The notes under the pieces are model-generated. The model worked only from the letters and a program-made list of their open reading frames with translations. It was not told where the DNA came from and did no database searches. Below, one piece after another: positions 1-64,000 of a DNA stretch of 64,000 bases. Each line of letters begins with the position of its first letter. Within the stretch, counting starts at the first letter, position 1. The position numbers and the translations under genes are program-made. The DNA comes from Bacteroides fragilis NCTC 9343 (lineage in GTDB: Bacteria > Bacteroidota > Bacteroidia > Bacteroidales > Bacteroidaceae): assembly GCF_000025985.1 (NCBI RefSeq), contig NC_003228.3:4278001-4342000 (forward strand). Reading direction: 5' to 3'.

Positions 1-1
1 C

Positions 2-76
2 CTGAAACTGATTCCGCAAGCAGTGGCACAAAAAGACTTTATTAAAACCAAACAATCGACACAACAAGGATCATAA
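2..76 (+). CDS. 3' end of an unidentified upstream gene (partial)
   Basis: One frame is open from the window edge to a TAA at 74-76 and encodes a basic, Gln-rich tail ending in STQQGS. The -7 box of the folB promoter follows 15 bases later, which fits this being the end of a separate upstream gene. Too little is visible to name a family, and the open frame could be chance. Confidence 0.35.
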   Translation: MKLIPQAVAQKDFIKTKQSTQQGS

Positions 77-91
77 TTGCATTAATTATCC

Positions 92-99
92 TATTTTTG
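92..99 (+). promoter_or_regulatory. Bacteroides -7 box for folB
   Basis: TATTTTTG matches TAnnTTTG. It lies 27 bases before the ATG at 127 and overlaps the possible TTG start at 97, which argues that translation starts at 127. The -33 element is weak. Confidence 0.55.
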
Positions 100-126
100 C
101 CGGAAGATACATCAATTATAAAACTT

Positions 127-495
127 ATGACTACCCAGCATTATATCTTCCTAGAAAACGTACGTTTCTACAGTTATCACGGAGTGGCCCCCCAGGAGAC
201 CGCCATCGGCAATGAGTTTATCATCAACCTGAGACTGAAAACAGACTTCGGCAAAGCGACCGAAACCGATGAAGTGGAAGATACCGTGAGTTATGCCGAC
301 ATATATGCCGCACTGAAAGAAGAGATGGAACTGCCTTCAAAACTGCTGGAACATGTATGCGGACGAATCGTAAAAAGGCTCTTCCGGGACTTTCGGAAAA
401 TCAGGGAGATAGAAATCAAACTGGCGAAAAGAAACCCGCCCATGGGAGCAGACATCGACTCTGCCGGAGTAGAGATGCATTGCACGCGAGACTGA
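127..495 (+). CDS. folB: Dihydroneopterin aldolase (FolB)
   Basis: This 122-residue protein matches the FolB family, which converts 7,8-dihydroneopterin to 6-hydroxymethyl-dihydropterin and glycolaldehyde in cytosolic folate synthesis. The family landmarks are visible: a Glu in HGVAPQE (E24), the Tyr of VSYADIY (Y57) and the Lys of IKLAKRNPP (K101), in the order and spacing of the known active site. Length is normal for the family. A TTG at 97 would add ten residues, but a -7 promoter box covers that codon, so the ATG at 127 is preferred. The next gene starts 23 bases after the stop on the same strand, so the two may be co-transcribed. Confidence 0.9.
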   Translation: MTTQHYIFLENVRFYSYHGVAPQETAIGNEFIINLRLKTDFGKATETDEVEDTVSYADIYAALKEEMELPSKLLEHVCGRIVKRLFRDFRKIREIEIKLAKRNPPMGADIDSAGVEMHCTRD

Positions 496-518
496 ATCGA
501 CATTAAAACACTAATAAG

Positions 519-1940
519 ATGAAAAAACTTTTATTAATCCTCCTACTGGTACTGGCAGGAGAAATCAGCGCACAACAAGCAGCAACGATTGTAGTCAAGA
601 CTACCCCGGACAACGAAATTGCTTATTGGCCTACAGGCAAAGAACACCTGTTCTGCATTGCTCTGGGAACCAAAGCACAAGCCGGCCCTCTGGGAGAATT
701 TGTCCATCAATTCCGCACCGACCGCCCCGGCATGGTGCAGGTATGGACCCAAGGGAGTGATTCTTTTACACTCTACCTGACACCGGGAAGCAAAGACACC
801 ATTACCGTGACCAAAGATACCCTGATCATCAGCGGTACAAACTCGGCCTATAACCGATGCCTGAAAACAGTGAACGATTATCAGAAATACAGCGATAAAC
901 TGGTGTACATGCAGCCGCACGAACTGCGAGGAATCACTTCACTGGAGCAATATCACCGGCTGGCAGACGCCAGAATGCGGCAGGCACTCGACGCTGTAAA
1001 TGCTTCCGGACTCAATGAAGAGTTTCTCGCGGAACAGCGTGCACACATCGATTACATCCGCCGGTCTATATTTATACATATTGCAAGGCAGCTGTCGAGA
1101 AAAGAAAAACTACCCGAAGATTGGCAAAGAGAACTGACAGAAGTCATCAATTCATCTGTCAACGGTGATTATCTGCGTTCCTACCGCGGAATCGGATTCT
1201 TTGTAAACGACCTGGTTATGATGCAGTTCACCAACCTCGAAAACGGTGACCTCAAAGAGATAAAGGAGTACGCCTCCTTCCTCTTCGACCGGTATCGGAA
1301 GTTCTTCACAGGAGACAATCTGCAATACATGCAGGCCCAGCTTATCTACGAAGATGAATTTCAGGGTAGCAAAACTCCTTCGATCCCCCAACTATACGAA
1401 ACTTATAGGGCAGAGTTCCCCAACAGTCCTTTTTTGAACGTACTCGAACCGGGCGTTAAAGAAAACCTGCGCTTTCAGAATAGCCGTATCACCGACAAAG
1501 ACTATCATATTCTGACATGCGACTCCACCATCACCAGTCTGGAGGATGCGGTAAAACCCTTTAAAGGTAAAGTTGTCTATATCGATGTATGGGCTACCTG
1601 GTGCGGTCCCTGCCTCAAAGAGTTCCAATACCTGCCCACCCTCAAGGAAAAAGCGCACAACATGGACGTTGTATACCTATACATTTCGATAGACCGTCCG
1701 GAGGAGCGGAAGAAATGGGAAAAGACCATCGCATACCATCAACTGAAAGGTTATCATTTATTAGTAAACGAAAAGTTAGGAAAATCGCTATACACCGAAT
1801 TGGGAAACGAACGGCAAATACTGAGTATCCCCTGCTTTGTCATTATTGATAAGACGGGAAAGATAGTCATTCGCCATGCCGCAGCACCGAGTGAACCCGA
1901 AAAAGTGATCGAACAGTTGAGCACCTATTATAACAAGTAA
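519..1940 (+). CDS. Exported TlpA/AhpC-TSA-type thioredoxin-fold protein
   Basis: A 473-residue protein with an N-terminal signal peptide (about residues 1-18, ending SAQQA, no lipobox Cys), a long middle region of about 320 residues rich in helices, and a C-terminal thioredoxin domain from about residue 335. The redox motif is WCGPC (C362 and C365), preceded by YIDVWAT, and a cis-Pro segment SIPCFV follows. This is the usual plan of Bacteroidota TlpA-like disulfide oxidoreductases (DUF4369 or related N-terminal part plus thioredoxin). It probably acts in the periplasm on an unknown client. It follows folB by 23 bases. The partner and exact substrate cannot be told from sequence. Confidence 0.8.
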   Translation: MKKLLLILLLVLAGEISAQQAATIVVKTTPDNEIAYWPTGKEHLFCIALGTKAQAGPLGEFVHQFRTDRPGMVQVWTQGSDSFTLYLTPGSKDTITVTKDTLIISGTNSAYNRCLKTVNDYQKYSDKLVYMQPHELRGITSLEQYHRLADARMRQALDAVNASGLNEEFLAEQRAHIDYIRRSIFIHIARQLSRKEKLPEDWQRELTEVINSSVNGDYLRSYRGIGFFVNDLVMMQFTNLENGDLKEIKEYASFLFDRYRKFFTGDNLQYMQAQLIYEDEFQGSKTPSIPQLYETYRAEFPNSPFLNVLEPGVKENLRFQNSRITDKDYHILTCDSTITSLEDAVKPFKGKVVYIDVWATWCGPCLKEFQYLPTLKEKAHNMDVVYLYISIDRPEERKKWEKTIAYHQLKGYHLLVNEKLGKSLYTELGNERQILSIPCFVIIDKTGKIVIRHAAAPSEPEKVIEQLSTYYNK

Positions 1941-2012
1941 AAACAGACTTCGGAATAAGCTGATCAAGAAAAGAAAAACGGGCAAAAGCTTGACTTCCGC
2001 AAAGAAAAAGAG

Positions 2013-2093
2013 TATCTTTGCCTATGTAATCATAAAGTATATTCCAATTAAAGTACGGTAATAGGGAGAAGCATTGGCTTCTCCCTATTTTTT
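2013..2093 (+). ncRNA. Orphan promoter-terminator unit: candidate small RNA of about 65 nt
   Basis: TTGAC at 1990 and TATCTTTG at 2013-2020 are 19 bases apart and form a good Bacteroides promoter. Expected transcription start is near 2027. About 35 bases later a perfect 12-bp stem (2061-2072 with 2077-2088, loop ATTG) is followed by a T-run, a strong intrinsic terminator. No open reading frame of useful size lies between. The unit would give an RNA of about 65 nt. Alternatively the hairpin simply terminates the upstream folB operon and the promoter is fortuitous or attenuated. Confidence 0.5.
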
Positions 2094-2115
2094 ATACTAC
2101 TAACAGTGCGTTTCC

Positions 2116-2249
2116 GCAGAGCCGGTTTCCAAAGCTTGCAGAGCCGGTGTTCACCTACTTTAGAGCCGTTGTTTTCCACATTTACACGGTTGCTTCCGCT
2201 ACTTTTCCCGGTATGTCGGCTCCCATTTCCCGGCATGAAAATCGTTTTT
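2116..2249 (+). repeat. Degenerate 22-bp-phased repeat array A (CCGG-centred)
   Basis: Six units start at 2118, 2140, 2162, 2184, 2206 and 2228, exactly 22 bases apart. The first three begin AGAGCC, and GCAGAGCCGGT is repeated exactly at 2116 and 2138. The last two begin TCCCGG. Identity between units is low apart from a GC core (CCGG or variants), but the spacing is rigid. It lies between two convergent operons and has no coding potential. Confidence 0.65.
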
Positions 2250-2394
2250 CACCAGAAGATAATTTCTTATCTCCTATTGATAATGAACAACGGAAAGGAT
2301 GAAGTCCCGAAAGTTAACAATACATAAATCTGCTATTGACCAAAATAGGCGGAAAGACAGCAGCCGGAACCGATACATCACAAAGTAAACGCGC

Positions 2395-2477
2395 CACAAA
2401 ATACACAGAGAGCACAAAGTTATTATATAGTGATTCTACATAATTAAAACTCCGTGCTCTCTGTATACTCTGTAGTG
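2395..2477. terminator. CACAGAG-type inverted repeat between convergent operons (copy 1)
   Basis: The left arm around 2395-2415 and the right arm 2454-2477 are inverted copies, with ACAGAGAGCAC (2405-2415) perfectly matched. An AT-rich loop of about 38 bases separates them. It sits just before the stop of mgsA and after the plus-strand operon, so it could end transcription in both directions. A second member of the same family occurs at 34089-34177 in the same kind of position. Confidence 0.55.
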
Positions 2478-2504
2478 AAATATATTTCGTAACCGAATAG
2501 GCTC

Positions 2505-3023
2505 TTATTTCTTTCTCTTTCTTTTCTTCACCGATTCTACCGCCTCGGTCACCACCGGTTTATTCTCGAAACGTTTCGTATAGCCCGAGTAGTCCGGATG
2601 TGTCCGTTCATAGTCCGGATCAAGGAAGAGCGGACTTGAAATAATATGATCGGCAGTGGAACGGTTGCAACAAAAGACGATGTTTTCCACACTTGCCAGA
2701 CGGGTCAGTGCCTTCACATCCGTATCGTGCGGCTGAAGAGTCATCGGGTCGGTAAAGAAGAAAAGATAATCGATCTCTCCATCCACAATACGCGATCCCA
2801 TCTGCTGGTCGCCGCCCAGAGGACCGGATTTCAGGATAGTAAAATCCCACTCCACATCGGGATGTTTCTCTTTCAATGCCTCCTGTATCAGCGTACCGGT
2901 GGTACCTGTACAATAAAACTTATGTCCCATCAATAACTCCGAGTTCCAAAGAACCCATTCAATCAGGTCTTTTTTCATAGCATCGTGCGCTACCAGCCCG
3001 ATTCTTCGAATTAGTTTTTCCAT
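2505..3023 (-). CDS. mgsA: Methylglyoxal synthase (MgsA)
   Basis: This 172-residue protein carries the MgsA signatures. It has VAHDAMKK near the N-terminus (substrate His, H13), GPLGGDQQMGSRI with the catalytic Asp (D72), and DPMTLQPHDTDVKAL with the conserved His and Asp (H99, D102). The enzyme turns dihydroxyacetone phosphate into methylglyoxal plus phosphate, a cytosolic bypass used when triose phosphates accumulate. It is about 20 residues longer than the E. coli enzyme because of a basic C-terminal tail (KKRKRKK). It is the last gene of a four-gene operon, four bases after the glycosyltransferase stop. Its place next to envelope genes is not explained by its reaction. Confidence 0.92.
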   Translation of the reverse strand: MEKLIRRIGLVAHDAMKKDLIEWVLWNSELLMGHKFYCTGTTGTLIQEALKEKHPDVEWDFTILKSGPLGGDQQMGSRIVDGEIDYLFFFTDPMTLQPHDTDVKALTRLASVENIVFCCNRSTADHIISSPLFLDPDYERTHPDYSGYTKRFENKPVVTEAVESVKKRKRKK

Positions 3024-3027
3024 AACG

Positions 3028-4059
3028 TCATCCTTTTAAATCTGATAATTGTGAAAAGAACTTCCGCCCTTTCACATAGAATTGCACTAAGATACTACTT
3101 TTTATCCGTTCGGGAATAAAGTGTGAGGAAGTTTTTCTGAGATTCTCCGCTCTTGCATCCCGGAAACTGTCACGTAACAACTTGAATTCGCGACGGGCAC
3201 GAACCACCGCTTTCGCATTGGCCGGCTGCCCTTTAAGCGCAAACGTAGCAGCCGCGATGTAATCGAGCCAGCAACGTACACGCATCACTCCGGCCAGTTC
3301 TCTGTCCGGAAGATTCTTGTAAAGCATGACAAGGTTATTACGAAAATTGAGGAAGGTCTTGTGCGGATTCTCCTTCTTCAACGTGGCTCCTCCTACATGA
3401 TAGACCACACTTTGGGGGATGCAAACAATTCCACGTCCGCGGGCACGGAGTCTCCAACAAAGATCGATCTCTTCCATGTGGGCAAAGAAGCGTCCGTCCA
3501 GTCCTCCCGCTTCGCGATAGTCCGCCAGACGGATGAACATGGCGGCACCGGTAGCCCAGAATATCGGCAGTACGGTGTCATATTGCCCTCGGTCCGCTTC
3601 GACTACTCCCATCACCCTTCCCCGACAAAACGGATATCCGTAGCGGTCGATGAATCCGCCGGCAGCTCCGGCATATTCGAACCATTCTTTTTGTCGCCAA
3701 CTGCGTATCTTCGGCTGGCAGGCAGCCACCTCAGGATGGGCGTCCAAATAGGCAGCCATCGGTTGCAACCACTGTCCGGTCACCTCGACATCGGAATTGA
3801 GCAACACCACATACTCGGCCTCCACCTGCCGAAGGGCAAGATTGTACCCATCTGCAAAACCATGATTCCCATCCAGCAGAATCCGGCGTACCGAGGGAAA
3901 CTCGCGGCGCAGCATCTCCACCGACTGATCCGTAGAACCGTTATCAGCCACACAGACTTCCACACCTTCAGCCTCCGAATATCGAAGCACGGAGGGAAGA
4001 AACGAACGGAGCATCTCGCAACCGTTCCAGTTCAATATAACGACAGATATCCTATTCAT
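3028..4059 (-). CDS. Family 2 glycosyltransferase (rhamnosyltransferase-like)
   Basis: A 343-residue GT-A enzyme. The N-terminus ISVVILNWNG, the nucleotide-binding ADNGSTDQS (about residues 38-46), the metal-binding LLNSDVEV (N88-S-D90) and a later MEEIDLCWR segment (acceptor/catalytic region of the family) are all present. Such enzymes use a nucleotide sugar to extend surface polysaccharides or lipid A core at the inner face of the membrane. Its start overlaps the acyltransferase gene by 8 bases, which indicates translational coupling and suggests that it works on the same envelope glycolipid. The sugar donor and acceptor are unknown. Confidence 0.88.
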   Translation of the reverse strand: MNRISVVILNWNGCEMLRSFLPSVLRYSEAEGVEVCVADNGSTDQSVEMLRREFPSVRRILLDGNHGFADGYNLALRQVEAEYVVLLNSDVEVTGQWLQPMAAYLDAHPEVAACQPKIRSWRQKEWFEYAGAAGGFIDRYGYPFCRGRVMGVVEADRGQYDTVLPIFWATGAAMFIRLADYREAGGLDGRFFAHMEEIDLCWRLRARGRGIVCIPQSVVYHVGGATLKKENPHKTFLNFRNNLVMLYKNLPDRELAGVMRVRCWLDYIAAATFALKGQPANAKAVVRARREFKLLRDSFRDARAENLRKTSSHFIPERIKSSILVQFYVKGRKFFSQLSDLKG

Positions 4060-4948
4060 TTTTCTTTTCGGGGCGTTTCAGTTTCCAACGCTTATGCGAC
4101 CATAGCCAATAGGCCGGTTCTTTCCGGATGGTCTGTTCCAGTCTGCGGGCAAATATTTCGGTAATCTCCCCGTCGGCTGTCTCCTTCGGACGGTCGGTTA
4201 CCAGATCGAAGTCTACCCGGCAATATCCTCTCCGCTCCTTCCGCAGCTCGCAATAGAAAACCGGAAAATCCATCATCTTGGCGATACGTTCGGCACCATC
4301 CATAAATACCGTATCCTGATTCAAGAAAGTAGTCCAATAATGGGCTTCATGCATATTGGGCGATTGGTCGGTAATCAGTCCGATGGCCATCTTCTTGCCG
4401 GCACGCTTCAACTTAATCACTTCGCGGGCGGTAGAGTGTTTCGGAACATTATATCCTCCGAAACGGGCACGGATGTATTTAAAGAGTCCATCCAGATAGA
4501 CATCTTTCAAGGGCTTGTATACCTGCACGGGCACATCGCCCGGACGCATAATCATTCCCATACCCGTAATCCACTCAAAATTAGCGTAATGGGGTATCAA
4601 CAGGACAATCCCGCCCCGTTCGTCTATCATCCGGAGGTAGGTTTCCTTATTCTCGTAGGTCATCCGTTTGCAAAGTTCTTTCTCCGACATGCGCAGCATT
4701 TTCACATCTTCGAGCATATAGTCGCAAAGATAATGAAAGAACTTGCGTTCGATGGCCTTCAATTCTGCTGCCGACTTTTCCGGAAAAGAGTTCTTCAGGT
4801 TGGTACGTACCACCTTCCTCCGGTAACCGATCACATGATACAGCCAGAAATAGATAAAATCGGACAGTGCATACAATACCGGAAACGGAAGAACAGCCAA
4901 AAGCCACATTCCTACATAGGTCAACAAATAGAGGAGTTTCGATTTCAT
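4052..4948 (-). CDS. Lipid A biosynthesis-type lauroyl/myristoyl acyltransferase (LpxL/HtrB family)
   Basis: A 298-residue protein of the LpxL/LpxM superfamily. It has a hydrophobic N-terminal anchor (about residues 5-28) and the HX4E catalytic motif HYANFE (H120, E125). Typical later segments are DQSPN and FMDGAERIAKMM, and the C-terminus WLWSHKRWK is a hallmark of the family. It transfers acyl chains from acyl carrier protein to a lipid A precursor or related lipid at the cytoplasmic face of the inner membrane. It lies two bases after mtaB and overlaps the glycosyltransferase, so it is the second gene of the operon. Which acyl position it serves is not shown. Confidence 0.85.
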   Translation of the reverse strand: MKSKLLYLLTYVGMWLLAVLPFPVLYALSDFIYFWLYHVIGYRRKVVRTNLKNSFPEKSAAELKAIERKFFHYLCDYMLEDVKMLRMSEKELCKRMTYENKETYLRMIDERGGIVLLIPHYANFEWITGMGMIMRPGDVPVQVYKPLKDVYLDGLFKYIRARFGGYNVPKHSTAREVIKLKRAGKKMAIGLITDQSPNMHEAHYWTTFLNQDTVFMDGAERIAKMMDFPVFYCELRKERRGYCRVDFDLVTDRPKETADGEITEIFARRLEQTIRKEPAYWLWSHKRWKLKRPEKKNE

Positions 4949-4950
4949 GT

Positions 4951-6270
4951 TTATTGTGTTATAGTTCCTTTCAGTGCGGTACCCTCTTCATTAAAATCTC
5001 CCAAAAGAACATTCACTACTTTATTATCCAACGCGGCGTCACTCTCCACTTCCACACGGATATAGTTTGCCGTAAATCCATGCATCGGCGCTCCCGCTTT
5101 GGGCTTTTCCATCAAGACAGGCATGGTCTGCCCGATGTAACGGGCATAAAAGGCTTTTGTTTTTTCATCCGACAGTGCAAGCAGACACTGGCTTCGCTGG
5201 TGTTTCTCTTCAGGAGTCACCACATGGTCTATTTTCAGGGCCTGGGTTCCCGGACGTTCCGAATAGCTGAACACATGCAGCTGGGTGACGTCCAGTCCGT
5301 GAATAAATTCATAAGCTTTCTCAAAGTACCCGGCAGTTTCGCCCCGGGTACCTACAATCACATCCACACCGATAAACGCATCGGGCATCACCTCTTTTAT
5401 CTTCGCAATCTTCGAAGCAAAAAGTTCTGTCCCATAGCGGCGACGCATCAGTTGGAGAACTTCGTCACTACCGGACTGCAAAGGGATATGGAAATGTGGC
5501 ATGAAACTGCGTGAACGGGATACGTATTCTATAATTTCATCCGTCAGCAAATTGGGTTCGATGGAAGAAATACGATAACGTTCGATACCTTCCACCCGAT
5601 CGAGGGCCTTTACCAGATCAAAGAAGGTCTCTCCGGTGGACTTTCCGAAATCGCCGATGTTGACTCCGGTCAGCACTATTTCCTTTCCGCCTTCGGCGGC
5701 AGCCTGCCGGGCCTGTTCCACCAAAGAAGCAATGGTACCGTTACGGCTTCGTCCGCGGGCAAAGGGAATAGTACAATAAGAGCAGAAGTAATCGCAACCA
5801 TCCTGCACTTTAAGGAAAAACCGGGTACGGTCACCTCGCGAACAAGACGGTGCAAACGAACGGATATCTTTTGTAGCGGTCGTATAGGCTTCTCCTCCTT
5901 CGTGCTTATGCAGGTCGCCCAGATACTGAAGCAAATCTTTCTTCTGTTCCGCACCGAGCACAACGTCCACTCCCTCTATCTTTGCCACATCGCCGGGTTT
6001 TAACTGGGCATAGCAACCTGTCACCACCACAAAAGCGCCGGGATGTTGTTTCACCAGCCGATGAATGGCCTGACGGCATTTCTTGTCCGCCATCTCGGTC
6101 ACCGAACACGTGTTGACAATACAAAGGTCAGCCTTTTCACCTTTCCGGGCTGTACGTACACCTGCCTCACGCAGGATTTTACCAATCGTCGAAGTCTCTG
6201 AGAAATTCAGTTTGCAGCCTAATGTATAATAAACGGCTGTCTTATCTTGAAATACAGTGGTATCTATCAT
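4951..6270 (-). CDS. mtaB: tRNA t6A37 methylthiotransferase (MtaB)
   Basis: A 439-residue MiaB/MtaB-family radical SAM enzyme. The N-terminal cluster cysteines are in LGCKLN (C19), NTCSV (C55) and TGCYAQ. The radical SAM cluster motif is CDYFCSYC (CxxxCxxC) near residue 160, and a TRAM-like domain lies at the C-terminus. MtaB adds a methylthio group to N6-threonylcarbamoyladenosine at position 37 of tRNAs reading ANN codons. NTCSV with LGCK and the length support MtaB over MiaB or RimO. It is the first gene of the mtaB-acyltransferase-glycosyltransferase-mgsA operon, with a -7 box 26 bases upstream. A gene for the t6A pathway (tsaC type) also lies in this window at 62965. Confidence 0.88.
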   Translation of the reverse strand: MIDTTVFQDKTAVYYTLGCKLNFSETSTIGKILREAGVRTARKGEKADLCIVNTCSVTEMADKKCRQAIHRLVKQHPGAFVVVTGCYAQLKPGDVAKIEGVDVVLGAEQKKDLLQYLGDLHKHEGGEAYTTATKDIRSFAPSCSRGDRTRFFLKVQDGCDYFCSYCTIPFARGRSRNGTIASLVEQARQAAAEGGKEIVLTGVNIGDFGKSTGETFFDLVKALDRVEGIERYRISSIEPNLLTDEIIEYVSRSRSFMPHFHIPLQSGSDEVLQLMRRRYGTELFASKIAKIKEVMPDAFIGVDVIVGTRGETAGYFEKAYEFIHGLDVTQLHVFSYSERPGTQALKIDHVVTPEEKHQRSQCLLALSDEKTKAFYARYIGQTMPVLMEKPKAGAPMHGFTANYIRVEVESDAALDNKVVNVLLGDFNEEGTALKGTITQ

Positions 6271-6295
6271 AATCTGTAAAAACGCATATTCAGCG

Positions 6296-6303
6296 CAAAG
6301 TTA
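6296..6303 (-). promoter_or_regulatory. -7 box of the mtaB operon
   Basis: The minus strand reads TAACTTTG here, matching TAnnTTTG, 26 bases upstream of the mtaB ATG. Most of the 428-base divergent gap 6271-6698 is taken up by this promoter, repeat array B and the acyl-CoA ligase promoter. Confidence 0.6.
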
Positions 6304-6407
6304 CACATTATTATTAGGAGTAAAGAGGTGAAAGGAGTTAAAAGGAGTTAGAGGGGACCGAAGAAGAGGTACGGGACGTGAAGGACACCGGAAAGAAACA
6401 TTCCACG

Positions 6408-6541
6408 TTTGTAAATCCTTCTGCCTGCATCAAAAGGCATCCCTCTTTGGTTTAAAACCAGGGAAGCATTGACTTTAAGCCAAAGACACCTGCCTTTTAA
6501 AGCAAGAGCCCGTTGCTTTAAAAGGTATTTCCGTGAAGGAT
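6408..6541. repeat. Degenerate 22-bp-phased repeat array B (TTTAAA-centred)
   Basis: Units built around TTTAAA or close variants recur with TAAA-like anchors at about 6412, 6432, 6453, 6476, 6498 and 6519, spaced 20-23 bases. Several units are dyads, for example GGTTTAAAACC and TGCCTTTTAAAGCA. The array lies between the divergent mtaB and acyl-CoA ligase genes, outside both promoters. No coding potential is seen. Confidence 0.6.
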
Positions 6542-6667
6542 AGAATGCTATATTTCAACCGATTAGAGAAGAGTACGGACAGTTATCGTTTCCTCTTCAT
6601 GTAAAGATATAAATAAACAATAAGCCTAATTAACACCTAAAGGTTTCTTAATCTGGAAGTTTATACC

Positions 6668-6675
6668 TACTTTTG
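6668..6675 (+). promoter_or_regulatory. -7 box of the acyl-CoA ligase gene
   Basis: TACTTTTG matches TAnnTTTG and lies 23 bases before the ATG at 6699. A weak -33 (GTTTC, 6643) is present at a suitable distance. Confidence 0.6.
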
Positions 6676-6698
6676 CACAAATCTTCAAAAAACGTGCA

Positions 6699-8372
6699 AT
6701 GATAAAAGAAAACTTCATTAAACTCTACGAGAACAGTTTCCGTGAAAACTGGGATTTACCTTGCTACACCAACTATGGCGAACCGGAAAGTTATACCTAC
6801 GGTGAAGTAGCCGAAGAAATAGCCAAACTTCATTTACTGTTCAAGCACTGTAGTTTGCGACGGGGAGATAAAATAGCCGTTATCGGAAAGAATAATGCCC
6901 GCTGGTGCATCGCTTACATGGCTACCATCACATACGGAGCCATCATAGTGCCCATCTTACAGGACTTCAATCCGAACGACGTACACCATATTGTCAATCA
7001 TTCCGAATCCGTTTTCCTTTTCACCAGTGACACCATCTGGGAGAATCTGGAAGAAGAACGCCTGACGGGTATCCGTGCTGTCTTTTCACTGACCGACTTC
7101 CGTTGCCTGCACCAGAGGGACGGAGAAACAGTACAGAAATTCCTGAAGCATATCGATCAGTACATGACAGATACTTATCCAAAGGGATTCCGGAAAGAAG
7201 ATGTGCTCTACACCACCCTGTCCAACGATAAGGTGATGCTGCTGAACTATACTTCCGGCACCACCGGATTCAGCAAAGGAGTGATGCTGACAGGCAACAA
7301 CCTGGCCGGCAACGTGACTTTCGGTATCCGCACGGAACTGCTGAAAAAGGGTGATAAAGTGCTTTCTTTCCTTCCGCTGGCCCATGCTTATGGATGCGCC
7401 TTCGACTTTCTGACAGCCACGGCAGTCGGTACGCATGTAACCCTTCTCGGTAAAGTGCCCTCACCCAAAATCATCATGAAAGCATTCGAAGAGGTAAAAC
7501 CGAATCTGATTATTACGGTACCGCTGGTCATCGAGAAAATCTATAAAAACGTGATCCAGCCTATCATCAGCAAAAAAGGAATGAAATGGGCCTTGAGCAT
7601 TCCTCTACTGGATAATCAGATTTATGGCCAGATCCGCAAAAAGCTGATCGATGCGCTTGGCGGACGCTTCAAAGAAATCATTATCGGTGGAGCCGCCATG
7701 AACCCGGAAGTAGAAGAGTTTTTCCACAAAATCAAGTTCCCCTTCACCATTGGCTACGGCATGACGGAATGCGGTCCGCTTATCAGTTATGCTCCTTGGG
7801 ACAAATTCGTCCCCTCTTCATCGGGCAAAATACTCGATATTATGGAAGCCCGCATCTATAAAGAGAATCCCGAAGCCGAGACCGGAGAGATTCAGGTACG
7901 GGGAGAGAACGTAATGACCGGATATTATAAGAACCCGGAAGCCACTCAGGAAGTGTTCACTAAAGACGGATGGTTGCGCACCGGTGACTTAGGCACCATG
8001 GATGACGAAGGCAATATCTTCATTCGCGGCCGACTGAAGACGATGATCCTCAGTTCAAGCGGACAGAACATCTTCCCCGAAGAAATCGAGGCTAAACTTA
8101 ATAATCTTCCATTTATTCTTGAAAGTCTCGTGATCGAACGAAACAAAAAACTGGTTGCCCTGGTCTACGCCGATTATGAAGCTTTGGACTCTTTAGGACT
8201 CAACCACGAAGACAACTTAAAAACGATCATGGACGAGAATCTGAAGAATCTGAATAATAATGTAGCCGCCTACGAAAAAGTAAGCCAGATCCAACTCTAC
8301 CCCACTGAGTTTGAGAAAACTCCGAAAAGAAGTATCAAACGCTATCTATATAACAGTATAGCAGAAGATTAG
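6699..8372 (+). CDS. Long-chain acyl-CoA ligase / AMP-binding synthetase
   Basis: A 557-residue adenylate-forming enzyme. The phosphate-binding motif YTSGTTGFSKGV is near residue 190. GYGMTECGP (motif A5) lies near 350, and the hinge region WLRTGDLG...FIRGRLKTMI with the following GQNIFPEEIE near 425-465. It activates a fatty acid to acyl-AMP and then to acyl-CoA in the cytosol or at the inner membrane. The FPEEIE motif and overall layout fit medium or long-chain fatty acid ligases (FadD/AAE type). It appears to be a single-gene unit with its own promoter. Substrate chain length cannot be read from sequence. Confidence 0.88.
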   Translation: MIKENFIKLYENSFRENWDLPCYTNYGEPESYTYGEVAEEIAKLHLLFKHCSLRRGDKIAVIGKNNARWCIAYMATITYGAIIVPILQDFNPNDVHHIVNHSESVFLFTSDTIWENLEEERLTGIRAVFSLTDFRCLHQRDGETVQKFLKHIDQYMTDTYPKGFRKEDVLYTTLSNDKVMLLNYTSGTTGFSKGVMLTGNNLAGNVTFGIRTELLKKGDKVLSFLPLAHAYGCAFDFLTATAVGTHVTLLGKVPSPKIIMKAFEEVKPNLIITVPLVIEKIYKNVIQPIISKKGMKWALSIPLLDNQIYGQIRKKLIDALGGRFKEIIIGGAAMNPEVEEFFHKIKFPFTIGYGMTECGPLISYAPWDKFVPSSSGKILDIMEARIYKENPEAETGEIQVRGENVMTGYYKNPEATQEVFTKDGWLRTGDLGTMDDEGNIFIRGRLKTMILSSSGQNIFPEEIEAKLNNLPFILESLVIERNKKLVALVYADYEALDSLGLNHEDNLKTIMDENLKNLNNNVAAYEKVSQIQLYPTEFEKTPKRSIKRYLYNSIAED

Positions 8373-8471
8373 ATATGTTTTAAAACATACAAAAAAACAT
8401 AATGAAACATTCTTCTAAAAAAAAAATAAAAAAAAGTTGGGCTTAGGAGTACAACATATACAAAAAGTACA

Positions 8472-8479
8472 TACCTTTG
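8472..8479 (+). promoter_or_regulatory. -7 box of the Ala-rich lipoprotein gene
   Basis: TACCTTTG matches the Bacteroides -7 consensus. The leader to the ATG at 8531 is about 45 bases. The region just upstream (8415-8440) is an A-tract, which may raise promoter strength. Confidence 0.6.
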
Positions 8480-8530
8480 CAGCGTTTTAATAAGCAATTG
8501 ATTGTATTACAGATTTAAAAAGCAAAGAAA

Positions 8531-8749
8531 ATGAAAAAATTAGTTTTGATGTTCGTAGCTATCGCAGCAGTATCATTCGCATCTTGTGGTAACAAAGCAG
8601 CTGACGCTGAAAAAGCAACTGCAGATTCTATCCGTATCGCTGACTCTATCGCAGCAGTAGAAGCAGCTGCAGCTGAAGCAGCAGCTCAGGCAGCTGATAC
8701 TATCGCAGCTGACACTACAGTAGTAACTGAAACTGTTGTAGCTGAATAA
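8531..8749 (+). CDS. Small Ala-rich lipoprotein of unknown function
   Basis: A 72-residue protein with a lipoprotein signal peptide: hydrophobic core LVLMFVAIAAV and lipobox FASC (cleavage before C19). The mature part of about 54 residues is almost wholly Ala, Asp, Glu, Thr and Ser with repeats such as ADSIRIADSIAA and AADTIAADT, giving an acidic helix-forming polypeptide. Such small Ala-rich acidic lipoproteins are common and often abundant in Bacteroides, but their role is unknown. It has its own promoter and a strong terminator, so it is a single-gene transcript. Codon use is strongly biased to GCA/GCT, consistent with high expression. Confidence 0.8.
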   Translation: MKKLVLMFVAIAAVSFASCGNKAADAEKATADSIRIADSIAAVEAAAAEAAAQAADTIAADTTVVTETVVAE

Positions 8750-8775
8750 TCTCGAACAACATTAGAGAGAATTGA

Positions 8776-8811
8776 AAGTCTGCCGTGCCAAAGCACGTAC
8801 AGACTTTTTTT
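8776..8811 (+). terminator. Intrinsic terminator of the Ala-rich lipoprotein gene
   Basis: AAGTCTGCCGTGC pairs with GCACGTACAGACTT across a CAAA loop (one bulged/mismatched position), followed by a T-run. It begins 27 bases after the stop codon. Confidence 0.85.
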
Positions 8812-8885
8812 GTGTCCTTACCTCTCCCCTCTCCTCAAAACAAACTCTTCCGGACGGCAACAGACAGTGTCCCCATACCGTAATC

Positions 8886-9000
8886 GAAAGAAGTTAATAT
8901 CGCAGCAACAGGATATTAACATCCTGACTACAGCAAGTTAACTTCCTGTCATCAGCAAATTAACTTCGTATCAGCAAAGAAGTTAATATCGTAACGTCAC
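8886..9000. repeat. Degenerate 22-bp-phased repeat array D (TTAA-centred dyads)
   Basis: TTAA cores occur at 8894, 8916, 8938, 8960 and 8983, spaced 22, 22, 22 and 23 bases. Flanks alternate between GAAGTTAATATC and its near-inverse (GATATTAAC, AGTTAACTTC), and CAGCAA recurs between units. Each unit is a short dyad around TTAA. It lies between the convergent lipoprotein and rplI transcripts, between their two terminators. Confidence 0.7.
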
Positions 9001-9015
9001 ATAAGGATACTAAAA

Positions 9016-9045
9016 AAAGGGCATTCTCTTTCAAGAATACCCTTT
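9016..9045 (-). terminator. Intrinsic terminator of the rpsF-rpsR-rplI operon
   Basis: On the minus strand AAAGGGTATTCTTG pairs with the AGAATGCCCTTT half and is followed by a T-run. It lies 27 bases past the rplI stop. Confidence 0.8.
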
Positions 9046-9071
9046 CCTTATATCTCGGTATTGTATGCTAC

Positions 9072-9515
9072 TTATTCAGCTACTACTTCGAAAGGAATTT
9101 CTACAGAAACTTCTTTGTGCAGTTTAACGATAGCTTTGTAAGCACCAACTTCTTTCACAGCGTCTTTTACAACGATGATCTTTCTGTCGATCTCGTGACC
9201 CAATTTAGCCAATTCCTCAGCAATCTGGATGTTACCAACAGAACCGAAGATAGTACCGGTTGAGCTAACTTTTGTAGCGATAGTCAATGATACGCCTTCC
9301 AACTTAGCAGCCAATGCTTCAGCATCTTTCTTGATTTTCTCAAGTTTGTGAGCACGTTGTTTCAGTTCTTCAGCCAACATTTTCTTTGCAGAAGGAGAAG
9401 CAATAACAGCTTTTCCAGTGGGGATCAAGTAATTACGACCATAACCAGACTTAACAGTTACGATGTCATTCTTATAACCCAAGTTTACTACGTCTTCTTT
9501 CAATATAATTTCCAT
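9072..9515 (-). CDS. rplI: 50S ribosomal protein L9
   Basis: A 147-residue L9. The N-terminal domain starts [13 protein letters not shown] and contains the family signature [14 protein letters not shown] central helix (residues about 40-75) leads to a C-terminal domain with [12 protein letters not shown]. It binds 23S rRNA at the base of the L1 stalk. It is the last gene of the conserved rpsF-rpsR-rplI operon, 11 bases after rpsR, and is followed by a terminator. Confidence 0.97.
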
Positions 9516-9526
9516 ACTTTTCCTCC

Positions 9527-9799
9527 TTATTTCATCATGTCAGTTACAAATGGAAGTAACGCCAGGTGACGTGCTCTCTTTACAGCCTGCGCAATACGAC
9601 GCTGGAACTTCAAAGAAGTACCGGTGATACGGCGCGGAAGGATCTTACCTTGTTCATTCAAGAATTTCTTCAAGAATTCAGGATCTTTGTAGTCGATATA
9701 CTTGATACCGCTCTTTTTGAAACGGCAGTATTTTTTCTTTTTAACGTCTACTGAAGGCGGAGTTAAATATCTGATTTCTGATTGAACTTGTTGTGCCAT
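9527..9799 (-). CDS. rpsR: 30S ribosomal protein S18
   Basis: A 90-residue S18 with the conserved [13 protein letters not shown] and the basic signature [18 protein letters not shown], which contacts 16S rRNA and S6 on the small-subunit platform. Start is ATG, two bases after the rpsF stop. Its order between rpsF and rplI is the ancestral bacterial one. Confidence 0.97.
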
Positions 9800-9801
9800 G
9801 A

Positions 9802-10146
9802 TTAATCCTCCTTTTTGTTTGATTTAACACTTCTTCTCTTTGCAGCATATTCTGCAGCGTATTTATCCATTCTGAAAGTCAAGAAACGGATTACACGTTC
9901 ATCACGACGGAAATTTAATTCCAACTTGTCAATTACAGTAGGTTCTGCATTGAACTCAATCAACTGATAGAATCCTGTAGACTTCTTCTGGATTGGATAA
10001 GCCAGTTTCTTCAGTCCCCAGTTTTCTTCATTGATAATCTCAGCACCTTCAGCCTGAAGAATGCCTTTGAATTTTTCTACCGCTTCCTTCATCTGAACAT
10101 CAGACAAAACGGGAGTTAAAATGAAAACGGTTTCGTATTGATTCAT
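9802..10146 (-). CDS. rpsF: 30S ribosomal protein S6
   Basis: A 114-residue S6 beginning [16 protein letters not shown], with [18 protein letters not shown] in the middle and the helix [12 protein letters not shown] typical of the family. It forms a dimer with S18 on the platform of the small subunit. It is the first gene of the ribosomal operon, with a textbook promoter 49 bases upstream. Confidence 0.97.
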
Positions 10147-10194
10147 ACTCGTTTTAATTAAATAAATAAATTATTTGATTTTAAAAATGCGGTG

Positions 10195-10225
10195 CAAAGG
10201 TAGGCATTTTATTTTGAACTGCAAA
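10195..10225 (-). promoter_or_regulatory. Consensus promoter of the rpsF operon
   Basis: On the minus strand TTTG (10222-10225) and TACCTTTG (10195-10202) are separated by exactly 19 bases, a perfect match to the Bacteroides primary sigma-factor consensus. It faces away from the MarR gene promoter at 10276-10283. Confidence 0.85.
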
Positions 10226-10275
10226 CATTTAATCTTTTTTTGTGTTACGAGATAGGATTTGTCAAAGAAGACATC

Positions 10276-10283
10276 TATCTTTG
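10276..10283 (+). promoter_or_regulatory. -7 box of the MarR-type regulator gene
   Basis: TATCTTTG lies 24 bases before the ATG at 10308. It falls inside the longest possible reading frame (which could start at 10242), so the shorter start is preferred. Confidence 0.6.
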
Positions 10284-10307
10284 CAAAGTTGCTTAAACAA
10301 TAATTTC

Positions 10308-10754
10308 ATGATCGAACAATTTAACTTTGATATCAGGCTGATCTTTGCCATCTTGAATGGTAAGGTCTCTGCTGCCATTAATCGGAAACTATACCGGAAC
10401 TTCAGACAGAACGGTCTGGAAATCAGTCCGGAGCAATGGACGGTTCTTATTTTTCTCTGGGAAAAAGACGGAGTGACACAACAAGAGTTGTGCAATGCAA
10501 CTTTTAAAGACAAACCGAGTATGACCCGCTTGATTGATAATATGGAACGCCAACATCTGGTGGTACGCATCTCCGATAAAAAAGACCGCCGTACCAATCT
10601 GATTCATCTGACCAGAACAGGAAAAGAGCTGGAAGAAAAGGCCCGTATCATAGCTAACCGGACCCTTAAAGAGGCGCTGCATGGCATCACAGTCGAAGAG
10701 CTAAGCGTAAGCCAGGAAGTATTAAGAAAAATATTCTTCAACACCAAAGATTAA
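10308..10754 (+). CDS. MarR-family transcriptional regulator
   Basis: A 148-residue winged-helix regulator. ISPEQWTVLIFLWEKDGVTQQEL (start of the helix-turn-helix), a recognition helix around KPSMTRLIDNMERQHL and the wing RISDKKDRRTNLIHLT are clear MarR landmarks. Flanking helices would form the dimer interface. It probably binds a short palindrome as a dimer and responds to a small ligand. The start is taken at 10308 because a -7 promoter box sits between 10242 and 10308. It is monocistronic or co-transcribed with the small membrane protein 142 bases downstream. The target is unknown. Confidence 0.85.
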   Translation: MIEQFNFDIRLIFAILNGKVSAAINRKLYRNFRQNGLEISPEQWTVLIFLWEKDGVTQQELCNATFKDKPSMTRLIDNMERQHLVVRISDKKDRRTNLIHLTRTGKELEEKARIIANRTLKEALHGITVEELSVSQEVLRKIFFNTKD

Positions 10755-10895
10755 TCGACAGGAGGAAGAAGTGAGAGCAACAAAATCAACTATTTATGGC
10801 TAATTAATGGTTTTTTTGCGAAAAATATTTCGTCCGTTAAAGAATTATGCGTTAATTTGTGACTGGAATATAATAATCTATTAAAATACACACAC

Positions 10896-11072
10896 ATGAA
10901 AGGCTTATTAAAGAATTTAGGATTGCTATTAATCTTAGTCGGAGTAATCATTCTGATTGCTTGCTCTCTGACCGGAGAAGTAAACAACAACGCTGTCTTG
11001 GGAGGCTCGATAGTATTGGTGGTACTCGGACTGATTACTTATATTGCGATAAACAAAAGAATTGCAGATTAA
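10896..11072 (+). CDS. Small two-helix membrane protein (58 residues)
   Basis: ATG at 10896 to TAA at 11070 encodes 58 residues. It has two clear hydrophobic segments, about residues 8-23 (LGLLLILVGVIILIAC) and 34-51 (VLGGSIVLVVLGLITY), joined by a short loop with SLTGEVNNN. A short basic N-terminus (MKGLLKN) and C-terminus (NKRIAD) flank them. It would be an inner-membrane hairpin. It is flanked by a strong terminator. TTAATTTG at 10853 is a one-mismatch -7 box. No function can be assigned. Confidence 0.75.
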   Translation: MKGLLKNLGLLLILVGVIILIACSLTGEVNNNAVLGGSIVLVVLGLITYIAINKRIAD

Positions 11073-11090
11073 TAGTTTCAGCAAGAAATA

Positions 11091-11126
11091 AAAAAGCCGG
11101 AAAACGAATGTTTTCCGGCTTTTTTA
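11091..11126. terminator. Bidirectional terminator between the small membrane protein gene and rprY
   Basis: AAAAGCCGGAAAAC pairs with GTTTTCCGGCTTTT around GAAT, with A-run before and T-run after, so it can act on both strands. It lies between convergent genes. Confidence 0.85.
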
Positions 11127-11148
11127 TTTCTATACACTCCCCTATCCA

Positions 11149-11859
11149 TTATGATTCGGGTTCGGGGGTGATCAACTTGTAACCTTTTCCGTGGATGTTG
11201 ATAATCTCAATCGAATCATCATCTTTCAGGTGCTTGCGCAGTTTAGTGATATACACGTCCATGCTACGCGCATTGAAATAGTTGTCATCGATCCAGATAG
11301 TCTTCAAGGCAAAGTCGCGCTGCAAGATTTCGTTAGCATGCGCACAAAGCAATCCCAGCAATTCCGATTCTTTGGTAGTCAGTTTCGTTTGTTTGTCGCC
11401 GATAGCCAGGATTTGCTTCTGGGTATCAAACGTAAACTTACCAATCTTATAAACATTGCTCTCCTTGTTCTTCTTTCCGCGAACACGTCTCAGGATAGCC
11501 TCGATTCTGAAAGTAAGCTCTTCCATACTGAAAGGTTTGGTGATATAATCATCCGCACCGATCTTAAATCCTTCCAGGATATCTTCTTTGAGTGTTTTTG
11601 CAGTCAGGAAGATAATAGGAATTTCAGCGTTGGCCGCACGAACCTCCTGTGCCAGTGTGAAACCATCTTTTTTAGGCATCATCACGTCAAACACGCATAA
11701 GTCATATTTATTCTTCAGGAAAGCTTTAAATCCGGCTTCTCCATCAGGATACAACTCAGCAGAGTAACCTTTAGCCTGTAAATATTCTCTTAAAAGCATG
11801 CCAAGATTTTCATCATCCTCGCATAATAAAATACGCAGTTTCTCGTCCATATCAATCAT
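11149..11859 (-). CDS. rprY: OmpR/PhoB-type response regulator, RprY
   Basis: A 236-residue two-domain regulator. The receiver domain has the acidic pocket EDDE (E14-D16), the phosphorylated Asp in FDVMMPKKDG (D58), LTAKT and the Lys of ITKPF. The C-terminal winged helix includes LTTKESELLGLLCAHAN and the recognition helix NARSMDVYITKLRKHL. Sequence and pairing match the RprX/RprY system first described in B. fragilis; the name rests on recall of that system and on length, not a search. Its start overlaps the kinase gene by 8 bases. A second start (MDEKL) lies 9 bases in. Confidence 0.85.
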   Translation of the reverse strand: MIDMDEKLRILLCEDDENLGMLLREYLQAKGYSAELYPDGEAGFKAFLKNKYDLCVFDVMMPKKDGFTLAQEVRAANAEIPIIFLTAKTLKEDILEGFKIGADDYITKPFSMEELTFRIEAILRRVRGKKNKESNVYKIGKFTFDTQKQILAIGDKQTKLTTKESELLGLLCAHANEILQRDFALKTIWIDDNYFNARSMDVYITKLRKHLKDDDSIEIINIHGKGYKLITPEPES

Positions 11860-13411
11860 TTTTTAATAAAGGTAATGCAATAATAAATTTAGTTCCTACA
11901 TTCAGTTCACTCTCTGCCCGGATGGTTCCCTTATGATCCTGAATAATCTTTTTCACATAAGCCAGTCCCAGACCGAAACCTTTTACATCGTGCAGATTAC
12001 CTGTATGCACGCGATAGAACTTATCAAACACCTTCTTCAGGTTTTCTTTTTTAATACCAATACCGTTGTCCTGTATCGAAATCATCAGTTTACCGGGCTC
12101 GTTCCAGGTTCTCACGTTGAGCACCAGGTCTTCTTCGGGCTTCTTGTATTTCACCGCGTTATCCATCAGGTTGAATATCACATTGGTGATATGCATTTCG
12201 TCCGCAAATATAACAGGATTGGTAGCCTCAAGGTTCGATGTAATCTTACCATTATAGCGTTCCACCTTCAAAGCGAACGTATTGATAACTCCGGTAATCA
12301 ACTCATTGGCATCGAGTTCCTTCATCTTCAGCGTTGCTTTCTGCCTGTCGAACATAGACATCTGAAGCACCTTCTCCACCTGGAATCTCAACCGCTTCGT
12401 TTCATCATTGATGACTCCCGATATATGCTGGAACATCTGCGGCGACTTCCCGACTGCGGGGTCTTTCAGCATCTGGGCAGCAAGCGAGATGGTCGATATC
12501 GGTGTCTTGAACTCATGCGTCATGTTGTTGATAAAGTCATTCTTCATCTCTGTCAACTTCTTCTGACGGAAGACGATGTAGATGGTGAAGATGAATGTAA
12601 TCAGCAGTACGATAGTGAATATCATCGAAGGAATCATAAAACTAACCGAGTCGAAGATATAATCTTTCTTACCGGGAAAGTGCACCTTCACAATACTCAT
12701 CTTCGCAGGCGGATCATTCTGGAACAGAGGTTGCGTATAAGAGTCTTCACTCCCTCCGTCTTCGTAGTCCGAGCAACGATATACTTCACGTCCATCTTTA
12801 TCGATCACCGAAAAATGGTAGAGCAACTCTACACCATTATTAATAAAGTTCGATTTCAGATAATTATCCAGCTTTTTAAAGTTCACCCGTTCGCCAATCG
12901 ATTTATCGCTTGCCTTGTAAATCATCCGCAAAGCCACATCGTCGAGCAGAAAACGCTGATACATATACCTATTTTTAATAGCATCAGTCAAGCTCCGTGA
13001 TGTCTGCGGAATGGTATTCCGGCCATGCCTTTCGGAAATCATGGCTTTGGGCACTTTCGACGGCTCGGTGGTAATCATCTTCAGTTCAAACTCCGAATAC
13101 AGGGTTCCGTCCGGTGACTTGAACCTATAACGCTCCGATTGCTGAATTAAACCGTTTTTCTGTTCGGTAGTAGAAGAAGACTGAGCCAGTGCTCTGCGTT
13201 CCGCTTCAGTGATATCCTCTAACAGCCAACGTTGCGTTTCATCATACTCTACATCCTTTGAAACCTGAAACAAAGCATTTCGCACGGATGTATTAAATTG
13301 TTCTTTACGCATCTTCACCATTTCTTCGATGTAGCTCACTTGTAAATAGAGCAAACTCAGAAAGGAAAGACCCATAATAATGCCTAATATCCAGATTGTT
13401 GACTTTTTCAT
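11852..13411 (-). CDS. rprX: Sensor histidine kinase, RprX
   Basis: A 519-residue membrane kinase. One transmembrane helix lies at about residues 5-25 and a second at about 252-276, enclosing a periplasmic sensor domain of about 225 residues. The cytosolic part has the H box NNMTHEFKTPIST, the N box FNLMDNAVKYKK, G1 QDNGIGIKKE, F box and G2 GFGLGLAYVKKI. It should phosphorylate RprY, encoded downstream with an 8-base overlap. Two copies of AATTAACACTCC (13420 and 13434) lie just upstream of the start. RprXY is known in Bacteroides as a two-component system affecting many genes; its signal is not visible here. Confidence 0.87.
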   Translation of the reverse strand: MKKSTIWILGIIMGLSFLSLLYLQVSYIEEMVKMRKEQFNTSVRNALFQVSKDVEYDETQRWLLEDITEAERRALAQSSSTTEQKNGLIQQSERYRFKSPDGTLYSEFELKMITTEPSKVPKAMISERHGRNTIPQTSRSLTDAIKNRYMYQRFLLDDVALRMIYKASDKSIGERVNFKKLDNYLKSNFINNGVELLYHFSVIDKDGREVYRCSDYEDGGSEDSYTQPLFQNDPPAKMSIVKVHFPGKKDYIFDSVSFMIPSMIFTIVLLITFIFTIYIVFRQKKLTEMKNDFINNMTHEFKTPISTISLAAQMLKDPAVGKSPQMFQHISGVINDETKRLRFQVEKVLQMSMFDRQKATLKMKELDANELITGVINTFALKVERYNGKITSNLEATNPVIFADEMHITNVIFNLMDNAVKYKKPEEDLVLNVRTWNEPGKLMISIQDNGIGIKKENLKKVFDKFYRVHTGNLHDVKGFGLGLAYVKKIIQDHKGTIRAESELNVGTKFIIALPLLKND

Positions 13412-13800
13412 AGCAACAAAATTAACACTCCCTAATTAACACTCCTAACAGCTTAACCTGTTTTAACAGGACGTTCTCTATAATTAACCGAAAGGCGTTT
13501 TTTAGGTCGTATTCTGACCACTATAACAAAACGTATACACCTTTGGTTTGCAAATTTAATAAAAAATTAAAGATTTCTCTTCAGAAAATCTACTTTCTTT
13601 AATCATTGTTAATGGACGGGAAGGCTATAAGATACCGGTTACGTCCTCTCTCACAACCGCCACACCGGACAAGCACGTCCCAAAGAATACCTAAAAAAGT
13701 AAAGCTACGAGTAGCTGCACATTCATTGCACACTTCTCGTAGCCTTATCATTTAGTAGCACAGCCACTTATAGCCTAAGCCCGGCAGCTTATGACTATAA
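13412..13800. other. Intergenic region between rprX and the EF-G paralogue
   Basis: The gap holds a 12-bp direct repeat (AATTAACACTCC at 13420 and 13434) in the rprX leader, a short dyad CCTGTT-TT-AACAGG at 13457-13470, an AT-rich stretch at 13550-13610 and the terminator at 13704-13743. The direct repeat and dyad are candidates for autoregulation, with no further proof. No open reading frame of note is seen. Confidence 0.4.
13704..13743 (-). terminator. Terminator of the EF-G paralogue gene
   Basis: GCTACGAG pairs with CTCGTAGC. Read on the minus strand the stem is followed by TTTACTTTTTTAG. The stem lies about 60 bases past the stop codon at 13801. Confidence 0.7.
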
Positions 13801-15957
13801 TTACTCTTCTGTTTGTTTGGATTCGAAGTCTTTTATTAACTTATCCTGCACATCACTCGGAACCAGTTCGTAACTTGCAAATTTCATAATGAACGAAGCA
13901 CGGCCTCCGGTAAGCGAACTAAGAGCGGTTGAATAAGAAGACATCTCTTTCAAAGGCACTTTAGCCACCAGTTTCTCATAACCGTTTTCGCTGCTCATAC
14001 CCATGATCATGGCACGGCGTCCCTGAAGGTCACCCATCACGTCACCCATCTTATCGGACGGTACGAAGACTTCCACATCATAAATTGGCTCGAGAATCTT
14101 CGGTCCGGCGTTCTTAAACGCTTCGCTGAAGGCATTACGTCCGGCCAGCATGAACGAAATTTCATTAGAGTCTACCGGGTGCATCTTTCCATCATATACA
14201 ATGACGCGTACATCGCGGGCATACGAACCGGTCAGAGGTCCCTGTTCCATGCGGGACATGATCCCTTTAAGGATGGCCGGCAGGAAGCGGGCATCGATAG
14301 ACCCCCCGACAATACTGTTAACAAATACCAATTTTCCGCCCCATTCCAATGGAACTTCCTCAGTACCCTTCACGTTAATCTTAAATTCCTGTCCACCGAA
14401 TTTATACATATCGGGCACCGGCATTCCTTCATAATAGGGTTCCACTATCAGATGCACCTCGCCGAACTGTCCGGCACCACCCGATTGCTTTTTGTGACGA
14501 TAGTCGGCACGGGCAGCTTTTGTGATGGTTTCACGATAAGGGATCTTCGGTTCTTCAAATTTCACCTGAAGCTTTTCATTGTTCTCCAGACGCCATTTCA
14601 ACGTACGGAGGTGGAATTCTCCCTGGCCATGCACGATGGTCTGTTTCAGTTCCTTCGATTGTTCGATGACCCAAGTCGGATCTTCCTCACGCATACGGTT
14701 CAAGATGGCCATCATCTTTTCCGTATCGGCCTCGTTCACCGGCTTGATGGCGCGTGAATATTTAGAATTCGGATATTTGATAAAATTAAACCGGTTCTCG
14801 GCACCTTTACCGTTCAGTGTATTTCCGGTATGAACATCTTTCAGCTTCACCGTACAGCCAATGTCACCTGCCACCATCTCTTCTACTTTGATACGGTTGG
14901 CACCGGCGCAAGCATAAATCTGCGCCACACGTTCTTTCGAACCGCGATCGGCATTGGTAAAGTCGTCTCCTTCATGCACTTTTCCGCTCATGACCTTGAA
15001 ATACTGAACGTCACCAATGTGTGGTTCCACACCGGTCTTGAAGAAATACAAAGAGGTAGGTCCGTTGGGATCGGGTTCCACCACTTCACCACGGGTATTA
15101 TGCACTTTCGGCATTTCCGATACACCGGGCACTACATTACCCAGAAATTCCATCAAACGACGTACCCCCATATCTTTGCCTGCACATACGCAGAATACGG
15201 GGAACATGCCGCGTGCAGCCAGACCCTTACGGATACCTTCGCGCATTTCGTCTTCTGTCAGTGAATCCTGTTCGAAGAATTTTTCCATCAAGCCTTCATC
15301 ATTCTCAGCAGCGGCTTCTACCAGGGCTTTGTGCATTTCCATAGCCTTGTCCATCTCTTCGGCCGGGATCTCTTCAATAGTGGGTGCTCCACCTTCGGGT
15401 CCCCAAGAGTATTTCTTCATCAGCAGCACGTCGATCAGTGAGTTGAAATTCGGGCCTGTAGCCAAAGGATACTGGACGGGAACCACTTTCGGTCCGTAAA
15501 TGGACTTCAGTTGTTCAAGCACCATATCATAATCGCACTTCTCGTTATCGAGTTGATTCACCAGGAAGATTACCGGTTTACCCAGTTTTTCGGTATAGCG
15601 GAAATGATTTTGTGTTCCCACTTCCGGTCCATATTGTCCGTTCAGCAGCAAAATAGCTGTATCGGTTACGTTGAGTGCCGTCATGGCAGCGCCTACAAAG
15701 TCATCGCTGCCCGGACAGTCTATGATGTTCAGTTTCTTTCCATTCCATTCCACATGAAAAATAGTTGAAAAGACGGAATATCCATATTCCTGTTCCACCG
15801 GAAAGTAATCGCTTACGGTATTCTTGGCAGTAATCCTGCCGCGACGTTTTATAATACCACTCTCATAGAGCAACGCTTCTGTGAGAGTGGTTTTTCCTGA
15901 GCCGTCATTGCCAAGAAGGGCAATGTTCTTAATTTCGTTAGTCTGATATACTTTCAT
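13801..15957 (-). CDS. EF-G paralogue (EF-G2 type) with degenerate GTPase motifs
   Basis: A 718-residue protein with the full EF-G domain order: G domain (1-270), domain II, domain III, domain IV and V (from about 485). The P-loop is intact (GNDGSGKT, 16-23). However, switch I lacks the usual RGITI (it reads EYGYSV), the G3 motif is DCPGS (80-84) instead of DTPGH so the catalytic His is replaced by Ser, and G4 is NQLD (134-137) instead of NKMD. Domain IV keeps YRHKKQSGGAGQFGEV and HPVDSNEISFM. This fits the Bacteroides EF-G2, reported to support translation without GTP hydrolysis during carbon limitation and gut colonisation. It is a single-gene unit far from the str operon. Confidence 0.85.
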   Translation of the reverse strand: MKVYQTNEIKNIALLGNDGSGKTTLTEALLYESGIIKRRGRITAKNTVSDYFPVEQEYGYSVFSTIFHVEWNGKKLNIIDCPGSDDFVGAAMTALNVTDTAILLLNGQYGPEVGTQNHFRYTEKLGKPVIFLVNQLDNEKCDYDMVLEQLKSIYGPKVVPVQYPLATGPNFNSLIDVLLMKKYSWGPEGGAPTIEEIPAEEMDKAMEMHKALVEAAAENDEGLMEKFFEQDSLTEDEMREGIRKGLAARGMFPVFCVCAGKDMGVRRLMEFLGNVVPGVSEMPKVHNTRGEVVEPDPNGPTSLYFFKTGVEPHIGDVQYFKVMSGKVHEGDDFTNADRGSKERVAQIYACAGANRIKVEEMVAGDIGCTVKLKDVHTGNTLNGKGAENRFNFIKYPNSKYSRAIKPVNEADTEKMMAILNRMREEDPTWVIEQSKELKQTIVHGQGEFHLRTLKWRLENNEKLQVKFEEPKIPYRETITKAARADYRHKKQSGGAGQFGEVHLIVEPYYEGMPVPDMYKFGGQEFKINVKGTEEVPLEWGGKLVFVNSIVGGSIDARFLPAILKGIMSRMEQGPLTGSYARDVRVIVYDGKMHPVDSNEISFMLAGRNAFSEAFKNAGPKILEPIYDVEVFVPSDKMGDVMGDLQGRRAMIMGMSSENGYEKLVAKVPLKEMSSYSTALSSLTGGRASFIMKFASYELVPSDVQDKLIKDFESKQTEE

Positions 15958-16224
15958 GATATATAAGATTTAAATGAATGATTCAGTATGTGTTTTTCGC
16001 ATACCCTTTTTTTACTGAGGCGCAAATTAGGCATTAATCAAATGAAAAGCAATAAAACGGACAGTGTTACTAAACAATGTTATGTAACATACAGCCTTCG
16101 ACAAGCGCGAAACAGGCTATCTGACAGAATGGAAGTATTCTTTCCGATTCCCGATTAAAAAGAGCAGTTTGCCTTACATTTACTGACTCCTTCTTCTTCC
16201 GGACAGGATGAAATAGAATGCAGC

Positions 16225-16370
16225 AGCAGACTTTTCGGTGCAAAACGGAGGTTTTTCCAACCAAAGAAGGGGGCATTTCGGGTTGAACACGGTGCATTTT
16301 CCCAAAAAGAAGCAAACATTCCGTGCAAAAGAAGTAAGCATTTCCGGAAAATGCTTACTTCTTTCGGGTG
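16225..16370. repeat. Degenerate 22-bp-phased repeat array C (TTTC/GCATTT core) with a perfect hairpin
   Basis: The C that ends a TTTC-like core recurs at 16236, 16257, 16279, 16301, 16321, 16344 and 16365, spaced 21, 22, 22, 20, 23 and 21. Units such as GGTGCATTTTCC and GTGCAAAA occur in both orientations. Two adjacent units form a perfect 15-bp inverted repeat (16329-16343 with 16349-16363, spacer CCGGA). No coding potential is seen. Confidence 0.65.
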
Positions 16371-16730
16371 AGATGTCTATATGTTTTGCCTCATCACATA
16401 TATTGTTATGTGCAGAACCCCGCACCGGCGCCTTTTTTTCTCCGGTTGCCCCGCAGAAGCATACGGAGAGAATATAGCAAAAGCATCGGGACAGAGACAG
16501 AACGAAAGCAAATTCATCGGATTCCGCCCCAAGTCCGTCCATTTGCACACATATACCATAAATCTGTGACACAGGAGAAAAGTCTGTTGGCAAATGCAGG
16601 CGTTTTTCCGGCCAACCTTCAGGACGGCACGAAACGAAAGCATTCTGAGGCCATCGGATTATCAGATTGTCAAATGGTCAAAAAGGAACTTTCCTCCCGT
16701 TAAATAAAAGAGAATATCTACCCTACAGGG

Positions 16731-16760
16731 TTGTTTACTAACACGAAAACCTTACTTTTG
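16731..16760 (+). promoter_or_regulatory. Promoter of hemW
   Basis: TTGT (16731-16734) and TACTTTTG (16753-16760) are separated by 18 bases. The ATG follows 32 bases after the -7 box. Confidence 0.7.
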
Positions 16761-16792
16761 CAATTTGAAACGCAAAAATAACTCAGACCATC

Positions 16793-17926
16793 ATGGCAGG
16801 CATATACATACACGTCCCCTTCTGTAAGACACGCTGTATCTATTGCGATTTTTACTCAACGACGCGAAGCGAATGGAAAGGACGCTACATCGAAGCACTC
16901 TGCAAAGAGCTGGAAATGAGATATACTTACCTGAAAGGAAAGCCTATTGAGACGCTCTACTTTGGTGGAGGTACTCCTTCGCAGCTCGACGAAAAGGATT
17001 TCCGGAAAGTATTCGACACCGTCCGCCGGGTTTATGGGATGGAGAATTGCCATGAAATAACACTTGAAGCCAATCCGGATGACCTCTGTCCGGAATACCT
17101 GCAAATGCTCTCCGAATTGCCGTTCAACCGCATCAGCATGGGCATCCAGACATTTGACGACACTACGCTCAAGTTGCTGAAACGCCGCCACAATGCGGCT
17201 CAAGCCATTCGTGCGGTAGAGTTGTGCCGTGCCCACGGTTTCCGCAACATCAGCATCGACCTGATCTACGGGCTCCCCGGTGAAACAACGGAACGCTGGG
17301 AAAAAGACTTGCAACAGGCTATTGCCCTAGACGTGGAACATATATCGGCTTATCACTTGATTTACGAAGAAGGTACTCCCATTTATAAAATGTTGCAAAA
17401 GCATCAGGTCGAAGAGGTGGACGAGGACAGCAGTGTCCGGTTCTTCACCTTATTAATAGACCGGTTGCGTGAAGCCGGATACGAGCATTATGAAATATCC
17501 AACTTCTGCAAGCCGGGCATGTATTCGCGCCACAACACTTCGTACTGGCAGGGAGTAAGTTATCTCGGCTGCGGCCCGTCGGCACACTCTTTCGACGGAC
17601 AAACCCGGGAATGGAACTGCTCTTCGATCGAAAAATACATGTCCGGCATTGAAAGCGGACAACGGGACTTCGAACGGGAAGAGCGGGATCTGACCACCCG
17701 ATACAACGAATTTATCATTACCTCTGTCCGCACTCAATGGGGAATTTCACTCGAACGCCTCAGTAATGATTACGGAACGCAACTGGAACAATATTGTCTC
17801 AAAATGGCACGTCCTTCTTTAGAAAACGGCAAATTAGAAATATACGAAGGTGCTTTGCGCCTCACCCGCGAAGGAATTTTTATTTCCGACAGCATCATGA
17901 GCGACCTGCTCTGGGTGGAAAACTAA
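16793..17926 (+). CDS. hemW: HemW-type radical SAM heme chaperone (coproporphyrinogen dehydrogenase-like)
   Basis: A 377-residue radical SAM protein. The cluster motif CKTRCIYC (C11, C15, C18) lies in IYIHVPFCKTRCIYCDF. Other landmarks are FGGGTPSQL, the EANPDD segment, the SMGIQTFDD motif and a C-terminal HemN-like domain with YNEFIITSVRTQWG. The absence of the extra N-terminal region and of the fourth Cys pattern of true HemN places it with HemW, thought to hand heme to apo-proteins. It was often annotated as oxygen-independent coproporphyrinogen III oxidase. It is 12 bases upstream of the ECF sigma gene and may be transcribed with it. Confidence 0.85.
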   Translation: MAGIYIHVPFCKTRCIYCDFYSTTRSEWKGRYIEALCKELEMRYTYLKGKPIETLYFGGGTPSQLDEKDFRKVFDTVRRVYGMENCHEITLEANPDDLCPEYLQMLSELPFNRISMGIQTFDDTTLKLLKRRHNAAQAIRAVELCRAHGFRNISIDLIYGLPGETTERWEKDLQQAIALDVEHISAYHLIYEEGTPIYKMLQKHQVEEVDEDSSVRFFTLLIDRLREAGYEHYEISNFCKPGMYSRHNTSYWQGVSYLGCGPSAHSFDGQTREWNCSSIEKYMSGIESGQRDFEREERDLTTRYNEFIITSVRTQWGISLERLSNDYGTQLEQYCLKMARPSLENGKLEIYEGALRLTREGIFISDSIMSDLLWVEN

Positions 17927-17938
17927 AATTATAAAGTC

Positions 17939-18496
17939 ATGACCGAATCAGAGGTTCGAAAACTACTCAGACGAATGAAGGAGCTGGATTCGCAAACAGC
18001 GTTCCGGGCCTTCTACGATATGACGTACGACCGTCTCTACCGCATCGCCTACTACTATGTAAAACGCGAAGAATGGTCGCAGGAAATCGTACTCGATGTG
18101 TTCCTGAAACTCTGGGAACAGCGCAGCTCGCTTCCCGAAGTCAAAAGCATTGAGGACTATTGCTTCATATTGGTTAAAAACGCTTCACTCAACTATCTGG
18201 AGAAAGAAAACAGGCGTACCACGGTATCTACCGAGACATTGCCGGAACCCGAAGCACAAAGCGACTCACCCGAAGAATCGATGATCAGTGAAGAGTTGTT
18301 TGCCATTTATGTGAAAGCACTCGACCGCTTGCCCGAACGTTGTAGAGAGGTATTCATCCGCATCCGGGAAGAGAAGCAAAGCTATGCACAGGTAGCAGAA
18401 GAACTGGGTATCAGCACCAAGACCGTAGATGCTCAACTCCAGAAGGCAACCATCCGGCTGAAAGAAGCAATATCGATGGTGAATAATGATCGATAA
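17939..18496 (+). CDS. ECF RNA polymerase sigma factor
   Basis: A 185-residue sigma-70 of the ECF class. Region 2 spans about residues 15-85 (FRAFYDMTYDRLYRIAYYYV, EIVLDVFLKLWEQR). Region 4 spans about 120-175, with LDRLPERCREVFIRIREE and the helix-turn-helix SYAQVAEELGISTKTVDAQL. In Bacteroides such sigmas are held by a FecR-like anti-sigma factor and drive an adjacent TonB-dependent receptor. Here the FecR gene and receptor lie just downstream, with one lipoprotein gene between. The likely signal is ligand uptake through the receptor at 19965. Confidence 0.9.
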   Translation: MTESEVRKLLRRMKELDSQTAFRAFYDMTYDRLYRIAYYYVKREEWSQEIVLDVFLKLWEQRSSLPEVKSIEDYCFILVKNASLNYLEKENRRTTVSTETLPEPEAQSDSPEESMISEELFAIYVKALDRLPERCREVFIRIREEKQSYAQVAEELGISTKTVDAQLQKATIRLKEAISMVNNDR

Positions 18497-18634
18497 ACAA
18501 TCGACAGTGAATAATGCCCGGCGAACAGCAAGAGAGGTTTAACTTTTATTTGCACACTTCCGATAGGGAGATTCTTCAAACGCTCTGTCTTTATCTATGA
18601 AGTTCATTTAAACCAAAACACAAAGACTTAGCTT

Positions 18635-19072
18635 ATGAAGAAGTTATTAAGACCTACAACCTTTGCACTGCTTACAATGGCACTGTGTTTCACTGCGTGT
18701 GAGAACGGCAACAACTCTTACCCCAAAGAATACCTGGGATTCGAAAAGAAAGCGCAGGATTTCTCTTATCAAAAGAATGCAGAGGAAACGGAACTGCAAG
18801 TAAAAATCGTTGCGGCTGATAAAACAAGTGAAGACCGGATTGTCTTCATCGAGTCGCCCGCACGGCCAACGAAGCCCGGAAGCTCTTCGGCACCGTTTTA
18901 TAAAATTAAAGATAATAAAATCACCATCAAGGGCGGCAGCAAATCTGCCAAAGCCACAATCCTGGTTTATCCCCGGAAAGTGGGAACGAATGAATACATT
19001 CAGCTTATCTGCCGGCCTCAGAACGGAAAGTCGGAAACGACCAAGATGTCTATCCGGCTGGTGAAAAAATAA
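18635..19072 (+). CDS. Lipoprotein of unknown function inside the sigma/anti-sigma locus
   Basis: A 145-residue protein with a lipoprotein signal: MKKLLRPTTFALLTMALCF and lipobox FTAC (C23). The mature domain of about 120 residues is rich in beta-prone segments such as ELQVKIVAADKT, AKATILVYPRK and TKMSIRLVKK, which suggests an Ig-like or beta-sandwich fold. It is not a family I recognise. It sits 138 bases after the sigma gene and 11 bases before the FecR gene, so it is embedded in the regulatory operon. A role in sensing or in surface capture of the same ligand is an inference from position only. Confidence 0.75.
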   Translation: MKKLLRPTTFALLTMALCFTACENGNNSYPKEYLGFEKKAQDFSYQKNAEETELQVKIVAADKTSEDRIVFIESPARPTKPGSSSAPFYKIKDNKITIKGGSKSAKATILVYPRKVGTNEYIQLICRPQNGKSETTKMSIRLVKK

Positions 19073-19083
19073 CGAAATAAACA

Positions 19084-19962
19084 ATGAAATATACAGACCG
19101 GGAACTTGACCGATTACTGGAGAAACTTATCGCATCCACCCGCTCGCCCAGAGGAAAATTCTCGGCAGCGGCAAGCTATCAGATATTAGAGAAACGATTG
19201 CCGCGTCCGGCACTTCGCCTCTTCTCTTTACGCACCTTGTCGGCAGTAGCTGCCATCGCTTTGCTCTGCTTCATAGGATGGAACACTTACTGCTATCTGA
19301 AACCTGCCGCCCTACAGACAATTTCCACACTGGCCGATACGCGGACCATCAAACTGCCCGACGGAACGGAAGTGACGCTGAACCATTTCTCGTCACTCAC
19401 CTATCCCGAAAAGTTTAAGGGAGAACACAGGGAAGTGAACCTGAAAGGAGAAGCGTATTTCGAAGTGACGAAAAATAGGAAACACTCTTTCATCGTACAG
19501 ACAGAGTCGGTCAATGTAGAGGTACTGGGCACTCACTTTAACGTAGAGTCCTATCCGGACGATCCGGAAGTGAAGACCACGCTACTCGAAGGTTCTGTAG
19601 CCGTGAGCAATAAAAGCAATTCTGTACGTATCGTCTTGAAACCAAACGAAAGTGCTATATATAATAAGGAGAAAAAAAGCATGACCCTTGAAGTTTCAGA
19701 CCGCGTTGCCGAAGAGATAGCCTGGCGGAACGGAGAATTGATTTTTACCAATCTCCCCTTGCAGGAGATTGCCCGCCAGTTGTCCAACACATTTGGCGTA
19801 GATATCTCCATAACAGACACTGCTTTGCAGAATTACCGGATCACGGCACGGTTCTCCAGTGAAGAAGGCCTCGACCAGATTCTCGATCTGCTACATACTG
19901 TTGGCAATTTCAACTATTCATACAATAATAAAGAAATAACGATTACTACTAAACTTAACTAG
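19084..19962 (+). CDS. FecR-family anti-sigma factor
   Basis: A 292-residue single-pass membrane protein. A short cytosolic segment of about 45 residues would bind the sigma factor. A transmembrane helix follows at about 48-72 (LSAVAAIALLCFIGWN). The periplasmic FecR domain covers about 75-185 (TIKLPDGTEVTLNHFSSLTYP, GEAYFEV, VLGTHFNVESY, LEGSVAV). The C-terminal DUF4974/STN-like domain covers about 215-290 (LPLQEIARQLSNTFGVDI). It should relay receptor occupancy to the ECF sigma encoded at 17939. It ends two bases before the receptor gene, so the pair is translationally coupled. Confidence 0.92.
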   Translation: MKYTDRELDRLLEKLIASTRSPRGKFSAAASYQILEKRLPRPALRLFSLRTLSAVAAIALLCFIGWNTYCYLKPAALQTISTLADTRTIKLPDGTEVTLNHFSSLTYPEKFKGEHREVNLKGEAYFEVTKNRKHSFIVQTESVNVEVLGTHFNVESYPDDPEVKTTLLEGSVAVSNKSNSVRIVLKPNESAIYNKEKKSMTLEVSDRVAEEIAWRNGELIFTNLPLQEIARQLSNTFGVDISITDTALQNYRITARFSSEEGLDQILDLLHTVGNFNYSYNNKEITITTKLN

Positions 19963-19964
19963 AC

Positions 19965-22643
19965 ATGAGAAAATCCAATCCGGATTTCCACCACATCAGA
20001 AGTTACATTCTGATGTGTGTGGTTTCCCTAACCTTTTCGACAATCTATGCGCAAACACCGGAACCCAAGCTCACACTCAAACTGCAAAACACCAGCTTGT
20101 CAGAAGTCATCCGGCAGATAGAACAGGACACCGGCTTCTCTTTTATCTATGGAGAGGAGGTGAAGCTCGACCATAAAGTCAGCCTCAACGTACAAAAGAA
20201 ACCTCTCAGAGAAGTCCTGAACCTGCTATTCGCCAATAAGCCGATAAGCTATAAAATAACCGGGAAGCATATCTTATTACAAAAAACGCCCCCCAAACCC
20301 GTAAGCCGGAAGTTCACTGTCAGTGGATACGTGACCGACGGAGCGTCTGCCGAAACGCTGATTGGTGCAAATATTCTTGAGAGTCGTCATCATCAGGGAA
20401 CTACCACCAATCCTTACGGTTTCTACAGCATCACGCTGCCTGAAGGAGAAGCTCGGCTGAGTTTCTCCTATTTGGGATATACCGGCCAGCAACATGTGCT
20501 GAACTTAACCGCAGATACTCTACTGAACATCCGGATGAAAGACAACAATATGCTGCAAGAAGTAGTCATCGTGTCGGACAAAGCCGAATCGGGAGTCATG
20601 GCCACCCAGATGGGAGCCAGCGAAATACCGATGACCCAGATAAAAAACACACCCAGCATCCTGGGAGAAGCCGATGTGATGAAAGCCATCCAGCTGATGC
20701 CGGGCGTACAAGCCGGAATGGAAGGCTCTGCCGGACTCTATGTACGCGGCGGAGGCCCCGACCAGAACCTGATCCTTCTGGACGGAGTACCGGTATACAA
20801 CGTAGACCATTTATTGGGCTTCTTCTCCGTCTTTACACCTGAAGCCGTGAAGAAAGTGACACTTTTCAAAAGCTCCTTCCCCGCCCGCTTTGGCGGACGC
20901 CTCTCTTCCGTTATCGATGTGCGCACCAACGATGGCGACATGAAGAACTATCACGGAGTGGTCAGCGTGGGGCTTCTGACCAGCAAAATCAATTTCGAGG
21001 GACCGATCATAAAGAACCGGACTTCGTTCAACATTTCCGCCCGCCGTTCGTACATCGACCTGCTGGCCAAACCCTTCATGCCCAAAGACGAGAAATACAG
21101 CTATTACTTTTTTGATGTCAATGCCAAGATCAACCATAAGTTCTCTGATCGCAGCCGCCTGTTCCTCAGTGCATACAATGGCAAAGACCATTTTATGACA
21201 AAGTATGACGACACTTACTACGGTGACGAAGACAAGTACAGGGATGGCGGAAAGATGAACTGGGGAAATACCATCGTTTCGGGACGCTGGAACTACATCT
21301 TTAACAACAAGCTGTTCAGCAATACCACAGTCGCTTTCAATAACTATAAGTTTGACGTCAGTACATTCACCAAGAATGAGATACATACAAACAACCAAAT
21401 CACCTGGAACCGCTATAAGGCCGATTATAAATCGGGAATCCGGGATTGGAGCGCTCAGATAGATTTTGACTATAACCCTATCCCCACACATCATGTCAAG
21501 TTCGGAGTGCAATATCTGCACCATAGCTTCCGTCCGGAAGTCTCCACCTCGAAGATATTCGACAAGACCGGAGAAACCATCGAGCGGGACACGACGTATT
21601 ATACTACCTCCAACAGTGAGATCCTTGCCCACGAAGCATCTGCCTATCTTGAAGATAACTTCAATCTGAGCAGTCGCCTGCGTATGAATCTGGGCCTGCA
21701 CTTCTCGACTTTCCAAGTGCAAAAGAAAAACTACTTCTCCGTGCAGCCCCGCATCTCCGCACGCTATCAGCTCAGCAAAGATGTAGTATTGAAAGCTTCG
21801 TATACGAAAATGAGCCAATATGTACACTTGATTTCATCCATGCCTTTTGCCATGCCCACCGACTTGTGGGTACCTGTCACCAGCAAAATCAAACCCATGC
21901 AGGCCCATCAGGTCTCGTTAGGCGGTTACTATACGGGAATCGACGGATGGGAATTCTCAATAGAAGGATACTATAAAGGAATGAAAAATGTACTCGAGTA
22001 CAAAGACGGTGTCAGCTTTCTCGGTTCTTCTACCGGATGGGAGGACAAAGTGGAGATGGGACACGGCCGCTCTATGGGTGTAGAGTTCATGGCGCAGAAA
22101 ACCATAGGAAAGACAACGGGATGGCTGGCATATACCCTGGCTAAGAGTGACCGTAAGTTTGCCACAGGAGGAATAAACAACGGCGAACGCTTTCCATATA
22201 AATATGACCGCCGACACAACATCGACCTGACACTCAATCATCGGTTCAACGAACGGATCGATGTAAGTGCTTCCTGGATATTTACCACCGGAGGTACGAC
22301 AACGATCCCCACCGAACTGACAGGTATTATCCGTCCGGGCGACAACGACTCATCGATAGAAGAGGGAGACTACGTCAAGCATCGCAACAATTATCGCCTC
22401 CCCGCCACCCACCGGTTAAATGTAGGGGTCAACTTCAGCAAGAAGACTAAACATGGCATGCGCATCTGGAATGTCAGCATATATAATGTATACAATGCCA
22501 TGAACCCCACTCTGATATATCGCACCTACAAAAAGACTGAATATACTCAAGGCGAACAAGCACAAGGCAACCGCATACCGGTCATTCGGAAATTCACTCT
22601 GTTGCCTTGCATTCCTTCATTCAGTTATACATATAAATTCTAA
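19965..22643 (+). CDS. TonB-dependent outer-membrane receptor with STN signalling domain
   Basis: An 892-residue receptor. A signal peptide (cleavage near IYAQT, residue 29) is followed by an STN domain (about 33-108), which contacts the FecR periplasmic domain. A carboxypeptidase-regulatory-like beta domain (about 115-200; VTDGASAETLIGANI) and the plug follow (about 222-325; VMKAIQLMPGVQAG, GLYVRGGGPDQNLILLDGVPVYN). The rest is a 22-strand type barrel ending SFSYTYKF with a terminal Phe. It imports an unidentified ligand using TonB energy. It is shorter than SusC proteins and is followed by a DUF4249 gene, not a SusD gene, so it is not a classical polysaccharide utilisation pair. Confidence 0.92.
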   Translation: MRKSNPDFHHIRSYILMCVVSLTFSTIYAQTPEPKLTLKLQNTSLSEVIRQIEQDTGFSFIYGEEVKLDHKVSLNVQKKPLREVLNLLFANKPISYKITGKHILLQKTPPKPVSRKFTVSGYVTDGASAETLIGANILESRHHQGTTTNPYGFYSITLPEGEARLSFSYLGYTGQQHVLNLTADTLLNIRMKDNNMLQEVVIVSDKAESGVMATQMGASEIPMTQIKNTPSILGEADVMKAIQLMPGVQAGMEGSAGLYVRGGGPDQNLILLDGVPVYNVDHLLGFFSVFTPEAVKKVTLFKSSFPARFGGRLSSVIDVRTNDGDMKNYHGVVSVGLLTSKINFEGPIIKNRTSFNISARRSYIDLLAKPFMPKDEKYSYYFFDVNAKINHKFSDRSRLFLSAYNGKDHFMTKYDDTYYGDEDKYRDGGKMNWGNTIVSGRWNYIFNNKLFSNTTVAFNNYKFDVSTFTKNEIHTNNQITWNRYKADYKSGIRDWSAQIDFDYNPIPTHHVKFGVQYLHHSFRPEVSTSKIFDKTGETIERDTTYYTTSNSEILAHEASAYLEDNFNLSSRLRMNLGLHFSTFQVQKKNYFSVQPRISARYQLSKDVVLKASYTKMSQYVHLISSMPFAMPTDLWVPVTSKIKPMQAHQVSLGGYYTGIDGWEFSIEGYYKGMKNVLEYKDGVSFLGSSTGWEDKVEMGHGRSMGVEFMAQKTIGKTTGWLAYTLAKSDRKFATGGINNGERFPYKYDRRHNIDLTLNHRFNERIDVSASWIFTTGGTTTIPTELTGIIRPGDNDSSIEEGDYVKHRNNYRLPATHRLNVGVNFSKKTKHGMRIWNVSIYNVYNAMNPTLIYRTYKKTEYTQGEQAQGNRIPVIRKFTLLPCIPSFSYTYKF

Positions 22644-22649
22644 GTATTT

Positions 22650-23684
22650 ATGAGACGATCTATTCTTGATATATTCCTTTTCTTGCTGGTTATCATATCC
22701 ACTGCGGCATGCAATAACGATCTTCCTTTCGACTTGAAGGAGAATCCGCCCAAGTTAGTGATGAATGCCATTATCAACGCCGACAGCACCTACAATACCT
22801 TGTTTCTGAACCTCACCGGCAGAAACCAGATCGGACAAATAAAAGGAGCCACCGTAGAAGTACGCATCAACGGTTCTCTCAGTGAAACTCTCCGTCCCGA
22901 TCCGCATAGCAGCGATAAAGGGCGCTTTTATATAAACAGTGCTTTCCATCCGGGCGATGTGGTCCGTATAGATGCTATGACGGATGACGGCGAACACCAC
23001 GCATGGGCCGAAGTCACCGTACCTCAACCCATCGGGAAGATAGAAAAGGTGGATACGGCCTCCATCATGAGAAAGCCGAGTAACTATGGCTACGGAACTC
23101 CGCCAAGACGGCATCTCCGTTACCAAATCAAAATAAAGGACCGCCCGGGAGAGAAGAATTTTTATCGGATCATTGTGGAACAACGGAAATACTGGAAATA
23201 CTATTGGGAACAAAATGACCAGACCTGTTGGAGTTCGGCAATGCAGAAAAGCTTTAAACTGCAAACAAACGAAGACGTGGTGTTGACCGACGGCAAACCC
23301 AGTACGGAAGAAGATGATGAAAACGGACTCTTCGGCACTGTCAATAACAAGTATGCCATATTTGACGACTCACGTTTCACCGACGGAAGTTATACGATGA
23401 ACGTCTATAACGATATCTACGGATGGGGATTCTGGGGACAGGAGTATATCTGGATAAAGACGGATGTCTACATCCGCATACTCAGCATTACCGAAAAAGA
23501 ATATTATTATTTAAGAGCGTTGAATCTGCTCGACTCCGATGCCTACGACAACACCCTGAGCGAGCCTATCGCTTTCCCAAGCAATGTGAACGGAGGTACC
23601 GGAATGGTAGGGTTCAGTACAGAAACAAACTATATGCTGACAGTTAAAAACAACGCAGTTCCCCCAATGGTACCGGATTTATAA
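22650..23684 (+). CDS. DUF4249-family lipoprotein, partner of the TonB receptor
   Basis: A 344-residue lipoprotein with signal peptide and lipobox (IISTAAC, C21). The start of the mature region, with NPPKLVMNAIINADS, and the later HPGDVVRIDAMTDDGEHHAWAE match the DUF4249 pattern seen next to TonB-dependent receptors in Bacteroidota. It starts six bases after the receptor gene and is very probably co-expressed with it. By analogy with SusD it may cap or feed the receptor at the cell surface, but this is inference from neighbourhood. Confidence 0.82.
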   Translation: MRRSILDIFLFLLVIISTAACNNDLPFDLKENPPKLVMNAIINADSTYNTLFLNLTGRNQIGQIKGATVEVRINGSLSETLRPDPHSSDKGRFYINSAFHPGDVVRIDAMTDDGEHHAWAEVTVPQPIGKIEKVDTASIMRKPSNYGYGTPPRRHLRYQIKIKDRPGEKNFYRIIVEQRKYWKYYWEQNDQTCWSSAMQKSFKLQTNEDVVLTDGKPSTEEDDENGLFGTVNNKYAIFDDSRFTDGSYTMNVYNDIYGWGFWGQEYIWIKTDVYIRILSITEKEYYYLRALNLLDSDAYDNTLSEPIAFPSNVNGGTGMVGFSTETNYMLTVKNNAVPPMVPDL

Positions 23685-23693
23685 AGAAACCAC

Positions 23694-23701
23694 TATCTTT
23701 G
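23694..23701 (+). promoter_or_regulatory. -7 box of the split lysO genes
   Basis: TATCTTTG matches TAnnTTTG and lies 20 bases before the ATG at 23722, just after the DUF4249 stop. It gives the exporter genes a promoter of their own. Confidence 0.65.
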
Positions 23702-23721
23702 TGCCCTAAAAGCACATTTAT

Positions 23722-24009
23722 ATGTTTATAATTATCGGAATCATGCTCACGGGCATGCTACTGGGTTACCTGTTACGTAGCAAAAGGCTCACGTGGATAC
23801 ATAAAGTCATCACATTATTAATATGGCTGTTGCTCTTCCTGCTCGGCATCGATGTAGGAGGCAACGAAGCCATCGTGAAAGGATTGCATGCCATCGGGCT
23901 GGAAGCTCTCATCATCACGGCAGCTGCCGTAACCGGAAGCACACTGGCTGCCTGGGGACTTTGGTATCTGCTCCATACACGCTATCAGAAAAAGGAGGCT
24001 AAACCATGA
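23722..24009 (+). CDS. LysO-family lysine exporter, N-terminal half encoded separately
   Basis: A 95-residue membrane protein with three hydrophobic segments (about 2-17, 25-43, 57-82) and a charged tail. It resembles the first third of LysO (DUF340), including LLFLLGIDVGGN, which corresponds to the conserved G-x-D/N segment of the family. The gene for the other two thirds starts inside its stop codon (ATGA overlap at 24006-24009). The two halves together (295 residues) match the length of single-chain LysO. They probably assemble into one transporter exporting L-lysine or toxic analogues across the inner membrane. Confidence 0.75.
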   Translation: MFIIIGIMLTGMLLGYLLRSKRLTWIHKVITLLIWLLLFLLGIDVGGNEAIVKGLHAIGLEALIITAAAVTGSTLAAWGLWYLLHTRYQKKEAKP

Positions 24010-24608
24010 AAGGCAGTCTCATTATCGTCTCTTTCTTCATTGTCGGCACTCTGTGCGGACTTCTTCAGCTGATCCCGTACGATTTCAGCCAAAGTAAACT
24101 CAGTTTTTATGCCTTATGCGGGCTGATGTTCTGCGTCGGCATTAGCATAGGCAACGATCCGCAGACACTGAAAAGTTTCCGGTCACTGAATCCCCGCCTA
24201 CTCTTCCTGCCCGTCATGACCATTCTGGGAACATTGGCTGGATGTGCCGTAGTCAGCCTCTTTTTGTCCCATCGTTCACCGTCCGATTGTATGGCGGTAG
24301 GTTCCGGATTCGGGTATTATTCACTCTCAAGTATATTCATCACCGAGTACAAAGGAGCCGAATTGGGTACCATCGCATTGCTTTCAAACATCATGCGCGA
24401 AATCATCGCTTTGCTTTGTGCCCCCCTATTGGTAAAGTTCTTCGGAAAACTAGCCCCCATTTCAGTCGGAGGAGCCACCACCATGGACACGACTCTTCCT
24501 ATTATCACCCGTTGTTCCGGACAGGAATTTGTCATCGTCTCCATTTTCCATGGATTCATTGTAGACTTTAGCGTACCGTTTCTGGTGACATTATTCTGCT
24601 CCATATAG
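24006..24608 (+). CDS. lysO: LysO-family lysine exporter, C-terminal part
   Basis: A 200-residue membrane protein with about five hydrophobic segments. Conserved LysO-like elements are CVGISIGND, AVGSGFGYYSLSSIFITEYKGAELG and the C-terminal GGATTMDTTLPIITRCSG segment. It overlaps the preceding gene by four bases (ATGA), a coupling arrangement and not a frameshift scar, since a proper ATG and upstream GGAGG (in aaaaGGAGGct) are present. The split in two chains is unusual compared with the E. coli protein but looks functional. Confidence 0.8.
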   Translation: MKGSLIIVSFFIVGTLCGLLQLIPYDFSQSKLSFYALCGLMFCVGISIGNDPQTLKSFRSLNPRLLFLPVMTILGTLAGCAVVSLFLSHRSPSDCMAVGSGFGYYSLSSIFITEYKGAELGTIALLSNIMREIIALLCAPLLVKFFGKLAPISVGGATTMDTTLPIITRCSGQEFVIVSIFHGFIVDFSVPFLVTLFCSI

Positions 24609-24744
24609 GCATCATATTACAAAACGATTTCAGTTTTCTCTAATATCCCATCTTTTTTACAGCATATTTTTGATATACATCAAGAAATGGTATCATTCTG
24701 CTCACTTTTCTTTCTTTGCGCTTTTATGTTGAATAACATATTTG

Positions 24745-24752
24745 TATATTTG
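24745..24752 (+). promoter_or_regulatory. -7 box of the small exported protein gene at 24873
   Basis: TATATTTG matches TAnnTTTG. The expected start near 24759 gives a leader of about 114 bases. Confidence 0.6.
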
Positions 24753-24770
24753 CATAGGTAAAAAGAAAAA

Positions 24771-24830
24771 GCTAAGCGCTTAGCAATTGTTTTTAATAGG
24801 TATTAGGGTCCTTATGACAAGGATAAGGAC
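24771..24830 (+). promoter_or_regulatory. Structured 5' leader with two hairpins
   Basis: GCTAAGCGCTTAGC (24771-24784) is a perfect 14-bp palindrome. Further on GTCCTTAT (24808-24815) pairs with ATAAGGAC (24823-24830) around a 7-base loop. Both lie between the promoter and the ATG at 24873. They may stabilise the mRNA or regulate translation. No known riboswitch class is recognised. Confidence 0.5.
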
Positions 24831-24872
24831 AAAGATTAGTTTTCAGGAATAACAATTAAAAAAGTAGGTATT

Positions 24873-25226
24873 ATGAAAAGATTAGGATTAACATTAGTGG
24901 CAGCGCTATGCCTTGTTGCTACTACATTTGCAGCAGGCAATCAACCTACAGTTGCAAAATGGGAAGGTAACATCAATGTGAATAAATTGGGTAAATACCT
25001 GAATTTATCTTCTGTACAGGCAGAAGAAGTAGCCAACATTTGCAACTATTTTGACGAACAGATGGGAAGAGCCACCACTGCGAAAAAGAACAAGGATACC
25101 ATGGTTCGTAACGCTGTTTACGGCAATCTGAAATTGATGAAAAAGACGTTGACAGATGCTCAGTACACTAAGTATACTACAATATTGAACATGACTTTGA
25201 AGAACAAAGGCATCGAAGTAAAGTAG
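24873..25226 (+). CDS. Small exported helical protein of unknown function
   Basis: A 117-residue protein with an N-terminal signal peptide (MKRLGLTLVAALCLVATTFAAG, cleavage near residue 21, no lipobox). The mature part of about 96 residues is predicted to be helical: LGKYLNLSSVQAEEVANICNYFDEQM, then NLKLMKKTLTDAQYTKYTTILNMTL. The pattern of two amphipathic helices with LT-x-x-Q-like TDAQY recalls Spy/CpxP periplasmic chaperone-like proteins, but the resemblance is weak. It has its own promoter, a structured leader and a terminator, so it is an independent unit probably tuned in expression. Confidence 0.75.
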   Translation: MKRLGLTLVAALCLVATTFAAGNQPTVAKWEGNINVNKLGKYLNLSSVQAEEVANICNYFDEQMGRATTAKKNKDTMVRNAVYGNLKLMKKTLTDAQYTKYTTILNMTLKNKGIEVK

Positions 25227-25251
25227 GAACTTGATTGATGAATAAAAGGAT

Positions 25252-25286
25252 AAAAGACCGGTGTCGTCGAATGAACTGACATCGGT
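25252..25286 (+). terminator. Terminator of the gene at 24873
   Basis: AAAAGACCG pairs with CGGTCTTTT, with additional inner pairing, followed by ATTTTTAT. It is 25 bases past the stop and also lies just beyond the end of the minus-strand ATPase gene. Confidence 0.75.
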
Positions 25287-25350
25287 CTTTTATTTTTATG
25301 CCAATCACTGACAGCCGCGAAGATGGTTAACACTGATGTTTCCGGTTAAA

Positions 25351-26481
25351 TCAGTAATTCCTCCTAAGCCAGATATTGAAAAGTCTATCATACACCTGAT
25401 ACCCTCCAGACTCCTGAGTCAACATGTCTTTTTCCAGTAAACCCTTCAACCCCGACTGCACCGAACTGGCAGAAGTCAACCGATATTTTTTAATAAATGC
25501 AGCAGAAGTAACTCCTTTTGCTTTCTGCTCCTTGGCAATGGCAATCATTATCTCTTTTTGCTTTTCCGGAAGACGAGAAAATATTTCTTGAAAAGTAAAG
25601 TCTTGTGTAGCAATTATATTGTTTAGTGCCAGATTTATCATAGGTACATCACAGATACCCTTTTTGTCTGTCAAAATAAAAAGTTCATTCAATATTAACT
25701 GCACATACCAAGTGTGCCCATCAAACAGGGTATATACATTCTCTACCAATTGATCTGTCACTTTCTTACCATTCTCCTCAAACAATCCCTTCACAAAAGG
25801 TTTATATACCTCCAAAGGAATTGCTCCTAAGTGCATCATACTCACGCTTTGATAAAATGGCCTGGAAGGACTGTTGAATATATTCATCATTATATGCCTC
25901 TGACTTCCTGCAAAAACAAAATTAGAGTTACTGCAATGCTGAACTTTAGTCCTTAAAATAGCTTCCAGATTTTTCTCCGGATATGAACTGATTTGCTGAA
26001 ATTCATCTATTGCTACAATACAAGGCTTGTCTGCCTGCTCCAGATAGATAAAGATTTCTTCTAGAGTAGTTTCAGGAGCATGAATATCTCCCAAACCAAG
26101 TTCTAAAATCGGTTCTCCTGTAATACTATCTAATTTAAATCCAATCCTTAAAGAGGTAATTATAGAAAAGAAACGATCTATGAATTTATTCCCCTGGGGC
26201 TTTAACTTCTCAAAAATCCCTTTACCCAAAGCAAAAACAAACTCTTTCAAACTTGAAGTCGCATATATATCAATGAAGAAAGTATAATAGCCTTCTTTAA
26301 TCAAAGGCTGATAAAAACAATGCCTTATCAATCCCGTTTTTCCCATTCGGCGAGTTGAAACAAGAGCCACATTTCTCCCATTTATCAAGTTACGGATCAA
26401 ATTTTCTGTTTCAGCAACTCTATCACAAAAATAACGAGGAGAAACGTATCCTCCAACTACAAAAGGATTAATAACCGCCAT
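25351..26481 (-). CDS. PF01637-type (archaeal ATPase family) AAA-like ATPase
   Basis: A 376-residue P-loop protein. NPFVVGGYVSPRYFCDR at the start and the Walker A region VALVSTRRMGKTGLIRH (G47-K48-T49) mark the family; the first Gly of Walker A is Ser. Walker B is CIVAIDEFQQI near residue 155. A C-terminal winged helix lies at about 300-370 (TSAAFIKKYRLTSASSVQSGL). Such ATPases are very common, often multicopy, in Bacteroides and occur near mobile or variable loci; their function is unknown. A perfect AT-rich inverted repeat covers the promoter. A decayed relative lies at 30734-31128. Confidence 0.85.
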   Translation of the reverse strand: MAVINPFVVGGYVSPRYFCDRVAETENLIRNLINGRNVALVSTRRMGKTGLIRHCFYQPLIKEGYYTFFIDIYATSSLKEFVFALGKGIFEKLKPQGNKFIDRFFSIITSLRIGFKLDSITGEPILELGLGDIHAPETTLEEIFIYLEQADKPCIVAIDEFQQISSYPEKNLEAILRTKVQHCSNSNFVFAGSQRHIMMNIFNSPSRPFYQSVSMMHLGAIPLEVYKPFVKGLFEENGKKVTDQLVENVYTLFDGHTWYVQLILNELFILTDKKGICDVPMINLALNNIIATQDFTFQEIFSRLPEKQKEIMIAIAKEQKAKGVTSAAFIKKYRLTSASSVQSGLKGLLEKDMLTQESGGYQVYDRLFNIWLRRNY

Positions 26482-26487
26482 AACTAA

Positions 26488-26524
26488 AATTATTATATTT
26501 ATAATTATTGCAAATATAATAATT
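26488..26524 (-). promoter_or_regulatory. Perfect 13-bp inverted repeat overlapping the ATPase promoter
   Basis: AATTATTATATTT (26488-26500) and its exact inverse AAATATAATAATT (26512-26524) flank an 11-base spacer. On the minus strand the -7 box TATATTTG (26511-26518) lies in the upstream arm and the ATG is 7 bases beyond the other arm. The repeat therefore covers the expected transcription start, as an operator would. It also overlaps the stop codon of the upstream glycosyltransferase gene. Confidence 0.6.
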
Positions 26525-27479
26525 ATCTTTTAGGTAAAAGATGCAAGTGAAAATATTTGCGCATAAGACCAATATATATTCCACTCAGCAAAAGGATACA
26601 GCCCAATAAATACCAATCACCATAACCCCGGCAATATAAATACCCAATAATAATCACAATTTGCACAATCATATACACCAACGATACCACCACGTGCGGT
26701 ATTCTCAATTCATTAACCATGATCTGATACAAATGTTTCCGGTGAGGCAAACCAATATTTTCATGTAGCAACAACCGGTGTATGATTGTCAACACACTAT
26801 CCACTCCATATACAGTAAGCATCACAAGCCAGCTGAAATCTTTCGTTTGAAGAATCAAACTCCCGATCAGGAACAGGACTACAAAAGCTATACTGACCGA
26901 ACCCACATCACCGGCGAAGCATTTCGCTCTCTTACGGAAATTAAAAAAGTCAAACACCAACACAGAACAAATCATCGTATAAATAAAATTCTGTTCTGTG
27001 AAGGAGATCACTTCTGCATTCACATATGCCAAAGAAACCAAGATAACCAATGAATACCCGCCGGTAATGCCGTTAATGCCATCCATAAAGTTATAGGCAT
27101 TGATAATCCCCGTACAGACGATCAGAGCGACAAGCAACGTCCACCAAGGCAAGCTGAACAACCCCCATTGATAGAACATCAGGGCCATTGCCGTAAAATG
27201 GAAGACTAAACGCAAACCCTGCGAAGTAGAACGGATATCATCTATAAAACTGATAAAAGTGATCAAGGTCAAAGCCAATATAAACCAAGGATATTCAAAC
27301 TGATTCGTCAGAAAAAAAGTCAATGCACTCAAATAGAAGATGATTCCTCTTCCTCTCAGAGTAATCCGAGTGTGTGAACTCCGCTCGTTTGGCTTATCGA
27401 TAATATTGCATTTATCAGCAATACGGAAATAAAAAAGTTCTGCCAGGAATAGCAGAACTAAGATTAGCAGATAACACAT
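26523..27479 (-). CDS. WecA/MraY-type undecaprenyl-phosphate sugar-1-phosphate transferase
   Basis: A 318-residue polytopic protein with about ten transmembrane helices. Family motifs are present: FIDDIRS (the Asp pair near 78), NAYNFMDGINGITGG near 127-141, CFAGDVGS near 188 and the cytosolic PHRKHLYQ near 246. It loads a sugar-1-phosphate, usually an N-acetylhexosamine, onto undecaprenyl phosphate to start repeat-unit synthesis. In Bacteroides, genes of this type usually close capsular polysaccharide operons after an epimerase gene, and the epimerase remnant is indeed just upstream. It is intact although its neighbours are broken. Confidence 0.85.
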   Translation of the reverse strand: MCYLLILVLLFLAELFYFRIADKCNIIDKPNERSSHTRITLRGRGIIFYLSALTFFLTNQFEYPWFILALTLITFISFIDDIRSTSQGLRLVFHFTAMALMFYQWGLFSLPWWTLLVALIVCTGIINAYNFMDGINGITGGYSLVILVSLAYVNAEVISFTEQNFIYTMICSVLVFDFFNFRKRAKCFAGDVGSVSIAFVVLFLIGSLILQTKDFSWLVMLTVYGVDSVLTIIHRLLLHENIGLPHRKHLYQIMVNELRIPHVVVSLVYMIVQIVIIIGYLYCRGYGDWYLLGCILLLSGIYIGLMRKYFHLHLLPKR

Positions 27480-27482
27480 AAA

Positions 27483-27581
27483 CTATTCGTTCTTTTTAAT
27501 GAAATAAAACCAAAGTTGAAGTCCTAAAAAGGCAAAAGAAATACCCCCTATTAGGAGTCCTATAATCCCCCAAAAATCCAC
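27483..27581 (-). CDS. Possible 32-residue membrane peptide upstream of the WecA-like gene
   Basis: A GTG at 27579-27581 opens a frame ending TAG at 27483. It encodes a single hydrophobic helix (WGIIGLLIGGISFAFLGLQL) followed by a basic tail (FIKKNE). AGGAGG lies six bases upstream of the GTG. The stop is three bases before the ATG of the WecA-like gene, so it could be a coupled small protein or a leader peptide. It is too short for a family call. Confidence 0.4.
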   Translation of the reverse strand: MDFWGIIGLLIGGISFAFLGLQLWFYFIKKNE

Positions 27582-27594
27582 TCACAATACCTCC

Positions 27595-28008
27595 TTATTC
27601 TATCTGAAAATTCTCCAAAACATTCATAGGTTTCCACCCAAGTTCACGCATAGCCTTTTCATTACTAAAAGTCAAAGAGTGCGTAATCTTACGAAGTTTT
27701 AAACTGTTTATTGGGATATTTTCCCCAAGACAATCACCAAAAACAGCCATACTTTTAGCAAACAATAAGGAATAGATATTGGTCTTTTTTTATTCAATTG
27801 CTTACATATCACCATCTCTAATTCACGAAAACTCAGCTGGTAACTGTCACAAACATTATATATCCCTCCCTTTTCAATCAATAGAGGAACAAGATTTGCT
27901 ATATCCTGAACCATCAAAACGCTTTTCCGAGCCAATACTTAAGTACTTACCATTTCTAATCCCATGAATCATCGCTCCTAAATTTCCCGAAGGATTAGGT
28001 CCGGCAAT
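27595..28008 (-). pseudogene. Truncated and frameshifted NAD-dependent sugar epimerase/dehydratase
   Basis: Three consecutive minus-strand frames encode parts of one protein. The first is PNPSGNLGAMIHGIRNGKYL, then RKSVLMVQDIANLVPLLIEK through YNVCDSYQLSFRELE, then NSLKLRKITHSLTFSNEKAM and RELGWKPMNVL to a TAA. These match the C-terminal third of short-chain NDP-sugar epimerases of polysaccharide loci. The first frameshift lies near 27925, probably a small deletion. The second is at a run of four G near 27724, where one more G would restore the frame. The N-terminal two thirds are missing; the break is near 28008. Confidence 0.75.
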
Positions 28009-28015
28009 TTAGGCT

Positions 28016-28143
28016 ACTATTGACGGAACGATAGATTCAGACGCAATGCTGAATAATTACTTATACGACTTCTTGTCGCACGAGATACCTAAAGAGACAA
28101 AAAATCAAACGATTTTCAACAATTTGATTATGAGTGAATTGTA
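28016..28143 (+). pseudogene. Short open frame, possible C-terminal gene fragment
   Basis: An in-frame stretch of about 41 codons (ATIDGTIDSDAM, then YLYDFLSHEIPKETKN, ending IMSEL and TAA) has coding-like composition and no start codon of its own. It begins at the same break where the epimerase remnant ends. I do not recognise the family. It is best read as the tail of a gene lost by deletion. Confidence 0.35.
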
Positions 28144-28756
28144 AAATTTTATAATATTTTCTCATAACTACGGTGTTGCATTGATACTGTTACACTATTG
28201 GTAAGTGATGTACTTCCTAGTAAGGCTACACCATTGGATTAATTCTTTTATTTGCTCAGAAAGAGCGAGAAAAATCTTCAGCTTAATCTAATAAATGATG
28301 CCTGTTTGCTGCAGAAGAAATTTCTTCCTAGTAAAGATGGAACTCGAAGAGGTGTAATACAAAAGAAAAAATACAAGAAGCATAAAAAGAAAGAAAAGCC
28401 TATTCTCAAACTTATTGATCCGCCTTTCCTGTTGGTAGAGGAGATTCATCTTAGCATGAAAAAGACAATAGATAAAAAACGGTATTCAGAAAGATCGTTT
28501 TGCTAAAATCAGAACGAGTATTAGTCCTTGTCTACAACTTTAAATTTTATTTACAGAATAATATATTTTAAAACAAAATCTAAGTAATAATTGGAATATG
28601 AACTATAAAAATTAATATTCTTTTTGTAATCTGATTTTTTCGTAAGATAGACTAAAGTGTTAAATTACGCAAAATATATCAACATATATTTACAATCAAA
28701 TTTATTTTGACTATATTAGAAAAATGTTCCTTCAATCTTTAAATATAATATGAACA
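28144..28756. other. AT-rich stretch without a convincing gene
   Basis: The sequence is low in GC compared with the rest of the window. A Lys-rich frame at 28252-28506 starts with TTG, has no ribosome site and resembles no family. CTTCCTAGTAA occurs at 28213 and again at 28324, encoding LPSK in open frames both times, which hints at decayed duplicated coding sequence. No promoter, RNA gene or mobile element end was recognised. Confidence 0.4.
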
Positions 28757-29320
28757 ATGGCACAGTTAGAATCTAAACAATTAAACAAAATTGGTTTACA
28801 TGAGAATGCTACCAATAGAAACATGGATGAAAAATTATTATTAAAGTGCGAAAATAGTATTCGCGCTTACAAAATTGTGAATTTGCTCAACAAGCATAAT
28901 ATTGCATTACGACAGCATGACGAGAGTCAGGATCCTAGGGTTGGTGCATATGGCGCCGTAACTGGTATTGCTATATATGTATTTGCTAAGGATTATGAAA
29001 AGGCTTTATCTATAGTTTCCCCTATTCTTAAAGATTTTAATACCATCAGTACATTCTGTCCAAAATGTGGAAGTGAAAATGTAAAACCCATTACTGGTAA
29101 TCACAAATATATTACTTATTTAATTTTCCTTTGCCTGTTCCTTATACTTACTCCTGGTATTTATATTGCTTTGCCTGAAGATTTTGGACTCAGGTCTTCC
29201 TTAATAAATAAAATAGCTTTAATGATGGTTGCGCTAGGTTTTATTTTAATGCCAATTATTAATCATTATAATGTTAATTATAAGTGTAAAAAATGCGGCA
29301 ATAGATTTAGGCATTATTAG
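28757..29320 (+). CDS. DUF2007-like domain protein with zinc ribbon and two membrane helices
   Basis: A 187-residue protein. Residues about 25-92 (LLLKCENSIRAYKIVNLLNK, then GAVTGIAIYVFAKDYEKAL) have the pattern of DUF2007 putative signal-transducing domains. A CPKCG knuckle near residue 100 and a CKKCG knuckle near 177 would together form a zinc ribbon. They are separated by two transmembrane helices (about 115-133 and 150-168), so both knuckles face the same side. It is the only intact plus-strand gene in the decayed region, and its codon use is as AT-rich as its surroundings. Function is unknown. Confidence 0.7.
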   Translation: MAQLESKQLNKIGLHENATNRNMDEKLLLKCENSIRAYKIVNLLNKHNIALRQHDESQDPRVGAYGAVTGIAIYVFAKDYEKALSIVSPILKDFNTISTFCPKCGSENVKPITGNHKYITYLIFLCLFLILTPGIYIALPEDFGLRSSLINKIALMMVALGFILMPIINHYNVNYKCKKCGNRFRHY

Positions 29321-29562
29321 CTTTATTGTTCATAATCGATTCTATTGTTTTATTACAACAGAATCAAGTTAATAAAAAGCGATTGTCTTACATAATAAAT
29401 GTTTTTTATTATGAGGTTTAAAATTCTGACCTTATCAGAAGCAGAACGGAAACTTCAGGCTGGTGAAAGCGACACTGATTTACTATGAAGCGGAATTCCA
29501 CAAGAAATACGATCCCATAAAATAGAAGGTCCTGTAGTCTATTGGAATGTAGATGAACAGCG

Positions 29563-30432
29563 ATGAACGACATTCCAGGTGGAGAACTTTATGGAAGAGA
29601 ACGCAATGGAAGTGATAGAGGCAAAATACGGAATAAAGGGCCCGGCAATCGTACTGAAGCTGCTTTGTAAAATATACAAGGAGAGATGCTACATACTTTG
29701 GGATGAGGAGCAGTGCCTGATCTTTGCCTACAAAGTAGAAAGGGAAGTGCAAACTGGGGAGGTACAGGGAATTATCGTAATTCTCTTTATCAAAGGAATA
29801 CTGGACAGAAGCAGTTGTCAGGAAAACGGAATACTGACCTCGGAAAACATACAGAAGGTATGGATGGAGGCAACAAAGCGGAGAAAGAAAGAGCTGTCGA
29901 AACTCCCCTACCTGATGGTGAAAACGGAAAAGGAAAACGGCAAACCGGACAATACATCCGCACAACAGGAAATAGAACAACCCAAGCCGCTTAAAGAAGG
30001 AAAAGTAGCTGTCGGCACAGGAAATGTAGCCGTTAGCCTGGGAAATGTAGTACGTCATGTAGCCGTTAACTCAAAAAATGCATGCAATTCCAGACAAAGT
30101 AAAGTAAAGAAAAGTAGAGCAAAGGAAAATAAAGAATTACCCCCTCAGCTCCCCCTGAGGGGAAGGAGGAAGAAAGGATGGAGGATTCTGCTTCTCTACC
30201 GATACCGGGATACGCCTTCAATACGATGACACACAATTATCCGGGACTGAAGGATACGCTCCAAAGATTGGGAATTAACGAGGTAAGTGAAGTAAATGCC
30301 ATTCTCAGACTGTCGGACTATGGAGGAAAGGGAACGACGGTGTGGCGGCTGATTACCAACACTTGTTGGAGTGACATAGTGTCAAAAGGAAGGTATCTGA
30401 TAGCGGCACTGAACAAGGCAAAAAGGAAATAA
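29563..30432 (+). pseudogene. Frameshifted DUF4373 (Lin1244/Lin1753-like) gene
   Basis: The N-terminal domain (EVIEAKYGIKGPAIVLKLL, CKIY, YILWDEEQCLIFAYKV, GILTSENIQKVWMEATKRRKK) matches the DUF4373 family found in Bacteroidota. The conserved C-terminal domain (HNYPGLKDTLQRLGI, ILRLSDYGGKGTTVWRLI) follows in another frame from about 30178 to 30432. The shift lies near 30170, in a purine-rich run. At the 5' end an ATG at 29563 is one base out of frame with TFQVENF, where homology starts, so an extra G near 29569 may also have broken the start. Alternatively a GTG at 29579 is used. Intact relatives occur beside capsule loci. Confidence 0.65.
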
Positions 30433-30582
30433 ACGGATAGGGTAAGTTCCCTGTGTATAGTTGACAAAAAAGCAAGTATATCGGCTCTAACCTGAGAGAC
30501 CTTCAGTGAAGCTAAAAAATAAAAATCAAACTTAACAAGCTAAAATACAAGCTATTCAAAGTTCAAAACATCTGTCAGTAAA

Positions 30583-30670
30583 AACTTGTTTTAACACAGT
30601 GTTAAAGCTTGTTCTTTAGATGTGAATAACAAGTTCTTTAAATGCAAAAGATTTGTTATTTGCACACAAG
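30583..30670. repeat. Degenerate 22-bp-phased repeat array E (TTGTTCTTTA core)
   Basis: GTT cores at 30588, 30611, 30633 and 30655 are spaced 23, 22 and 22 bases. GTTCTTTA occurs exactly at 30611 and 30633, and units carry ATG or TGCA seven to nine bases later. A 7-bp dyad TTTAACA-CAG-TGTTAAA lies inside. The array is in the 300-base gap between the DUF4373 and ATPase remnants, which holds nothing else recognisable. Confidence 0.55.
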
Positions 30671-30733
30671 AATAAAATGAACGGAAATTGACGTTAACAT
30701 TGTTAAACAGCCGGTTTTCCCATACAATTTAGC

Positions 30734-31128
30734 TCAACAATACTCCCTCTTAAACCAACGTTCGAATACAGGATCAGAAAACACATACAGTTCCCCCTCC
30801 TTCTCAATAAAATCACGCTCGGTCAGCATGCGTTTGTTGCGGGTGATGGTTTACGCGCTTCCCAATTCATATTTCCGCACTACAGGAATAGAATTGAAGC
30901 GGTATTCACCATTGGCTACGACACGCAACATGGCTGTTTGCACAGCGGTCAGATTTTCAGTATCATTCATGCACATAGGCATATCGGTATCTATCAATTG
31001 CCGGGTACGCATTTCAATGGTTTCCGAACCTGTTCATCTTCATGCATCAATTCGTCCATCGCTACTTTGACAAGTGAAGACTTTCCCCAACGACGTGGAG
31101 AGATGAGAACAAAGACACAAATTATACA
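30734..31128 (-). pseudogene. Decayed PF01637-type ATPase
   Basis: The minus strand keeps the Walker A segment VFVLISPRRWGKSSLVKVAMDE and then breaks off. A later frame resumes with TRQLIDTDMPMC, LTAVQTAMLRVVANGEYRF and NSIPVVRKYELGSA. A TAA stop interrupts this frame near 30852, followed by TITRNKRMLTERDFIEKEG and the family end FSDPVFERWFKREY. About 200 residues between the P-loop and the C-terminal winged helix, including Walker B, are deleted. Intact relatives are near 370-380 residues, as at 25351-26481, though the two are different subtypes (RRWGKSS against RRMGKTG). Confidence 0.75.
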
Positions 31129-31156
31129 TCAACGTATAATACATCGATGTATAATT
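31120..31156 (-). promoter_or_regulatory. Perfect 11-bp inverted repeat upstream of the decayed ATPase
   Basis: AATTATACATC (31120-31130) and GATGTATAATT (31146-31156) are exact inverses. Between and overlapping them is a second palindrome, ATACATCGATGTAT (31139-31152). The arrangement, right before the ATPase N-terminus, resembles the inverted repeat before the intact ATPase at 26488-26524. Confidence 0.5.
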
Positions 31157-31193
31157 TTAAAGATTATCTATTTCAAAAACAGGCATAGAAGCA

Positions 31194-32243
31194 TCATTTA
31201 ATGGTCACCATGGTTGCTCCGAAACCATATTCCTGAAATGAAGCATCCTGATAGCGGCAATTACTATATTTTCGCTTTAATTCATCAATCAATGCTTTAC
31301 GAAGCACTCCGTCACCTTTGCCATGAATGAAAACTATTTTTTGTTCACGTTTGGCTTTGTACTTCTCCATCACTTCACGGAATTTATCCAACTGATAATT
31401 CAGTATCTCGGCATTCCCCATGCCACGTGTGTCATCCAGCAATTCGTTGATGTGCAAGTCTATCTCAAGAATTTCATTCTTTCCGCCACGTTTCACAATC
31501 GGTTGTGACTTAGGCTTATCCACTTCCTTCTTCTGGATCAATACAGACTGCAGTTCCTCAGCCGAAACAAATACCTGACGGGTAGGAACATCGTCTTTCA
31601 CAATATCATAAACCAAAGCCGGCTGTTCAAAGAAGTCCGACTCACGGAATGTATGCAGTTTATAGAACTTCACCGTATCGATACGCAACTCCACACAAAC
31701 CGCAGGTTTCAAAGGCGCTGTCCGTCCATCTTTAAAAGCAATGAACTGAACGGCCACATGCTCCATTTCATTCAGCATATCCTTAGTAAACTCTTCCAGC
31801 AAAAGCTTCGTATTGGGTTCCACCAGTCCATGCGAACGGGTTTTCCAGGCCTTTCCTTCGGCACTCTGATACGTATAATACAAATAATAATTGCTGTCAT
31901 TTACCAAATAAGCCTCAAACGAAGTACTGCTGATAGCTTTCACGTCTTCGGGCACATAAGCCAGAAAAACATTTAAAACATCACCACCCCGCACTTCGGC
32001 CGAACGAACTACCGGAATCTCAGGCTTTACCGGTTTGACGGGTTCTTCGGGTTTCTTTGGCGCAGGAGCAGCCTTCCGGGTCATATTATAATCATCCGTA
32101 TCGATCACCACACACTCGCGTATCTGCATCGGGATATCAAATCCATCAGCATCTTCCACCAATACAATATCTTTTCCCCGGAATCCTTTTACGATTCCTC
32201 CGCCCACCTCACTGAGGAAGCGCACTTTATCACCTATTTTCAT
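31194..32243 (-). CDS. DUF2027 and Smr domain protein
   Basis: A 349-residue cytosolic protein. The N-terminus ([21 protein letters not shown]) is an SH3-like barrel, followed by a Pro/Lys-rich linker (about 56-80) and a DUF2027 beta-sandwich (about 85-240). The C-terminal Smr domain spans about 265-349, with [10 protein letters not shown] (the conserved DLH) and [11 protein letters not shown] (the HGKG motif). Smr domains bind or cut nucleic acids, as in MutS2, but here there is no MutS part. The role is unknown; a DNA or RNA nicking function is an inference. A -7 box (TATATTTG on the minus strand, 32286-32293) lies 43 bases upstream, back to back with the queA promoter. Confidence 0.85.
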
Positions 32244-32285
32244 TGTTCTGTTTACAATTTACCATTTACAATCTACAAATTAAGG

Positions 32286-32303
32286 CAAATATAACTACTT
32301 TTG
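32286..32303. promoter_or_regulatory. Back-to-back divergent -7 boxes (DUF2027 gene / queA paralogue)
   Basis: On the minus strand TATATTTG (32286-32293) serves the DUF2027 gene. On the plus strand TACTTTTG (32296-32303) serves the queA-like gene. Only two bases separate them, so polymerase can occupy one or the other but not both. The plus-strand box shows that a start codon at 32243 would lie upstream of the promoter. Confidence 0.6.
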
Positions 32304-32320
32304 TCGTCGCAAAGAAAGAA

Positions 32321-33544
32321 ATGATGAAAGAAAACCCGAAACATATCCGTATTAGCGAATACAATTATCCATTGCCGGATGAACGCATCGCTAAATTCCC
32401 GTTGCCTGTGCGCGACCAGTCTAAGTTACTCATTTATCGTCATGGCGAGGTCAGTGAAGATGTATTTACCTCTCTACCGGAATATTTGCCAGCCGGAAGC
32501 CTGATGATATTCAACAACACCAAAGTGATTCAGGCACGGCTCCATTTCCGCAAAGAGACAGGAGCACTCATCGAGGTATTTTGCCTGGAGCCCATTCAAC
32601 CCAATGACTACGTACTCAACTTTCAGCAAACGGAACATGCCGCCTGGCTTTGCATGGTAGGCAATCTGAAAAAGTGGAAAGACGGTCCGCTATGTCGTGA
32701 AATGACTGTAAAAGGATTCCCGATCACGTTGACCGCCACCCGCGGTGAATGTCGTGGCACCAGTCATTGGATCGATTTCCGGTGGGACAATCCGGAAGTA
32801 ACATTTGCCGATATTCTCGAAGTGTTCGGTGAGCTACCTATCCCTCCCTACCTCAACCGGGATACGGAAGAAAGTGATAAGGAGACCTATCAGACAGTCT
32901 ATTCAAAAATAAAAGGCTCGGTGGCCGCTCCTACGGCAGGTTTACATTTCACCCCTCGTGTACTGGATGCCCTGACCGAAAAAGGGATCGACCTCGAGGA
33001 ACTGACTCTCCATGTTGGCGCCGGTACTTTTAAACCGGTAAAAAGTGAAGAGATAGAGGGGCACGAAATGCATACGGAATATATATCCGTATCACGCAGT
33101 ATTATCAAAAAGCTGATAGACCACGACGCTTGTGCCATTGCCGTAGGAACAACTTCTGTGCGTACCCTTGAAAGCCTCTACCACATCGGCGTAACACTGG
33201 CTAACAATCCGGAAGCCACAGAAGAGCAATTGCACGTAAAGCAGTGGCAACCTTACGAAACGGAATGTGATGTTCGCCCCGTAGTAGCCTTACAGAAAAT
33301 ATTAGGTTATCTCGACCGACATGGAATGGAGGCACTGCATACCAGTACACAGATCATTATTGCTCCGGGATATGACTATAAGATAGTCAAGGCAATGGTT
33401 ACCAATTTTCATCAGCCACAGAGCACTCTGCTATTATTGGTTTCGGCATTTGTGAAAGGCAACTGGCATACCATTTATGATTATGCACTCGGACACGATT
33501 TCCGCTTTCTGAGTTATGGAGATTCATCTTTATTAATACCTTAA
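32321..33544 (+). CDS. QueA-family S-adenosylmethionine:tRNA ribosyltransferase-isomerase, long form
   Basis: A 407-residue protein with QueA signatures: LPDERIAKFPL, FNNTKVIQARL, GSVAAPTAGLHFT, VGAGTFKPV, GTTSVRTLES and NFHQPQSTLLLLVSAF. QueA transfers the ribosyl part of S-adenosylmethionine to preQ1 in tRNA on the path to queuosine. It is about 50 residues longer than E. coli QueA, mainly through an insertion near residues 300-350 (LANNPEATEEQLHVKQ, GYLDRHGMEALH). Bacteroides often carry a standard QueA elsewhere, so this may be a paralogue with changed duty. The start is set at 32321 (ATGATGAAAG) because the promoter lies at 32296. The Nudix gene follows after three bases. Confidence 0.82.
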   Translation: MMKENPKHIRISEYNYPLPDERIAKFPLPVRDQSKLLIYRHGEVSEDVFTSLPEYLPAGSLMIFNNTKVIQARLHFRKETGALIEVFCLEPIQPNDYVLNFQQTEHAAWLCMVGNLKKWKDGPLCREMTVKGFPITLTATRGECRGTSHWIDFRWDNPEVTFADILEVFGELPIPPYLNRDTEESDKETYQTVYSKIKGSVAAPTAGLHFTPRVLDALTEKGIDLEELTLHVGAGTFKPVKSEEIEGHEMHTEYISVSRSIIKKLIDHDACAIAVGTTSVRTLESLYHIGVTLANNPEATEEQLHVKQWQPYETECDVRPVVALQKILGYLDRHGMEALHTSTQIIIAPGYDYKIVKAMVTNFHQPQSTLLLLVSAFVKGNWHTIYDYALGHDFRFLSYGDSSLLIP

Positions 33545-33547
33545 AAC

Positions 33548-34078
33548 ATGCAAAGCGATAATAATCAGGAAATGTTCCCCATCGTAGACGAACAGGGAAC
33601 TATTACAGGAGCTGCTACACGCGGCGAATGTCATAGCGGAAGCAAGCTATTGCATCCGGTTGTCCATCTGCACGTATTCAACTCAAAAGGTGAACTTTAC
33701 TTGCAGAAGCGCCCTGAATGGAAAGATATACAGCCGGGCAAATGGGATACTTCCGTAGGCGGACACATCGATCTGGGAGAGAGTGTAGAAATAGCTTTAA
33801 AGAGAGAGGTCGCCGAAGAGCTGGGTATCACAGACTTCACACCGGAACTCCTGACAAGCTATGTCTTTGAGTCTGCCCGTGAACGGGAATTAGTCTTTGT
33901 GCATAAAACGGTGTACGACGGAGAAATACATCCCAGCGATGAATTAGATGGCGGACGTTTCTGGAGCTATGAAGAAATCAAAACGAATTTAGGAAAGGGT
34001 GTCTTCACACCGAACTTTGAAAGTGAAATAGATAAAGTAGAGATTTTCTCTTCTACTTCCCCCAAAGAAGCTGTGTAG
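33548..34078 (+). CDS. Nudix hydrolase (IDI-like subgroup)
   Basis: A 176-residue protein with a complete Nudix box, GHIDLGESVEIALKREVAEELGI (GX5EX7REUXEEXGU), at about residues 78-100. Ahead of it lies HPVVHLHVFNSKGELYLQKR, and the protein begins FPIVDEQGTITGAATRGECH, as in the isopentenyl-diphosphate isomerase-like and YfcD-like group. It should hydrolyse a nucleoside diphosphate-linked substrate in the cytosol with Mg2+. It is three bases after the queA paralogue, so the two are co-translated; a shared pathway is possible but not shown. The substrate is unknown. Confidence 0.85.
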   Translation: MQSDNNQEMFPIVDEQGTITGAATRGECHSGSKLLHPVVHLHVFNSKGELYLQKRPEWKDIQPGKWDTSVGGHIDLGESVEIALKREVAEELGITDFTPELLTSYVFESARERELVFVHKTVYDGEIHPSDELDGGRFWSYEEIKTNLGKGVFTPNFESEIDKVEIFSSTSPKEAV

Positions 34079-34088
34079 AGACACTTTT

Positions 34089-34177
34089 CACCACAGAACA
34101 CAGAGTAACACAGAGTTTTTTTGTTAATAATCAACAATTTAAGATTGCCACTGTGTTACTCTGTATCTTCTGTGGTG
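34089..34177. terminator. CACAGAG-type inverted repeat between convergent genes (copy 2)
   Basis: CACCACAGAACACAGAGTAA at 34089 and its near-inverse ending CTTCTGTGGTG at 34177 form imperfect arms of about 25 bases around an AT-rich loop. The element fills the gap between the Nudix gene and the glutathione peroxidase gene, which converge, so it probably terminates both. It is related to 2395-2477. Confidence 0.6.
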
Positions 34178-34194
34178 AGTTTTAACACCTTAAA

Positions 34195-34737
34195 TTACTT
34201 TTTTTCTATCCAACTGATTATCGTCTCTGAAAAAGGACTCTCTTTGGGAGCTACAAAACCAACCCAATTTCCATTCTCATCAATCATAAACTTCTGAAAA
34301 TTCCACTGTACCGGCGCATCTTGCTTTCCGTTCAGCTTCTTCTCTGTCAACCAGTGGTAAAGCGGAGCCATATCTTTACCCTTTACCGATATCTTGGCCA
34401 TTATCGGGAAGGTAACATCATAGTTCACCGAACAAAATTTGGCGATCTCTTCGTTTGTCCCCGGCTCTTGTCCCATGAAGTTATTGGCAGGAAAGCCAAT
34501 AATCACAAAATTCTGATCTTTATACTGATCATACAACTCCTGCAACTCTGCATATTGCGGAGTCAGTCCACACTTGGAGGCGACATTCACTACCAGCACC
34601 TTCTTACCTTTCAGACCTGACAGTGGATACTCTTTGCCATCTATGGTCTTCACTGTGAAGTCATAGAATGATTTATTCTGAGCAGCCATCGACAGTGAAA
34701 GTACCAAGGCTGCTACGAAAGAAAAAAATGCTTTCAT
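34195..34737 (-). CDS. Exported glutathione peroxidase-family thiol peroxidase
   Basis: A 180-residue protein with a signal peptide (MKAFFSFVAALVLSLSMAAQ), so it acts in the periplasm. The peroxidatic Cys is in NVASKCGLTPQY. The Trp/Asn of the active site are in VQWNFQKF. The usual FPCNQFG segment reads FPANNFMGQEPG, so the active-site Gln is replaced by Asn. A second Cys in KFCSVNYDV is in the place of the resolving Cys of thioredoxin-dependent members. It reduces peroxides, probably with a thioredoxin-type donor, since Bacteroides lack glutathione. A dyad ATTATTTG-GTTTAT-CAAATAAT (34743-34764) lies six bases upstream of the start. Confidence 0.88.
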   Translation of the reverse strand: MKAFFSFVAALVLSLSMAAQNKSFYDFTVKTIDGKEYPLSGLKGKKVLVVNVASKCGLTPQYAELQELYDQYKDQNFVIIGFPANNFMGQEPGTNEEIAKFCSVNYDVTFPIMAKISVKGKDMAPLYHWLTEKKLNGKQDAPVQWNFQKFMIDENGNWVGFVAPKESPFSETIISWIEKK

Positions 34738-34799
34738 ATCTTATTATTTGGTTTATCAAATAATTAACAAGCAGCCCCGACAGAATGTTTGAAAGCAGC

Positions 34800-37145
34800 C
34801 TACTCTTCAGACATGGAATAAGGTTTAGCTTCTTTGGCAAGCCCCCTCTTTTTATTCGGAGAAGCAGCCATATCAAACTCAAGTGTTCCTCCCGCCAAAA
34901 GGTCGGCATGAGTAATATACATCTTATCGTAAACCTTTCCGTTCAGCTTCACCTGCCGGACATAGCAGTTACGATCGCTCACCTTTGGCGCTTTTATTTC
35001 GAAAGTGCGGCCATTGGGCAGATTCATACGGATATACGGCAGATAAGGTGCTCCCAATACATATTGGTCAGTACCCGGGCAAACCGGATAAAATCCCATT
35101 GCCGTAAAAAGATACCAGACAGACATCTGGCCGCAATCGTCATTGCCGCCCAGGCCGTCAATATCATTTTTATACATCCGGTTCATGACCGTCCGCAGCC
35201 AGTATTGCGTCTTCCAGGGTTGGGAAGTCCAAGCATACAGATACGGAATGTGATGACTAGGCTCATTGCCATGTACATACCCTCCCACCAAACTTACTTC
35301 AGCAATATCTTCATTCTTTTCGTAATATTTGCGGGGAAGTGCCATTGAGAACAGTGTATCCAACCGACTGACAAACTTCTTCTCACCTCCCATCAAACGA
35401 ATCAATCCGGCCACATCATGGGGCACGTGGAAAGAGAAATTCCATGAATTTCCCTCTATAAATCCTTCCCCGTAAGTCTGCATTGCATCAAATTCCTTCC
35501 TGAACTCTCCGTTGCTATAACGGGGACGGGCAAAACCAACCGAAGTGTCGAAAACATTCCGGTAATTATTCGCCCTTTTCTTATAAAGATCGGCCAACTG
35601 GTCGTCTCCCGCCAACAGAGCCGTCCGGTAAATAGTCCAATCGTCATAGGCATATTCCAATGTAGTGGAAGCAGCCGTCCCACTTTGATCGAAAGGTACA
35701 TAACCCAATCTTTTATAAGCTTCAACTCCTTCGTAATAAGGAACATTAGCTGTATGATCCATTGCCATCAAAGCCTCCCCGACAGATATATCCGCTCCTT
35801 TGGCAACCGCATCAGCCAAAGCAGACACTGCATGATAACCGCTCATACACCAGCCTTCATTGCCCATCAGGCTCCAAACCGGCAACATGCCATGTACACT
35901 TTGCTGCTGATGACGGATCATAGACTGCACCATGTCCGTATTCTGCCGGGGTTTTAGCAAGTTCAAGAAAGGGTGCTCCGCACGATATGTATCCCATAAT
36001 GAGAAGATAGTATAATTGGTAAATCCTTCGGAAGTATGGATATTATGATCGAGTCCACGATACCGACCGTCTACATCCATATAAACAGACGGGTTAATCA
36101 TGGTATGATACAATGAAGTATAAAACATGGCCAACTGATCGAGAGTTCCTTTGGCTTCGAGTACATCCAACTCACGATTCCATGCAGAATTTGCCTCGGC
36201 AACCAATTGATTGAAAGTTTTTCCGGCAGCCTCTGCCTGTAAATTCTTTACTGCACCTTCTGTGCTCACAGCCGAAAGAGCGACTTTTATCACTAGCTCC
36301 GGATTCTGCCGGGTATCGAAATTAAAGTAAGCCACCAGCTTCCGACCGGTCATTTCCGGGAAATTACGGTCGGTATTAAACCGCCGCCAAAAGCCTTTAT
36401 ACAGAGCTTTCCCTTTATCCATATACCCATAATCCTTGATGGGCTGAGACAAAGAGATGGCAAAATATGTGTAATTGGTACGTGCCCATCCGTTCGTTAT
36501 ACGATAGCCCGTCAGTAATGTGTCATTTTCCACACGTAAATTAGCCCATAGAGTTTTTCCATCATAGTTGTAGATTCCGTGTATCAGGTCAAGAATGATG
36601 TGCCCGTCCGCATTATCGGGAAAAGTATATTTATGTATTCCTACCCGTTGAGTAGCTGTCAGTTGTGCCTTTATGCCATAATCAGCAAGTTCCACTTCAT
36701 AATACCCCGGACGAGCAACCTCTGTGTCATGACTGAAACGGGAGCGGTATCCCTCGTCAGGAGTACCGGCTCTTCCGGGATTCAACTTCAGTTGACCTGT
36801 GGCGGGCATAATCAAAATATCACCCAGATCCGAATGTCCCGTACCACTCAGATGGGTATGGCTGAATCCCACAATTGTCGGATCATGATACTGATATCCG
36901 GCACAATATTCATACGCATTTTTTTGATAAGTTCCATCTATGTTGTGAGGAATCGTATCTGTATCCGGACTTAACTGTACAAGTCCGAACGGAGCACAAG
37001 CACCGGGAAATGTATGCCCCATACCATTGGTTCCGATGATCGGGTTGACAAATGCACATACATCCGGCACTTCTGCCGTCTGCTGGGCCATCACTGTCGT
37101 AAATGCCGGAAGGAATGCCAGCAAGGAAAGTACTTTTTTCTTCAT
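34800..37145 (-). CDS. GH92 alpha-mannosidase, exported
   Basis: A 781-residue enzyme with a cleavable signal peptide (MKKKVLSLLAFLPAFTTVMAQ). GH92 hallmarks are NPIIGTNGMGHTFPGACAPFG near the N-terminus, GFSHTHLSGTGHSDLGD, the catalytic-domain segments LWDTYRAEHPFL and GNEGWCMSGYHA, and GGNDDCGQMSVWYLFTAMGFYPV near the C-terminus. GH92 enzymes are Ca2+-dependent exo-alpha-mannosidases acting on host N-glycans or yeast mannan. There is no SusC/SusD pair nearby, so it stands alone. Its promoter is at 37177-37184. Confidence 0.92.
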   Translation of the reverse strand: MKKKVLSLLAFLPAFTTVMAQQTAEVPDVCAFVNPIIGTNGMGHTFPGACAPFGLVQLSPDTDTIPHNIDGTYQKNAYEYCAGYQYHDPTIVGFSHTHLSGTGHSDLGDILIMPATGQLKLNPGRAGTPDEGYRSRFSHDTEVARPGYYEVELADYGIKAQLTATQRVGIHKYTFPDNADGHIILDLIHGIYNYDGKTLWANLRVENDTLLTGYRITNGWARTNYTYFAISLSQPIKDYGYMDKGKALYKGFWRRFNTDRNFPEMTGRKLVAYFNFDTRQNPELVIKVALSAVSTEGAVKNLQAEAAGKTFNQLVAEANSAWNRELDVLEAKGTLDQLAMFYTSLYHTMINPSVYMDVDGRYRGLDHNIHTSEGFTNYTIFSLWDTYRAEHPFLNLLKPRQNTDMVQSMIRHQQQSVHGMLPVWSLMGNEGWCMSGYHAVSALADAVAKGADISVGEALMAMDHTANVPYYEGVEAYKRLGYVPFDQSGTAASTTLEYAYDDWTIYRTALLAGDDQLADLYKKRANNYRNVFDTSVGFARPRYSNGEFRKEFDAMQTYGEGFIEGNSWNFSFHVPHDVAGLIRLMGGEKKFVSRLDTLFSMALPRKYYEKNEDIAEVSLVGGYVHGNEPSHHIPYLYAWTSQPWKTQYWLRTVMNRMYKNDIDGLGGNDDCGQMSVWYLFTAMGFYPVCPGTDQYVLGAPYLPYIRMNLPNGRTFEIKAPKVSDRNCYVRQVKLNGKVYDKMYITHADLLAGGTLEFDMAASPNKKRGLAKEAKPYSMSEE

Positions 37146-37176
37146 AATCTTATCTTTGTGATGTGTTGTTGATATG

Positions 37177-37184
37177 CAAAGATA
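37177..37184 (-). promoter_or_regulatory. -7 box of the GH92 gene
   Basis: The minus strand reads TATCTTTG, a match to TAnnTTTG, 31 bases upstream of the ATG. Confidence 0.6.
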
Positions 37185-37290
37185 GTTTTTTTTCAGCTAT
37201 TCCAATTCACTTCATCTCCACATTTTGACATTTCACCAGTCAATCTTTCCAACTCACAGTTTTCTGTTAACAATAAATATCCCGGCAACT

Positions 37291-37298
37291 TACCTTTG
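37291..37298 (+). promoter_or_regulatory. -7 box of the RND efflux operon
   Basis: TACCTTTG matches TAnnTTTG and lies 26 bases before the ATG at 37325. The -33 region is poor, which may point to activator dependence. Confidence 0.6.
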
Positions 37299-37324
37299 TA
37301 CCGACATTCAAACACTTAAAGACT

Positions 37325-40300
37325 ATGTTTAAAGCCATTGTACGTTTTTCCATAAAAAAGAAATTATTTGTAGGACTTACTACACTCTTCCTTCTTATCG
37401 GAGGCATATATGCAATGTTGACTCTGCCGATCGATGCCGTACCGGACATCACCAACAATCAGGTACAGATCGTAACAGTCTCTCCCACACTTGCCCCTCA
37501 GGAAGTAGAACAATTAATCACGATGCCCATCGAAATTGCCATGAGCAATATCATGAACGTGGAAGATATTCGTTCGGTAAGTCGCTTCGGATTGTCGGTG
37601 GTAACAGTCGTATTTAAAGAAAGCGTACCGACCCTCGATGCCCGACAGTTAATTAACGAACAGATTCAATCGGTAGCCGGAGAAATTCCACCGGAACTGG
37701 GCATGCCGGAAATGATGCCCATCACTACCGGATTGGGAGAAATCTATCAGTACATCCTGAAAGTAGAACCCGGCTACGAAGATAAATATGACGCCATGGA
37801 ACTACGCACCATTCAAGACTGGATGGTGAAACGTCAGTTATCCGGTATACCGGGTATTGTAGAAATCAACAGTTTTGGCGGCTATCTGAAGCAATATGAA
37901 GTAGCCGTTGACCCGGATGCCCTTTTTTCATTGAACATCACCATCGGTGAAGTATTCGAGGCGCTGAGTAAAAACAACCAGAACACCGGAGGGAGCTACA
38001 TCGAAAAAGCCAAAAACGCTTATTACATCCGTTCGGAGGGCATGATCAGCCGCACTAAAGATATCGAGCAGATTGTGGTTGCCAACCGCAACGGCATCCC
38101 GGTACACATCAGCGATGTGGGCATTGTCCGTTTTGGAGCACCCAAACGTTTTGGAGCAATGACCAAAGACGGAAAAGGCGAATGTGTGGGAGGTATCGCC
38201 ATGATGTTGAAAGGGGCCAATGCCAATGTAGTCACACAAGAGCTGGAAAAACGGGTAGAAAAGATACAGAAACTATTACCCGAAGGAGTAAGCATAGAGC
38301 CGTATCTGAACCGCTCGGAACTGGTAAACCGGAATATCTCTACCGTAGTGCACAACCTGATTGAAGGAGCTATTATCGTATTTGTGGTACTTATCATCTT
38401 TTTGGGCAACATACGTGCCGGACTTATCGTAGCTTCAGTCATTCCGCTGGCTATGCTGTTCGCATTCATCCTTATGCGTATTTTCGGAGTGACAGCCAAC
38501 CTGATGAGCCTCGGCGCTATTGATTTCGGTATCGTAGTAGACGGTTCCATCGTGATAGTAGAAGGCATACTTGCCCACCTATACAGCAATAAACTGAAAG
38601 GACGCACTTTATCGGGAACCGAAATGGACGAAGAAGTGGAGAAAGGTGCTTCGGGTGTAGTACGTTCGGCTACATTCGCCGTATTCATCATCCTGATCGT
38701 ATTCTTCCCTATACTGACACTGAGCGGAATCGAAGGAAAATATTTCACTCCGATGGCAAAGACATTGGTATTCTGCATTATCGGCGCACTGCTTCTCTCC
38801 CTGACTTATGTACCCATGATGGCTTCTCTTTTTTTAAAACACACCATTATGGTAAAACCTACATTTGCGGACCGTTTCTTTGAAAAACTCAATGTCATAT
38901 ATCAACGGTGCCTGCATTTCTGCCTCCGCTTCAAATGGCAAACAGTTACCGTGGCCTTCGCTACTTTAATTGGTTCTTTTCTGCTTTTCGGACGACTGGG
39001 AGCTGAATTTATCCCTACTTTGGACGAAGGGGACTTTGCCATGCAAATGACATTACCGGCCGGCAGCTCACTTTCGGAGAGCATCGAAGTTTCCAATCAG
39101 GCCGAAAAATTATTGATGGACCGGTTCCCGGAAATCAAACATGTCGTCGCTAAGATAGGTACAGCCGAGGTACCCACCGATCCAATGGCAGTAGAAGATG
39201 CCGATGTAATGATTGTGATGAAACCCTTTAAAGAGTGGACCTCTGCATCGAGCCGGGCGGAAATGGTAGAAAAAATGAAAGAAGCCCTCCAGCCCCTGGA
39301 AAATCGTGCAGAGTTCAACTTCTCACAACCCATTCAGTTACGTTTCAATGAACTGATGACCGGAGCCAAAGCCGATATAGCTGTCAAGTTATATGGTGAG
39401 GATACTCACGAACTTTACGCAAAGGCGAAAGAAGCCGCCCGCTTCGTCGAACAAGTTTCCGGGGCTTCCGATGTCATTGTCGAACAGACTATGGGACTGC
39501 CCCAACTGGTAGTGAAATACAACCGCGGAAAAATAGCCCGATACGGCATTAATATCGAAGAATTGAATACAATGATCCGCACAGCCTATGCAGGTGAAGT
39601 AAGTGGCGTCGTATTCGAAAATGAAAGAAGATTCGATTTAGTAGTACGCCTTGATCAGGAAAAAGTGGCGGACCTCAACCTCGACAAGCTCTTCATACGC
39701 ACTTCGGAAGGCATACAGATTCCTGTCAGCGAAGTGGCAAGCATCGACTTGGTGAACGGACCGCTCCAGATTAACCGCGACGCCACCAAACGCCGCATCG
39801 TAATCGGAGTCAACGTACGTGATGCCGATATTCAGCAGGTAGTATCAGAAATACAACAGATACTGGATAAGAATATCAAGTTACAACCCGGATATTACTT
39901 TGAATACGGAGGACAATTTGAAAATTTACAGAATGCCATCCGTACACTAACCATTGTAATACCGGTAGCCTTGATGCTGATTCTGCTGATTCTGTTCTTC
40001 GCCTTCAAGAATGTGACCTATACACTGATGGTATTCTCTACAGTACCATTATCACTGATAGGCGGCATTCTGGCACTCTGGTTACGCGGACTTCCGTTCA
40101 GTATCTCAGCAGGAGTAGGATTCATCGCTTTGTTTGGCGTAGCGGTACTAAATGGAATCCTGATGATCAATCACTTCAACGATTTAAGAAAACAAAATAA
40201 ATATGCCATGACCACCAATCAGATTATAAAAAGAGGGACACCCCACCTGCTACGTCCGGTATTTCTCACCGGACTGGTAGCCTCACTGGGCTTCGTACCA

Positions 40301-41644
40301 ATGGCCATCGCCACATCTGCCGGAGCAGAAGTACAACGCCCTCTGGCAACAGTTGTAATCGGAGGATTGATTCTATCCACTATATTAACGTTGATTATCC
40401 TTCCGGTCTTTTATAAAATAGTCAATGCGGCAAGTGCCGGTTGGAAACAGCCTAAGAGACGGTTGCATCTGTTCATCCTGCTACCGGCACTTCTGCTGAG
40501 TGCCACCGCCACGGCACAGGCCCCACAAACCGTCAGCCTGGAACAAGCGATAGAGATAGCCAAGCAAAACCACCCAAGACTGAAGATAGCCACAACAGCC
40601 ATCCGGCAGGCACAAGCCGGACGGGGAGAAATTGTAGAAGCGACTCCCACCACATTCAACTATTCGTGGGGACAGTTGAATGGTGAAAATAAGAAAGACA
40701 AGGAAATGGCTTTCGAACAGAGTCTGGGTTCATTGTTGACGCCGTTTTACAAAAATGTACTTATCAACCGACAGGTACAAACAAGCACTTACTACCGCCA
40801 AATGGTCGAAAAGGAGATTACGGCAGAAGTAAAGCGCGCATGGGCCTATTATCAGTATGCCTCCGGGATGTCTTCACTCTATCACGACCAAGACCGGATG
40901 GCTGCCGAATTAAGGCGTATCGGTGAGTTGAGATACGAACAGGGAGAAATCACCTTATTGGAGAAAAACATGATGACTACACTGGCAGCCGATTTACACA
41001 ATCGACTCTTCCAGGCACTAGAAGAGAAAAAAGTAGCTTTGGCCCGATTTCAATGGAGTTGTTATGCAGATGACCCGATTACACCGAAAGATACGATAAT
41101 GACACTCTTCCCCACCGATTGTGAGCAGAGAAGTACCTCCGAAGCCCATCTCGGATTCTTCAATAGCCAAGCTTCCGAAGCACGGGCAATCTTGAATGTA
41201 GAACGCAGCCGTTTCTTTCCGGAATTAAGTATCGGATACAGCCGCCAGGATATTTTGCCACTGAAAAATCTAAATGCCTGGATGGTGGGTGTATCCTTCC
41301 CGATCTACTTCCTGCCACAAAAAAGTCGGATCAAACAAGCGAAATTAGCAGTTTCGGCGGCACAAATACAGGCCGAAGCCAACATCCGAGAATTGAACAA
41401 TAAAATAACAGAGTTGAGTGCTGCCTTGCAACGTTACGAAGAAAGTCTCCGGTTCTATACTTCGTCGGCACTCAAAGAGGCAGACGAACTGGTCAAAACA
41501 GCCAACTTACAATTACAACACAGCGAAACCGGTATTGCGGAATTTATCCAGTCGGTCAGTGCTGCCCGTGAAATACGCAAAGGCTATATCGAAACTATAT
41601 ATCAATACAACATAGCTTCTTTAGAATACGAACTTTATCAATAA
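37325..41644 (+). CDS. CusA/CzcA heavy-metal RND pump fused to a TolC-like outer-membrane channel
   Basis: A 1439-residue fusion. Residues 1 to about 1035 form a complete RND pump with twelve membrane helices and two periplasmic porter loops. DFGIVVDGSIVIVEG in helix 4 is the signature of the heavy-metal subfamily with its proton-relay Asp, and VPDITNNQVQIVT lies near the start. From about 1047 a new hydrophobic segment ending ATATAQA looks like a signal peptide. A TolC/CusC-type efflux domain of about 370 residues follows (VSLEQAIEIAKQNHPRLK, LRYEQGEITLLEK, VGVSFPIYFLPQKSRIKQAK). The adaptor gene follows after 21 bases. The channel half must end up in the outer membrane, so cleavage at the internal signal is likely. 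Confidence 0.88.
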   Translation: MFKAIVRFSIKKKLFVGLTTLFLLIGGIYAMLTLPIDAVPDITNNQVQIVTVSPTLAPQEVEQLITMPIEIAMSNIMNVEDIRSVSRFGLSVVTVVFKESVPTLDARQLINEQIQSVAGEIPPELGMPEMMPITTGLGEIYQYILKVEPGYEDKYDAMELRTIQDWMVKRQLSGIPGIVEINSFGGYLKQYEVAVDPDALFSLNITIGEVFEALSKNNQNTGGSYIEKAKNAYYIRSEGMISRTKDIEQIVVANRNGIPVHISDVGIVRFGAPKRFGAMTKDGKGECVGGIAMMLKGANANVVTQELEKRVEKIQKLLPEGVSIEPYLNRSELVNRNISTVVHNLIEGAIIVFVVLIIFLGNIRAGLIVASVIPLAMLFAFILMRIFGVTANLMSLGAIDFGIVVDGSIVIVEGILAHLYSNKLKGRTLSGTEMDEEVEKGASGVVRSATFAVFIILIVFFPILTLSGIEGKYFTPMAKTLVFCIIGALLLSLTYVPMMASLFLKHTIMVKPTFADRFFEKLNVIYQRCLHFCLRFKWQTVTVAFATLIGSFLLFGRLGAEFIPTLDEGDFAMQMTLPAGSSLSESIEVSNQAEKLLMDRFPEIKHVVAKIGTAEVPTDPMAVEDADVMIVMKPFKEWTSASSRAEMVEKMKEALQPLENRAEFNFSQPIQLRFNELMTGAKADIAVKLYGEDTHELYAKAKEAARFVEQVSGASDVIVEQTMGLPQLVVKYNRGKIARYGINIEELNTMIRTAYAGEVSGVVFENERRFDLVVRLDQEKVADLNLDKLFIRTSEGIQIPVSEVASIDLVNGPLQINRDATKRRIVIGVNVRDADIQQVVSEIQQILDKNIKLQPGYYFEYGGQFENLQNAIRTLTIVIPVALMLILLILFFAFKNVTYTLMVFSTVPLSLIGGILALWLRGLPFSISAGVGFIALFGVAVLNGILMINHFNDLRKQNKYAMTTNQIIKRGTPHLLRPVFLTGLVASLGFVPMAIATSAGAEVQRPLATVVIGGLILSTILTLIILPVFYKIVNAASAGWKQPKRRLHLFILLPALLLSATATAQAPQTVSLEQAIEIAKQNHPRLKIATTAIRQAQAGRGEIVEATPTTFNYSWGQLNGENKKDKEMAFEQSLGSLLTPFYKNVLINRQVQTSTYYRQMVEKEITAEVKRAWAYYQYASGMSSLYHDQDRMAAELRRIGELRYEQGEITLLEKNMMTTLAADLHNRLFQALEEKKVALARFQWSCYADDPITPKDTIMTLFPTDCEQRSTSEAHLGFFNSQASEARAILNVERSRFFPELSIGYSRQDILPLKNLNAWMVGVSFPIYFLPQKSRIKQAKLAVSAAQIQAEANIRELNNKITELSAALQRYEESLRFYTSSALKEADELVKTANLQLQHSETGIAEFIQSVSAAREIRKGYIETIYQYNIASLEYELYQ

Positions 41645-41665
41645 CCTATTGAAACATAAAAAAAA

Positions 41666-42553
41666 ATGAAAAAAATATTTTATCCGGTCCTCTTATTGGT
41701 TCTTGCGGCATGCAAAAACCCTGAACAGACATCCGAAACCATAGTTCCGGCTCCTGCTATTGCCGACATCCCGACCGATACTGTTACGACCCAAGTAGAC
41801 GGAATAACATCGGCTACTTCAAAGCCCAATCAAGTATCTTTCAACGGCACCATTGTATTGCCTCCCCAACGTCAAGCTACGGTGGCCCTCACTATGGGAG
41901 GAGTAGTGAAACACACCTCACTCTTACCAGGGCAACAAGTACGGCAAGGTGCCCTGCTGGCAACACTCGAGAATCCCGACTTCATCGCACTGCAACAAAC
42001 CTATCTCGACAGCCATGCCCAAGCAGAATATCTGCAGGCCGAATATGAACGGCAAAAAACTCTCTCGACCGAACAAGCCGCTTCGCAAAAGAAGTTTCAA
42101 CAGAGCAAAGCAGACTATCTGTCAATGAAAAGCAAGCTGGAAGCTACGGCAGCACAGCTTACCCTATTGGGCATCGTCCCGGAAGAGTTGCTGAAAAGCG
42201 GCATTCAGCCCTTGCTACAGGTAAAGGCTCCCATCAGTGGTTATATCAGCGATGTAGCGATGAATATCGGTAAATACATCCAACCGGGTGAAGCACTTTG
42301 TGAGGTCATCGACAAATCAGCCCCCCTGCTTTGCCTGACAACTTATGAAAAAGACCTAGCAGATATGAAAGTAGGTAGTCCCGTCCAGTTTCGGGTCAAC
42401 GGTATGGGCAAAACAGTGTTCAAAGCTACCTTGGTCTCCATCGGTCAGAAGGTGGATGAGGTAAGCCGTTCGCTCGAAGTATATGCCCGTATCGATGATG
42501 TCAACCAACAGTTTCGTCCCGGCATGTATGTAACGGCGAGAATACAGAAATAA
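41666..42553 (+). CDS. CusB/HlyD-type periplasmic adaptor lipoprotein of the RND pump
   Basis: A 295-residue membrane fusion protein. It has a lipoprotein signal with lipobox LAAC (C16). A lipoyl-like half-motif follows (VKHTSLLPGQQVRQGALLATLENPD, about 88-112), then a helical hairpin (about 113-170, with QAEYERQKTLSTEQAASQKKF). The second lipoyl half (ISGYISDVAMNIGKYIQPGE) leads into a beta-barrel and a membrane-proximal end (RPGMYVTARIQK). It bridges pump and channel in the periplasm. Metal-binding Met or His clusters typical of CusB are not evident, so the metal specificity is open. Confidence 0.87.
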   Translation: MKKIFYPVLLLVLAACKNPEQTSETIVPAPAIADIPTDTVTTQVDGITSATSKPNQVSFNGTIVLPPQRQATVALTMGGVVKHTSLLPGQQVRQGALLATLENPDFIALQQTYLDSHAQAEYLQAEYERQKTLSTEQAASQKKFQQSKADYLSMKSKLEATAAQLTLLGIVPEELLKSGIQPLLQVKAPISGYISDVAMNIGKYIQPGEALCEVIDKSAPLLCLTTYEKDLADMKVGSPVQFRVNGMGKTVFKATLVSIGQKVDEVSRSLEVYARIDDVNQQFRPGMYVTARIQK

Positions 42554-42568
42554 TCCGGTGTATTGTCT

Positions 42569-42576
42569 TATCTTTG
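42569..42576 (+). promoter_or_regulatory. -7-like box abutting the LytS-type kinase start
   Basis: TATCTTTG is a perfect match but lies only five bases before the ATG at 42582. Transcription starting seven bases beyond it would give an almost leaderless mRNA. It may be fortuitous, since the kinase gene is 28 bases after the adaptor gene and could be read from the pump promoter. Confidence 0.35.
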
Positions 42577-42581
42577 TCCCC

Positions 42582-43643
42582 ATGAAACGAATCCGAGCTA
42601 TATACAACGATAAATACCTCCTATCCACCCTCATCATCTCACTGGCAGTGGCGGTGCTTATCCATTTTCCCGAATCAGTCTCTCTTTTTGACGGATTTGA
42701 GAGTCATACCCTTTTTCCCGGGATGAAATTCGCTGATGTAGCCAACGAGATCCTCTTTACCTTTTTGTCATTGCTGATTCTGTTTGCAGTCAACACCCGA
42801 CTGTTTCATTTCAATCAGACCTCAATGAAAATCACATGGCAAAAGATTATTCTCTCTTTTGTACTAACCTGGATATTAAGCAATTTCCTGGGACAATGCT
42901 TTGTATATTTGCACAAGACATTTGATATTCCCGCTATAGATGCCATGGTGCACCACTACCTGCATCCATTACGCGATTTCATTATGTCTAGCCTGGTGAC
43001 CAGCAGTTGCTATATCATCTACCTGATTCGTCGCCAACAACAAGTAATTGTTGAAAACGAACAATTAAAGGCAGAAAACATACGCAACCAGTTCGAAGTG
43101 CTGAAAAACCAACTGAACCCACACATGCTTTTCAATTCGCTCAATACGCTGCGTTCGCTCGTTCGTGAAAATCAAGACCGGGCACAAGATTACATCCAGG
43201 AGCTGTCACACGTACTACGATACACATTGCAAGGCAACGAGTCGCAATGCGTCACTCTACGTGAAGAAATGGACTTTGTGTCAGCCTACATCTTTCTCCT
43301 TAAAATGCGTTTTGAAGATAATCTGCGATTCGAGATCAATATAACTCATAATTCCGAAGAGTATTTGCTTCCTCCCATGTCCATACAGATGCTGATTGAA
43401 AATGCCGTAAAGCATAATGAAATCAGCAACCGCCGTCCTCTTACCATCACAATCGCGACCGATTCGGAAGAAGGACTCCTGGTAAGCAATCCCCTACAGT
43501 CTAAACTGACAGCTACAACCGGTACCGGCATTGGGCTGGTCAATCTCGACAAACGCTATCGCCTCTTGTTCCGACAAGAAATACAAATCACAGAAGACAG
43601 AAACTTCACCGTTCGTATACCCCTCATCCGGAAAGACCTATGA
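42582..43643 (+). CDS. LytS/YehU-type sensor histidine kinase
   Basis: A 353-residue membrane kinase. Four hydrophobic segments lie in the first 150 residues. A short coiled linker (about 160-180) leads to the His_kinase domain with LKNQLNPHMLFNSLNTLRSLV, where the phosphorylated His is H187 or so. The ATPase region contains LPPMSIQMLIENAVKHN and GTGIGLVNLDKRY. It pairs with the LytTR regulator whose start overlaps its stop by four bases (ATGA). Position after the metal pump suggests that the pair controls the pump or responds to envelope metal stress; this is inference. The start at 42582 is chosen because it is the first ATG; an upstream GTG would add eight residues. Confidence 0.87.
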   Translation: MKRIRAIYNDKYLLSTLIISLAVAVLIHFPESVSLFDGFESHTLFPGMKFADVANEILFTFLSLLILFAVNTRLFHFNQTSMKITWQKIILSFVLTWILSNFLGQCFVYLHKTFDIPAIDAMVHHYLHPLRDFIMSSLVTSSCYIIYLIRRQQQVIVENEQLKAENIRNQFEVLKNQLNPHMLFNSLNTLRSLVRENQDRAQDYIQELSHVLRYTLQGNESQCVTLREEMDFVSAYIFLLKMRFEDNLRFEINITHNSEEYLLPPMSIQMLIENAVKHNEISNRRPLTITIATDSEEGLLVSNPLQSKLTATTGTGIGLVNLDKRYRLLFRQEIQITEDRNFTVRIPLIRKDL

Positions 43644-44419
43644 AAGCAATCATCATTGAAGACGAAAAAGCAGCGGTACGAAACCTGACTTCACTACTCG
43701 GTGAAGTCTGCCCGCAAATAGAAATCGTAACGGAACTCGACAGTATCGCCGATACCATCGAGTGGTTCACCGATCATTCAATGCCCGATCTGGTATTTAT
43801 GGATATCCACCTGGCAGATGGGTCGGCATTTGAGATCTTTGAACACGTCCACATCACCTGCCCCATCATTTTCACTACTGCCTATGACGAATATGCCTTA
43901 CGGGCTTTCAAAGTCAACAGCATCGATTATTTACTGAAACCTATCGGAAGACAGGATATAGAACAGGCATTAGAAAAACTGACCCTGTTCAGTTCCGGCA
44001 ATTCCAAACCTACCGGTCCGGAAACAAACGAACTTGTGAACCTGATGCGTATGTTAAAAAAGCAGGAAAGCTATAAAACCCATTTCCTGATTCCGATAAA
44101 AGGCGATAAACTGCTCCCCGTTTCGGTTGATATGATCCTGTTGTTCTACATCAGAGATTGCCAGGTGAAAGCTGTTCTGACAGACGGGACGGAATATTCA
44201 TTCCCACAAACCCTCGACGAATTGACCGAATGTCTGGACCCGACACTCTTTTTCCGGGCCAACCGCCAATATCTCCTTTCACGGGAAGCCATCAAGGATA
44301 TAGACCTCTGGTTCAACAGTCGTCTTTCCATCAATCTTCGTCATTCGGTATCAGGAGAGAAGATTTTAGTCAGTAAAGCACGTGTAGCTGAATTTAAAGA
44401 GTGGTTCAGCGTTAAATAA
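43640..44419 (+). CDS. LytTR-family response regulator
   Basis: A 259-residue regulator. The receiver domain (1-120) has IIEDEKAA, the phosphorylated Asp in DLVFMDIHLADGSAFE (D55), TTAYDEYA and the Lys in SIDYLLKPIG. The LytTR DNA-binding domain spans about 150-255 (FLIPIKGDKLLPVSVDMI, FFRANRQYLLSREAI). LytTR regulators bind paired imperfect direct repeats. It is coupled by ATGA to the kinase gene. Its target is probably the upstream pump operon or itself. Confidence 0.9.
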   Translation: MKAIIIEDEKAAVRNLTSLLGEVCPQIEIVTELDSIADTIEWFTDHSMPDLVFMDIHLADGSAFEIFEHVHITCPIIFTTAYDEYALRAFKVNSIDYLLKPIGRQDIEQALEKLTLFSSGNSKPTGPETNELVNLMRMLKKQESYKTHFLIPIKGDKLLPVSVDMILLFYIRDCQVKAVLTDGTEYSFPQTLDELTECLDPTLFFRANRQYLLSREAIKDIDLWFNSRLSINLRHSVSGEKILVSKARVAEFKEWFSVK

Positions 44420-44451
44420 TTAAGGAATAAAAAACAAATATTAATGCACGC

Positions 44452-44482
44452 TTGCAGAATACTCCTACAAGCCGTATCTTTG
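44452..44482 (+). promoter_or_regulatory. Promoter of the hydrogenase operon
   Basis: TTGC (44452-44455) and TATCTTTG (44475-44482) are 19 bases apart, a good Bacteroides promoter. The ATG of the hydrogenase follows 25 bases later. Confidence 0.75.
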
Positions 44483-44507
44483 TAACCCTAATTCTAAATA
44501 CTCAAAT

Positions 44508-45977
44508 ATGGCTTTCACCAACAACGTAATGATTGTGCGCCACAAGTTGCTGGCTAAATTGGTAAATCTCTGGAAAGAGAACAAATTAACGAATGAAATT
44601 GACAGACTTCCCATTGAACTGAGCCCTCGCCGTTCACGCCCGCTCGGACGCTGCTGTATCCACAAAGAGCGTGCTGTATACAAATATAAACTTTTCCCGT
44701 TGTTGGGTTTCGATATGACAGACGAAACGGACGAGCTCACTTCACTTTCGGAATACGCACGCCAGGCGTTGGAACGTAAAAACAAACAGAAAGAAAATAT
44801 ACTCTGCGTCATCGATGAAGCTTGTTCATCTTGCGTACAGGTTAACTATGAGGTGACCAACCTCTGCCGTGGTTGTGTAGCCCGCAGTTGCTATATGAAC
44901 TGCCCCAAGGATGCCATCCGTTTCCGAAAAAACGGACAGGCAAAGATTGACCACGACGCTTGTATCAGTTGCGGGAAGTGCCATCAAAGCTGTCCGTACC
45001 ACGCCATCGTATTCATTCCGGTTCCTTGCGAAGAAGCCTGTCCCGTGAAAGCTATCAGCAAAGACGAGAACGGTATCGAACATATTGATGAGAGCAAATG
45101 TATCTACTGTGGCAAGTGCCTCAATGCTTGTCCTTTCGGAGCCATTTTCGAGATTTCCCAGGCTTTTGATGTCCTTGAAGGCATCCGTAGCGGTGAAAAG
45201 ATGATAGCGATACCTGCTCCCTCTATACTCGGACAATTCAACACATCCATCGAAGCAGTATACGGAGCACTTCGCCAGATGGGATTTGCCGATGTAGTCG
45301 AAGTGGCGCAGGGAGCTATGGACACCGTAAGTCACGAAGCTGCCGAACTGAAAGAAAAGCTAGAGGAAGGACAGCCGTTTATGACAACCTCTTGCTGCCC
45401 GTCTTACATCGAATTAGTGAACAAGCACATACCGGGAATGAAGCCTTATGTTTCTTCTACGGGATCCCCGATGTATTATGCCGCCCGCATCGCCAAGGAA
45501 CGCCACCCGGATGCAAAGATCGTGTTTATCGGCCCGTGTGTGGCCAAACGTAAAGAAGCCCGCCGCGATGAATGCGTAGACTATATACTTACTTTTGAGG
45601 AAATGGCTTCGATCTTTGAGGGACTGGACATCCAACTTGAACAGACACAGCCATTCTCAGTACTCTATACTTCGGTACGCGAGGCACACGGTTTTGCTCA
45701 GGCAGGTGGTGTAATGGGAGCTATTAAGGCCTACTTAGGCGAAGAGGCTAAGAAATTCTCCGCTATCCAGGTCTCGGACCTGAACAAGAAAAACATAGGC
45801 TTGCTGCGTGCTGCTGCCAAAACAGGCAAAGCACAAGGACAGTTCATTGAAGTCATGGCCTGCGAAGGCGGATGTATCAGCGGCCCCAGTGCCCATAATG
45901 ACGCTATCGGTGGACGCCGGCAGTTGAACCAGGAACTGATAAAACGCCGTGAATCATATGAAGAAACTCATAGATAA
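44508..45977 (+). CDS. [FeFe]-hydrogenase, monomeric, group B-like
   Basis: A 489-residue hydrogenase. The N-terminal half carries many Cys in ferredoxin-like clusters, including CISCGKCHQSCPYHAI and CIYCGKCLNACPFGAI. The H-cluster motifs follow: L1 TTSCCPSY (C296, C297), L2 GPCVAKRKEA (C344) and L3 EVMACEGGCISGP (C452, C456). L1 and L2 differ from the group A forms (TSCCPxW, MPCxxKxxE), which places it in the ferredoxin-linked group B. It should catalyse reversible proton reduction with reduced ferredoxin during fermentation. A conserved N-terminal segment (LPIELSPRRSRPLGRCCIHKERA) precedes the clusters. It overlaps hydE by 20 bases. Confidence 0.88.
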   Translation: MAFTNNVMIVRHKLLAKLVNLWKENKLTNEIDRLPIELSPRRSRPLGRCCIHKERAVYKYKLFPLLGFDMTDETDELTSLSEYARQALERKNKQKENILCVIDEACSSCVQVNYEVTNLCRGCVARSCYMNCPKDAIRFRKNGQAKIDHDACISCGKCHQSCPYHAIVFIPVPCEEACPVKAISKDENGIEHIDESKCIYCGKCLNACPFGAIFEISQAFDVLEGIRSGEKMIAIPAPSILGQFNTSIEAVYGALRQMGFADVVEVAQGAMDTVSHEAAELKEKLEEGQPFMTTSCCPSYIELVNKHIPGMKPYVSSTGSPMYYAARIAKERHPDAKIVFIGPCVAKRKEARRDECVDYILTFEEMASIFEGLDIQLEQTQPFSVLYTSVREAHGFAQAGGVMGAIKAYLGEEAKKFSAIQVSDLNKKNIGLLRAAAKTGKAQGQFIEVMACEGGCISGPSAHNDAIGGRRQLNQELIKRRESYEETHR

Positions 45978-46995
45978 ATTAAGGGAGGAGCGCACCCTCA
46001 CCTCCGAAGAGTTCGCACACCTGTTGTCGCACTATGATGATGAAGCCTTGGCATACATCAATCAGCAGGCACGGGAAGTAGCGACCGTACACTTCGGACA
46101 GGGAGTCTACATACGCGGACTGATCGAAATAAGTAATTATTGCCGGAATAACTGCAACTATTGCGGTATCCGGAAAGACAATTGGCGAGCCGATCGCTAC
46201 CGACTCAGTAAGGAGATGATTTGGGATTGTTGCGAACATGGCTACAAACTCGGATTCCGCTCATTCGTTCTCCAGGGAGGCGAAGATCCGAAACGGTCGG
46301 ACAATGATATGGAGGAGATCATTGCGGAAATCCGCCGGCGATATCCCGAATGTGCCATCACGCTGTCTATCGGTGAAAAACCGGCGAAAGCTTACGAACG
46401 CTATTTTATGAAAGGCGCCGATCGGTATCTGTTACGCCACGAAACATTCAACAGAGGGCATTACTACTGTCTGCACCCCTATGAAATGTCCAACGAAAGA
46501 CGTATCAAATGCCTTCAGGAACTCAAACGAATCGGTTTCCAGACCGGGACAGGCATCATGGTGGGAACCCCTCATCAAAGAGTGGAATTTCTGATAGAGG
46601 ATATACGTTTTATTGAAAACTTCCAACCGGAAATGATTGGTATCGGACCTTTTATCCCTCATCAGCGAACCCCATTCTGTGACGAAAAAGCAGGCAGTGT
46701 AGAGCTGACCTTGTTACTGCTCTCTATCTTCAGGCTGATGCATCCCAAGGCACTGATCCCTTCGACAACTGCGTTGGCAAGCCTGGCACCGGACGGCAGA
46801 ATACGGGGTATTCTTGCCGGCGCCAATGTGGTCATGCCCAATCTGTCGCCTATCATTGTAAGAAACAAATATAACCTGTACGACCAGAAAGTAGCTTTCG
46901 GTGCCGAAGCGGCCGAAGGACTGGCCTTATTGGAAAAGCAACTGACAGCGGTCGGATATCACATCGACTACAGCCGGGGAGATTATAACAACTAA
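45958..46995 (+). CDS. hydE: [FeFe]-hydrogenase maturase HydE
   Basis: A 345-residue radical SAM enzyme. The cluster motif is CRNNCNYC (C62, C66, C69) in GLIEISNYCRNNCNYCGIR, with LQGGEDP and IMVGTPHQ further on. HydE processes an iron-cysteine complex on the way to the di-iron subsite of the H-cluster. The ATG at 45958 is chosen over a GTG at 45949; either overlaps the hydrogenase gene, so the two are translationally coupled. Confidence 0.92.
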   Translation: MKKLIDKLREERTLTSEEFAHLLSHYDDEALAYINQQAREVATVHFGQGVYIRGLIEISNYCRNNCNYCGIRKDNWRADRYRLSKEMIWDCCEHGYKLGFRSFVLQGGEDPKRSDNDMEEIIAEIRRRYPECAITLSIGEKPAKAYERYFMKGADRYLLRHETFNRGHYYCLHPYEMSNERRIKCLQELKRIGFQTGTGIMVGTPHQRVEFLIEDIRFIENFQPEMIGIGPFIPHQRTPFCDEKAGSVELTLLLLSIFRLMHPKALIPSTTALASLAPDGRIRGILAGANVVMPNLSPIIVRNKYNLYDQKVAFGAEAAEGLALLEKQLTAVGYHIDYSRGDYNN

Positions 46996-47007
46996 TCAAC
47001 AAAAGAC

Positions 47008-48426
47008 ATGTATAAAGTAGATTCACCTGATGCTGTCGACTTTATTAACCATCAGGAAATTATTGAAACACTGGAGTATGCCCGCACCCATCGGAATGAC
47101 CGGGAACTTATCCGAAATTTAATAGAGAAAGCCCGCCTTTGTAAGGGGCTCACCCACCGGGAAGCCGCCATATTGCTGGAATGTGCTGAAGAAGATCTTA
47201 CTAAAGAGATTTTTCATCTTGCCAAAGAGATCAAGCAAAAATTCTATGGCAACCGCATCGTCATGTTTGCTCCGCTTTACTTATCCAACTATTGTGTCAA
47301 TGGTTGTGTGTACTGCCCGTATCATCTCAAAAATAAAACCATCATCCGCAAAAAGTTAACTCAGGAAGAGATATGCCGGGAAGTTATTGCCCTGCAAGAT
47401 ATGGGACACAAACGCCTGGCACTCGAAGCCGGTGAAGACCCTGTGCGTAACTCAATCGATTATATACTCGAATCAATCCGTACCATCTACAGTATCCATC
47501 ATAAAAACGGAGCTATCCGCCGGGTAAACGTGAACATTGCCGCCACTACGGTAGAGAATTATCGCAAGCTGAAAGATGCAGGTATCGGTACATATATCCT
47601 CTTTCAAGAGACATATCATAAAGAGAATTACGAACAGCTGCATCCCACCGGGCCCAAAAGCAACTATGCCTATCATACCGAGGCCATGGACCGTGCCATG
47701 CAAGGAGGAATCGATGATGTAGGCATGGGAGTCCTGTTCGGCCTGAATACATACCGCTATGATTTTGTAGGATTGCTGATGCATGCCGAACACTTGGAAG
47801 CCGTTTATGGCGTGGGACCGCATACCATAAGCGTTCCCCGCATCTGCTCGGCCGATGACATAAATGCCGAAGACTTTGAAAATGCCATCTCTGACGAGAT
47901 CTTCCAAAAGATAGTAGCCGTTATTCGCATCAGCGTACCCTACACAGGCATGATTATTTCCACACGAGAATCGCAAAAGACCCGTGAAAAAGTGCTTGAC
48001 TTAGGTATTTCGCAGATCAGCGGAGGATCACGGACCAGTGTAGGCGGTTATGCCGAAGCAGAAACTCCGGAAGAGAACTCCGCCCAATTCGATGTCAGCG
48101 ACACCCGGACACTGGACGAAGTGGTCAACTGGTTACTGAAACTGGGCTATATTCCCAGCTTCTGTACAGCCTGTTATCGTGCCGGACGCACGGGTGACCG
48201 GTTTATGTCACTTGTCAAATCGGGACAAATAGCCAACTGCTGTTCCCCTAATGCACTGATAACCTTACAGGAATATCTGGAAGATTATGCCTCGGAAGAG
48301 ACGAAAGCTCGCGGAGTAGCCATGATAAAGCAAGAAATGCAACATATCCCCAACCCTAAAATCCGAGAACGGGCTTTAGAAAACCTGAAGCAAATTGCGG
48401 CAGGAGAAAGGGACTTCAGGTTTTGA
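47008..48426 (+). CDS. hydG: [FeFe]-hydrogenase maturase HydG (tyrosine lyase)
   Basis: A 472-residue radical SAM tyrosine lyase. The cluster motif is CVNGCVYC (C96, C100, C103) and the C-terminal auxiliary cluster motif is CTACYRAGRTGDRFM with later NCCSPNAL. HydG splits tyrosine and delivers CO and CN to iron for the H-cluster. The C-terminal CxxC extension separates it from ThiH. It lies 12 bases after hydE and overlaps hydF by four bases. Confidence 0.93.
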   Translation: MYKVDSPDAVDFINHQEIIETLEYARTHRNDRELIRNLIEKARLCKGLTHREAAILLECAEEDLTKEIFHLAKEIKQKFYGNRIVMFAPLYLSNYCVNGCVYCPYHLKNKTIIRKKLTQEEICREVIALQDMGHKRLALEAGEDPVRNSIDYILESIRTIYSIHHKNGAIRRVNVNIAATTVENYRKLKDAGIGTYILFQETYHKENYEQLHPTGPKSNYAYHTEAMDRAMQGGIDDVGMGVLFGLNTYRYDFVGLLMHAEHLEAVYGVGPHTISVPRICSADDINAEDFENAISDEIFQKIVAVIRISVPYTGMIISTRESQKTREKVLDLGISQISGGSRTSVGGYAEAETPEENSAQFDVSDTRTLDEVVNWLLKLGYIPSFCTACYRAGRTGDRFMSLVKSGQIANCCSPNALITLQEYLEDYASEETKARGVAMIKQEMQHIPNPKIRERALENLKQIAAGERDFRF

Positions 48427-49598
48427 AAACGTCGCCCCGCTCCAATCGCCTGCACATTGCCTTGTTTGGTAAACGAAACAGTGGCAAGTCGTCATTGATC
48501 AATGCATTGACCAATCAAAACGCTGCTTTGGTATCGGACATCGCCGGTACCACTACCGACCCTGTATATCAACCGATGGAAATACATGGTATCGGTCCGT
48601 GTGTATTCATCGATACAGCCGGATTCGACGATGAAGGTGAACTGGGCTCCCTACGTATCGAACGAACCTTACAAGCTGCGGACAAAGCCGACATCGCACT
48701 GATGGTTTGTTGCGATACGGAACTTTCCGAAGAGCAACGATGGATAGAGTTACTGAAAGAGAGGAATATCCCCTACCTGTTGGTACTGAATAAAGCCGAT
48801 CTGTTAGAGAAACCGGATGAAGTCGCCGATAAATTGGAACAACAGACAGGACAACACCCTTTAATTGTCAGTGCCAAAGAAAAAACGGGCATAGACTCAA
48901 TCCGTCAGTCTATTCTTCATCGGTTACCGGAACTTAACGAGCAACCGGATATTGTGGGAGATTTGGCCAACGAAGGCGATGTGGTACTACTCGTGATGCC
49001 ACAGGATATACAGGCTCCTAAAGGGCGACTTATCCTGCCACAAGTACAAACACTACGCGAACTTCTTGACAAAAAATGCATCACCTTGAGCTGCACAACC
49101 GACCAGTTGGACAATGCCCTCAAAGCCTTGTCAGTTCCCCCCTCATTGATCATTACCGATTCGCAGGTTTTCAGAACCGTCTACGAAAAGAAACCGCCAC
49201 AGAGCCGGCTAACCTCCTTCTCGGTATTATTTGCCCGCTACAAGGGAGACATTGACTACTATACCGAAGGAGCGTATATCATCGACCAACTGACAGAAAA
49301 TTCCCGGGTCCTGATAGCCGAAGCCTGTACTCATGCTCCACTGTCCGAAGACATCGGCAGAGTGAAACTTCCACGAATGTTGCGCAAACGTATCGGAGAG
49401 AAACTGCATATCGACATTGTTTCCGGAAATGATTTTCCTAAGGACCTGAATTGCTACGACCTGATTATTCATTGCGGAGCCTGCATGTTCAATCGCAAAC
49501 ATGTCCTGAATCGGATAGTCAAAGCTAAAGCACAAGGTGTCCCAATGACTAACTATGGAATAGTTATCGCATATATCAATGGCATTCCTTTCCACTGA
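48423..49598 (+). CDS. hydF: [FeFe]-hydrogenase maturase HydF (GTPase scaffold)
   Basis: A 391-residue protein. The GTPase domain has the P-loop GKRNSGKSSL (15-24), the switch Thr in AGTTTDP, DTAGFDDEG and NKAD. A dimerisation domain follows, and the C-terminal cluster-binding domain has CTHAPLSEDIGR and HCGACMFNRKH, giving the CxH...HCxxC ligands. HydF carries the di-iron precursor to the hydrogenase. Translation starts with TTG at 48423, inside the hydG stop region (TTTTGA), so it is tightly coupled. A strong terminator follows. Confidence 0.92.
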   Translation: MKTSPRSNRLHIALFGKRNSGKSSLINALTNQNAALVSDIAGTTTDPVYQPMEIHGIGPCVFIDTAGFDDEGELGSLRIERTLQAADKADIALMVCCDTELSEEQRWIELLKERNIPYLLVLNKADLLEKPDEVADKLEQQTGQHPLIVSAKEKTGIDSIRQSILHRLPELNEQPDIVGDLANEGDVVLLVMPQDIQAPKGRLILPQVQTLRELLDKKCITLSCTTDQLDNALKALSVPPSLIITDSQVFRTVYEKKPPQSRLTSFSVLFARYKGDIDYYTEGAYIIDQLTENSRVLIAEACTHAPLSEDIGRVKLPRMLRKRIGEKLHIDIVSGNDFPKDLNCYDLIIHCGACMFNRKHVLNRIVKAKAQGVPMTNYGIVIAYINGIPFH

Positions 49599-49602
49599 CA
49601 AC

Positions 49603-49642
49603 AAACGCCTTATGAGACACGATCGTATTTCATAAGGCGTTT
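49603..49642 (+). terminator. Terminator of the hydrogenase operon
   Basis: AAACGCCTTATG (49603-49614) pairs perfectly with CATAAGGCGTTT (49631-49642). It starts five bases after the hydF stop. Confidence 0.75.
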
Positions 49643-49718
49643 ATGCTCCTGTCATCTAATGAAACCAAAAACTTGAAATTTATTCAAAGAGTCTGATATA
49701 ATAAAACAGTTAATAATA

Positions 49719-50918
49719 TTATTTTATCTTATATATGATGAAAATCGGATTTTCATTGGCATTTCTTTTTTGCAATTCTTGTGGTACAGTAATTTGAGTT
49801 TGTTCTTTAAATGTTTCTATCTCATAAGGTGTAACAACCTGTACCAAATTATTTCCTAAGACACGTCCCCATACCGGGAACCGGTTATGCCCCTTACTAC
49901 CTACCATACCTAACTGCATATTGATATCAGCCAAGTTATAAGCACTTGTCTCAGGGATATCACACTGCTCCACAACAGTTTCTCCACTGTGTTTGTCCAC
50001 CGAAGCCACATAATACTTCTCATTCAGCATCATGCGCAGATAAAAACGGCGAGGCGTCTCAAAAATATCACTTACAAAAATATCACCGTTAGCAGGGAAT
50101 CTTTTAATATCGCGAATATTGAGCCCACGAATAACCTCTTCATCCGAATTGCTTAGACCGGCCACTAAAACAGGCTGTATGGTGTCTGCCGACAAACGGT
50201 AAATGGTATCATTGCTAGCTGTTTTAAACAAGACTGACGCCTGCTTCCCATCCGAAGGTGAACCCATTACTCCAAAAGTAAAGCCTGAATCTTCACGGGG
50301 TACCAACGGCGAATAGAAATCGTTTTTGGTAATTATCGCCTCACCGTCCTCTTGAAATACCCCAATACCAAAACTACCGTTCTGAAACGGCATAAGAGGC
50401 ATAGCGATGGCACCAATGCGCTTGTTACCAAGGTGATGAGCATAAATAATGGGAGAATTTACAGGCAGGTCTTCCACAAACGTGCCTTCCAATGTATATA
50501 TGCCAACCTTATTGCCGATAACATAGAAACGATTATCAGCCTCATCAGCCTGTATAAAACCTATCATACCATTAAAGTCATCGGGACCTTGGCCTTGGCG
50601 AAGGAATGTACGTAAAAAGTGTCCTTGACGATCGAACAGTACGATACGGGCTTCCTTGCCCACCAATACATAAATGTATTTGCTTGTGATGGCAAAGTCT
50701 ACCACACCGTCTATCAATGAGGCATCATCATTGGTCATTTCCAAAGGGATATATTCAACTGACTCTATCTCATCAGCAATAGACAAAGTTGCCGGCGAAT
50801 TAAGTGCATCACGAACGGAAGCGGTTAACAGACCTGTTTGGTCGACTTGATTTAAATTACAAGATGCCAAAACAAAAACGCCAATGGCAACCATGAAAAA
50901 AGACTTTGTGTTCATCAT
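49719..50918 (-). CDS. Six-bladed beta-propeller lipoprotein
   Basis: A 399-residue lipoprotein (lipobox VLASC, C20). The sequence IESVEYIPLEMTNDDASLIDGV, followed by blades such as ARIVLFDRQGHFLRTFLRQGQGPDDFNG and NRFYVIGNKVGIYTLEG, is the pattern of the Bacteroides 6-bladed beta-propeller family (BF2992-like). These are probably surface or periplasmic binding proteins of unknown ligand. It is monocistronic, with a -7 box (TATCTTTG on the minus strand, 50940-50947) 22 bases upstream of the start. Confidence 0.8.
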   Translation of the reverse strand: MMNTKSFFMVAIGVFVLASCNLNQVDQTGLLTASVRDALNSPATLSIADEIESVEYIPLEMTNDDASLIDGVVDFAITSKYIYVLVGKEARIVLFDRQGHFLRTFLRQGQGPDDFNGMIGFIQADEADNRFYVIGNKVGIYTLEGTFVEDLPVNSPIIYAHHLGNKRIGAIAMPLMPFQNGSFGIGVFQEDGEAIITKNDFYSPLVPREDSGFTFGVMGSPSDGKQASVLFKTASNDTIYRLSADTIQPVLVAGLSNSDEEVIRGLNIRDIKRFPANGDIFVSDIFETPRRFYLRMMLNEKYYVASVDKHSGETVVEQCDIPETSAYNLADINMQLGMVGSKGHNRFPVWGRVLGNNLVQVVTPYEIETFKEQTQITVPQELQKRNANENPIFIIYKIK

Positions 50919-50939
50919 GTTTTAAAGTTATATTTTGGT

Positions 50940-50947
50940 CAAAGATA
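50940..50947 (-). promoter_or_regulatory. -7 box of the beta-propeller lipoprotein gene
   Basis: TATCTTTG on the minus strand, perfect match to TAnnTTTG, 22 bases before the ATG at 50918. Confidence 0.6.
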
Positions 50948-51087
50948 CAGAACATTTGTTATTTATCATTTCTTTTTCCGGATATTTTTCCATGAATCCA
51001 CAAAACATATAAAGCTGAAATTCCTATATTTGTAATAAAAAAAAGATTACTTTCCAAAAGTATTATAACTAAAAAAATCTTTTACTT

Positions 51088-51168
51088 TTACTTATATTTC
51101 TCCGGAATCTTCCTCTCGATGATGGCATCAAATACCCGTGACAACTCTTTAATAACCAAAAAACATTT
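51088..51168 (-). pseudogene. Possible gene remnant (C-terminal fragment)
   Basis: A 26-codon open stretch on the minus strand encodes KCFLVIKELSRVFDAIIERK, then IPEKYK and TAA. It has coding-like amphipathic character but no start codon and a frame that breaks upstream. It lies in the 416-base gap 50919-51334, which otherwise holds the promoter at 50940 and two hairpins (51198-51232 and 51284-51302). I do not recognise the parent family. Confidence 0.3.
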
Positions 51169-51197
51169 CTGTCACTTGAAAATTGGGTAATATAATT

Positions 51198-51302
51198 AGG
51201 CTGTGAATGTCAAATGATAACATTCACAGCCTATCACTATCCAACTAACTTTCAGTAGGATATATTACCTAAAATATATAGTTCCGGTTCTAATAAAACC
51301 GG
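51198..51302 (-). terminator. Two hairpins after the GH35 gene
   Basis: CCGGTT (51284-51289) pairs with AACCGG (51297-51302), and on the minus strand is followed by AACTATATATTTT. Further on, AGGCTGTGAATG (51198-51209) pairs perfectly with CATTCACAGCCT (51221-51232). Neither has a long T-run, but together they probably end the GH35 transcript. Confidence 0.5.
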
Positions 51303-51334
51303 CTATTCACTTTCTCTATAGAACAATACCTCTG

Positions 51335-53644
51335 TCAGTATTGAAAATCTTCCCCTTTGACGTACACCCGGTAATCTTTTATCATGCCGGGATATCCCTT
51401 TTCGGCACGGGGCAAATAGCGGAAACCGGTTACGGTATAGTCTCCACCCAGATCGATGACTAATTGATGAGGATAAGCATCTTTAGCCACCGTCATCCAG
51501 TAAGTGGATTCCTGAAGGTCAAACACTTTATCTCCCGTACAGTTACCGCTACGTGTCTCTTCGCTGTCGGCATAGCGTATTCTCCACTTTTCACGTGAAA
51601 TTGGCTTACCGTCGGCACCCAGTACATCAAGTTCGGCGATGGCTGCTATCTTCTTTCCTTTTTGTGCCGAAAGGGCCTCAAGGCAGAAATAACGACCGAT
51701 ACTCTGACGATCAAAGCAAACTTCCTGCCATCCGTTGCCCGGAACAAACGTACCTTCGGCAACGGGAGTTTCCCGACTCAAGTCCAGTTGTTCACCCTCT
51801 TTGCGATGGGTAGAAGCCCCTTCATTGCGTAACCAATCCAAGATGGGCTTCTTCAGTCCGCGGATAGATGCTTTCTCAGGGCCTTTCAAATCAAGAACAA
51901 TAATTTCATTTTCTCCCTCTTTGAGCCAACAACCGGGCATGAAGAGTGTCTGCTGCGGACCAATCTCCCAGAAACGTCCGATAGCAAGGCCATTAACCCA
52001 TACCATACCTTTACCCCAAGTACTCATGTCAAGGAACGTATCGCCAACTTTATCCAAACGGAAGGTAGTCCTATAATACGCAGGCATAGTCTGAGCTGTC
52101 CCATTTTTATATCTTTTATCTTGCACAAACGAATAATCCACCGGAAAACTATAAACCGTCCAATTCTTTAACTCTGCAGATTGCTTTCCACGGACAAGTT
52201 CTACTTTTTCAGTGATACCTTTGCGATCGTGAATCGACTCATCAAAGTTAACGCGTCCCATAGCTTCTACCAGGATGTCGATACGCGTTCCTTTCTTCAA
52301 AGCCGGCAGTTGCAAGACAAATTCACCACGACGACGGTCCAGACGAGCCAACAATTTACCATCGGCAAAAACTTGTGCCCAATCATGTACTTCTGTGATC
52401 TTCATCGTAGTGCCATTTTCGACAGGCTCCTGCAAAGTAGTCCGATACAAAATCGTTCCCCACCCCTGATCAAAAGCCTCCATCGGTTGTATATCCATAC
52501 TCTCTTTAGCCTCGGGCAAATTGGAAAAGAGAGGAGCAATCTGAGTAAACTCCACTTCAGGTATCTCAATCACCGGAAAAGCTTCGGGAATCTCAGGCAA
52601 TTGTTCTCCTGCAGGCAGATAATTTTTCAGCAGATCACGAAGCTGGAAATATTTGTCCGTAGTCCATCCCGGCTCACTGATAGGCGCATCGTAATCGTAA
52701 GAACTACACATAGCGGAGTAAGACGGATTGTTGGCACCACCCCAATGCCCGAAAGTAGTACCTCCATGGGCCATATAGAGACTGAATGAAATATTACGGT
52801 CAAGCATATCTTTGATACCCTGCACCATGCTTTTGGCAGGACGGGTCTCATGCTTGCGTCCCCAATGATCAAACCATCCACTCCAGAACTCACTACACAT
52901 TAATGGAGTCTCCGGACGAGCCTCTTTGAGACGCTTGAACTGCTGTTCAATGTTGGCTCCCGTACCAAAATTGATAGTCCAGAGCAAATCGTCCAATCCA
53001 TTCCGATCAAAGGTACTGCTCCAGTCACATTGAAAAAGAGGAACTTCGGTAAACCCGGCACTTTTCACTATATCACGAATAGCCGAAACATAGGGTTTGT
53101 CAACTGCATAAGCACCATATTCATTTTCTACCTGCACCATGATAATGTTTCCTCCGCGAGTAATCTGCAAAGGTGCAAGCTGTTTTCCGACTTCTTTCAT
53201 AAAGATTGCAGTGCGCTCCATAAAATAAGGATCGAGTGTACGAAGTACAATATCTTTCTTCTTCAGTAACCACCAAGGAAGTCCGCCCATCTCCCATTCG
53301 GCACAAACATAAGGACCCGGGCGTACAATCACATACATCCCATGCTTCTGAGCCAGGCGGCAAAAAGCGGCTATATCATTTTGTCCGGTAAAGTCAAACT
53401 GTCCCTCAGTCTGTTCATGGATGTTCCAAAATACATAAAGACAAATCGTATTCATCCCCAATGCCTTACACATCTCGATACGATGCTCCCAGTAAGGAGC
53501 CGGAATACGGGTATAATGCAACTCGGCAGCCTTAACCGTAAAAGGCTTGCCATTCAAAAGGAAAGTGCTCTTCCCGATTGTGAAATTTTGTGCTGCAACA
53601 GGCAATGAAAAAATCAAAATGAGAAGCAGAATCAGTTTTTTCAT
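51335..53644 (-). CDS. GH35 beta-galactosidase, exported
   Basis: A 769-residue enzyme with signal peptide (MKKLILLLILIFSLPVAAQ). The GH35 catalytic barrel has ELHYTRIPAPYW, GPYVCAEWEMGGLPWWL, the acid/base Glu in VQVENEYGAY and the nucleophile Glu in MCSEFWSGWFDHWG, plus YMAHGGTTFGHWGGAN. Galactose-binding-like beta domains follow (KGMVWVNGLAIGRFWEIGPQ), and the C-terminal part resembles an F5/8-type carbohydrate-binding module (LVIDLGGDYTVTGFRYLPR). It removes terminal beta-galactose from host or plant glycans, probably in the periplasm. An in-frame upstream Met would add 13 residues, but it would precede the signal peptide, so 53644 is preferred. No susCD genes are adjacent. Confidence 0.92.
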   Translation of the reverse strand: MKKLILLLILIFSLPVAAQNFTIGKSTFLLNGKPFTVKAAELHYTRIPAPYWEHRIEMCKALGMNTICLYVFWNIHEQTEGQFDFTGQNDIAAFCRLAQKHGMYVIVRPGPYVCAEWEMGGLPWWLLKKKDIVLRTLDPYFMERTAIFMKEVGKQLAPLQITRGGNIIMVQVENEYGAYAVDKPYVSAIRDIVKSAGFTEVPLFQCDWSSTFDRNGLDDLLWTINFGTGANIEQQFKRLKEARPETPLMCSEFWSGWFDHWGRKHETRPAKSMVQGIKDMLDRNISFSLYMAHGGTTFGHWGGANNPSYSAMCSSYDYDAPISEPGWTTDKYFQLRDLLKNYLPAGEQLPEIPEAFPVIEIPEVEFTQIAPLFSNLPEAKESMDIQPMEAFDQGWGTILYRTTLQEPVENGTTMKITEVHDWAQVFADGKLLARLDRRRGEFVLQLPALKKGTRIDILVEAMGRVNFDESIHDRKGITEKVELVRGKQSAELKNWTVYSFPVDYSFVQDKRYKNGTAQTMPAYYRTTFRLDKVGDTFLDMSTWGKGMVWVNGLAIGRFWEIGPQQTLFMPGCWLKEGENEIIVLDLKGPEKASIRGLKKPILDWLRNEGASTHRKEGEQLDLSRETPVAEGTFVPGNGWQEVCFDRQSIGRYFCLEALSAQKGKKIAAIAELDVLGADGKPISREKWRIRYADSEETRSGNCTGDKVFDLQESTYWMTVAKDAYPHQLVIDLGGDYTVTGFRYLPRAEKGYPGMIKDYRVYVKGEDFQY

Positions 53645-53838
53645 GTTCTTATTAAATTGTTTTGAGTTTTTGAGTCGTCTCACTAAAGCCTCCTTTCTTC
53701 AAAGAAAGACAGTGTTTCCGATATCCGACAAGGGTTTCTCCCATGATATTTCCGAAAACAGAAGGTACAAAGAAACGGGAAATATTATTTCGAAAAAATA
53801 GACTTTGTTAAAAAAAAGATGGATTATATTATGATAAA

Positions 53839-53868
53839 AAAAGGCTGCATCGTTACCAATACAGCCTT
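53839..53868 (-). terminator. Terminator of the glmM gene
   Basis: On the minus strand AAAGGCTGTAT pairs with ATGCAGCCTTT and is followed by a long T-run. It lies 20 bases past the stop at 53889. Confidence 0.8.
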
Positions 53869-53888
53869 TCGTATATTTATTAAATGAC

Positions 53889-55277
53889 TTACTTAGCCAA
53901 TTCGTTGATTACGTTCATAATCTTCTGCCCGATCTCCTCAGCAGCCTCCATAGTCGATGCTTCGCTATATATACGGATGATCGGTTCGGTATTACTCTTG
54001 CGCAAGTGTACCCACTTATCGGCAAAGTCAATTTTCACACCGTCAATATCATTGATCTCTTCATTCTTATAGATATCTTTCACTTTAGCAAGAATGGCAT
54101 CTACATCGATTTCCGGAGTCAGATCGACACGGTTCTTGGCAATGAAATAAGGAGGATAAGTTGCACGCAACTCACTAACCTTCTTACCTTCGTGTGCCAA
54201 ATGGCTAAGGAATAATGCGATACCTACCAAAGCATCACGTCCGTAGTGACTGGCTGGATAAATCACTCCACCGTTTCCTTCACCACCGATCACGGCATTT
54301 GTTGCTTTCATCTTGGTCACAACATTTACTTCGCCTACAGCAGAAGCATTGTATTCCATACCATATTTGCGGGTTACGTCGCGCAAAGCACGGGTAGAAC
54401 TCAGATTGGATACAGTATTGCCCGGAGTATGTTTCAATACATAGTCTGCCACCGTAACCAGTGTATATTCTTCACCATACATCACACCGTTTTCGCAGAT
54501 CATCGCCAAACGGTCTACGTCCGGGTCAACGACAAACGCTACATCAGCTTTTCCACCCTTCATCAGGTTCATGATATCTCCCAGATTTTTTTCCAACGGT
54601 TCCGGATTGTGGGCAAAGTTTCCGGTCGGTTCACAATAGAGTTTTTCGACGTGTTTCACCCCCAGACGTTCCAACAATTCGGGCAGGATGATACCTCCTA
54701 CAGAGTTCACACAGTCGATAGCCACTGTGAAATCAGCTTTTTTGATAGCCTCAACGTCTACCAAATCGAGTGCCAATACACTGTCGATATGTTTTTTATT
54801 ATAAGTCAAGTCTTTGCGATAAGATCCCAAATGATCGACATCCGCATAATCGAACTCCTCGGCAGCAGCAATACGAAGTACTTCTTGCCCTTCGGCTGCA
54901 TTCAGGAATTCTCCATGCTCATTCAGCAATTTCAATGCATTCCATTGTTTGGGGTTATGTGATGCAGTCAGAATGATACCGCCACAAGCCCCTTCCATTG
55001 TAACAGCCAGTTCGGTTGTCGGAGTAGAAGCAAGATCGATATCAACTACGTCCCAGCCCATACCCATCAAGGTACCGACTACGACATTCTTTACCATCTC
55101 ACCGGAAATGCGGGCATCACGGCCCACTACTATCTTGTTACTTTTTGATTTGCATGTTTTGCGAATCAAAGTGGCATAAGCCGACGTGAATTTTACAATG
55201 TCAAGCGGGTTCAGTCCTTCGCCTGCGCCTCCGCCAATGGTTCCACGGATACCAGAGATAGATTTGATTAGAGTCAT
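53889..55277 (-). CDS. glmM: Phosphoglucosamine mutase-type phosphohexomutase (GlmM)
   Basis: A 462-residue alpha-D-phosphohexomutase. The phosphorylated Ser is in TASHNPKQWNALKL (about residue 102). The metal loop reads DPDVDRLAM, sugar recognition is GGEGNGGVIYP, and the C-terminal phosphate site is RKSNTEPIIRIYSE. GlmM converts glucosamine-6-phosphate to glucosamine-1-phosphate for UDP-GlcNAc. The metal loop DPDVDR differs from the common DGDGDR/DGDADR, as in many Bacteroidota members. Phosphomannomutase activity cannot be excluded. A DUF4827 lipoprotein gene lies 36 bases upstream on the same strand. Confidence 0.85.
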   Translation of the reverse strand: MTLIKSISGIRGTIGGGAGEGLNPLDIVKFTSAYATLIRKTCKSKSNKIVVGRDARISGEMVKNVVVGTLMGMGWDVVDIDLASTPTTELAVTMEGACGGIILTASHNPKQWNALKLLNEHGEFLNAAEGQEVLRIAAAEEFDYADVDHLGSYRKDLTYNKKHIDSVLALDLVDVEAIKKADFTVAIDCVNSVGGIILPELLERLGVKHVEKLYCEPTGNFAHNPEPLEKNLGDIMNLMKGGKADVAFVVDPDVDRLAMICENGVMYGEEYTLVTVADYVLKHTPGNTVSNLSSTRALRDVTRKYGMEYNASAVGEVNVVTKMKATNAVIGGEGNGGVIYPASHYGRDALVGIALFLSHLAHEGKKVSELRATYPPYFIAKNRVDLTPEIDVDAILAKVKDIYKNEEINDIDGVKIDFADKWVHLRKSNTEPIIRIYSEASTMEAAEEIGQKIMNVINELAK

Positions 55278-55313
55278 AGGTTGTTGTTTTAGAAAATTGG
55301 TTATTTAGTAGTT

Positions 55314-55958
55314 TTAGTTCAATGCTTTCTGAAATTTACGAATATCGTAGAAATAGGGGTTTACATATTGGTTTGCACTCTGATGTCCCATCTTCGAAGG
55401 TACAATCATTCTCACATGGGCATAATTGGTAACATACTTTAAAGCAAGCAGCCATCCGGGAGGAACATCCGTCGTACCATATTTGGCATACATCGACCCC
55501 TCTGTAAATACACCGGCTACTGAAGTACCGTTATCCACATAACGGAAAACGTCCGGATAAGTATAGTAGTTCGGATAATTTTCGAAACCGGGAAGCACCA
55601 CATTGAAGCAAGTGGTATCGTTCGCCTTAATGTCGTGCTCTACAAAGCGTACGGCTACAATATTGTTATTCTTGATAGAGTCATTTTCCGGTTTATCGGT
55701 AACTATACCCTTATCCACAATTTGCATGTAGACTCCGTTTGAGAAAGCCACGTATTCGTTCTTGGTCGTATCCGTTTTATATCCGTTTGCTTCAAAGTCA
55801 CTCTCGGAAATAGTCTGGATATTGTGTTTTTTAATAAAGGCGTTTACTGCGTCTTTCTCTTCATCCAGCATTTCAGCATAAGTCTTCGAATTGTCGCAAG
55901 CCTGGAACATATATCCAAAGGCTAACAAGGAAAAAAATAACAATAGAAGTTTTTTCAT
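55314..55958 (-). CDS. DUF4827-family lipoprotein
   Basis: A 214-residue lipoprotein. The signal peptide MKKLLLLFFSLLAFGYMFQAC gives a lipobox FQAC (C21). The mature part includes EMLDEEKDAVNAFIKKHNI, NEYVAFSNGVYMQIVDKG and PPGWLLALKYVTNYAHVRMIVPSKMGHQ, the pattern of DUF4827. The latter segment recalls FKBP-type prolyl isomerases (GW..AL..M..G....IVPS..G), to which the family is probably related, though catalytic residues are not clear. It lies upstream of glmM and may be co-transcribed with it. Confidence 0.78.
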   Translation of the reverse strand: MKKLLLLFFSLLAFGYMFQACDNSKTYAEMLDEEKDAVNAFIKKHNIQTISESDFEANGYKTDTTKNEYVAFSNGVYMQIVDKGIVTDKPENDSIKNNNIVAVRFVEHDIKANDTTCFNVVLPGFENYPNYYTYPDVFRYVDNGTSVAGVFTEGSMYAKYGTTDVPPGWLLALKYVTNYAHVRMIVPSKMGHQSANQYVNPYFYDIRKFQKALN

Positions 55959-56100
55959 TTCTGTATCTTAAGTATATTCCGTACAAATGTATTTTAAATT
56001 AGTCGAATCTATAGATTTAAAAGCAGAAAGTTCAAGTCTTTTAACCTTTGACTTTCAACTTTTAACGGAAGAGCGATGAGCCAACCGTCAACTTACCACT

Positions 56101-57132
56101 TTATTCTTTCAAAAGTGGTTTATATTTCTCCAATGCTTGTTCAAACACTTTTACAGCCTCTTCCATAGTACCGTAAAATTCCCCTCCGGACGCATTGAGA
56201 TGCCCGCCGCCATTGAAAAATTCCGCAGCTAACCGATTACAAGGAAACTTACCTACTGAACGGAGAGAAATCTTAATCATTTTCTTTTCAGTGTCCTCAC
56301 GTAGAAAACAAGAAAAACAGACATTCTTGATAGACAGAGGTATGTTGACAAACCCCTCGCTATCCCCTTTGATATAATCAAATTTGCCCTGTTCTTCCTT
56401 TGTCAGTGAAATAAGGGCGGAATTGTAATCTTTATACACCTTCATATTCGATAACACATATCCCATCAGACGCAAACGGCTTTCAGAATAAGTATTGTAG
56501 ACTTTCCGGTAAATATCATCTTTATCGATTCCTTTTGAGAGTAACTCACTGATGATGAAATAGATTTCACGATTATTAGAGTTATAAGTGAACCCTCCGG
56601 TATCTGTCATCATGCCCGTATAGATACATTCGGCTCCTTCTTTGGAGATATCACTAAAATATCCCATCCGGCAAATCAATCGAAACACCAGTTCGGAAGT
56701 AGAGGAAATCTCAGGATGTGAAATGGTGATTCTGCAAAAATCTTCAGGATAAAGATGGTGGTCTATCATTATTTTGCGCCCCGGTGAAGCGGCCACTATA
56801 TCACTCATTTCATCAATACGCTTCAGCGCATTAAAGTCAAGACAACAAATGACATCCGCCTCCATAATCAGCTTGTCGGCAAATTCCTGGTAACGGTCAT
56901 ACAGCAAAATATCCTTACTACCCGGCATCCATTTCAAAAAATCGGGAAAAGCATTGGGGACAATCACATTAACAATTTTATCTTGAGAATCCAAAAAATG
57001 ATACAATCCCAATGATGAACCAATGGCATCTCCATCAGGTGACACATGAGATACAATTACTATTTTGTCGGCCCGTTCAAACCATTTGGTAAAATGATCA
57101 ATATGAGCCTGAGCAATCACTTTAGTCAGCAT
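56101..57132 (-). CDS. nrnA: DHH-family phosphoesterase, NrnA type (nanoRNase / pAp phosphatase)
   Basis: A 343-residue DHH/DHHA1 protein. Mn-binding motifs are VSHVSPDGDAIGSSLGL (DGD), CCLDFN, MIDHHLYPEDF (DHH) and MTDTGGFTYN. The DHHA1 domain ends with GGGHLNASGGEF. NrnA-like enzymes degrade very short RNA oligomers and 3'-phosphoadenosine 5'-phosphate in the cytosol. A TTG at 57162 could extend the protein by ten residues, but a -7 box at 57160-57167 overlaps it, so the ATG at 57132 is taken. It is separate from comEC upstream, which ends at 57184. Confidence 0.88.
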   Translation of the reverse strand: MLTKVIAQAHIDHFTKWFERADKIVIVSHVSPDGDAIGSSLGLYHFLDSQDKIVNVIVPNAFPDFLKWMPGSKDILLYDRYQEFADKLIMEADVICCLDFNALKRIDEMSDIVAASPGRKIMIDHHLYPEDFCRITISHPEISSTSELVFRLICRMGYFSDISKEGAECIYTGMMTDTGGFTYNSNNREIYFIISELLSKGIDKDDIYRKVYNTYSESRLRLMGYVLSNMKVYKDYNSALISLTKEEQGKFDYIKGDSEGFVNIPLSIKNVCFSCFLREDTEKKMIKISLRSVGKFPCNRLAAEFFNGGGHLNASGGEFYGTMEEAVKVFEQALEKYKPLLKE

Positions 57133-57159
57133 AACTTGTTTGTATAAATATTGAGTTGG

Positions 57160-57167
57160 CAAAAATA
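57160..57167 (-). promoter_or_regulatory. -7 box of the nrnA-type gene
   Basis: The minus strand reads TATTTTTG, matching TAnnTTTG, 27 bases before the ATG at 57132. A TTTG-like element lies about 22 bases further upstream. Confidence 0.6.
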
Positions 57168-57183
57168 CGATAAATCTTTGTAC

Positions 57184-59283
57184 TTAGAGCAAAAACCTCA
57201 CAGAACCTTCGTCGGAAAGGGAGATAAAATGCAACCCCAACCGGCGACATTCTTCACTATAAGCCTCTTTATAATAAGCAGACAGAGAAGAATCCAAAAT
57301 AACTTCCCGGCAATGAAACAAACCTACCAATGACTCCAACTTCCCTGTATAGCCTTTGCATACATACAAATAATCTATGTTTAACGATTCAGCAACGGTT
57401 TTGTTCCGCCAACGATTGTCACTAACCATACAAATACGTTTATTACCGAACATAAGCAAATGATCCTGCATCCAAAAACCGGACGAATGAAAATTGTCTG
57501 TTATAGCAACCGGAACATCCAGATGCAGTCTATTCCAATATCCGGCTACTGCACGCGAAAGCCGTCTTTCATCCGGAATGCTGTCCGCATAAGCCAACCA
57601 CGACTTACCACAAGCTTCGATACAATGCACCACCGGACATCCCCGGACATTATAGAAAACAATGCTTTGCACCGGATGGTCCATCATTCTGCTCACCCAA
57701 TGAAAACTTCCCATAGCCAAGATACAAATACCAAAAACATATAAACATTTCAAACTGCGCACTACTTTATAACGTATACCGATCAACAAGACCAGATAAA
57801 AAGCAAAAGCTTCTGTCGGATAGATCCAGACACGATCTATAGATGCCAACGGTAAATGTTCCACCCAACGGACCATAGTATTCAACCAATCAACAAGAGA
57901 TCTCACTACCACTGAACATCCTGTATAAAGCATAGGAAAAGGGGTGAGTACCAGCAATGCGACCGTTGCATACATGATGCCTGAAACAAGTGGAATTACC
58001 AACAGATTAGTCAACAAAAAATGAGTAGGAAATCTGGAGAAATACAATAAAACCAAAGGAGCAGTACCTATTTGTGCAGCAAGCGAAACACTCATTAATG
58101 CCCATACCTTCTTTAACAAGCTATTACCGACCGGCAATTGGCGGAACAGCCAGGGATATAATAACAGAATAGCTGCAACTGCTGAAAATGAAAGTTGAAA
58201 TCCTACATCGAACAGCCAAAAAGGATGAACCACCAACATGATACATGCAGTCAATGCAAGTGTATTGAGTGAAATACCTGTACGCCGGGATAAAACCGAC
58301 AAAGCCAACAGTGAAAACATGATAACGGAACGGACGACCGAAGGAGAGAGACCGGTAAAAAAAGCGAATCCCCACAATGCGGTAATTATCACTACCGCAC
58401 GAAAAAGTCTCACACCAAAAGCATTCCCTGGCAGCCACTTCAGAAAAAACAGAAGCATCATATACAGAAACCCGATATGAAGTCCGGAAAGTGCCAGTAC
58501 ATGACTGGCTCCCGATACAGAGTAAGTTTCCCGAATATCTTCGCTCAACTCCTCCTTATAACCTACCGTAAGTGCGGCAAGTACGGCAAATTCATCCGGA
58601 TTAAACTTCAAAGCACGATATTGGTCAAGAATCCGATCCCGGTATTCCAATGCAATCTGCCTGCATGATCGGGAAAACCGATATCCGGTAATTTTCCAAT
58701 TCCCACTTGCAACAAAAGCAATCCCGCTAATCCCTTTGTAGCGCAGATAACGCGCATAATCAAATTCATCGGGATTACCATTATTTGAAGGTGGAGATAC
58801 ATGGGCAAAAAATATTAACTCATCCCCACTACGTAACCCTTCGGACAATGAATCCTTCGATATATAAAGCAAAACTTTTCGATTTACCGGCATGGTGCAC
58901 ACTGAATCCTGCCTTTCCTCCAAAAATGCCCGACAAAGGAAGCTATGTTCCTTAGGCTCCGGTTGTTCCGACACTACAGCCCGGTAAACACATTTTTGTT
59001 CCGAAAAAGAATAAAGCGTCTGTTGCAAAGCCTGATTTATTCCACCTGCTCCGCCAAAAAACACGAACAGGTACAAAATACAGCCGAACATCCAACGTAA
59101 AGAGTAACGGTGAGAAAAATAAACGACTAGGAGCAGAAGAAATAATCCTGCCAGCCCTCCTGCCAGCACGCCCTTCGAAACACAGACTCCCCTAAAAAAC
59201 AACCCATTGCCAACAAGAAAGCCTGCTATCAGAGGGAATAGCAGGCGTATAAAAGGATATCGGTGTAAATACTGAAAGTTCAC
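57184..59283 (-). CDS. comEC: ComEC/Rec2-family DNA-uptake channel protein
   Basis: A 699-residue polytopic protein. The N-terminal region has membrane helices and a DUF4131-like domain (about 20-180). The competence domain (about 220-500) has SGASHVLALSGLHIGFLYM and many helices. In other bacteria this protein forms the inner-membrane channel for single-stranded DNA. The C-terminal 160 residues occupy the place of the metallo-beta-lactamase nuclease domain but lack the HxHxDH motif. A second gene, rpe, ends nine bases upstream of its start, so comEC is downstream of rpe in one transcript. Confidence 0.85.
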   Translation of the reverse strand: MNFQYLHRYPFIRLLFPLIAGFLVGNGLFFRGVCVSKGVLAGGLAGLFLLLLVVYFSHRYSLRWMFGCILYLFVFFGGAGGINQALQQTLYSFSEQKCVYRAVVSEQPEPKEHSFLCRAFLEERQDSVCTMPVNRKVLLYISKDSLSEGLRSGDELIFFAHVSPPSNNGNPDEFDYARYLRYKGISGIAFVASGNWKITGYRFSRSCRQIALEYRDRILDQYRALKFNPDEFAVLAALTVGYKEELSEDIRETYSVSGASHVLALSGLHIGFLYMMLLFFLKWLPGNAFGVRLFRAVVIITALWGFAFFTGLSPSVVRSVIMFSLLALSVLSRRTGISLNTLALTACIMLVVHPFWLFDVGFQLSFSAVAAILLLYPWLFRQLPVGNSLLKKVWALMSVSLAAQIGTAPLVLLYFSRFPTHFLLTNLLVIPLVSGIMYATVALLVLTPFPMLYTGCSVVVRSLVDWLNTMVRWVEHLPLASIDRVWIYPTEAFAFYLVLLIGIRYKVVRSLKCLYVFGICILAMGSFHWVSRMMDHPVQSIVFYNVRGCPVVHCIEACGKSWLAYADSIPDERRLSRAVAGYWNRLHLDVPVAITDNFHSSGFWMQDHLLMFGNKRICMVSDNRWRNKTVAESLNIDYLYVCKGYTGKLESLVGLFHCREVILDSSLSAYYKEAYSEECRRLGLHFISLSDEGSVRFLL

Positions 59284-59292
59284 AAGACGGCT

Positions 59293-59943
59293 CTACAGCC
59301 CTTTCATGGCGTGAATCATTCCTTCCGGATTCTCAGCAGCAAAGATAGCATTTCCTGCCACCAATGCATCTGCCCCGGCAGCTATCAGACGGGCGCCTGT
59401 TTCCAGATTTACCCCTCCATCAACTTCGATCAGTGCTTTAGATCCGGTACGCTCAATCAGTTCACGAAGCTCTTTCACTTTCTCTACCGAGTGTTCAATA
59501 AATTTTTGTCCGCCAAATCCGGGGTTCACACTCATAACCAGCACCATATATACATCCCGGATAATATCCTGCAACAGGGTTATCGGAGTGGCCGGATTGA
59601 TAGTGACCGCTGGTTGCATACCTGCTTCACGAATCAGTTGCACGACCCGGTGTAAGTGAGGACATGCCTCGTAATGCACATTCATGATGTGGGCACCCAA
59701 TGCCTTCACTTCAGGAATAAACTTTTCCGGATTGACTATCATCAGATGTACATCCAACGGCTTTGAAGTTAACTTAGCTACATATTTCAGTACCGGAAAG
59801 CCGAAAGATATGTTCGGCACAAATACTCCGTCCATAATATCAATGTGTACCCAGTCTGCTTCACTACGGTTGATCATCTCAATGTCCTTTGCCAGATATG
59901 CGAAATCTGCAGAAAGGATAGAAGGGGATATAATTGGTTTCAT
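59293..59943 (-). CDS. rpe: Ribulose-phosphate 3-epimerase
   Basis: A 216-residue TIM barrel. It starts MKPIISPSILSADFA, followed by DWVHIDIMDGVFVPNISFG, the metal-site segment LDVHLMIVNP, VMSVNPGFGGQKF and EVDGGVN near the C-terminus. It interconverts ribulose-5-phosphate and xylulose-5-phosphate in the pentose phosphate pathway. Three ATGs lie close together (59952, 59949, 59943); the last gives the family-typical N-terminus. A minus-strand TAATTTTG at 59969-59976 may be its promoter. It ends nine bases before comEC. Confidence 0.95.
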   Translation of the reverse strand: MKPIISPSILSADFAYLAKDIEMINRSEADWVHIDIMDGVFVPNISFGFPVLKYVAKLTSKPLDVHLMIVNPEKFIPEVKALGAHIMNVHYEACPHLHRVVQLIREAGMQPAVTINPATPITLLQDIIRDVYMVLVMSVNPGFGGQKFIEHSVEKVKELRELIERTGSKALIEVDGGVNLETGARLIAAGADALVAGNAIFAAENPEGMIHAMKGL

Positions 59944-60105
59944 ATTCATCATTCTTAAAATAATAGCACAAAATTAACAAAAAAACATCAGGGCTCCCCT
60001 CAATAACAATTTATTTGGCAGAAATTCTTTTTCTGCTATTTCAAATTCATAATTATAATCAACGGGATCGGCTCATATCCCAAAAGGATAATGCACTATC
60101 TGTTA

Positions 60106-61080
60106 TTACACAGCCTTCATCTTAAATGCTTCAGTCAGATGGAATCCACGTAAAAGTTCATCTGTCTTCAGTCTCTTTTTACCTGGCAACTGCAACGAAA
60201 GGACATTTACAAATCCATCCGGCACAGCCACTCTCAAAAAGTTTTTTCCATCAGTAACAATGCTTCCGGGAGCCAACGTATGCACCTTTGGCAACTTCTC
60301 ACTCTCAAAGATTTTCACGACAACCGCTTCCCCTTCCGGATTCACCAACTCACTCCATGCAGCCGGATAAGGCGAAAGCCCACGAATAAAATCATAAACC
60401 CGTTTCACCGGCTGATTCCAGTCAATTCGGCAGGTCTCTTTAAAAATCTTCGGAGCCGGACGAAGTTCGCCTGCCACTGCCATTTCTTCCTGAGGAATTG
60501 ATTTCACCTTTCCCTCCAGAATAGCGTCTACAGTTTCTATAACCAACCGACCGCCCAAATGCATCAACTTGTCATGCACAATCTCTACATTGTCCGTATC
60601 GGCAATGGGAATACGTACTTGCTGGATTACTTCCCCCGTATCTATTTCATGTTTCAGGAAAAAAGTAGTAATACCTGTTTCGGTGTCTCCGTTGATCACT
60701 GCCCAGTTTATAGGCGCTGCTCCACGGTATTGCGGAAGCAGAGAAGCATGGAGATTAAAAGTTCCCAGACGTGGCATATTCCATACCACTTCCGGCAACA
60801 TACGAAAAGCTACAACAATCTGTAGATCGGCTTTCCACTCACGTAACGCCTGAATGAATTCTTCATCTTTCAGTTTTTCCGGTTGCAGCAAAGGCAGTTG
60901 ATGATCCAGTGCATATTGCTTTACCGGAGAATACTGAATTTTATGTCCGCGACCGGCAGGTTTATCGGGCATCGTAATCACTCCAACCACATTATAACCG
61001 CCTTCAACCAGACATTGCAGGGCTTCCACGGCAAAGTCCGGAGTCCCCATATATACAATTCTTAAATCTTCTTTCTTCAT
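60106..61080 (-). CDS. fmt: Methionyl-tRNA formyltransferase
   Basis: A 324-residue enzyme. The formyltransferase domain has RIVYMGTPDFAVEAL at the start, the folate-site LHASLLPQYRGAAPINWAVING with the SLLP motif, and TGITTFFLKHEIDTGEVI. The C-terminal OB-like tRNA-binding domain covers about 210-315. It formylates Met-tRNA for initiation. It has no close partner: the next gene upstream ends 95 bases away and def is not adjacent. Confidence 0.95.
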   Translation of the reverse strand: MKKEDLRIVYMGTPDFAVEALQCLVEGGYNVVGVITMPDKPAGRGHKIQYSPVKQYALDHQLPLLQPEKLKDEEFIQALREWKADLQIVVAFRMLPEVVWNMPRLGTFNLHASLLPQYRGAAPINWAVINGDTETGITTFFLKHEIDTGEVIQQVRIPIADTDNVEIVHDKLMHLGGRLVIETVDAILEGKVKSIPQEEMAVAGELRPAPKIFKETCRIDWNQPVKRVYDFIRGLSPYPAAWSELVNPEGEAVVVKIFESEKLPKVHTLAPGSIVTDGKNFLRVAVPDGFVNVLSLQLPGKKRLKTDELLRGFHLTEAFKMKAV

Positions 61081-61174
61081 AATTTATAAGTTATGAGTTT
61101 CACACTGCAGATTACGAAAGTAACGAATTGCCTGCAAAGCACACTATCCGTTACATACGGCCATCGCCGTTCCG

Positions 61175-62968
61175 TCAATCTTCCGAGAAATGTACCAATA
61201 CCTGGCGATATGAATTAAATATCTTAGATTTGGATACAAATCCCAGGTATTTTCCCTCTTCATTGACCACAGGTAAGTTCCATGCTTTTGTATCGTCAAA
61301 AGTCTGCATCACCTGTTCCATGCTATCTGTATCATACAGACGGGCAGGGACCGAGGTCATCAGTTTACTAACGGTAAAACGATGATAAAGTTCCTGACGG
61401 AACATGATGTTCCTGATATCGTCCAGTAGCACGACGCCCAGCAAGACCCCGTCTTTATCCGTCACAGGAAACATATTACGATGCGAAGTTGAAATCGCCT
61501 TCACCAATTCGCCCAGATCCATTTCCGGACGCACGCTGACAAAGTCAGTTTCAACCACATTTTCGACTTTCATCAGTGTCAATACTGCTTTATCCTTGTG
61601 ATGGGTCAGCAACTGTCCCTTTTTAGCCAAACGCATAGAGTAGATACTATGCGGTTCAAACACGATGATTGTCAGATACGAACTGACCGAAACAATCATC
61701 AGAGGCAGGAAGAGGTCATATCCGCCCGTTAGCTCGGCAATCAGGAATACTCCAGTCAGAGGTGCATGCATGACTCCACTCATAACCCCTGCCATTCCCA
61801 TCAACGCAAAGTTCTTTTCGGGCAAAGTAGAGGTAAAGTCAAAATCATTGCTAAAGTGCGAAAACACAAAACCGGCAATACATCCCAGATACAGCGAAGG
61901 TGCAAAAATACCGCCACATCCGCCTCCACCGTTGGTCGCACTCGACGCAAAGACTTTCAACAGAATGATCAGCACCAAATAGACCAGCAACAGATTACCG
62001 TATCCATAAAACAACGAGTTATTCAGTACCGTATCCCAGTCGGCATTGCTCACGCCGTTCAACAATAGTTCGATCGTATCGTAACCTTCACCATACAAGG
62101 GTGGAAAGAGGAAGATGAGCACACTCAGCATCACACCTCCCAATGCCAACTTCTTATACGGATTGGAGAGTTTGCCAAATACTCCTTCCACAGAGTTCAT
62201 AGCGCGAGTGAAATAAAGCGATACCAATCCGCAAAAGATTCCCAAAAGAATCACATAAGGAATACGCTCCAATTCAAAAGGCTGATCCAGATGGAATTTA
62301 AACATAGCCTCCTGTCCGGTCGTAATATACGAAACAGTGGCAGCCGTGACAGCCGAAATCAGCAATGGTAATAAAGACGACATGGTAAGGTCGATCATCA
62401 GTACTTCCAGCGTAAACACCAGTCCGGCAATAGGCGCTTTAAAAATACCTCCGATGGCACCCGCCGCTCCACAGCCTACCAGCAACATCAGTGTACGGTG
62501 CTCCATCTTGAACATACTTCCCAAATTCGACCCGATTGCCGATCCGGTCAACACAATAGGTGCCTCGGCTCCTACCGATCCGCCGAAACCGATGGTAATG
62601 GCACTGGCAATGGTCGACGACCAGATATTATGTCTTTTGATACGCCCCTGCCTCCTCGAAATTGCATAAAGAATCTTCGTAACTCCATGGCTGATATCAT
62701 CCTTTACGATATTGCGTACAAACCATCCTGCCAGAAAAATACCGACCACCGGATAAACCAGATACAGGTAGTTGGCCTCCGTCGTATTAAAGTTATCTGT
62801 CAGGAAATTCTGTATCGTATGAATAAAGAATTTTAGGAGCAGTGCAGCAATGGCAGTAAAAATACCGACCAGAAAACTTAAAATGAGAATAAACTGCTTT
62901 TCTTTGATTTTATTCTCGCGCCAGATAATAAAGCGCTGTAATAAACTTATCTTTTCTTTTTCCATCAT
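61175..62968 (-). CDS. ClC-family chloride channel/antiporter with CBS domains
   Basis: A 597-residue membrane protein with about ten to twelve helices in residues 25-430. ClC motifs are FGGSVGAEAPIVLTGSAIG (the gating Glu, equivalent to the GREGP segment) and GGGCGGIFAPSLYLGC (GxFxP). Two CBS domains lie at about 450-590 (MKVENVVETDFVSVRPEM, FPVTDKDGVLLGVV, LPVVNEEGKYLGFV), which may bind adenine nucleotides. It moves chloride, possibly in exchange for protons. Its start overlaps the tsaC-type stop by four bases, so the two are one operon. Confidence 0.9.
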   Translation of the reverse strand: MMEKEKISLLQRFIIWRENKIKEKQFILILSFLVGIFTAIAALLLKFFIHTIQNFLTDNFNTTEANYLYLVYPVVGIFLAGWFVRNIVKDDISHGVTKILYAISRRQGRIKRHNIWSSTIASAITIGFGGSVGAEAPIVLTGSAIGSNLGSMFKMEHRTLMLLVGCGAAGAIGGIFKAPIAGLVFTLEVLMIDLTMSSLLPLLISAVTAATVSYITTGQEAMFKFHLDQPFELERIPYVILLGIFCGLVSLYFTRAMNSVEGVFGKLSNPYKKLALGGVMLSVLIFLFPPLYGEGYDTIELLLNGVSNADWDTVLNNSLFYGYGNLLLVYLVLIILLKVFASSATNGGGGCGGIFAPSLYLGCIAGFVFSHFSNDFDFTSTLPEKNFALMGMAGVMSGVMHAPLTGVFLIAELTGGYDLFLPLMIVSVSSYLTIIVFEPHSIYSMRLAKKGQLLTHHKDKAVLTLMKVENVVETDFVSVRPEMDLGELVKAISTSHRNMFPVTDKDGVLLGVVLLDDIRNIMFRQELYHRFTVSKLMTSVPARLYDTDSMEQVMQTFDDTKAWNLPVVNEEGKYLGFVSKSKIFNSYRQVLVHFSED

Positions 62969-63528
62969 TCGCGAATAATCTTGATCACTCCACCTTTATC
63001 CAGTTTAATGATACTCGATGGTTTAGGACGACTCATATCATCTTGTCGAAAATTGACAATGTAATCCACCGACGATTTTATTTCTTCGCTGATTTCATTA
63101 AAATTGGCTGCTCCCGGTTGTCCGCTGACATTGGCAGATGTCGAGACAATCGCTTTGCGAAACTGCTGGCACAAACGACGGGAAAACGCCTCGTTTGTCA
63201 CCCGGATGCCTACGCTTCCATCCTCTGCAAGCAGATTTGAAGCCAGGTTGCGGGCACCGGAATAAATGATAGTTAATGGCTTATCGGCAACCTCAATCAA
63301 ATCCCAAGCTACCGAAGGAACATCCTGCACATAGAATTCCACTTTCACCGGCGAGTCTACCAATACCAGCATCGCCTTACTGTCAGCACGTCGTTTTATC
63401 TCATACACCCGGCGCACAGCGTCTTCATTGGTAGCATCACAGCCAATTCCCCAAACCGTATCGGTGGGATAGAGAATCACCCCGCCTTCGCTCATCACTT
63501 GACAAGCTTTTTTAATGTCTTCTATCAT
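62965..63528 (-). CDS. Sua5/YciO/YrdC-family protein (threonylcarbamoyl-AMP synthase type)
   Basis: A 187-residue protein of the YrdC fold. The signatures are GGVILYPTDTVWGIGCDA, then YEIKRRADSKAMLVLV (the KRR...K site), GSVGIRVTNEAF and IVSTSANVSGQPGA. TsaC enzymes make threonylcarbamoyl-AMP from Thr, bicarbonate and ATP for t6A37 of tRNA, the substrate of MtaB encoded at 4951. YciO-like paralogues share most motifs, so TsaC is likely but not certain. It overlaps the ClC gene by four bases. The promoter is at 63560-63567. Confidence 0.87.
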   Translation of the reverse strand: MIEDIKKACQVMSEGGVILYPTDTVWGIGCDATNEDAVRRVYEIKRRADSKAMLVLVDSPVKVEFYVQDVPSVAWDLIEVADKPLTIIYSGARNLASNLLAEDGSVGIRVTNEAFSRRLCQQFRKAIVSTSANVSGQPGAANFNEISEEIKSSVDYIVNFRQDDMSRPKPSSIIKLDKGGVIKIIRE

Positions 63529-63559
63529 TTCTTGATCTATTTCTTGTGAGAATAACGTG

Positions 63560-63576
63560 CAAAAATACTAATTTTG
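63560..63576. promoter_or_regulatory. Back-to-back divergent -7 boxes (tsaC-type gene / thioesterase)
   Basis: TATTTTTG on the minus strand (63560-63567) points to the tsaC-type gene and TAATTTTG on the plus strand (63569-63576) points to the thioesterase gene. One base separates them, so the two promoters should compete for polymerase. Confidence 0.55.
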
Positions 63577-63607
63577 CCCAATAATAACAAAGGTTAAGAG
63601 AAAACAA

Positions 63608-64000
63608 ATGGAAGAAATCGAATTTCATCACAGTTTACCTATACAACTACGATTCAACGACGTAGACAAATTCGGACACGTCAACAACACCGTCTATTTT
63701 TCATTTTACGATCTCGGCAAAACAGAATATTTCGCTTCTGTATGCCCGGGAGTCGACTGGGAAAAAGACGGCATTGTAGTCGTACACATTGAAGCCGACT
63801 TTCTGGCACAGATTTTTTCATCGGACCACATCGCCGTACAAACCGCAGTTTGCGAAATCGGAACCAAAAGCTTTCATCTGCTGCAACGGGTCATCGACAC
63901 CGAAACAATGGAAGTGAAATGCATCTGTCGTTCGGTCATGGTGACATTCGATCTGGAAAGACACGAATCCAAGCCACTGACCGAAGAATGGATAGAGGCA
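63608..64000 (+). CDS. Acyl-CoA thioesterase of the 4-hydroxybenzoyl-CoA type (hot-dog fold), 3' end outside the window
   Basis: ATG at 63608 opens a frame with no stop before the window edge (131 codons seen). RFNDVDKFGHVNNTVYFSFYDLGKTEYF is the hot-dog thioesterase signature, with the catalytic Asp in DVDKFGHVNN. IEADFLAQIF and VMVTFDLERHES follow. Such proteins hydrolyse acyl-CoA or acyl-ACP in the cytosol. About 130-150 residues is the usual family size, so only a few residues are missing. Confidence 0.85.
   Translation, partial: MEEIEFHHSLPIQLRFNDVDKFGHVNNTVYFSFYDLGKTEYFASVCPGVDWEKDGIVVVHIEADFLAQIFSSDHIAVQTAVCEIGTKSFHLLQRVIDTETMEVKCICRSVMVTFDLERHESKPLTEEWIEA

Follow-up and report, generated by a model that had tools for sequence, protein, structure and literature searches.

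Intergenic site arrays with a 22- or 23-bp period in Bacteroides and their putative binding by HU-like proteins

Tandem or dispersed sites for a single protein are familiar from plasmid iterons, in which the spacing is near two helical turns, and from the ParB-parS and MatP-matS systems, and HU is usually described as a non-specific DNA binder. An expansion of the HU superfamily in Bacteroidetes was reportedly described by Burroughs in 2017, and most HU-HIG proteins of Bacteroides have, to our knowledge, not been assigned a role. The arrays described here differ from plasmid iterons in being chromosomal and in comprising many families, two of which (F1 and F4) have no plasmid match. The genes behind those arrays that have a 23-bp period encode members of the HU/IHF and HU-HIG superfamily (PF18291, TIGR01201) and, unlike HU as usually described, each HU-HIG subtype is paired, by gene context, with its own site array.

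Among the described repeats, the BrickBuilt MITE of Porphyromonas gingivalis is always intergenic (PMC4596501), with a 23-nt tandem period and 19 copies in one strain; its repeats differ in number between strains, have no spacers and are framed by a leader and a tail with inverted-repeat ends. The arrays share with BrickBuilt the Bacteroidales host, the intergenic location and the 23-nt period. Unlike the contiguous BrickBuilt repeats, however, F4 and F5 arrays consist of about four sites separated by nearly unrelated 9-bp spacers, and in place of a leader and a tail with terminal inverted repeats, they have no common flanks discernible by eye, although some flanking sequence is common to F2 copies. 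The REP/BIME elements with RAYT (PMC3733652) are likewise scattered outside genes, in small clusters of units that are often palindromic; the arrays differ in their strict 22-23-bp lattice and in the many unrelated cores per genus. FopS sRNAs (PMC11697453) looked unrelated to the arrays, and no description of the arrays was found in the open-access literature searched, including the accessible portions of PMC7366714 and PMC5771137.

Periodic arrays in the window and across the genome

The window, that is, the whole stretch analysed, comprises 64,000 nt of Bacteroides fragilis NCTC 9343 (GCF_000025985.1, NC_003228.3, positions 4,278,001-4,342,000 of the forward strand) and includes the following features (window coordinates; no strand is assigned to arrays):

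2116..2249, array A: six 22-bp units with a directional AGAGCCGG-like core; convergent genes on either side
6408..6541, array B: member of family F3, period 22 bp, with TTGGTTTAAAACCAA-like dyads; divergent genes on either side
8886..9000, array D: member of family F1, five units of 22 bp with GAWRTTAAYWTC dyads, 3' of rplI
9072..9515, minus strand, rplI: ribosomal protein L9 (name read from the sequence), the anchor for retrieving orthologous gaps from 80 named genomes
16225..16370, array C: member of family F8, period 22 bp, with AAGAAGTAAGCATTT units, one inverted copy giving a hairpin
30583..30670, array E: weak 22-23-bp array within a dispersed repeat, followed by GTTAACATTGTTAA

When each array was compared with 1000 dinucleotide shuffles of itself at lags 8-49, lag 22 was the best lag for A, B, D and C (z of 5.8, 4.6, 6.4 and 5.6, respectively), and its value was reached by 0 of 1000 shuffles in all four. 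The 22-bp period given in the preliminary description is thus real and strong in A-D but weak in E (z 2.9, p = 0.008), where the best lag is 48; array E may be something else. Array C lies upstream of two genes, one EF-G-like and the other HemN-like (neighbours by Pfam), and is overlain by an ORF of 137 aa that we take to be spurious. Because of this ORF, the gap detector described below passed array C by in NCTC 9343, and the array was tested directly for period and conservation; further arrays under ORFs may likewise have escaped.

In the intergenic DNA of an 864-kb sample of NCTC 9343 (398 gaps, 100 kb), the match frequency has maxima at lags 21-22, 42-44 and 63-66, whereas coding sequence analysed in the same way has a 3-base rhythm only. 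Very short lags are also elevated in the gaps. When 66-bp windows with at least 36 matches were counted in 339 gaps at lags 14-47, lag 22 was found in 15 of the 339 gaps, lag 44 in 6, lag 23 in 3, lags 21 and 46 in 2 each, and every other lag in 0-1. A lag-switching detector run on 679 gaps (1.6 Mb of NCTC 9343; score of at least 18) yielded 36 arrays at lags 20-24 vs 1 in shuffled gaps; off-period, it yielded 5 at lags 15-19, 0 at 25-29, 9 at 30-34 and 1 at 35-39. In E. coli K-12, 200 kb (88 gaps) gave 0 arrays at score 18 and 2 at score 16. The check named in the preliminary description, an intergenic excess of the 22-bp period over shuffled sequence, came out with a clear excess, and the arrays of the window are members of a large intergenic array class in Bacteroides, with about 100 arrays per genome if the scanned 1.6 Mb are typical.

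Site architecture and conservation

The class is divided into families, with a period of 22 bp in some and 23 bp in others. The F1 family of array D occupies many unlinked loci, the F3 core of array B is found again at 4135957 and 4167450 and less clearly at 3090737 of NCTC 9343, and relatives of array E are located at 4120790, 1417440 and 4416270 of the same genome. Hence the original view that the arrays share no sequence applies to array A, for which no second locus was seen, but not to B, C, D and E, whose cores recur at unlinked loci. The cores were also called often palindromic; not all arrays are, a dyad at p < 0.05 being present in 26 of 61 (about 3 expected), and some whole families are not palindromic. 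As first noted for convergent and divergent neighbours, the arrays are not tied to one arrangement of flanking genes, every orientation being represented.

The architecture is clearest in F4 and F5. In sequence retrieved regardless of arrays, neighbouring strict F4/F5 sites are 23 bp apart in 19 of 19 cases, with 16-32 bp allowed; in a wider set of 29 arrays, the same holds for 61 of 61 spacings, but these were mostly retrieved by a pattern fixing 23 bp, so that 19/19 is the unbiased count. Four sites per array are present in 18 of the 29, and neighbouring 9-bp spacers are nearly unrelated (identity of 0.41 vs 0.35 expected by position). The proposal that the spacing is kept rather than the sequence therefore captures the fixed spacing and the free spacer letters of F4/F5 but misses that the F4/F5 site is kept as well. 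Such a combination of fixed 23-bp spacing and unrelated spacers requires a sequence-specific binder. Slippage is rejected for F4/F5 because the spacers are free. Orthologous gaps often carry arrays with cores that differ between species; on the 5' side of the EF-G-like gene, for example, 12 of 46 loci hold arrays with other cores in the gap. Several arrays, moreover, have convergent genes on either side. For these two reasons we reject operators of neighbouring genes as a general rule.

Comparison with B. fragilis Q1F2, a check of the conservation in a sister genome that the preliminary description looked for, gives a mixed picture. Array A is kept in position and largely in sequence, with no extra conservation of the repeated positions (15 of 100 differ, vs 9 of 59 others), and those of array E are not better conserved either (11/84 vs 5/73). 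Array C has diverged, with its repeated positions better kept (10/83 differ vs 25/60), and array D retains one unit vs five in NCTC 9343. Array B is missing from a gap of about 250-290 bp; at its F3 relative at 4135957, the repeated positions are more constrained. Over seven arrays that could be aligned without large gaps, positions that match the neighbouring unit differ in 75 of 617 cases and others in 86 of 358 (p 3e-6), and in one F4 array, sites differ at 1 of 56 positions and spacers at 7 of 27. Both F1 arrays of an unbiased stretch (D and one at 4212573) are not kept in Q1F2. In retrieved orthologues, F1 sites differ at 12 of 336 positions and flanks at 121 of 1042, a count biased because the loci were retrieved for their resemblance to F1; without the two most diverged comparisons, the values are 4/228 vs 31/690 (p 0.07).

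HU-HIG genes behind the 23-bp families

There are 13 HU-HIG-family matches in NCTC 9343. The three genes of the VRKK type are each immediately preceded by a 23-bp array, families F5, F4 and F6 being represented among these arrays. The positions of the three genes, in ascending order, are:

293840-294340 of NCTC 9343: HU-HIG gene for a 166-aa protein
1210563-1210991 of NCTC 9343: HU-HIG gene
4246012-4246503 of NCTC 9343: HU-HIG gene

For seven other HU-HIG genes of this genome, the 400 bp upstream contain no array; two of the seven have weak arrays 580 and 890 bp away. In 60 genomes, up to 12 close HU-HIG matches per genome were found at E 1e-15. The best locus was retrieved for 30 of these genomes, and an array was present within 400 bp upstream in 30 of the 30 at a score of at least 13 and in 29 at a score of at least 30, counts that include three loci (L251, L252 and L257) that had prompted the idea. 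For the null, which consisted of NCTC 9343 genes whose upstream gap is no shorter than 200 bp, the respective values are 51/324 and 9/324. Further HU-HIG hits (73.6-133.2 bits) had an array upstream in 20 of 20 cases at score 13 and 16 of 20 at score 20; among the weakest hits (64.5-72.3 bits), 8 of 20 had one (5 of 20 at score 20) and 12 had none.

The core of the upstream array differs between HU-HIG subtypes. The core read upstream of one subtype was found elsewhere in 4 of 4 genomes with that subtype, which are not independent because many identical arrays are common to them, and in 3 of 56 others, being present 15 times in one of these three. Two of the three encode additional HU-HIG hits with similar scores. 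Across 49 genomes, the presence of F4/F5 arrays goes together with that of close HU-HIG relatives (2 x 2 counts of 12, 1 and 1, 35; p 2e-9), with a cut-off that was picked afterwards, other cut-offs giving p values from 8e-5 to 3e-9. The HU-HIG gene linked to F6 has a counterpart in Q1F2 that is fragmented into frames, and the 400 kb of Q1F2 examined contain no F6 array. That several families are paired with HU-HIG genes, which have an array of the same family in their upstream region, is a direct observation, like the array class, its families and the fixed spacing with free spacers of F4/F5, and for F4, F5 and F6 this gene context points to HU-HIG as the putative binder.

The proteins behind the 23-bp arrays belong to the HU superfamily by Pfam, NCBIfam and PDB sequence searches and, weakly, by predicted fold. 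PF18291 is above cut-off for all three VRKK-type proteins of NCTC 9343 as well as for the loci L223 and L227, NCBIfam HU_rel is above cut-off for two of the three (68.4 bits for the third vs a cut-off of 68.6), and all ten PDB matches at E 0.01 are HU. A Foldseek search with the predicted model (pLDDT 75) gave HU/IHF as the best matches, the best with E 0.03 and none at 0.001.

The other families, among them the 22-bp families of the window, gave a different outcome. In about 30% of NCTC 9343 plus single loci, none of the F1, F2, F3, F7, F8 and A arrays lies upstream of an HU-HIG or other DNA-binding gene, and F1, F3, F8 and A arrays were not found upstream of the ten HU-HIG genes of NCTC 9343 detected with PF18291. 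No binder candidate appeared among the neighbours of F1 arrays in six genomes, among the genes that follow arrays with a score of 18 or more in 1.6 Mb of NCTC 9343, or in the HU-DNA_bdg family. The early suggestion of a dimeric or nucleoid protein binding cooperatively on one DNA face fits well. For the 23-bp sister families, the gene context points to HU-HIG proteins, which form a branch of the HU nucleoid-protein superfamily; for the 22-bp families of the window, no binder was found in the part of the genome covered.

Competing explanations and biological meaning

The arrays are probably Bacteroides intergenic elements made of about four (3-6) sites, one every 22 or 23 bp, for a sequence-specific protein, with binding itself putative. 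Points against this view are the HU-HIG genes of NCTC 9343 and the 12 weakest hits with no array within 400 bp upstream, the three genomes that carry the predicted core outside the subtype, the non-palindromic families, the unexceptional conservation of repeated positions in arrays A and E, the two F1 arrays not kept in Q1F2, and the outcome of the binder search for F1, F2, F3, F7, F8 and A in the part of the genome covered. Several other explanations must be weighed against this one. Unlikely, in our assessment, is that the 22-bp arrays of the window are decaying relics whose cognate HU-like protein was lost. The units of A-E are poorly conserved, array D is down to one unit in Q1F2, where both F1 arrays of the unbiased stretch are not kept, the repeated positions of arrays A and E are no better preserved than the rest, and no cognate gene was found in the part of NCTC 9343 that was covered (about 30%, plus single loci); however, in array C and in other F3, F7 and F8 arrays, the repeated positions differ less from Q1F2 than the rest, and the low divergence of F1 sites, albeit at loci chosen by F1 resemblance, points the same way. 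Spread by a transposase as minisatellite-bearing mobile repeats, either MITE-like as BrickBuilt or REP/BIME-like, would account for the dispersal of the families in intergenic DNA, the flanks common to some F2 copies, the patchy occurrence (of 99 genomes, 24 with F4/F5 and 6 with F1) and the differences in presence between close species. We consider such an origin quite unlikely given that F4/F5 copies lack common flanks (by eye) and have nearly unrelated neighbouring spacers, unlike copied elements, and that arrays are far commoner upstream of HU-HIG genes than of other genes. A REP/BIME origin in particular is rejected, the Y1 (RAYT-type) transposase family PF01797 having 0 matches in NCTC 9343 and being found in 5 of 14 control genomes. 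Plasmid or phage origins were likewise discarded, F1 having no match in phages or plasmids and F4 none among plasmid records; strict F1 and F4 patterns had 0 matches in IMG/VR, and the single F4 hit is to a 5.4-kb 'phage' record that is unverified and carries no annotation.

It is very unlikely that the arrays act as RNA, in the form of tandem hairpins, terminators or small RNAs: F7 and F8 arrays do end in a hairpin with the unit as its arm, which in F7 is followed by a T-run and is thus terminator-like, and array E resembles a transcribed repeat, but window positions 1-35000 have 0 Rfam matches, F4/F5 units with C.A and others with T.G at a given stem pair occur together on a single strand within an array, F1 half-sites are mixed (by eye), and arrays are found in every gene orientation. 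Neutral tandem duplication that favours steps of about 22 bp and is followed by decay agrees with the difference of exactly 88 bp, four units, between array D and its B. fragilis counterpart; still, we regard it as highly improbable, considering that F4/F5 spacer letters are not copied along with the sites, that site number clusters at four and that a single core is present at many unlinked loci and follows a protein in its occurrence.

Under the preferred explanation, sites for a sequence-specific protein, a site every 22 or 23 bp would correspond to about two helical turns, so that the bound proteins would line up along one DNA face. Each array-linked HU-HIG paralogue may bind its own array family as a dimer, with one half-site per subunit; from the upstream array it may control the gene that encodes it, and at the dispersed arrays it may bend or wrap DNA. 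A compact loop could then result from four in-phase bends across about 92 bp. The F1, F3, F8 and A arrays of the window would have the same architecture, with an HU-like or another binder. More speculatively, one can envisage a Bacteroides nucleoid system with a private code, in which fast-diversifying HU-like proteins, each with its own motif, organise the chromosome at dozens of four-site arrays, the four in-phase bends of an array closing one small loop, with arrays and proteins turning over together between species, perhaps through conflict with mobile DNA.

If each HU-HIG protein reads its own array family, its targets can be listed from the sequence alone and tested. If true, the roughly 100 arrays per genome would gain a function, and the Bacteroides genomes would represent a large natural experiment on the acquisition of sequence specificity by HU-type proteins.

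A 22-bp lattice in intergenic DNA and its array families

The window contains five intergenic arrays:

2116-2249, array A
6408-6541, array B
8886-9000, array D
16225-16370, array C
30583-30670, array E

When each array was compared with 1000 dinucleotide shuffles, the 22-bp period of the preliminary description was borne out for A, B, C and D, with 22 being the best lag (the step at which the sequence matches itself; z 4.6 to 6.4, 0 of 1000 shuffles as high), but was marginal for E (z 2.9, p 0.008), where the best lag was 48. Array E is a longer dispersed repeat, perhaps something different from A-D. The region around it (window 30450-30720) belongs to a dispersed element ~90-130 bp long, with kin at genome positions 4120790, 1417440 and 4416270, and a TTAACATTGTTAA or TTAACAATGTTAA palindrome follows in 4 of the 4 copies seen.

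The periodicity extends across the intergenic DNA of B. fragilis NCTC 9343: in 398 gaps (100 kb out of 864 kb), there are maxima in match frequency around lags 21-22, 42-44 and 63-66, and the same analysis of coding sequence yields only the triplet rhythm. Windows of 66 bp with at least 36 matches were found at lag 22 in 15 of 339 gaps, at lags 23 and 21 in 3 and 2, at the double period of 44 in 6, at lag 46 in 2, and at each remaining lag tested in 0-1 gaps. The expected excess over shuffled sequence is also present: a detector permitting drift in the lag, run on 679 gaps (172 kb, out of 1.6 Mb), gave 36 arrays with scores of at least 18 at lags 20-24 and 1 after shuffling, with four other lag sets giving 5, 0, 9 and 1 arrays at this score. 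Among 80 named loci around the anchor gene rplI (743 gaps, at least 40 of 66 matches), 31 gaps scored at lag 22, 7 at 23 and 10 at 21, and zero at lags 16, 17, 19, 20, 25, 26, 28 and 29; the 14 gaps at lag 15, 12 at 18, 6 at 24 and 12 at 44 belong to scores that come partly from coding-like sequence. In a small control from E. coli K-12 (88 gaps in four stretches of 50 kb), no array reached a score of 18.

At least nine array families, F1-F8 being our names, were seen in the B. fragilis NCTC 9343 genome.

Array families of B. fragilis NCTC 9343
F1: core GAAGTTAACTTC; period ~22; includes array D
F2: core around CCCGGGTA; period ~22
F3: core GGTTTAAAACC; period ~22; includes array B
F4: core AACAT-SSSS-ATGTT; period 23 bp
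F5: core GACA-...-TGTC; period 23 bp
F6: core GAGTTGTACAACT; period 23 bp
F7: core GGATGGCTACACCC; period ~22
F8: core AAGAAGTAAGCATTT; period ~22; includes array C
E type: family of array E; period ~22

The cores do differ among arrays A-E, as initially described, but most of them belong to families that recur elsewhere in the genome; the sole other copy of array A seen is its orthologue in the sister genome B. fragilis Q1F2. Palindromic cores are likewise common but not universal, with a dyad at p < 0.05 in 26 of 61 arrays. Some F7 and F8 arrays (genome positions 1580872 and 4159700; window 16320-16370) run into a hairpin on the same 22-bp lattice, one arm being the repeat unit and the other its inverted copy; a T-run follows the F7 hairpin, giving it the look of an intrinsic terminator. 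F2 may have spread as one unit: in contrast to F4, its copies (genome positions 38237 and 174784; Q1F2) share imperfect inverted ends and an upstream flank of ~70 bp. Five F4-type sites with 23-bp spacing were also found in MT838576.1 (locus L237, 3229-4113), a 'Bacteriophage sp.' scaffold of 5.4 kb that is unverified and may be bacterial sequence.

Association of 23-bp arrays with HU-HIG genes

The clearest 23-bp families, F4 and F5, were analyzed in 29 arrays, not all independent, from this genome, Q1F2 and other Bacteroides. All 61 pairs of adjacent strict sites are spaced at 23 bp, most of the arrays having been fetched via a pattern with this step built in; in sequence fetched regardless of arrays, with 16-32 bp allowed, the step was 23 bp in 19 of 19 F4/F5 cases and 22 bp in 3 of 3 strict F1 cases. 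Across all fetched F1 loci, similarly biased by fetching, 26 of 28 steps were 22 and 2 were 23. The 9-bp F4/F5 spacers are free, with an identity between adjacent spacers of 0.41 vs 0.35 expected from position-wise composition; that between adjacent sites is 0.86, partly by construction. When 11 or more of 14 matches are required, the number of sites is 4 in 18 arrays, 3 in 6, 2 in 2, 5 in 2 and 8 in 1. The half-sites AACATCC, AACACCC and AACATGG occur in combination, with the TGG + TGG pair seen 0 times in the 29 arrays vs 3.4 expected. Between close genomes, one F5 site (genome position 1211066 vs G016:C4:197891) shows a whole half-site switch from TGG to CCC, still within the family.

Genes for HU-like proteins recur among the neighbors of F4/F5 arrays. 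The proteins behind 23-bp arrays match the HU-HIG family in Pfam and HU_rel in NCBIfam (one just below the cut-off), their PDB sequence matches are HU proteins, and HU/IHF structures rank first, with weak matches (best E 0.03), for an AlphaFold2 model with mean pLDDT 75. Of the 13 matches to HU-HIG in B. fragilis NCTC 9343, three read as plain HU-like and the other ten as HU-HIG proper. A 23-bp array lies directly upstream of each of the genes for the proteins starting MSINYAVTKK, MPINYVVRKK and MGLIYLVRKK; these arrays belong to F4, F5 and F6, all three clear 23-bp families seen in this genome. No array was found within 400 bp upstream of the remaining seven HU-HIG genes.

An alignment of five such proteins was searched against 60 Bacteroides genomes with a completeness of at least 95%, and loci were obtained for the best hit in 30 of these, three of which had prompted the idea. 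An array lies within 400 bp upstream in 30/30 at a score of at least 13 and in 29/30 at a score of at least 30; for B. fragilis NCTC 9343 genes in general, the counts are 28/412 and 66/800 at score 13 and 10/800 at score 30, and for those with an upstream gap of at least 200 bp, 51/324 and 9/324, respectively. Among 40 further hits sampled from those listed, in two groups of 20, upstream arrays were found in 20/20 at 73.6-133.2 bits (16/20 at score 20) and in 8/20 at 64.5-72.3 bits (5/20 at score 20), the latter including 22-bp and directional cores. The upstream cores vary by HU-HIG subtype (AACATCCGGATGTT, GACACCCGGGTGTC, GAGATGTACATCTC, AAGATGCCATCTT (22 bp), TTTGATATACATCAAA, TTTAGACCCGGGTCTAAA and others). 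In one locus of another subtype (L344, G034:C10:105310-106209), a near-perfect 20-bp tandem repeat, TGAATCCACTTAAGACACAA, lies upstream, with a period unlike the rest.

The arrays also co-occur with the respective proteins across genomes, although the p-values overstate independence because the genomes are related by descent. To test the link by prediction, a pattern was derived from the core found upstream of MGMIYLVRKK-subtype genes and run against the same 60 genomes: it is present in 4/4 genomes with the subtype (11-23 matches each, 8-20 outside the upstream array) and in 3/56 others (15, 2 and 1 matches; p 7e-5, the four genomes sharing many identical arrays); two of these three (G058 and G049) also contain other HU-HIG hits with comparable scores. 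F4/F5 arrays were found in 24/99 genomes (reversed-pattern control 0/99) and F1 arrays in 6/99 (control 1/99). In the 49 genomes covered by both searches, at least five F4/F5 matches occur in 12/13 with an F4-type protein hit of at least 190 bits vs 1/36 without (p 2e-9; this cut-off was picked after the data were seen, and others give p 8e-5 to 3e-9). Relatives at E 1e-15 are seldom found across the order (4/89 genomes, two of them Bacteroides). In Q1F2, the F6 array and the F6-linked gene seem to have been lost together, given that only residues 51-140 of the gene product match, in pieces in different frames (~158 kb into a 400-kb stretch), and that no F6 sites were found in those 400 kb.

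Turnover and constraint between genomes

The anticipated retention of the arrays between strains holds only in part: in Q1F2, A is kept, but D has 1 unit vs 5 (88 bp less), B is absent, the gap at its position measuring roughly 250-290 bp, and C has diverged, with 22-bp differences. As seen in orthologous gaps that contain arrays of differing cores, some gaps retain an array while its core changes. The gap at genome position 4212573 contains an F1 array in B. fragilis NCTC 9343 and an array of a different core in Q1F2, and the gap upstream of an EF-G-like gene, where array C is located with a HemN-like gene on the other side, contains an array in 12 of 46 loci, the cores varying; in the nearby gaps W12/W13 and W10/W11, no arrays were found in 46-51 loci.

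Several families are under constraint. Seven arrays of one 400-kb stretch could be aligned to Q1F2 without large gaps, and the positions that match the adjacent unit differ in 75/617 cases vs 86/358 for other array positions (p 3e-6).

Differences from Q1F2 at repeated and other array positions
F3 at 4135957: repeated 6/71; other 9/34
F7: repeated 2/46; other 5/13
F8 at 4461065: repeated 21/145; other 21/69
Array C: repeated 10/83; other 25/60
AT-rich array at 4429475: repeated 10/88; other 12/50
Array A: repeated 15/100; other 9/59 (no extra conservation)
Array E: repeated 11/84; other 5/73 (no extra conservation)

In one F4 array compared between genomes, the sites differ at 1/56 positions and the spacers at 7/27. 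For F1, the counts are 12/336 in sites, 19/219 in spacers and 121/1042 in flanks (six comparisons, four arrays of B. fragilis NCTC 9343), a biased sample, as the partner loci had been chosen by their likeness to F1; leaving out the two most diverged comparisons, they are 4/228 in sites and 31/690 in flanks (p 0.07).

Possible mechanism and relation to known elements

HU and IHF are strong DNA benders. HU-HIG proteins would be expected to bind the arrays, probably with one half-site per subunit, to bend the DNA there and, given the upstream location, might regulate their own genes; the dispersed arrays could be functional as well. If bent in phase at four sites, the DNA could close into a small loop, which would explain the four sites per array. 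Arrays A-D have the same lattice, size and intergenic placement as those linked to HU-HIG genes, and in other species some HU-HIG genes are themselves preceded by cores that are directional or have a 22-bp period. Because no cognate gene for F1, F3, F8 or A was found among the genes downstream of arrays (1.6 Mb, ~30% of the genome), at the extra F1 loci (F1 itself) or in the sister family HU-DNA_bdg, this interpretation would extend to the arrays of the window by analogy.

Of the published elements found, the nearest is the P. gingivalis MITE BrickBuilt, an intergenic 23-nt minisatellite of 19 copies; 22- and 23-nt repeats are also mentioned for strain W83 (PMC4596501). Unlike the Bacteroides arrays, BrickBuilt has contiguous repeats, a leader, a tail and inverted ends. 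In the open-access library searched, we found no report of such arrays in Bacteroides or of a link to HU-like genes. The arrays are probably clusters of sites for DNA-binding proteins scattered over the genome, a known kind of element, and would be of high interest because of their many protein-specific codes.
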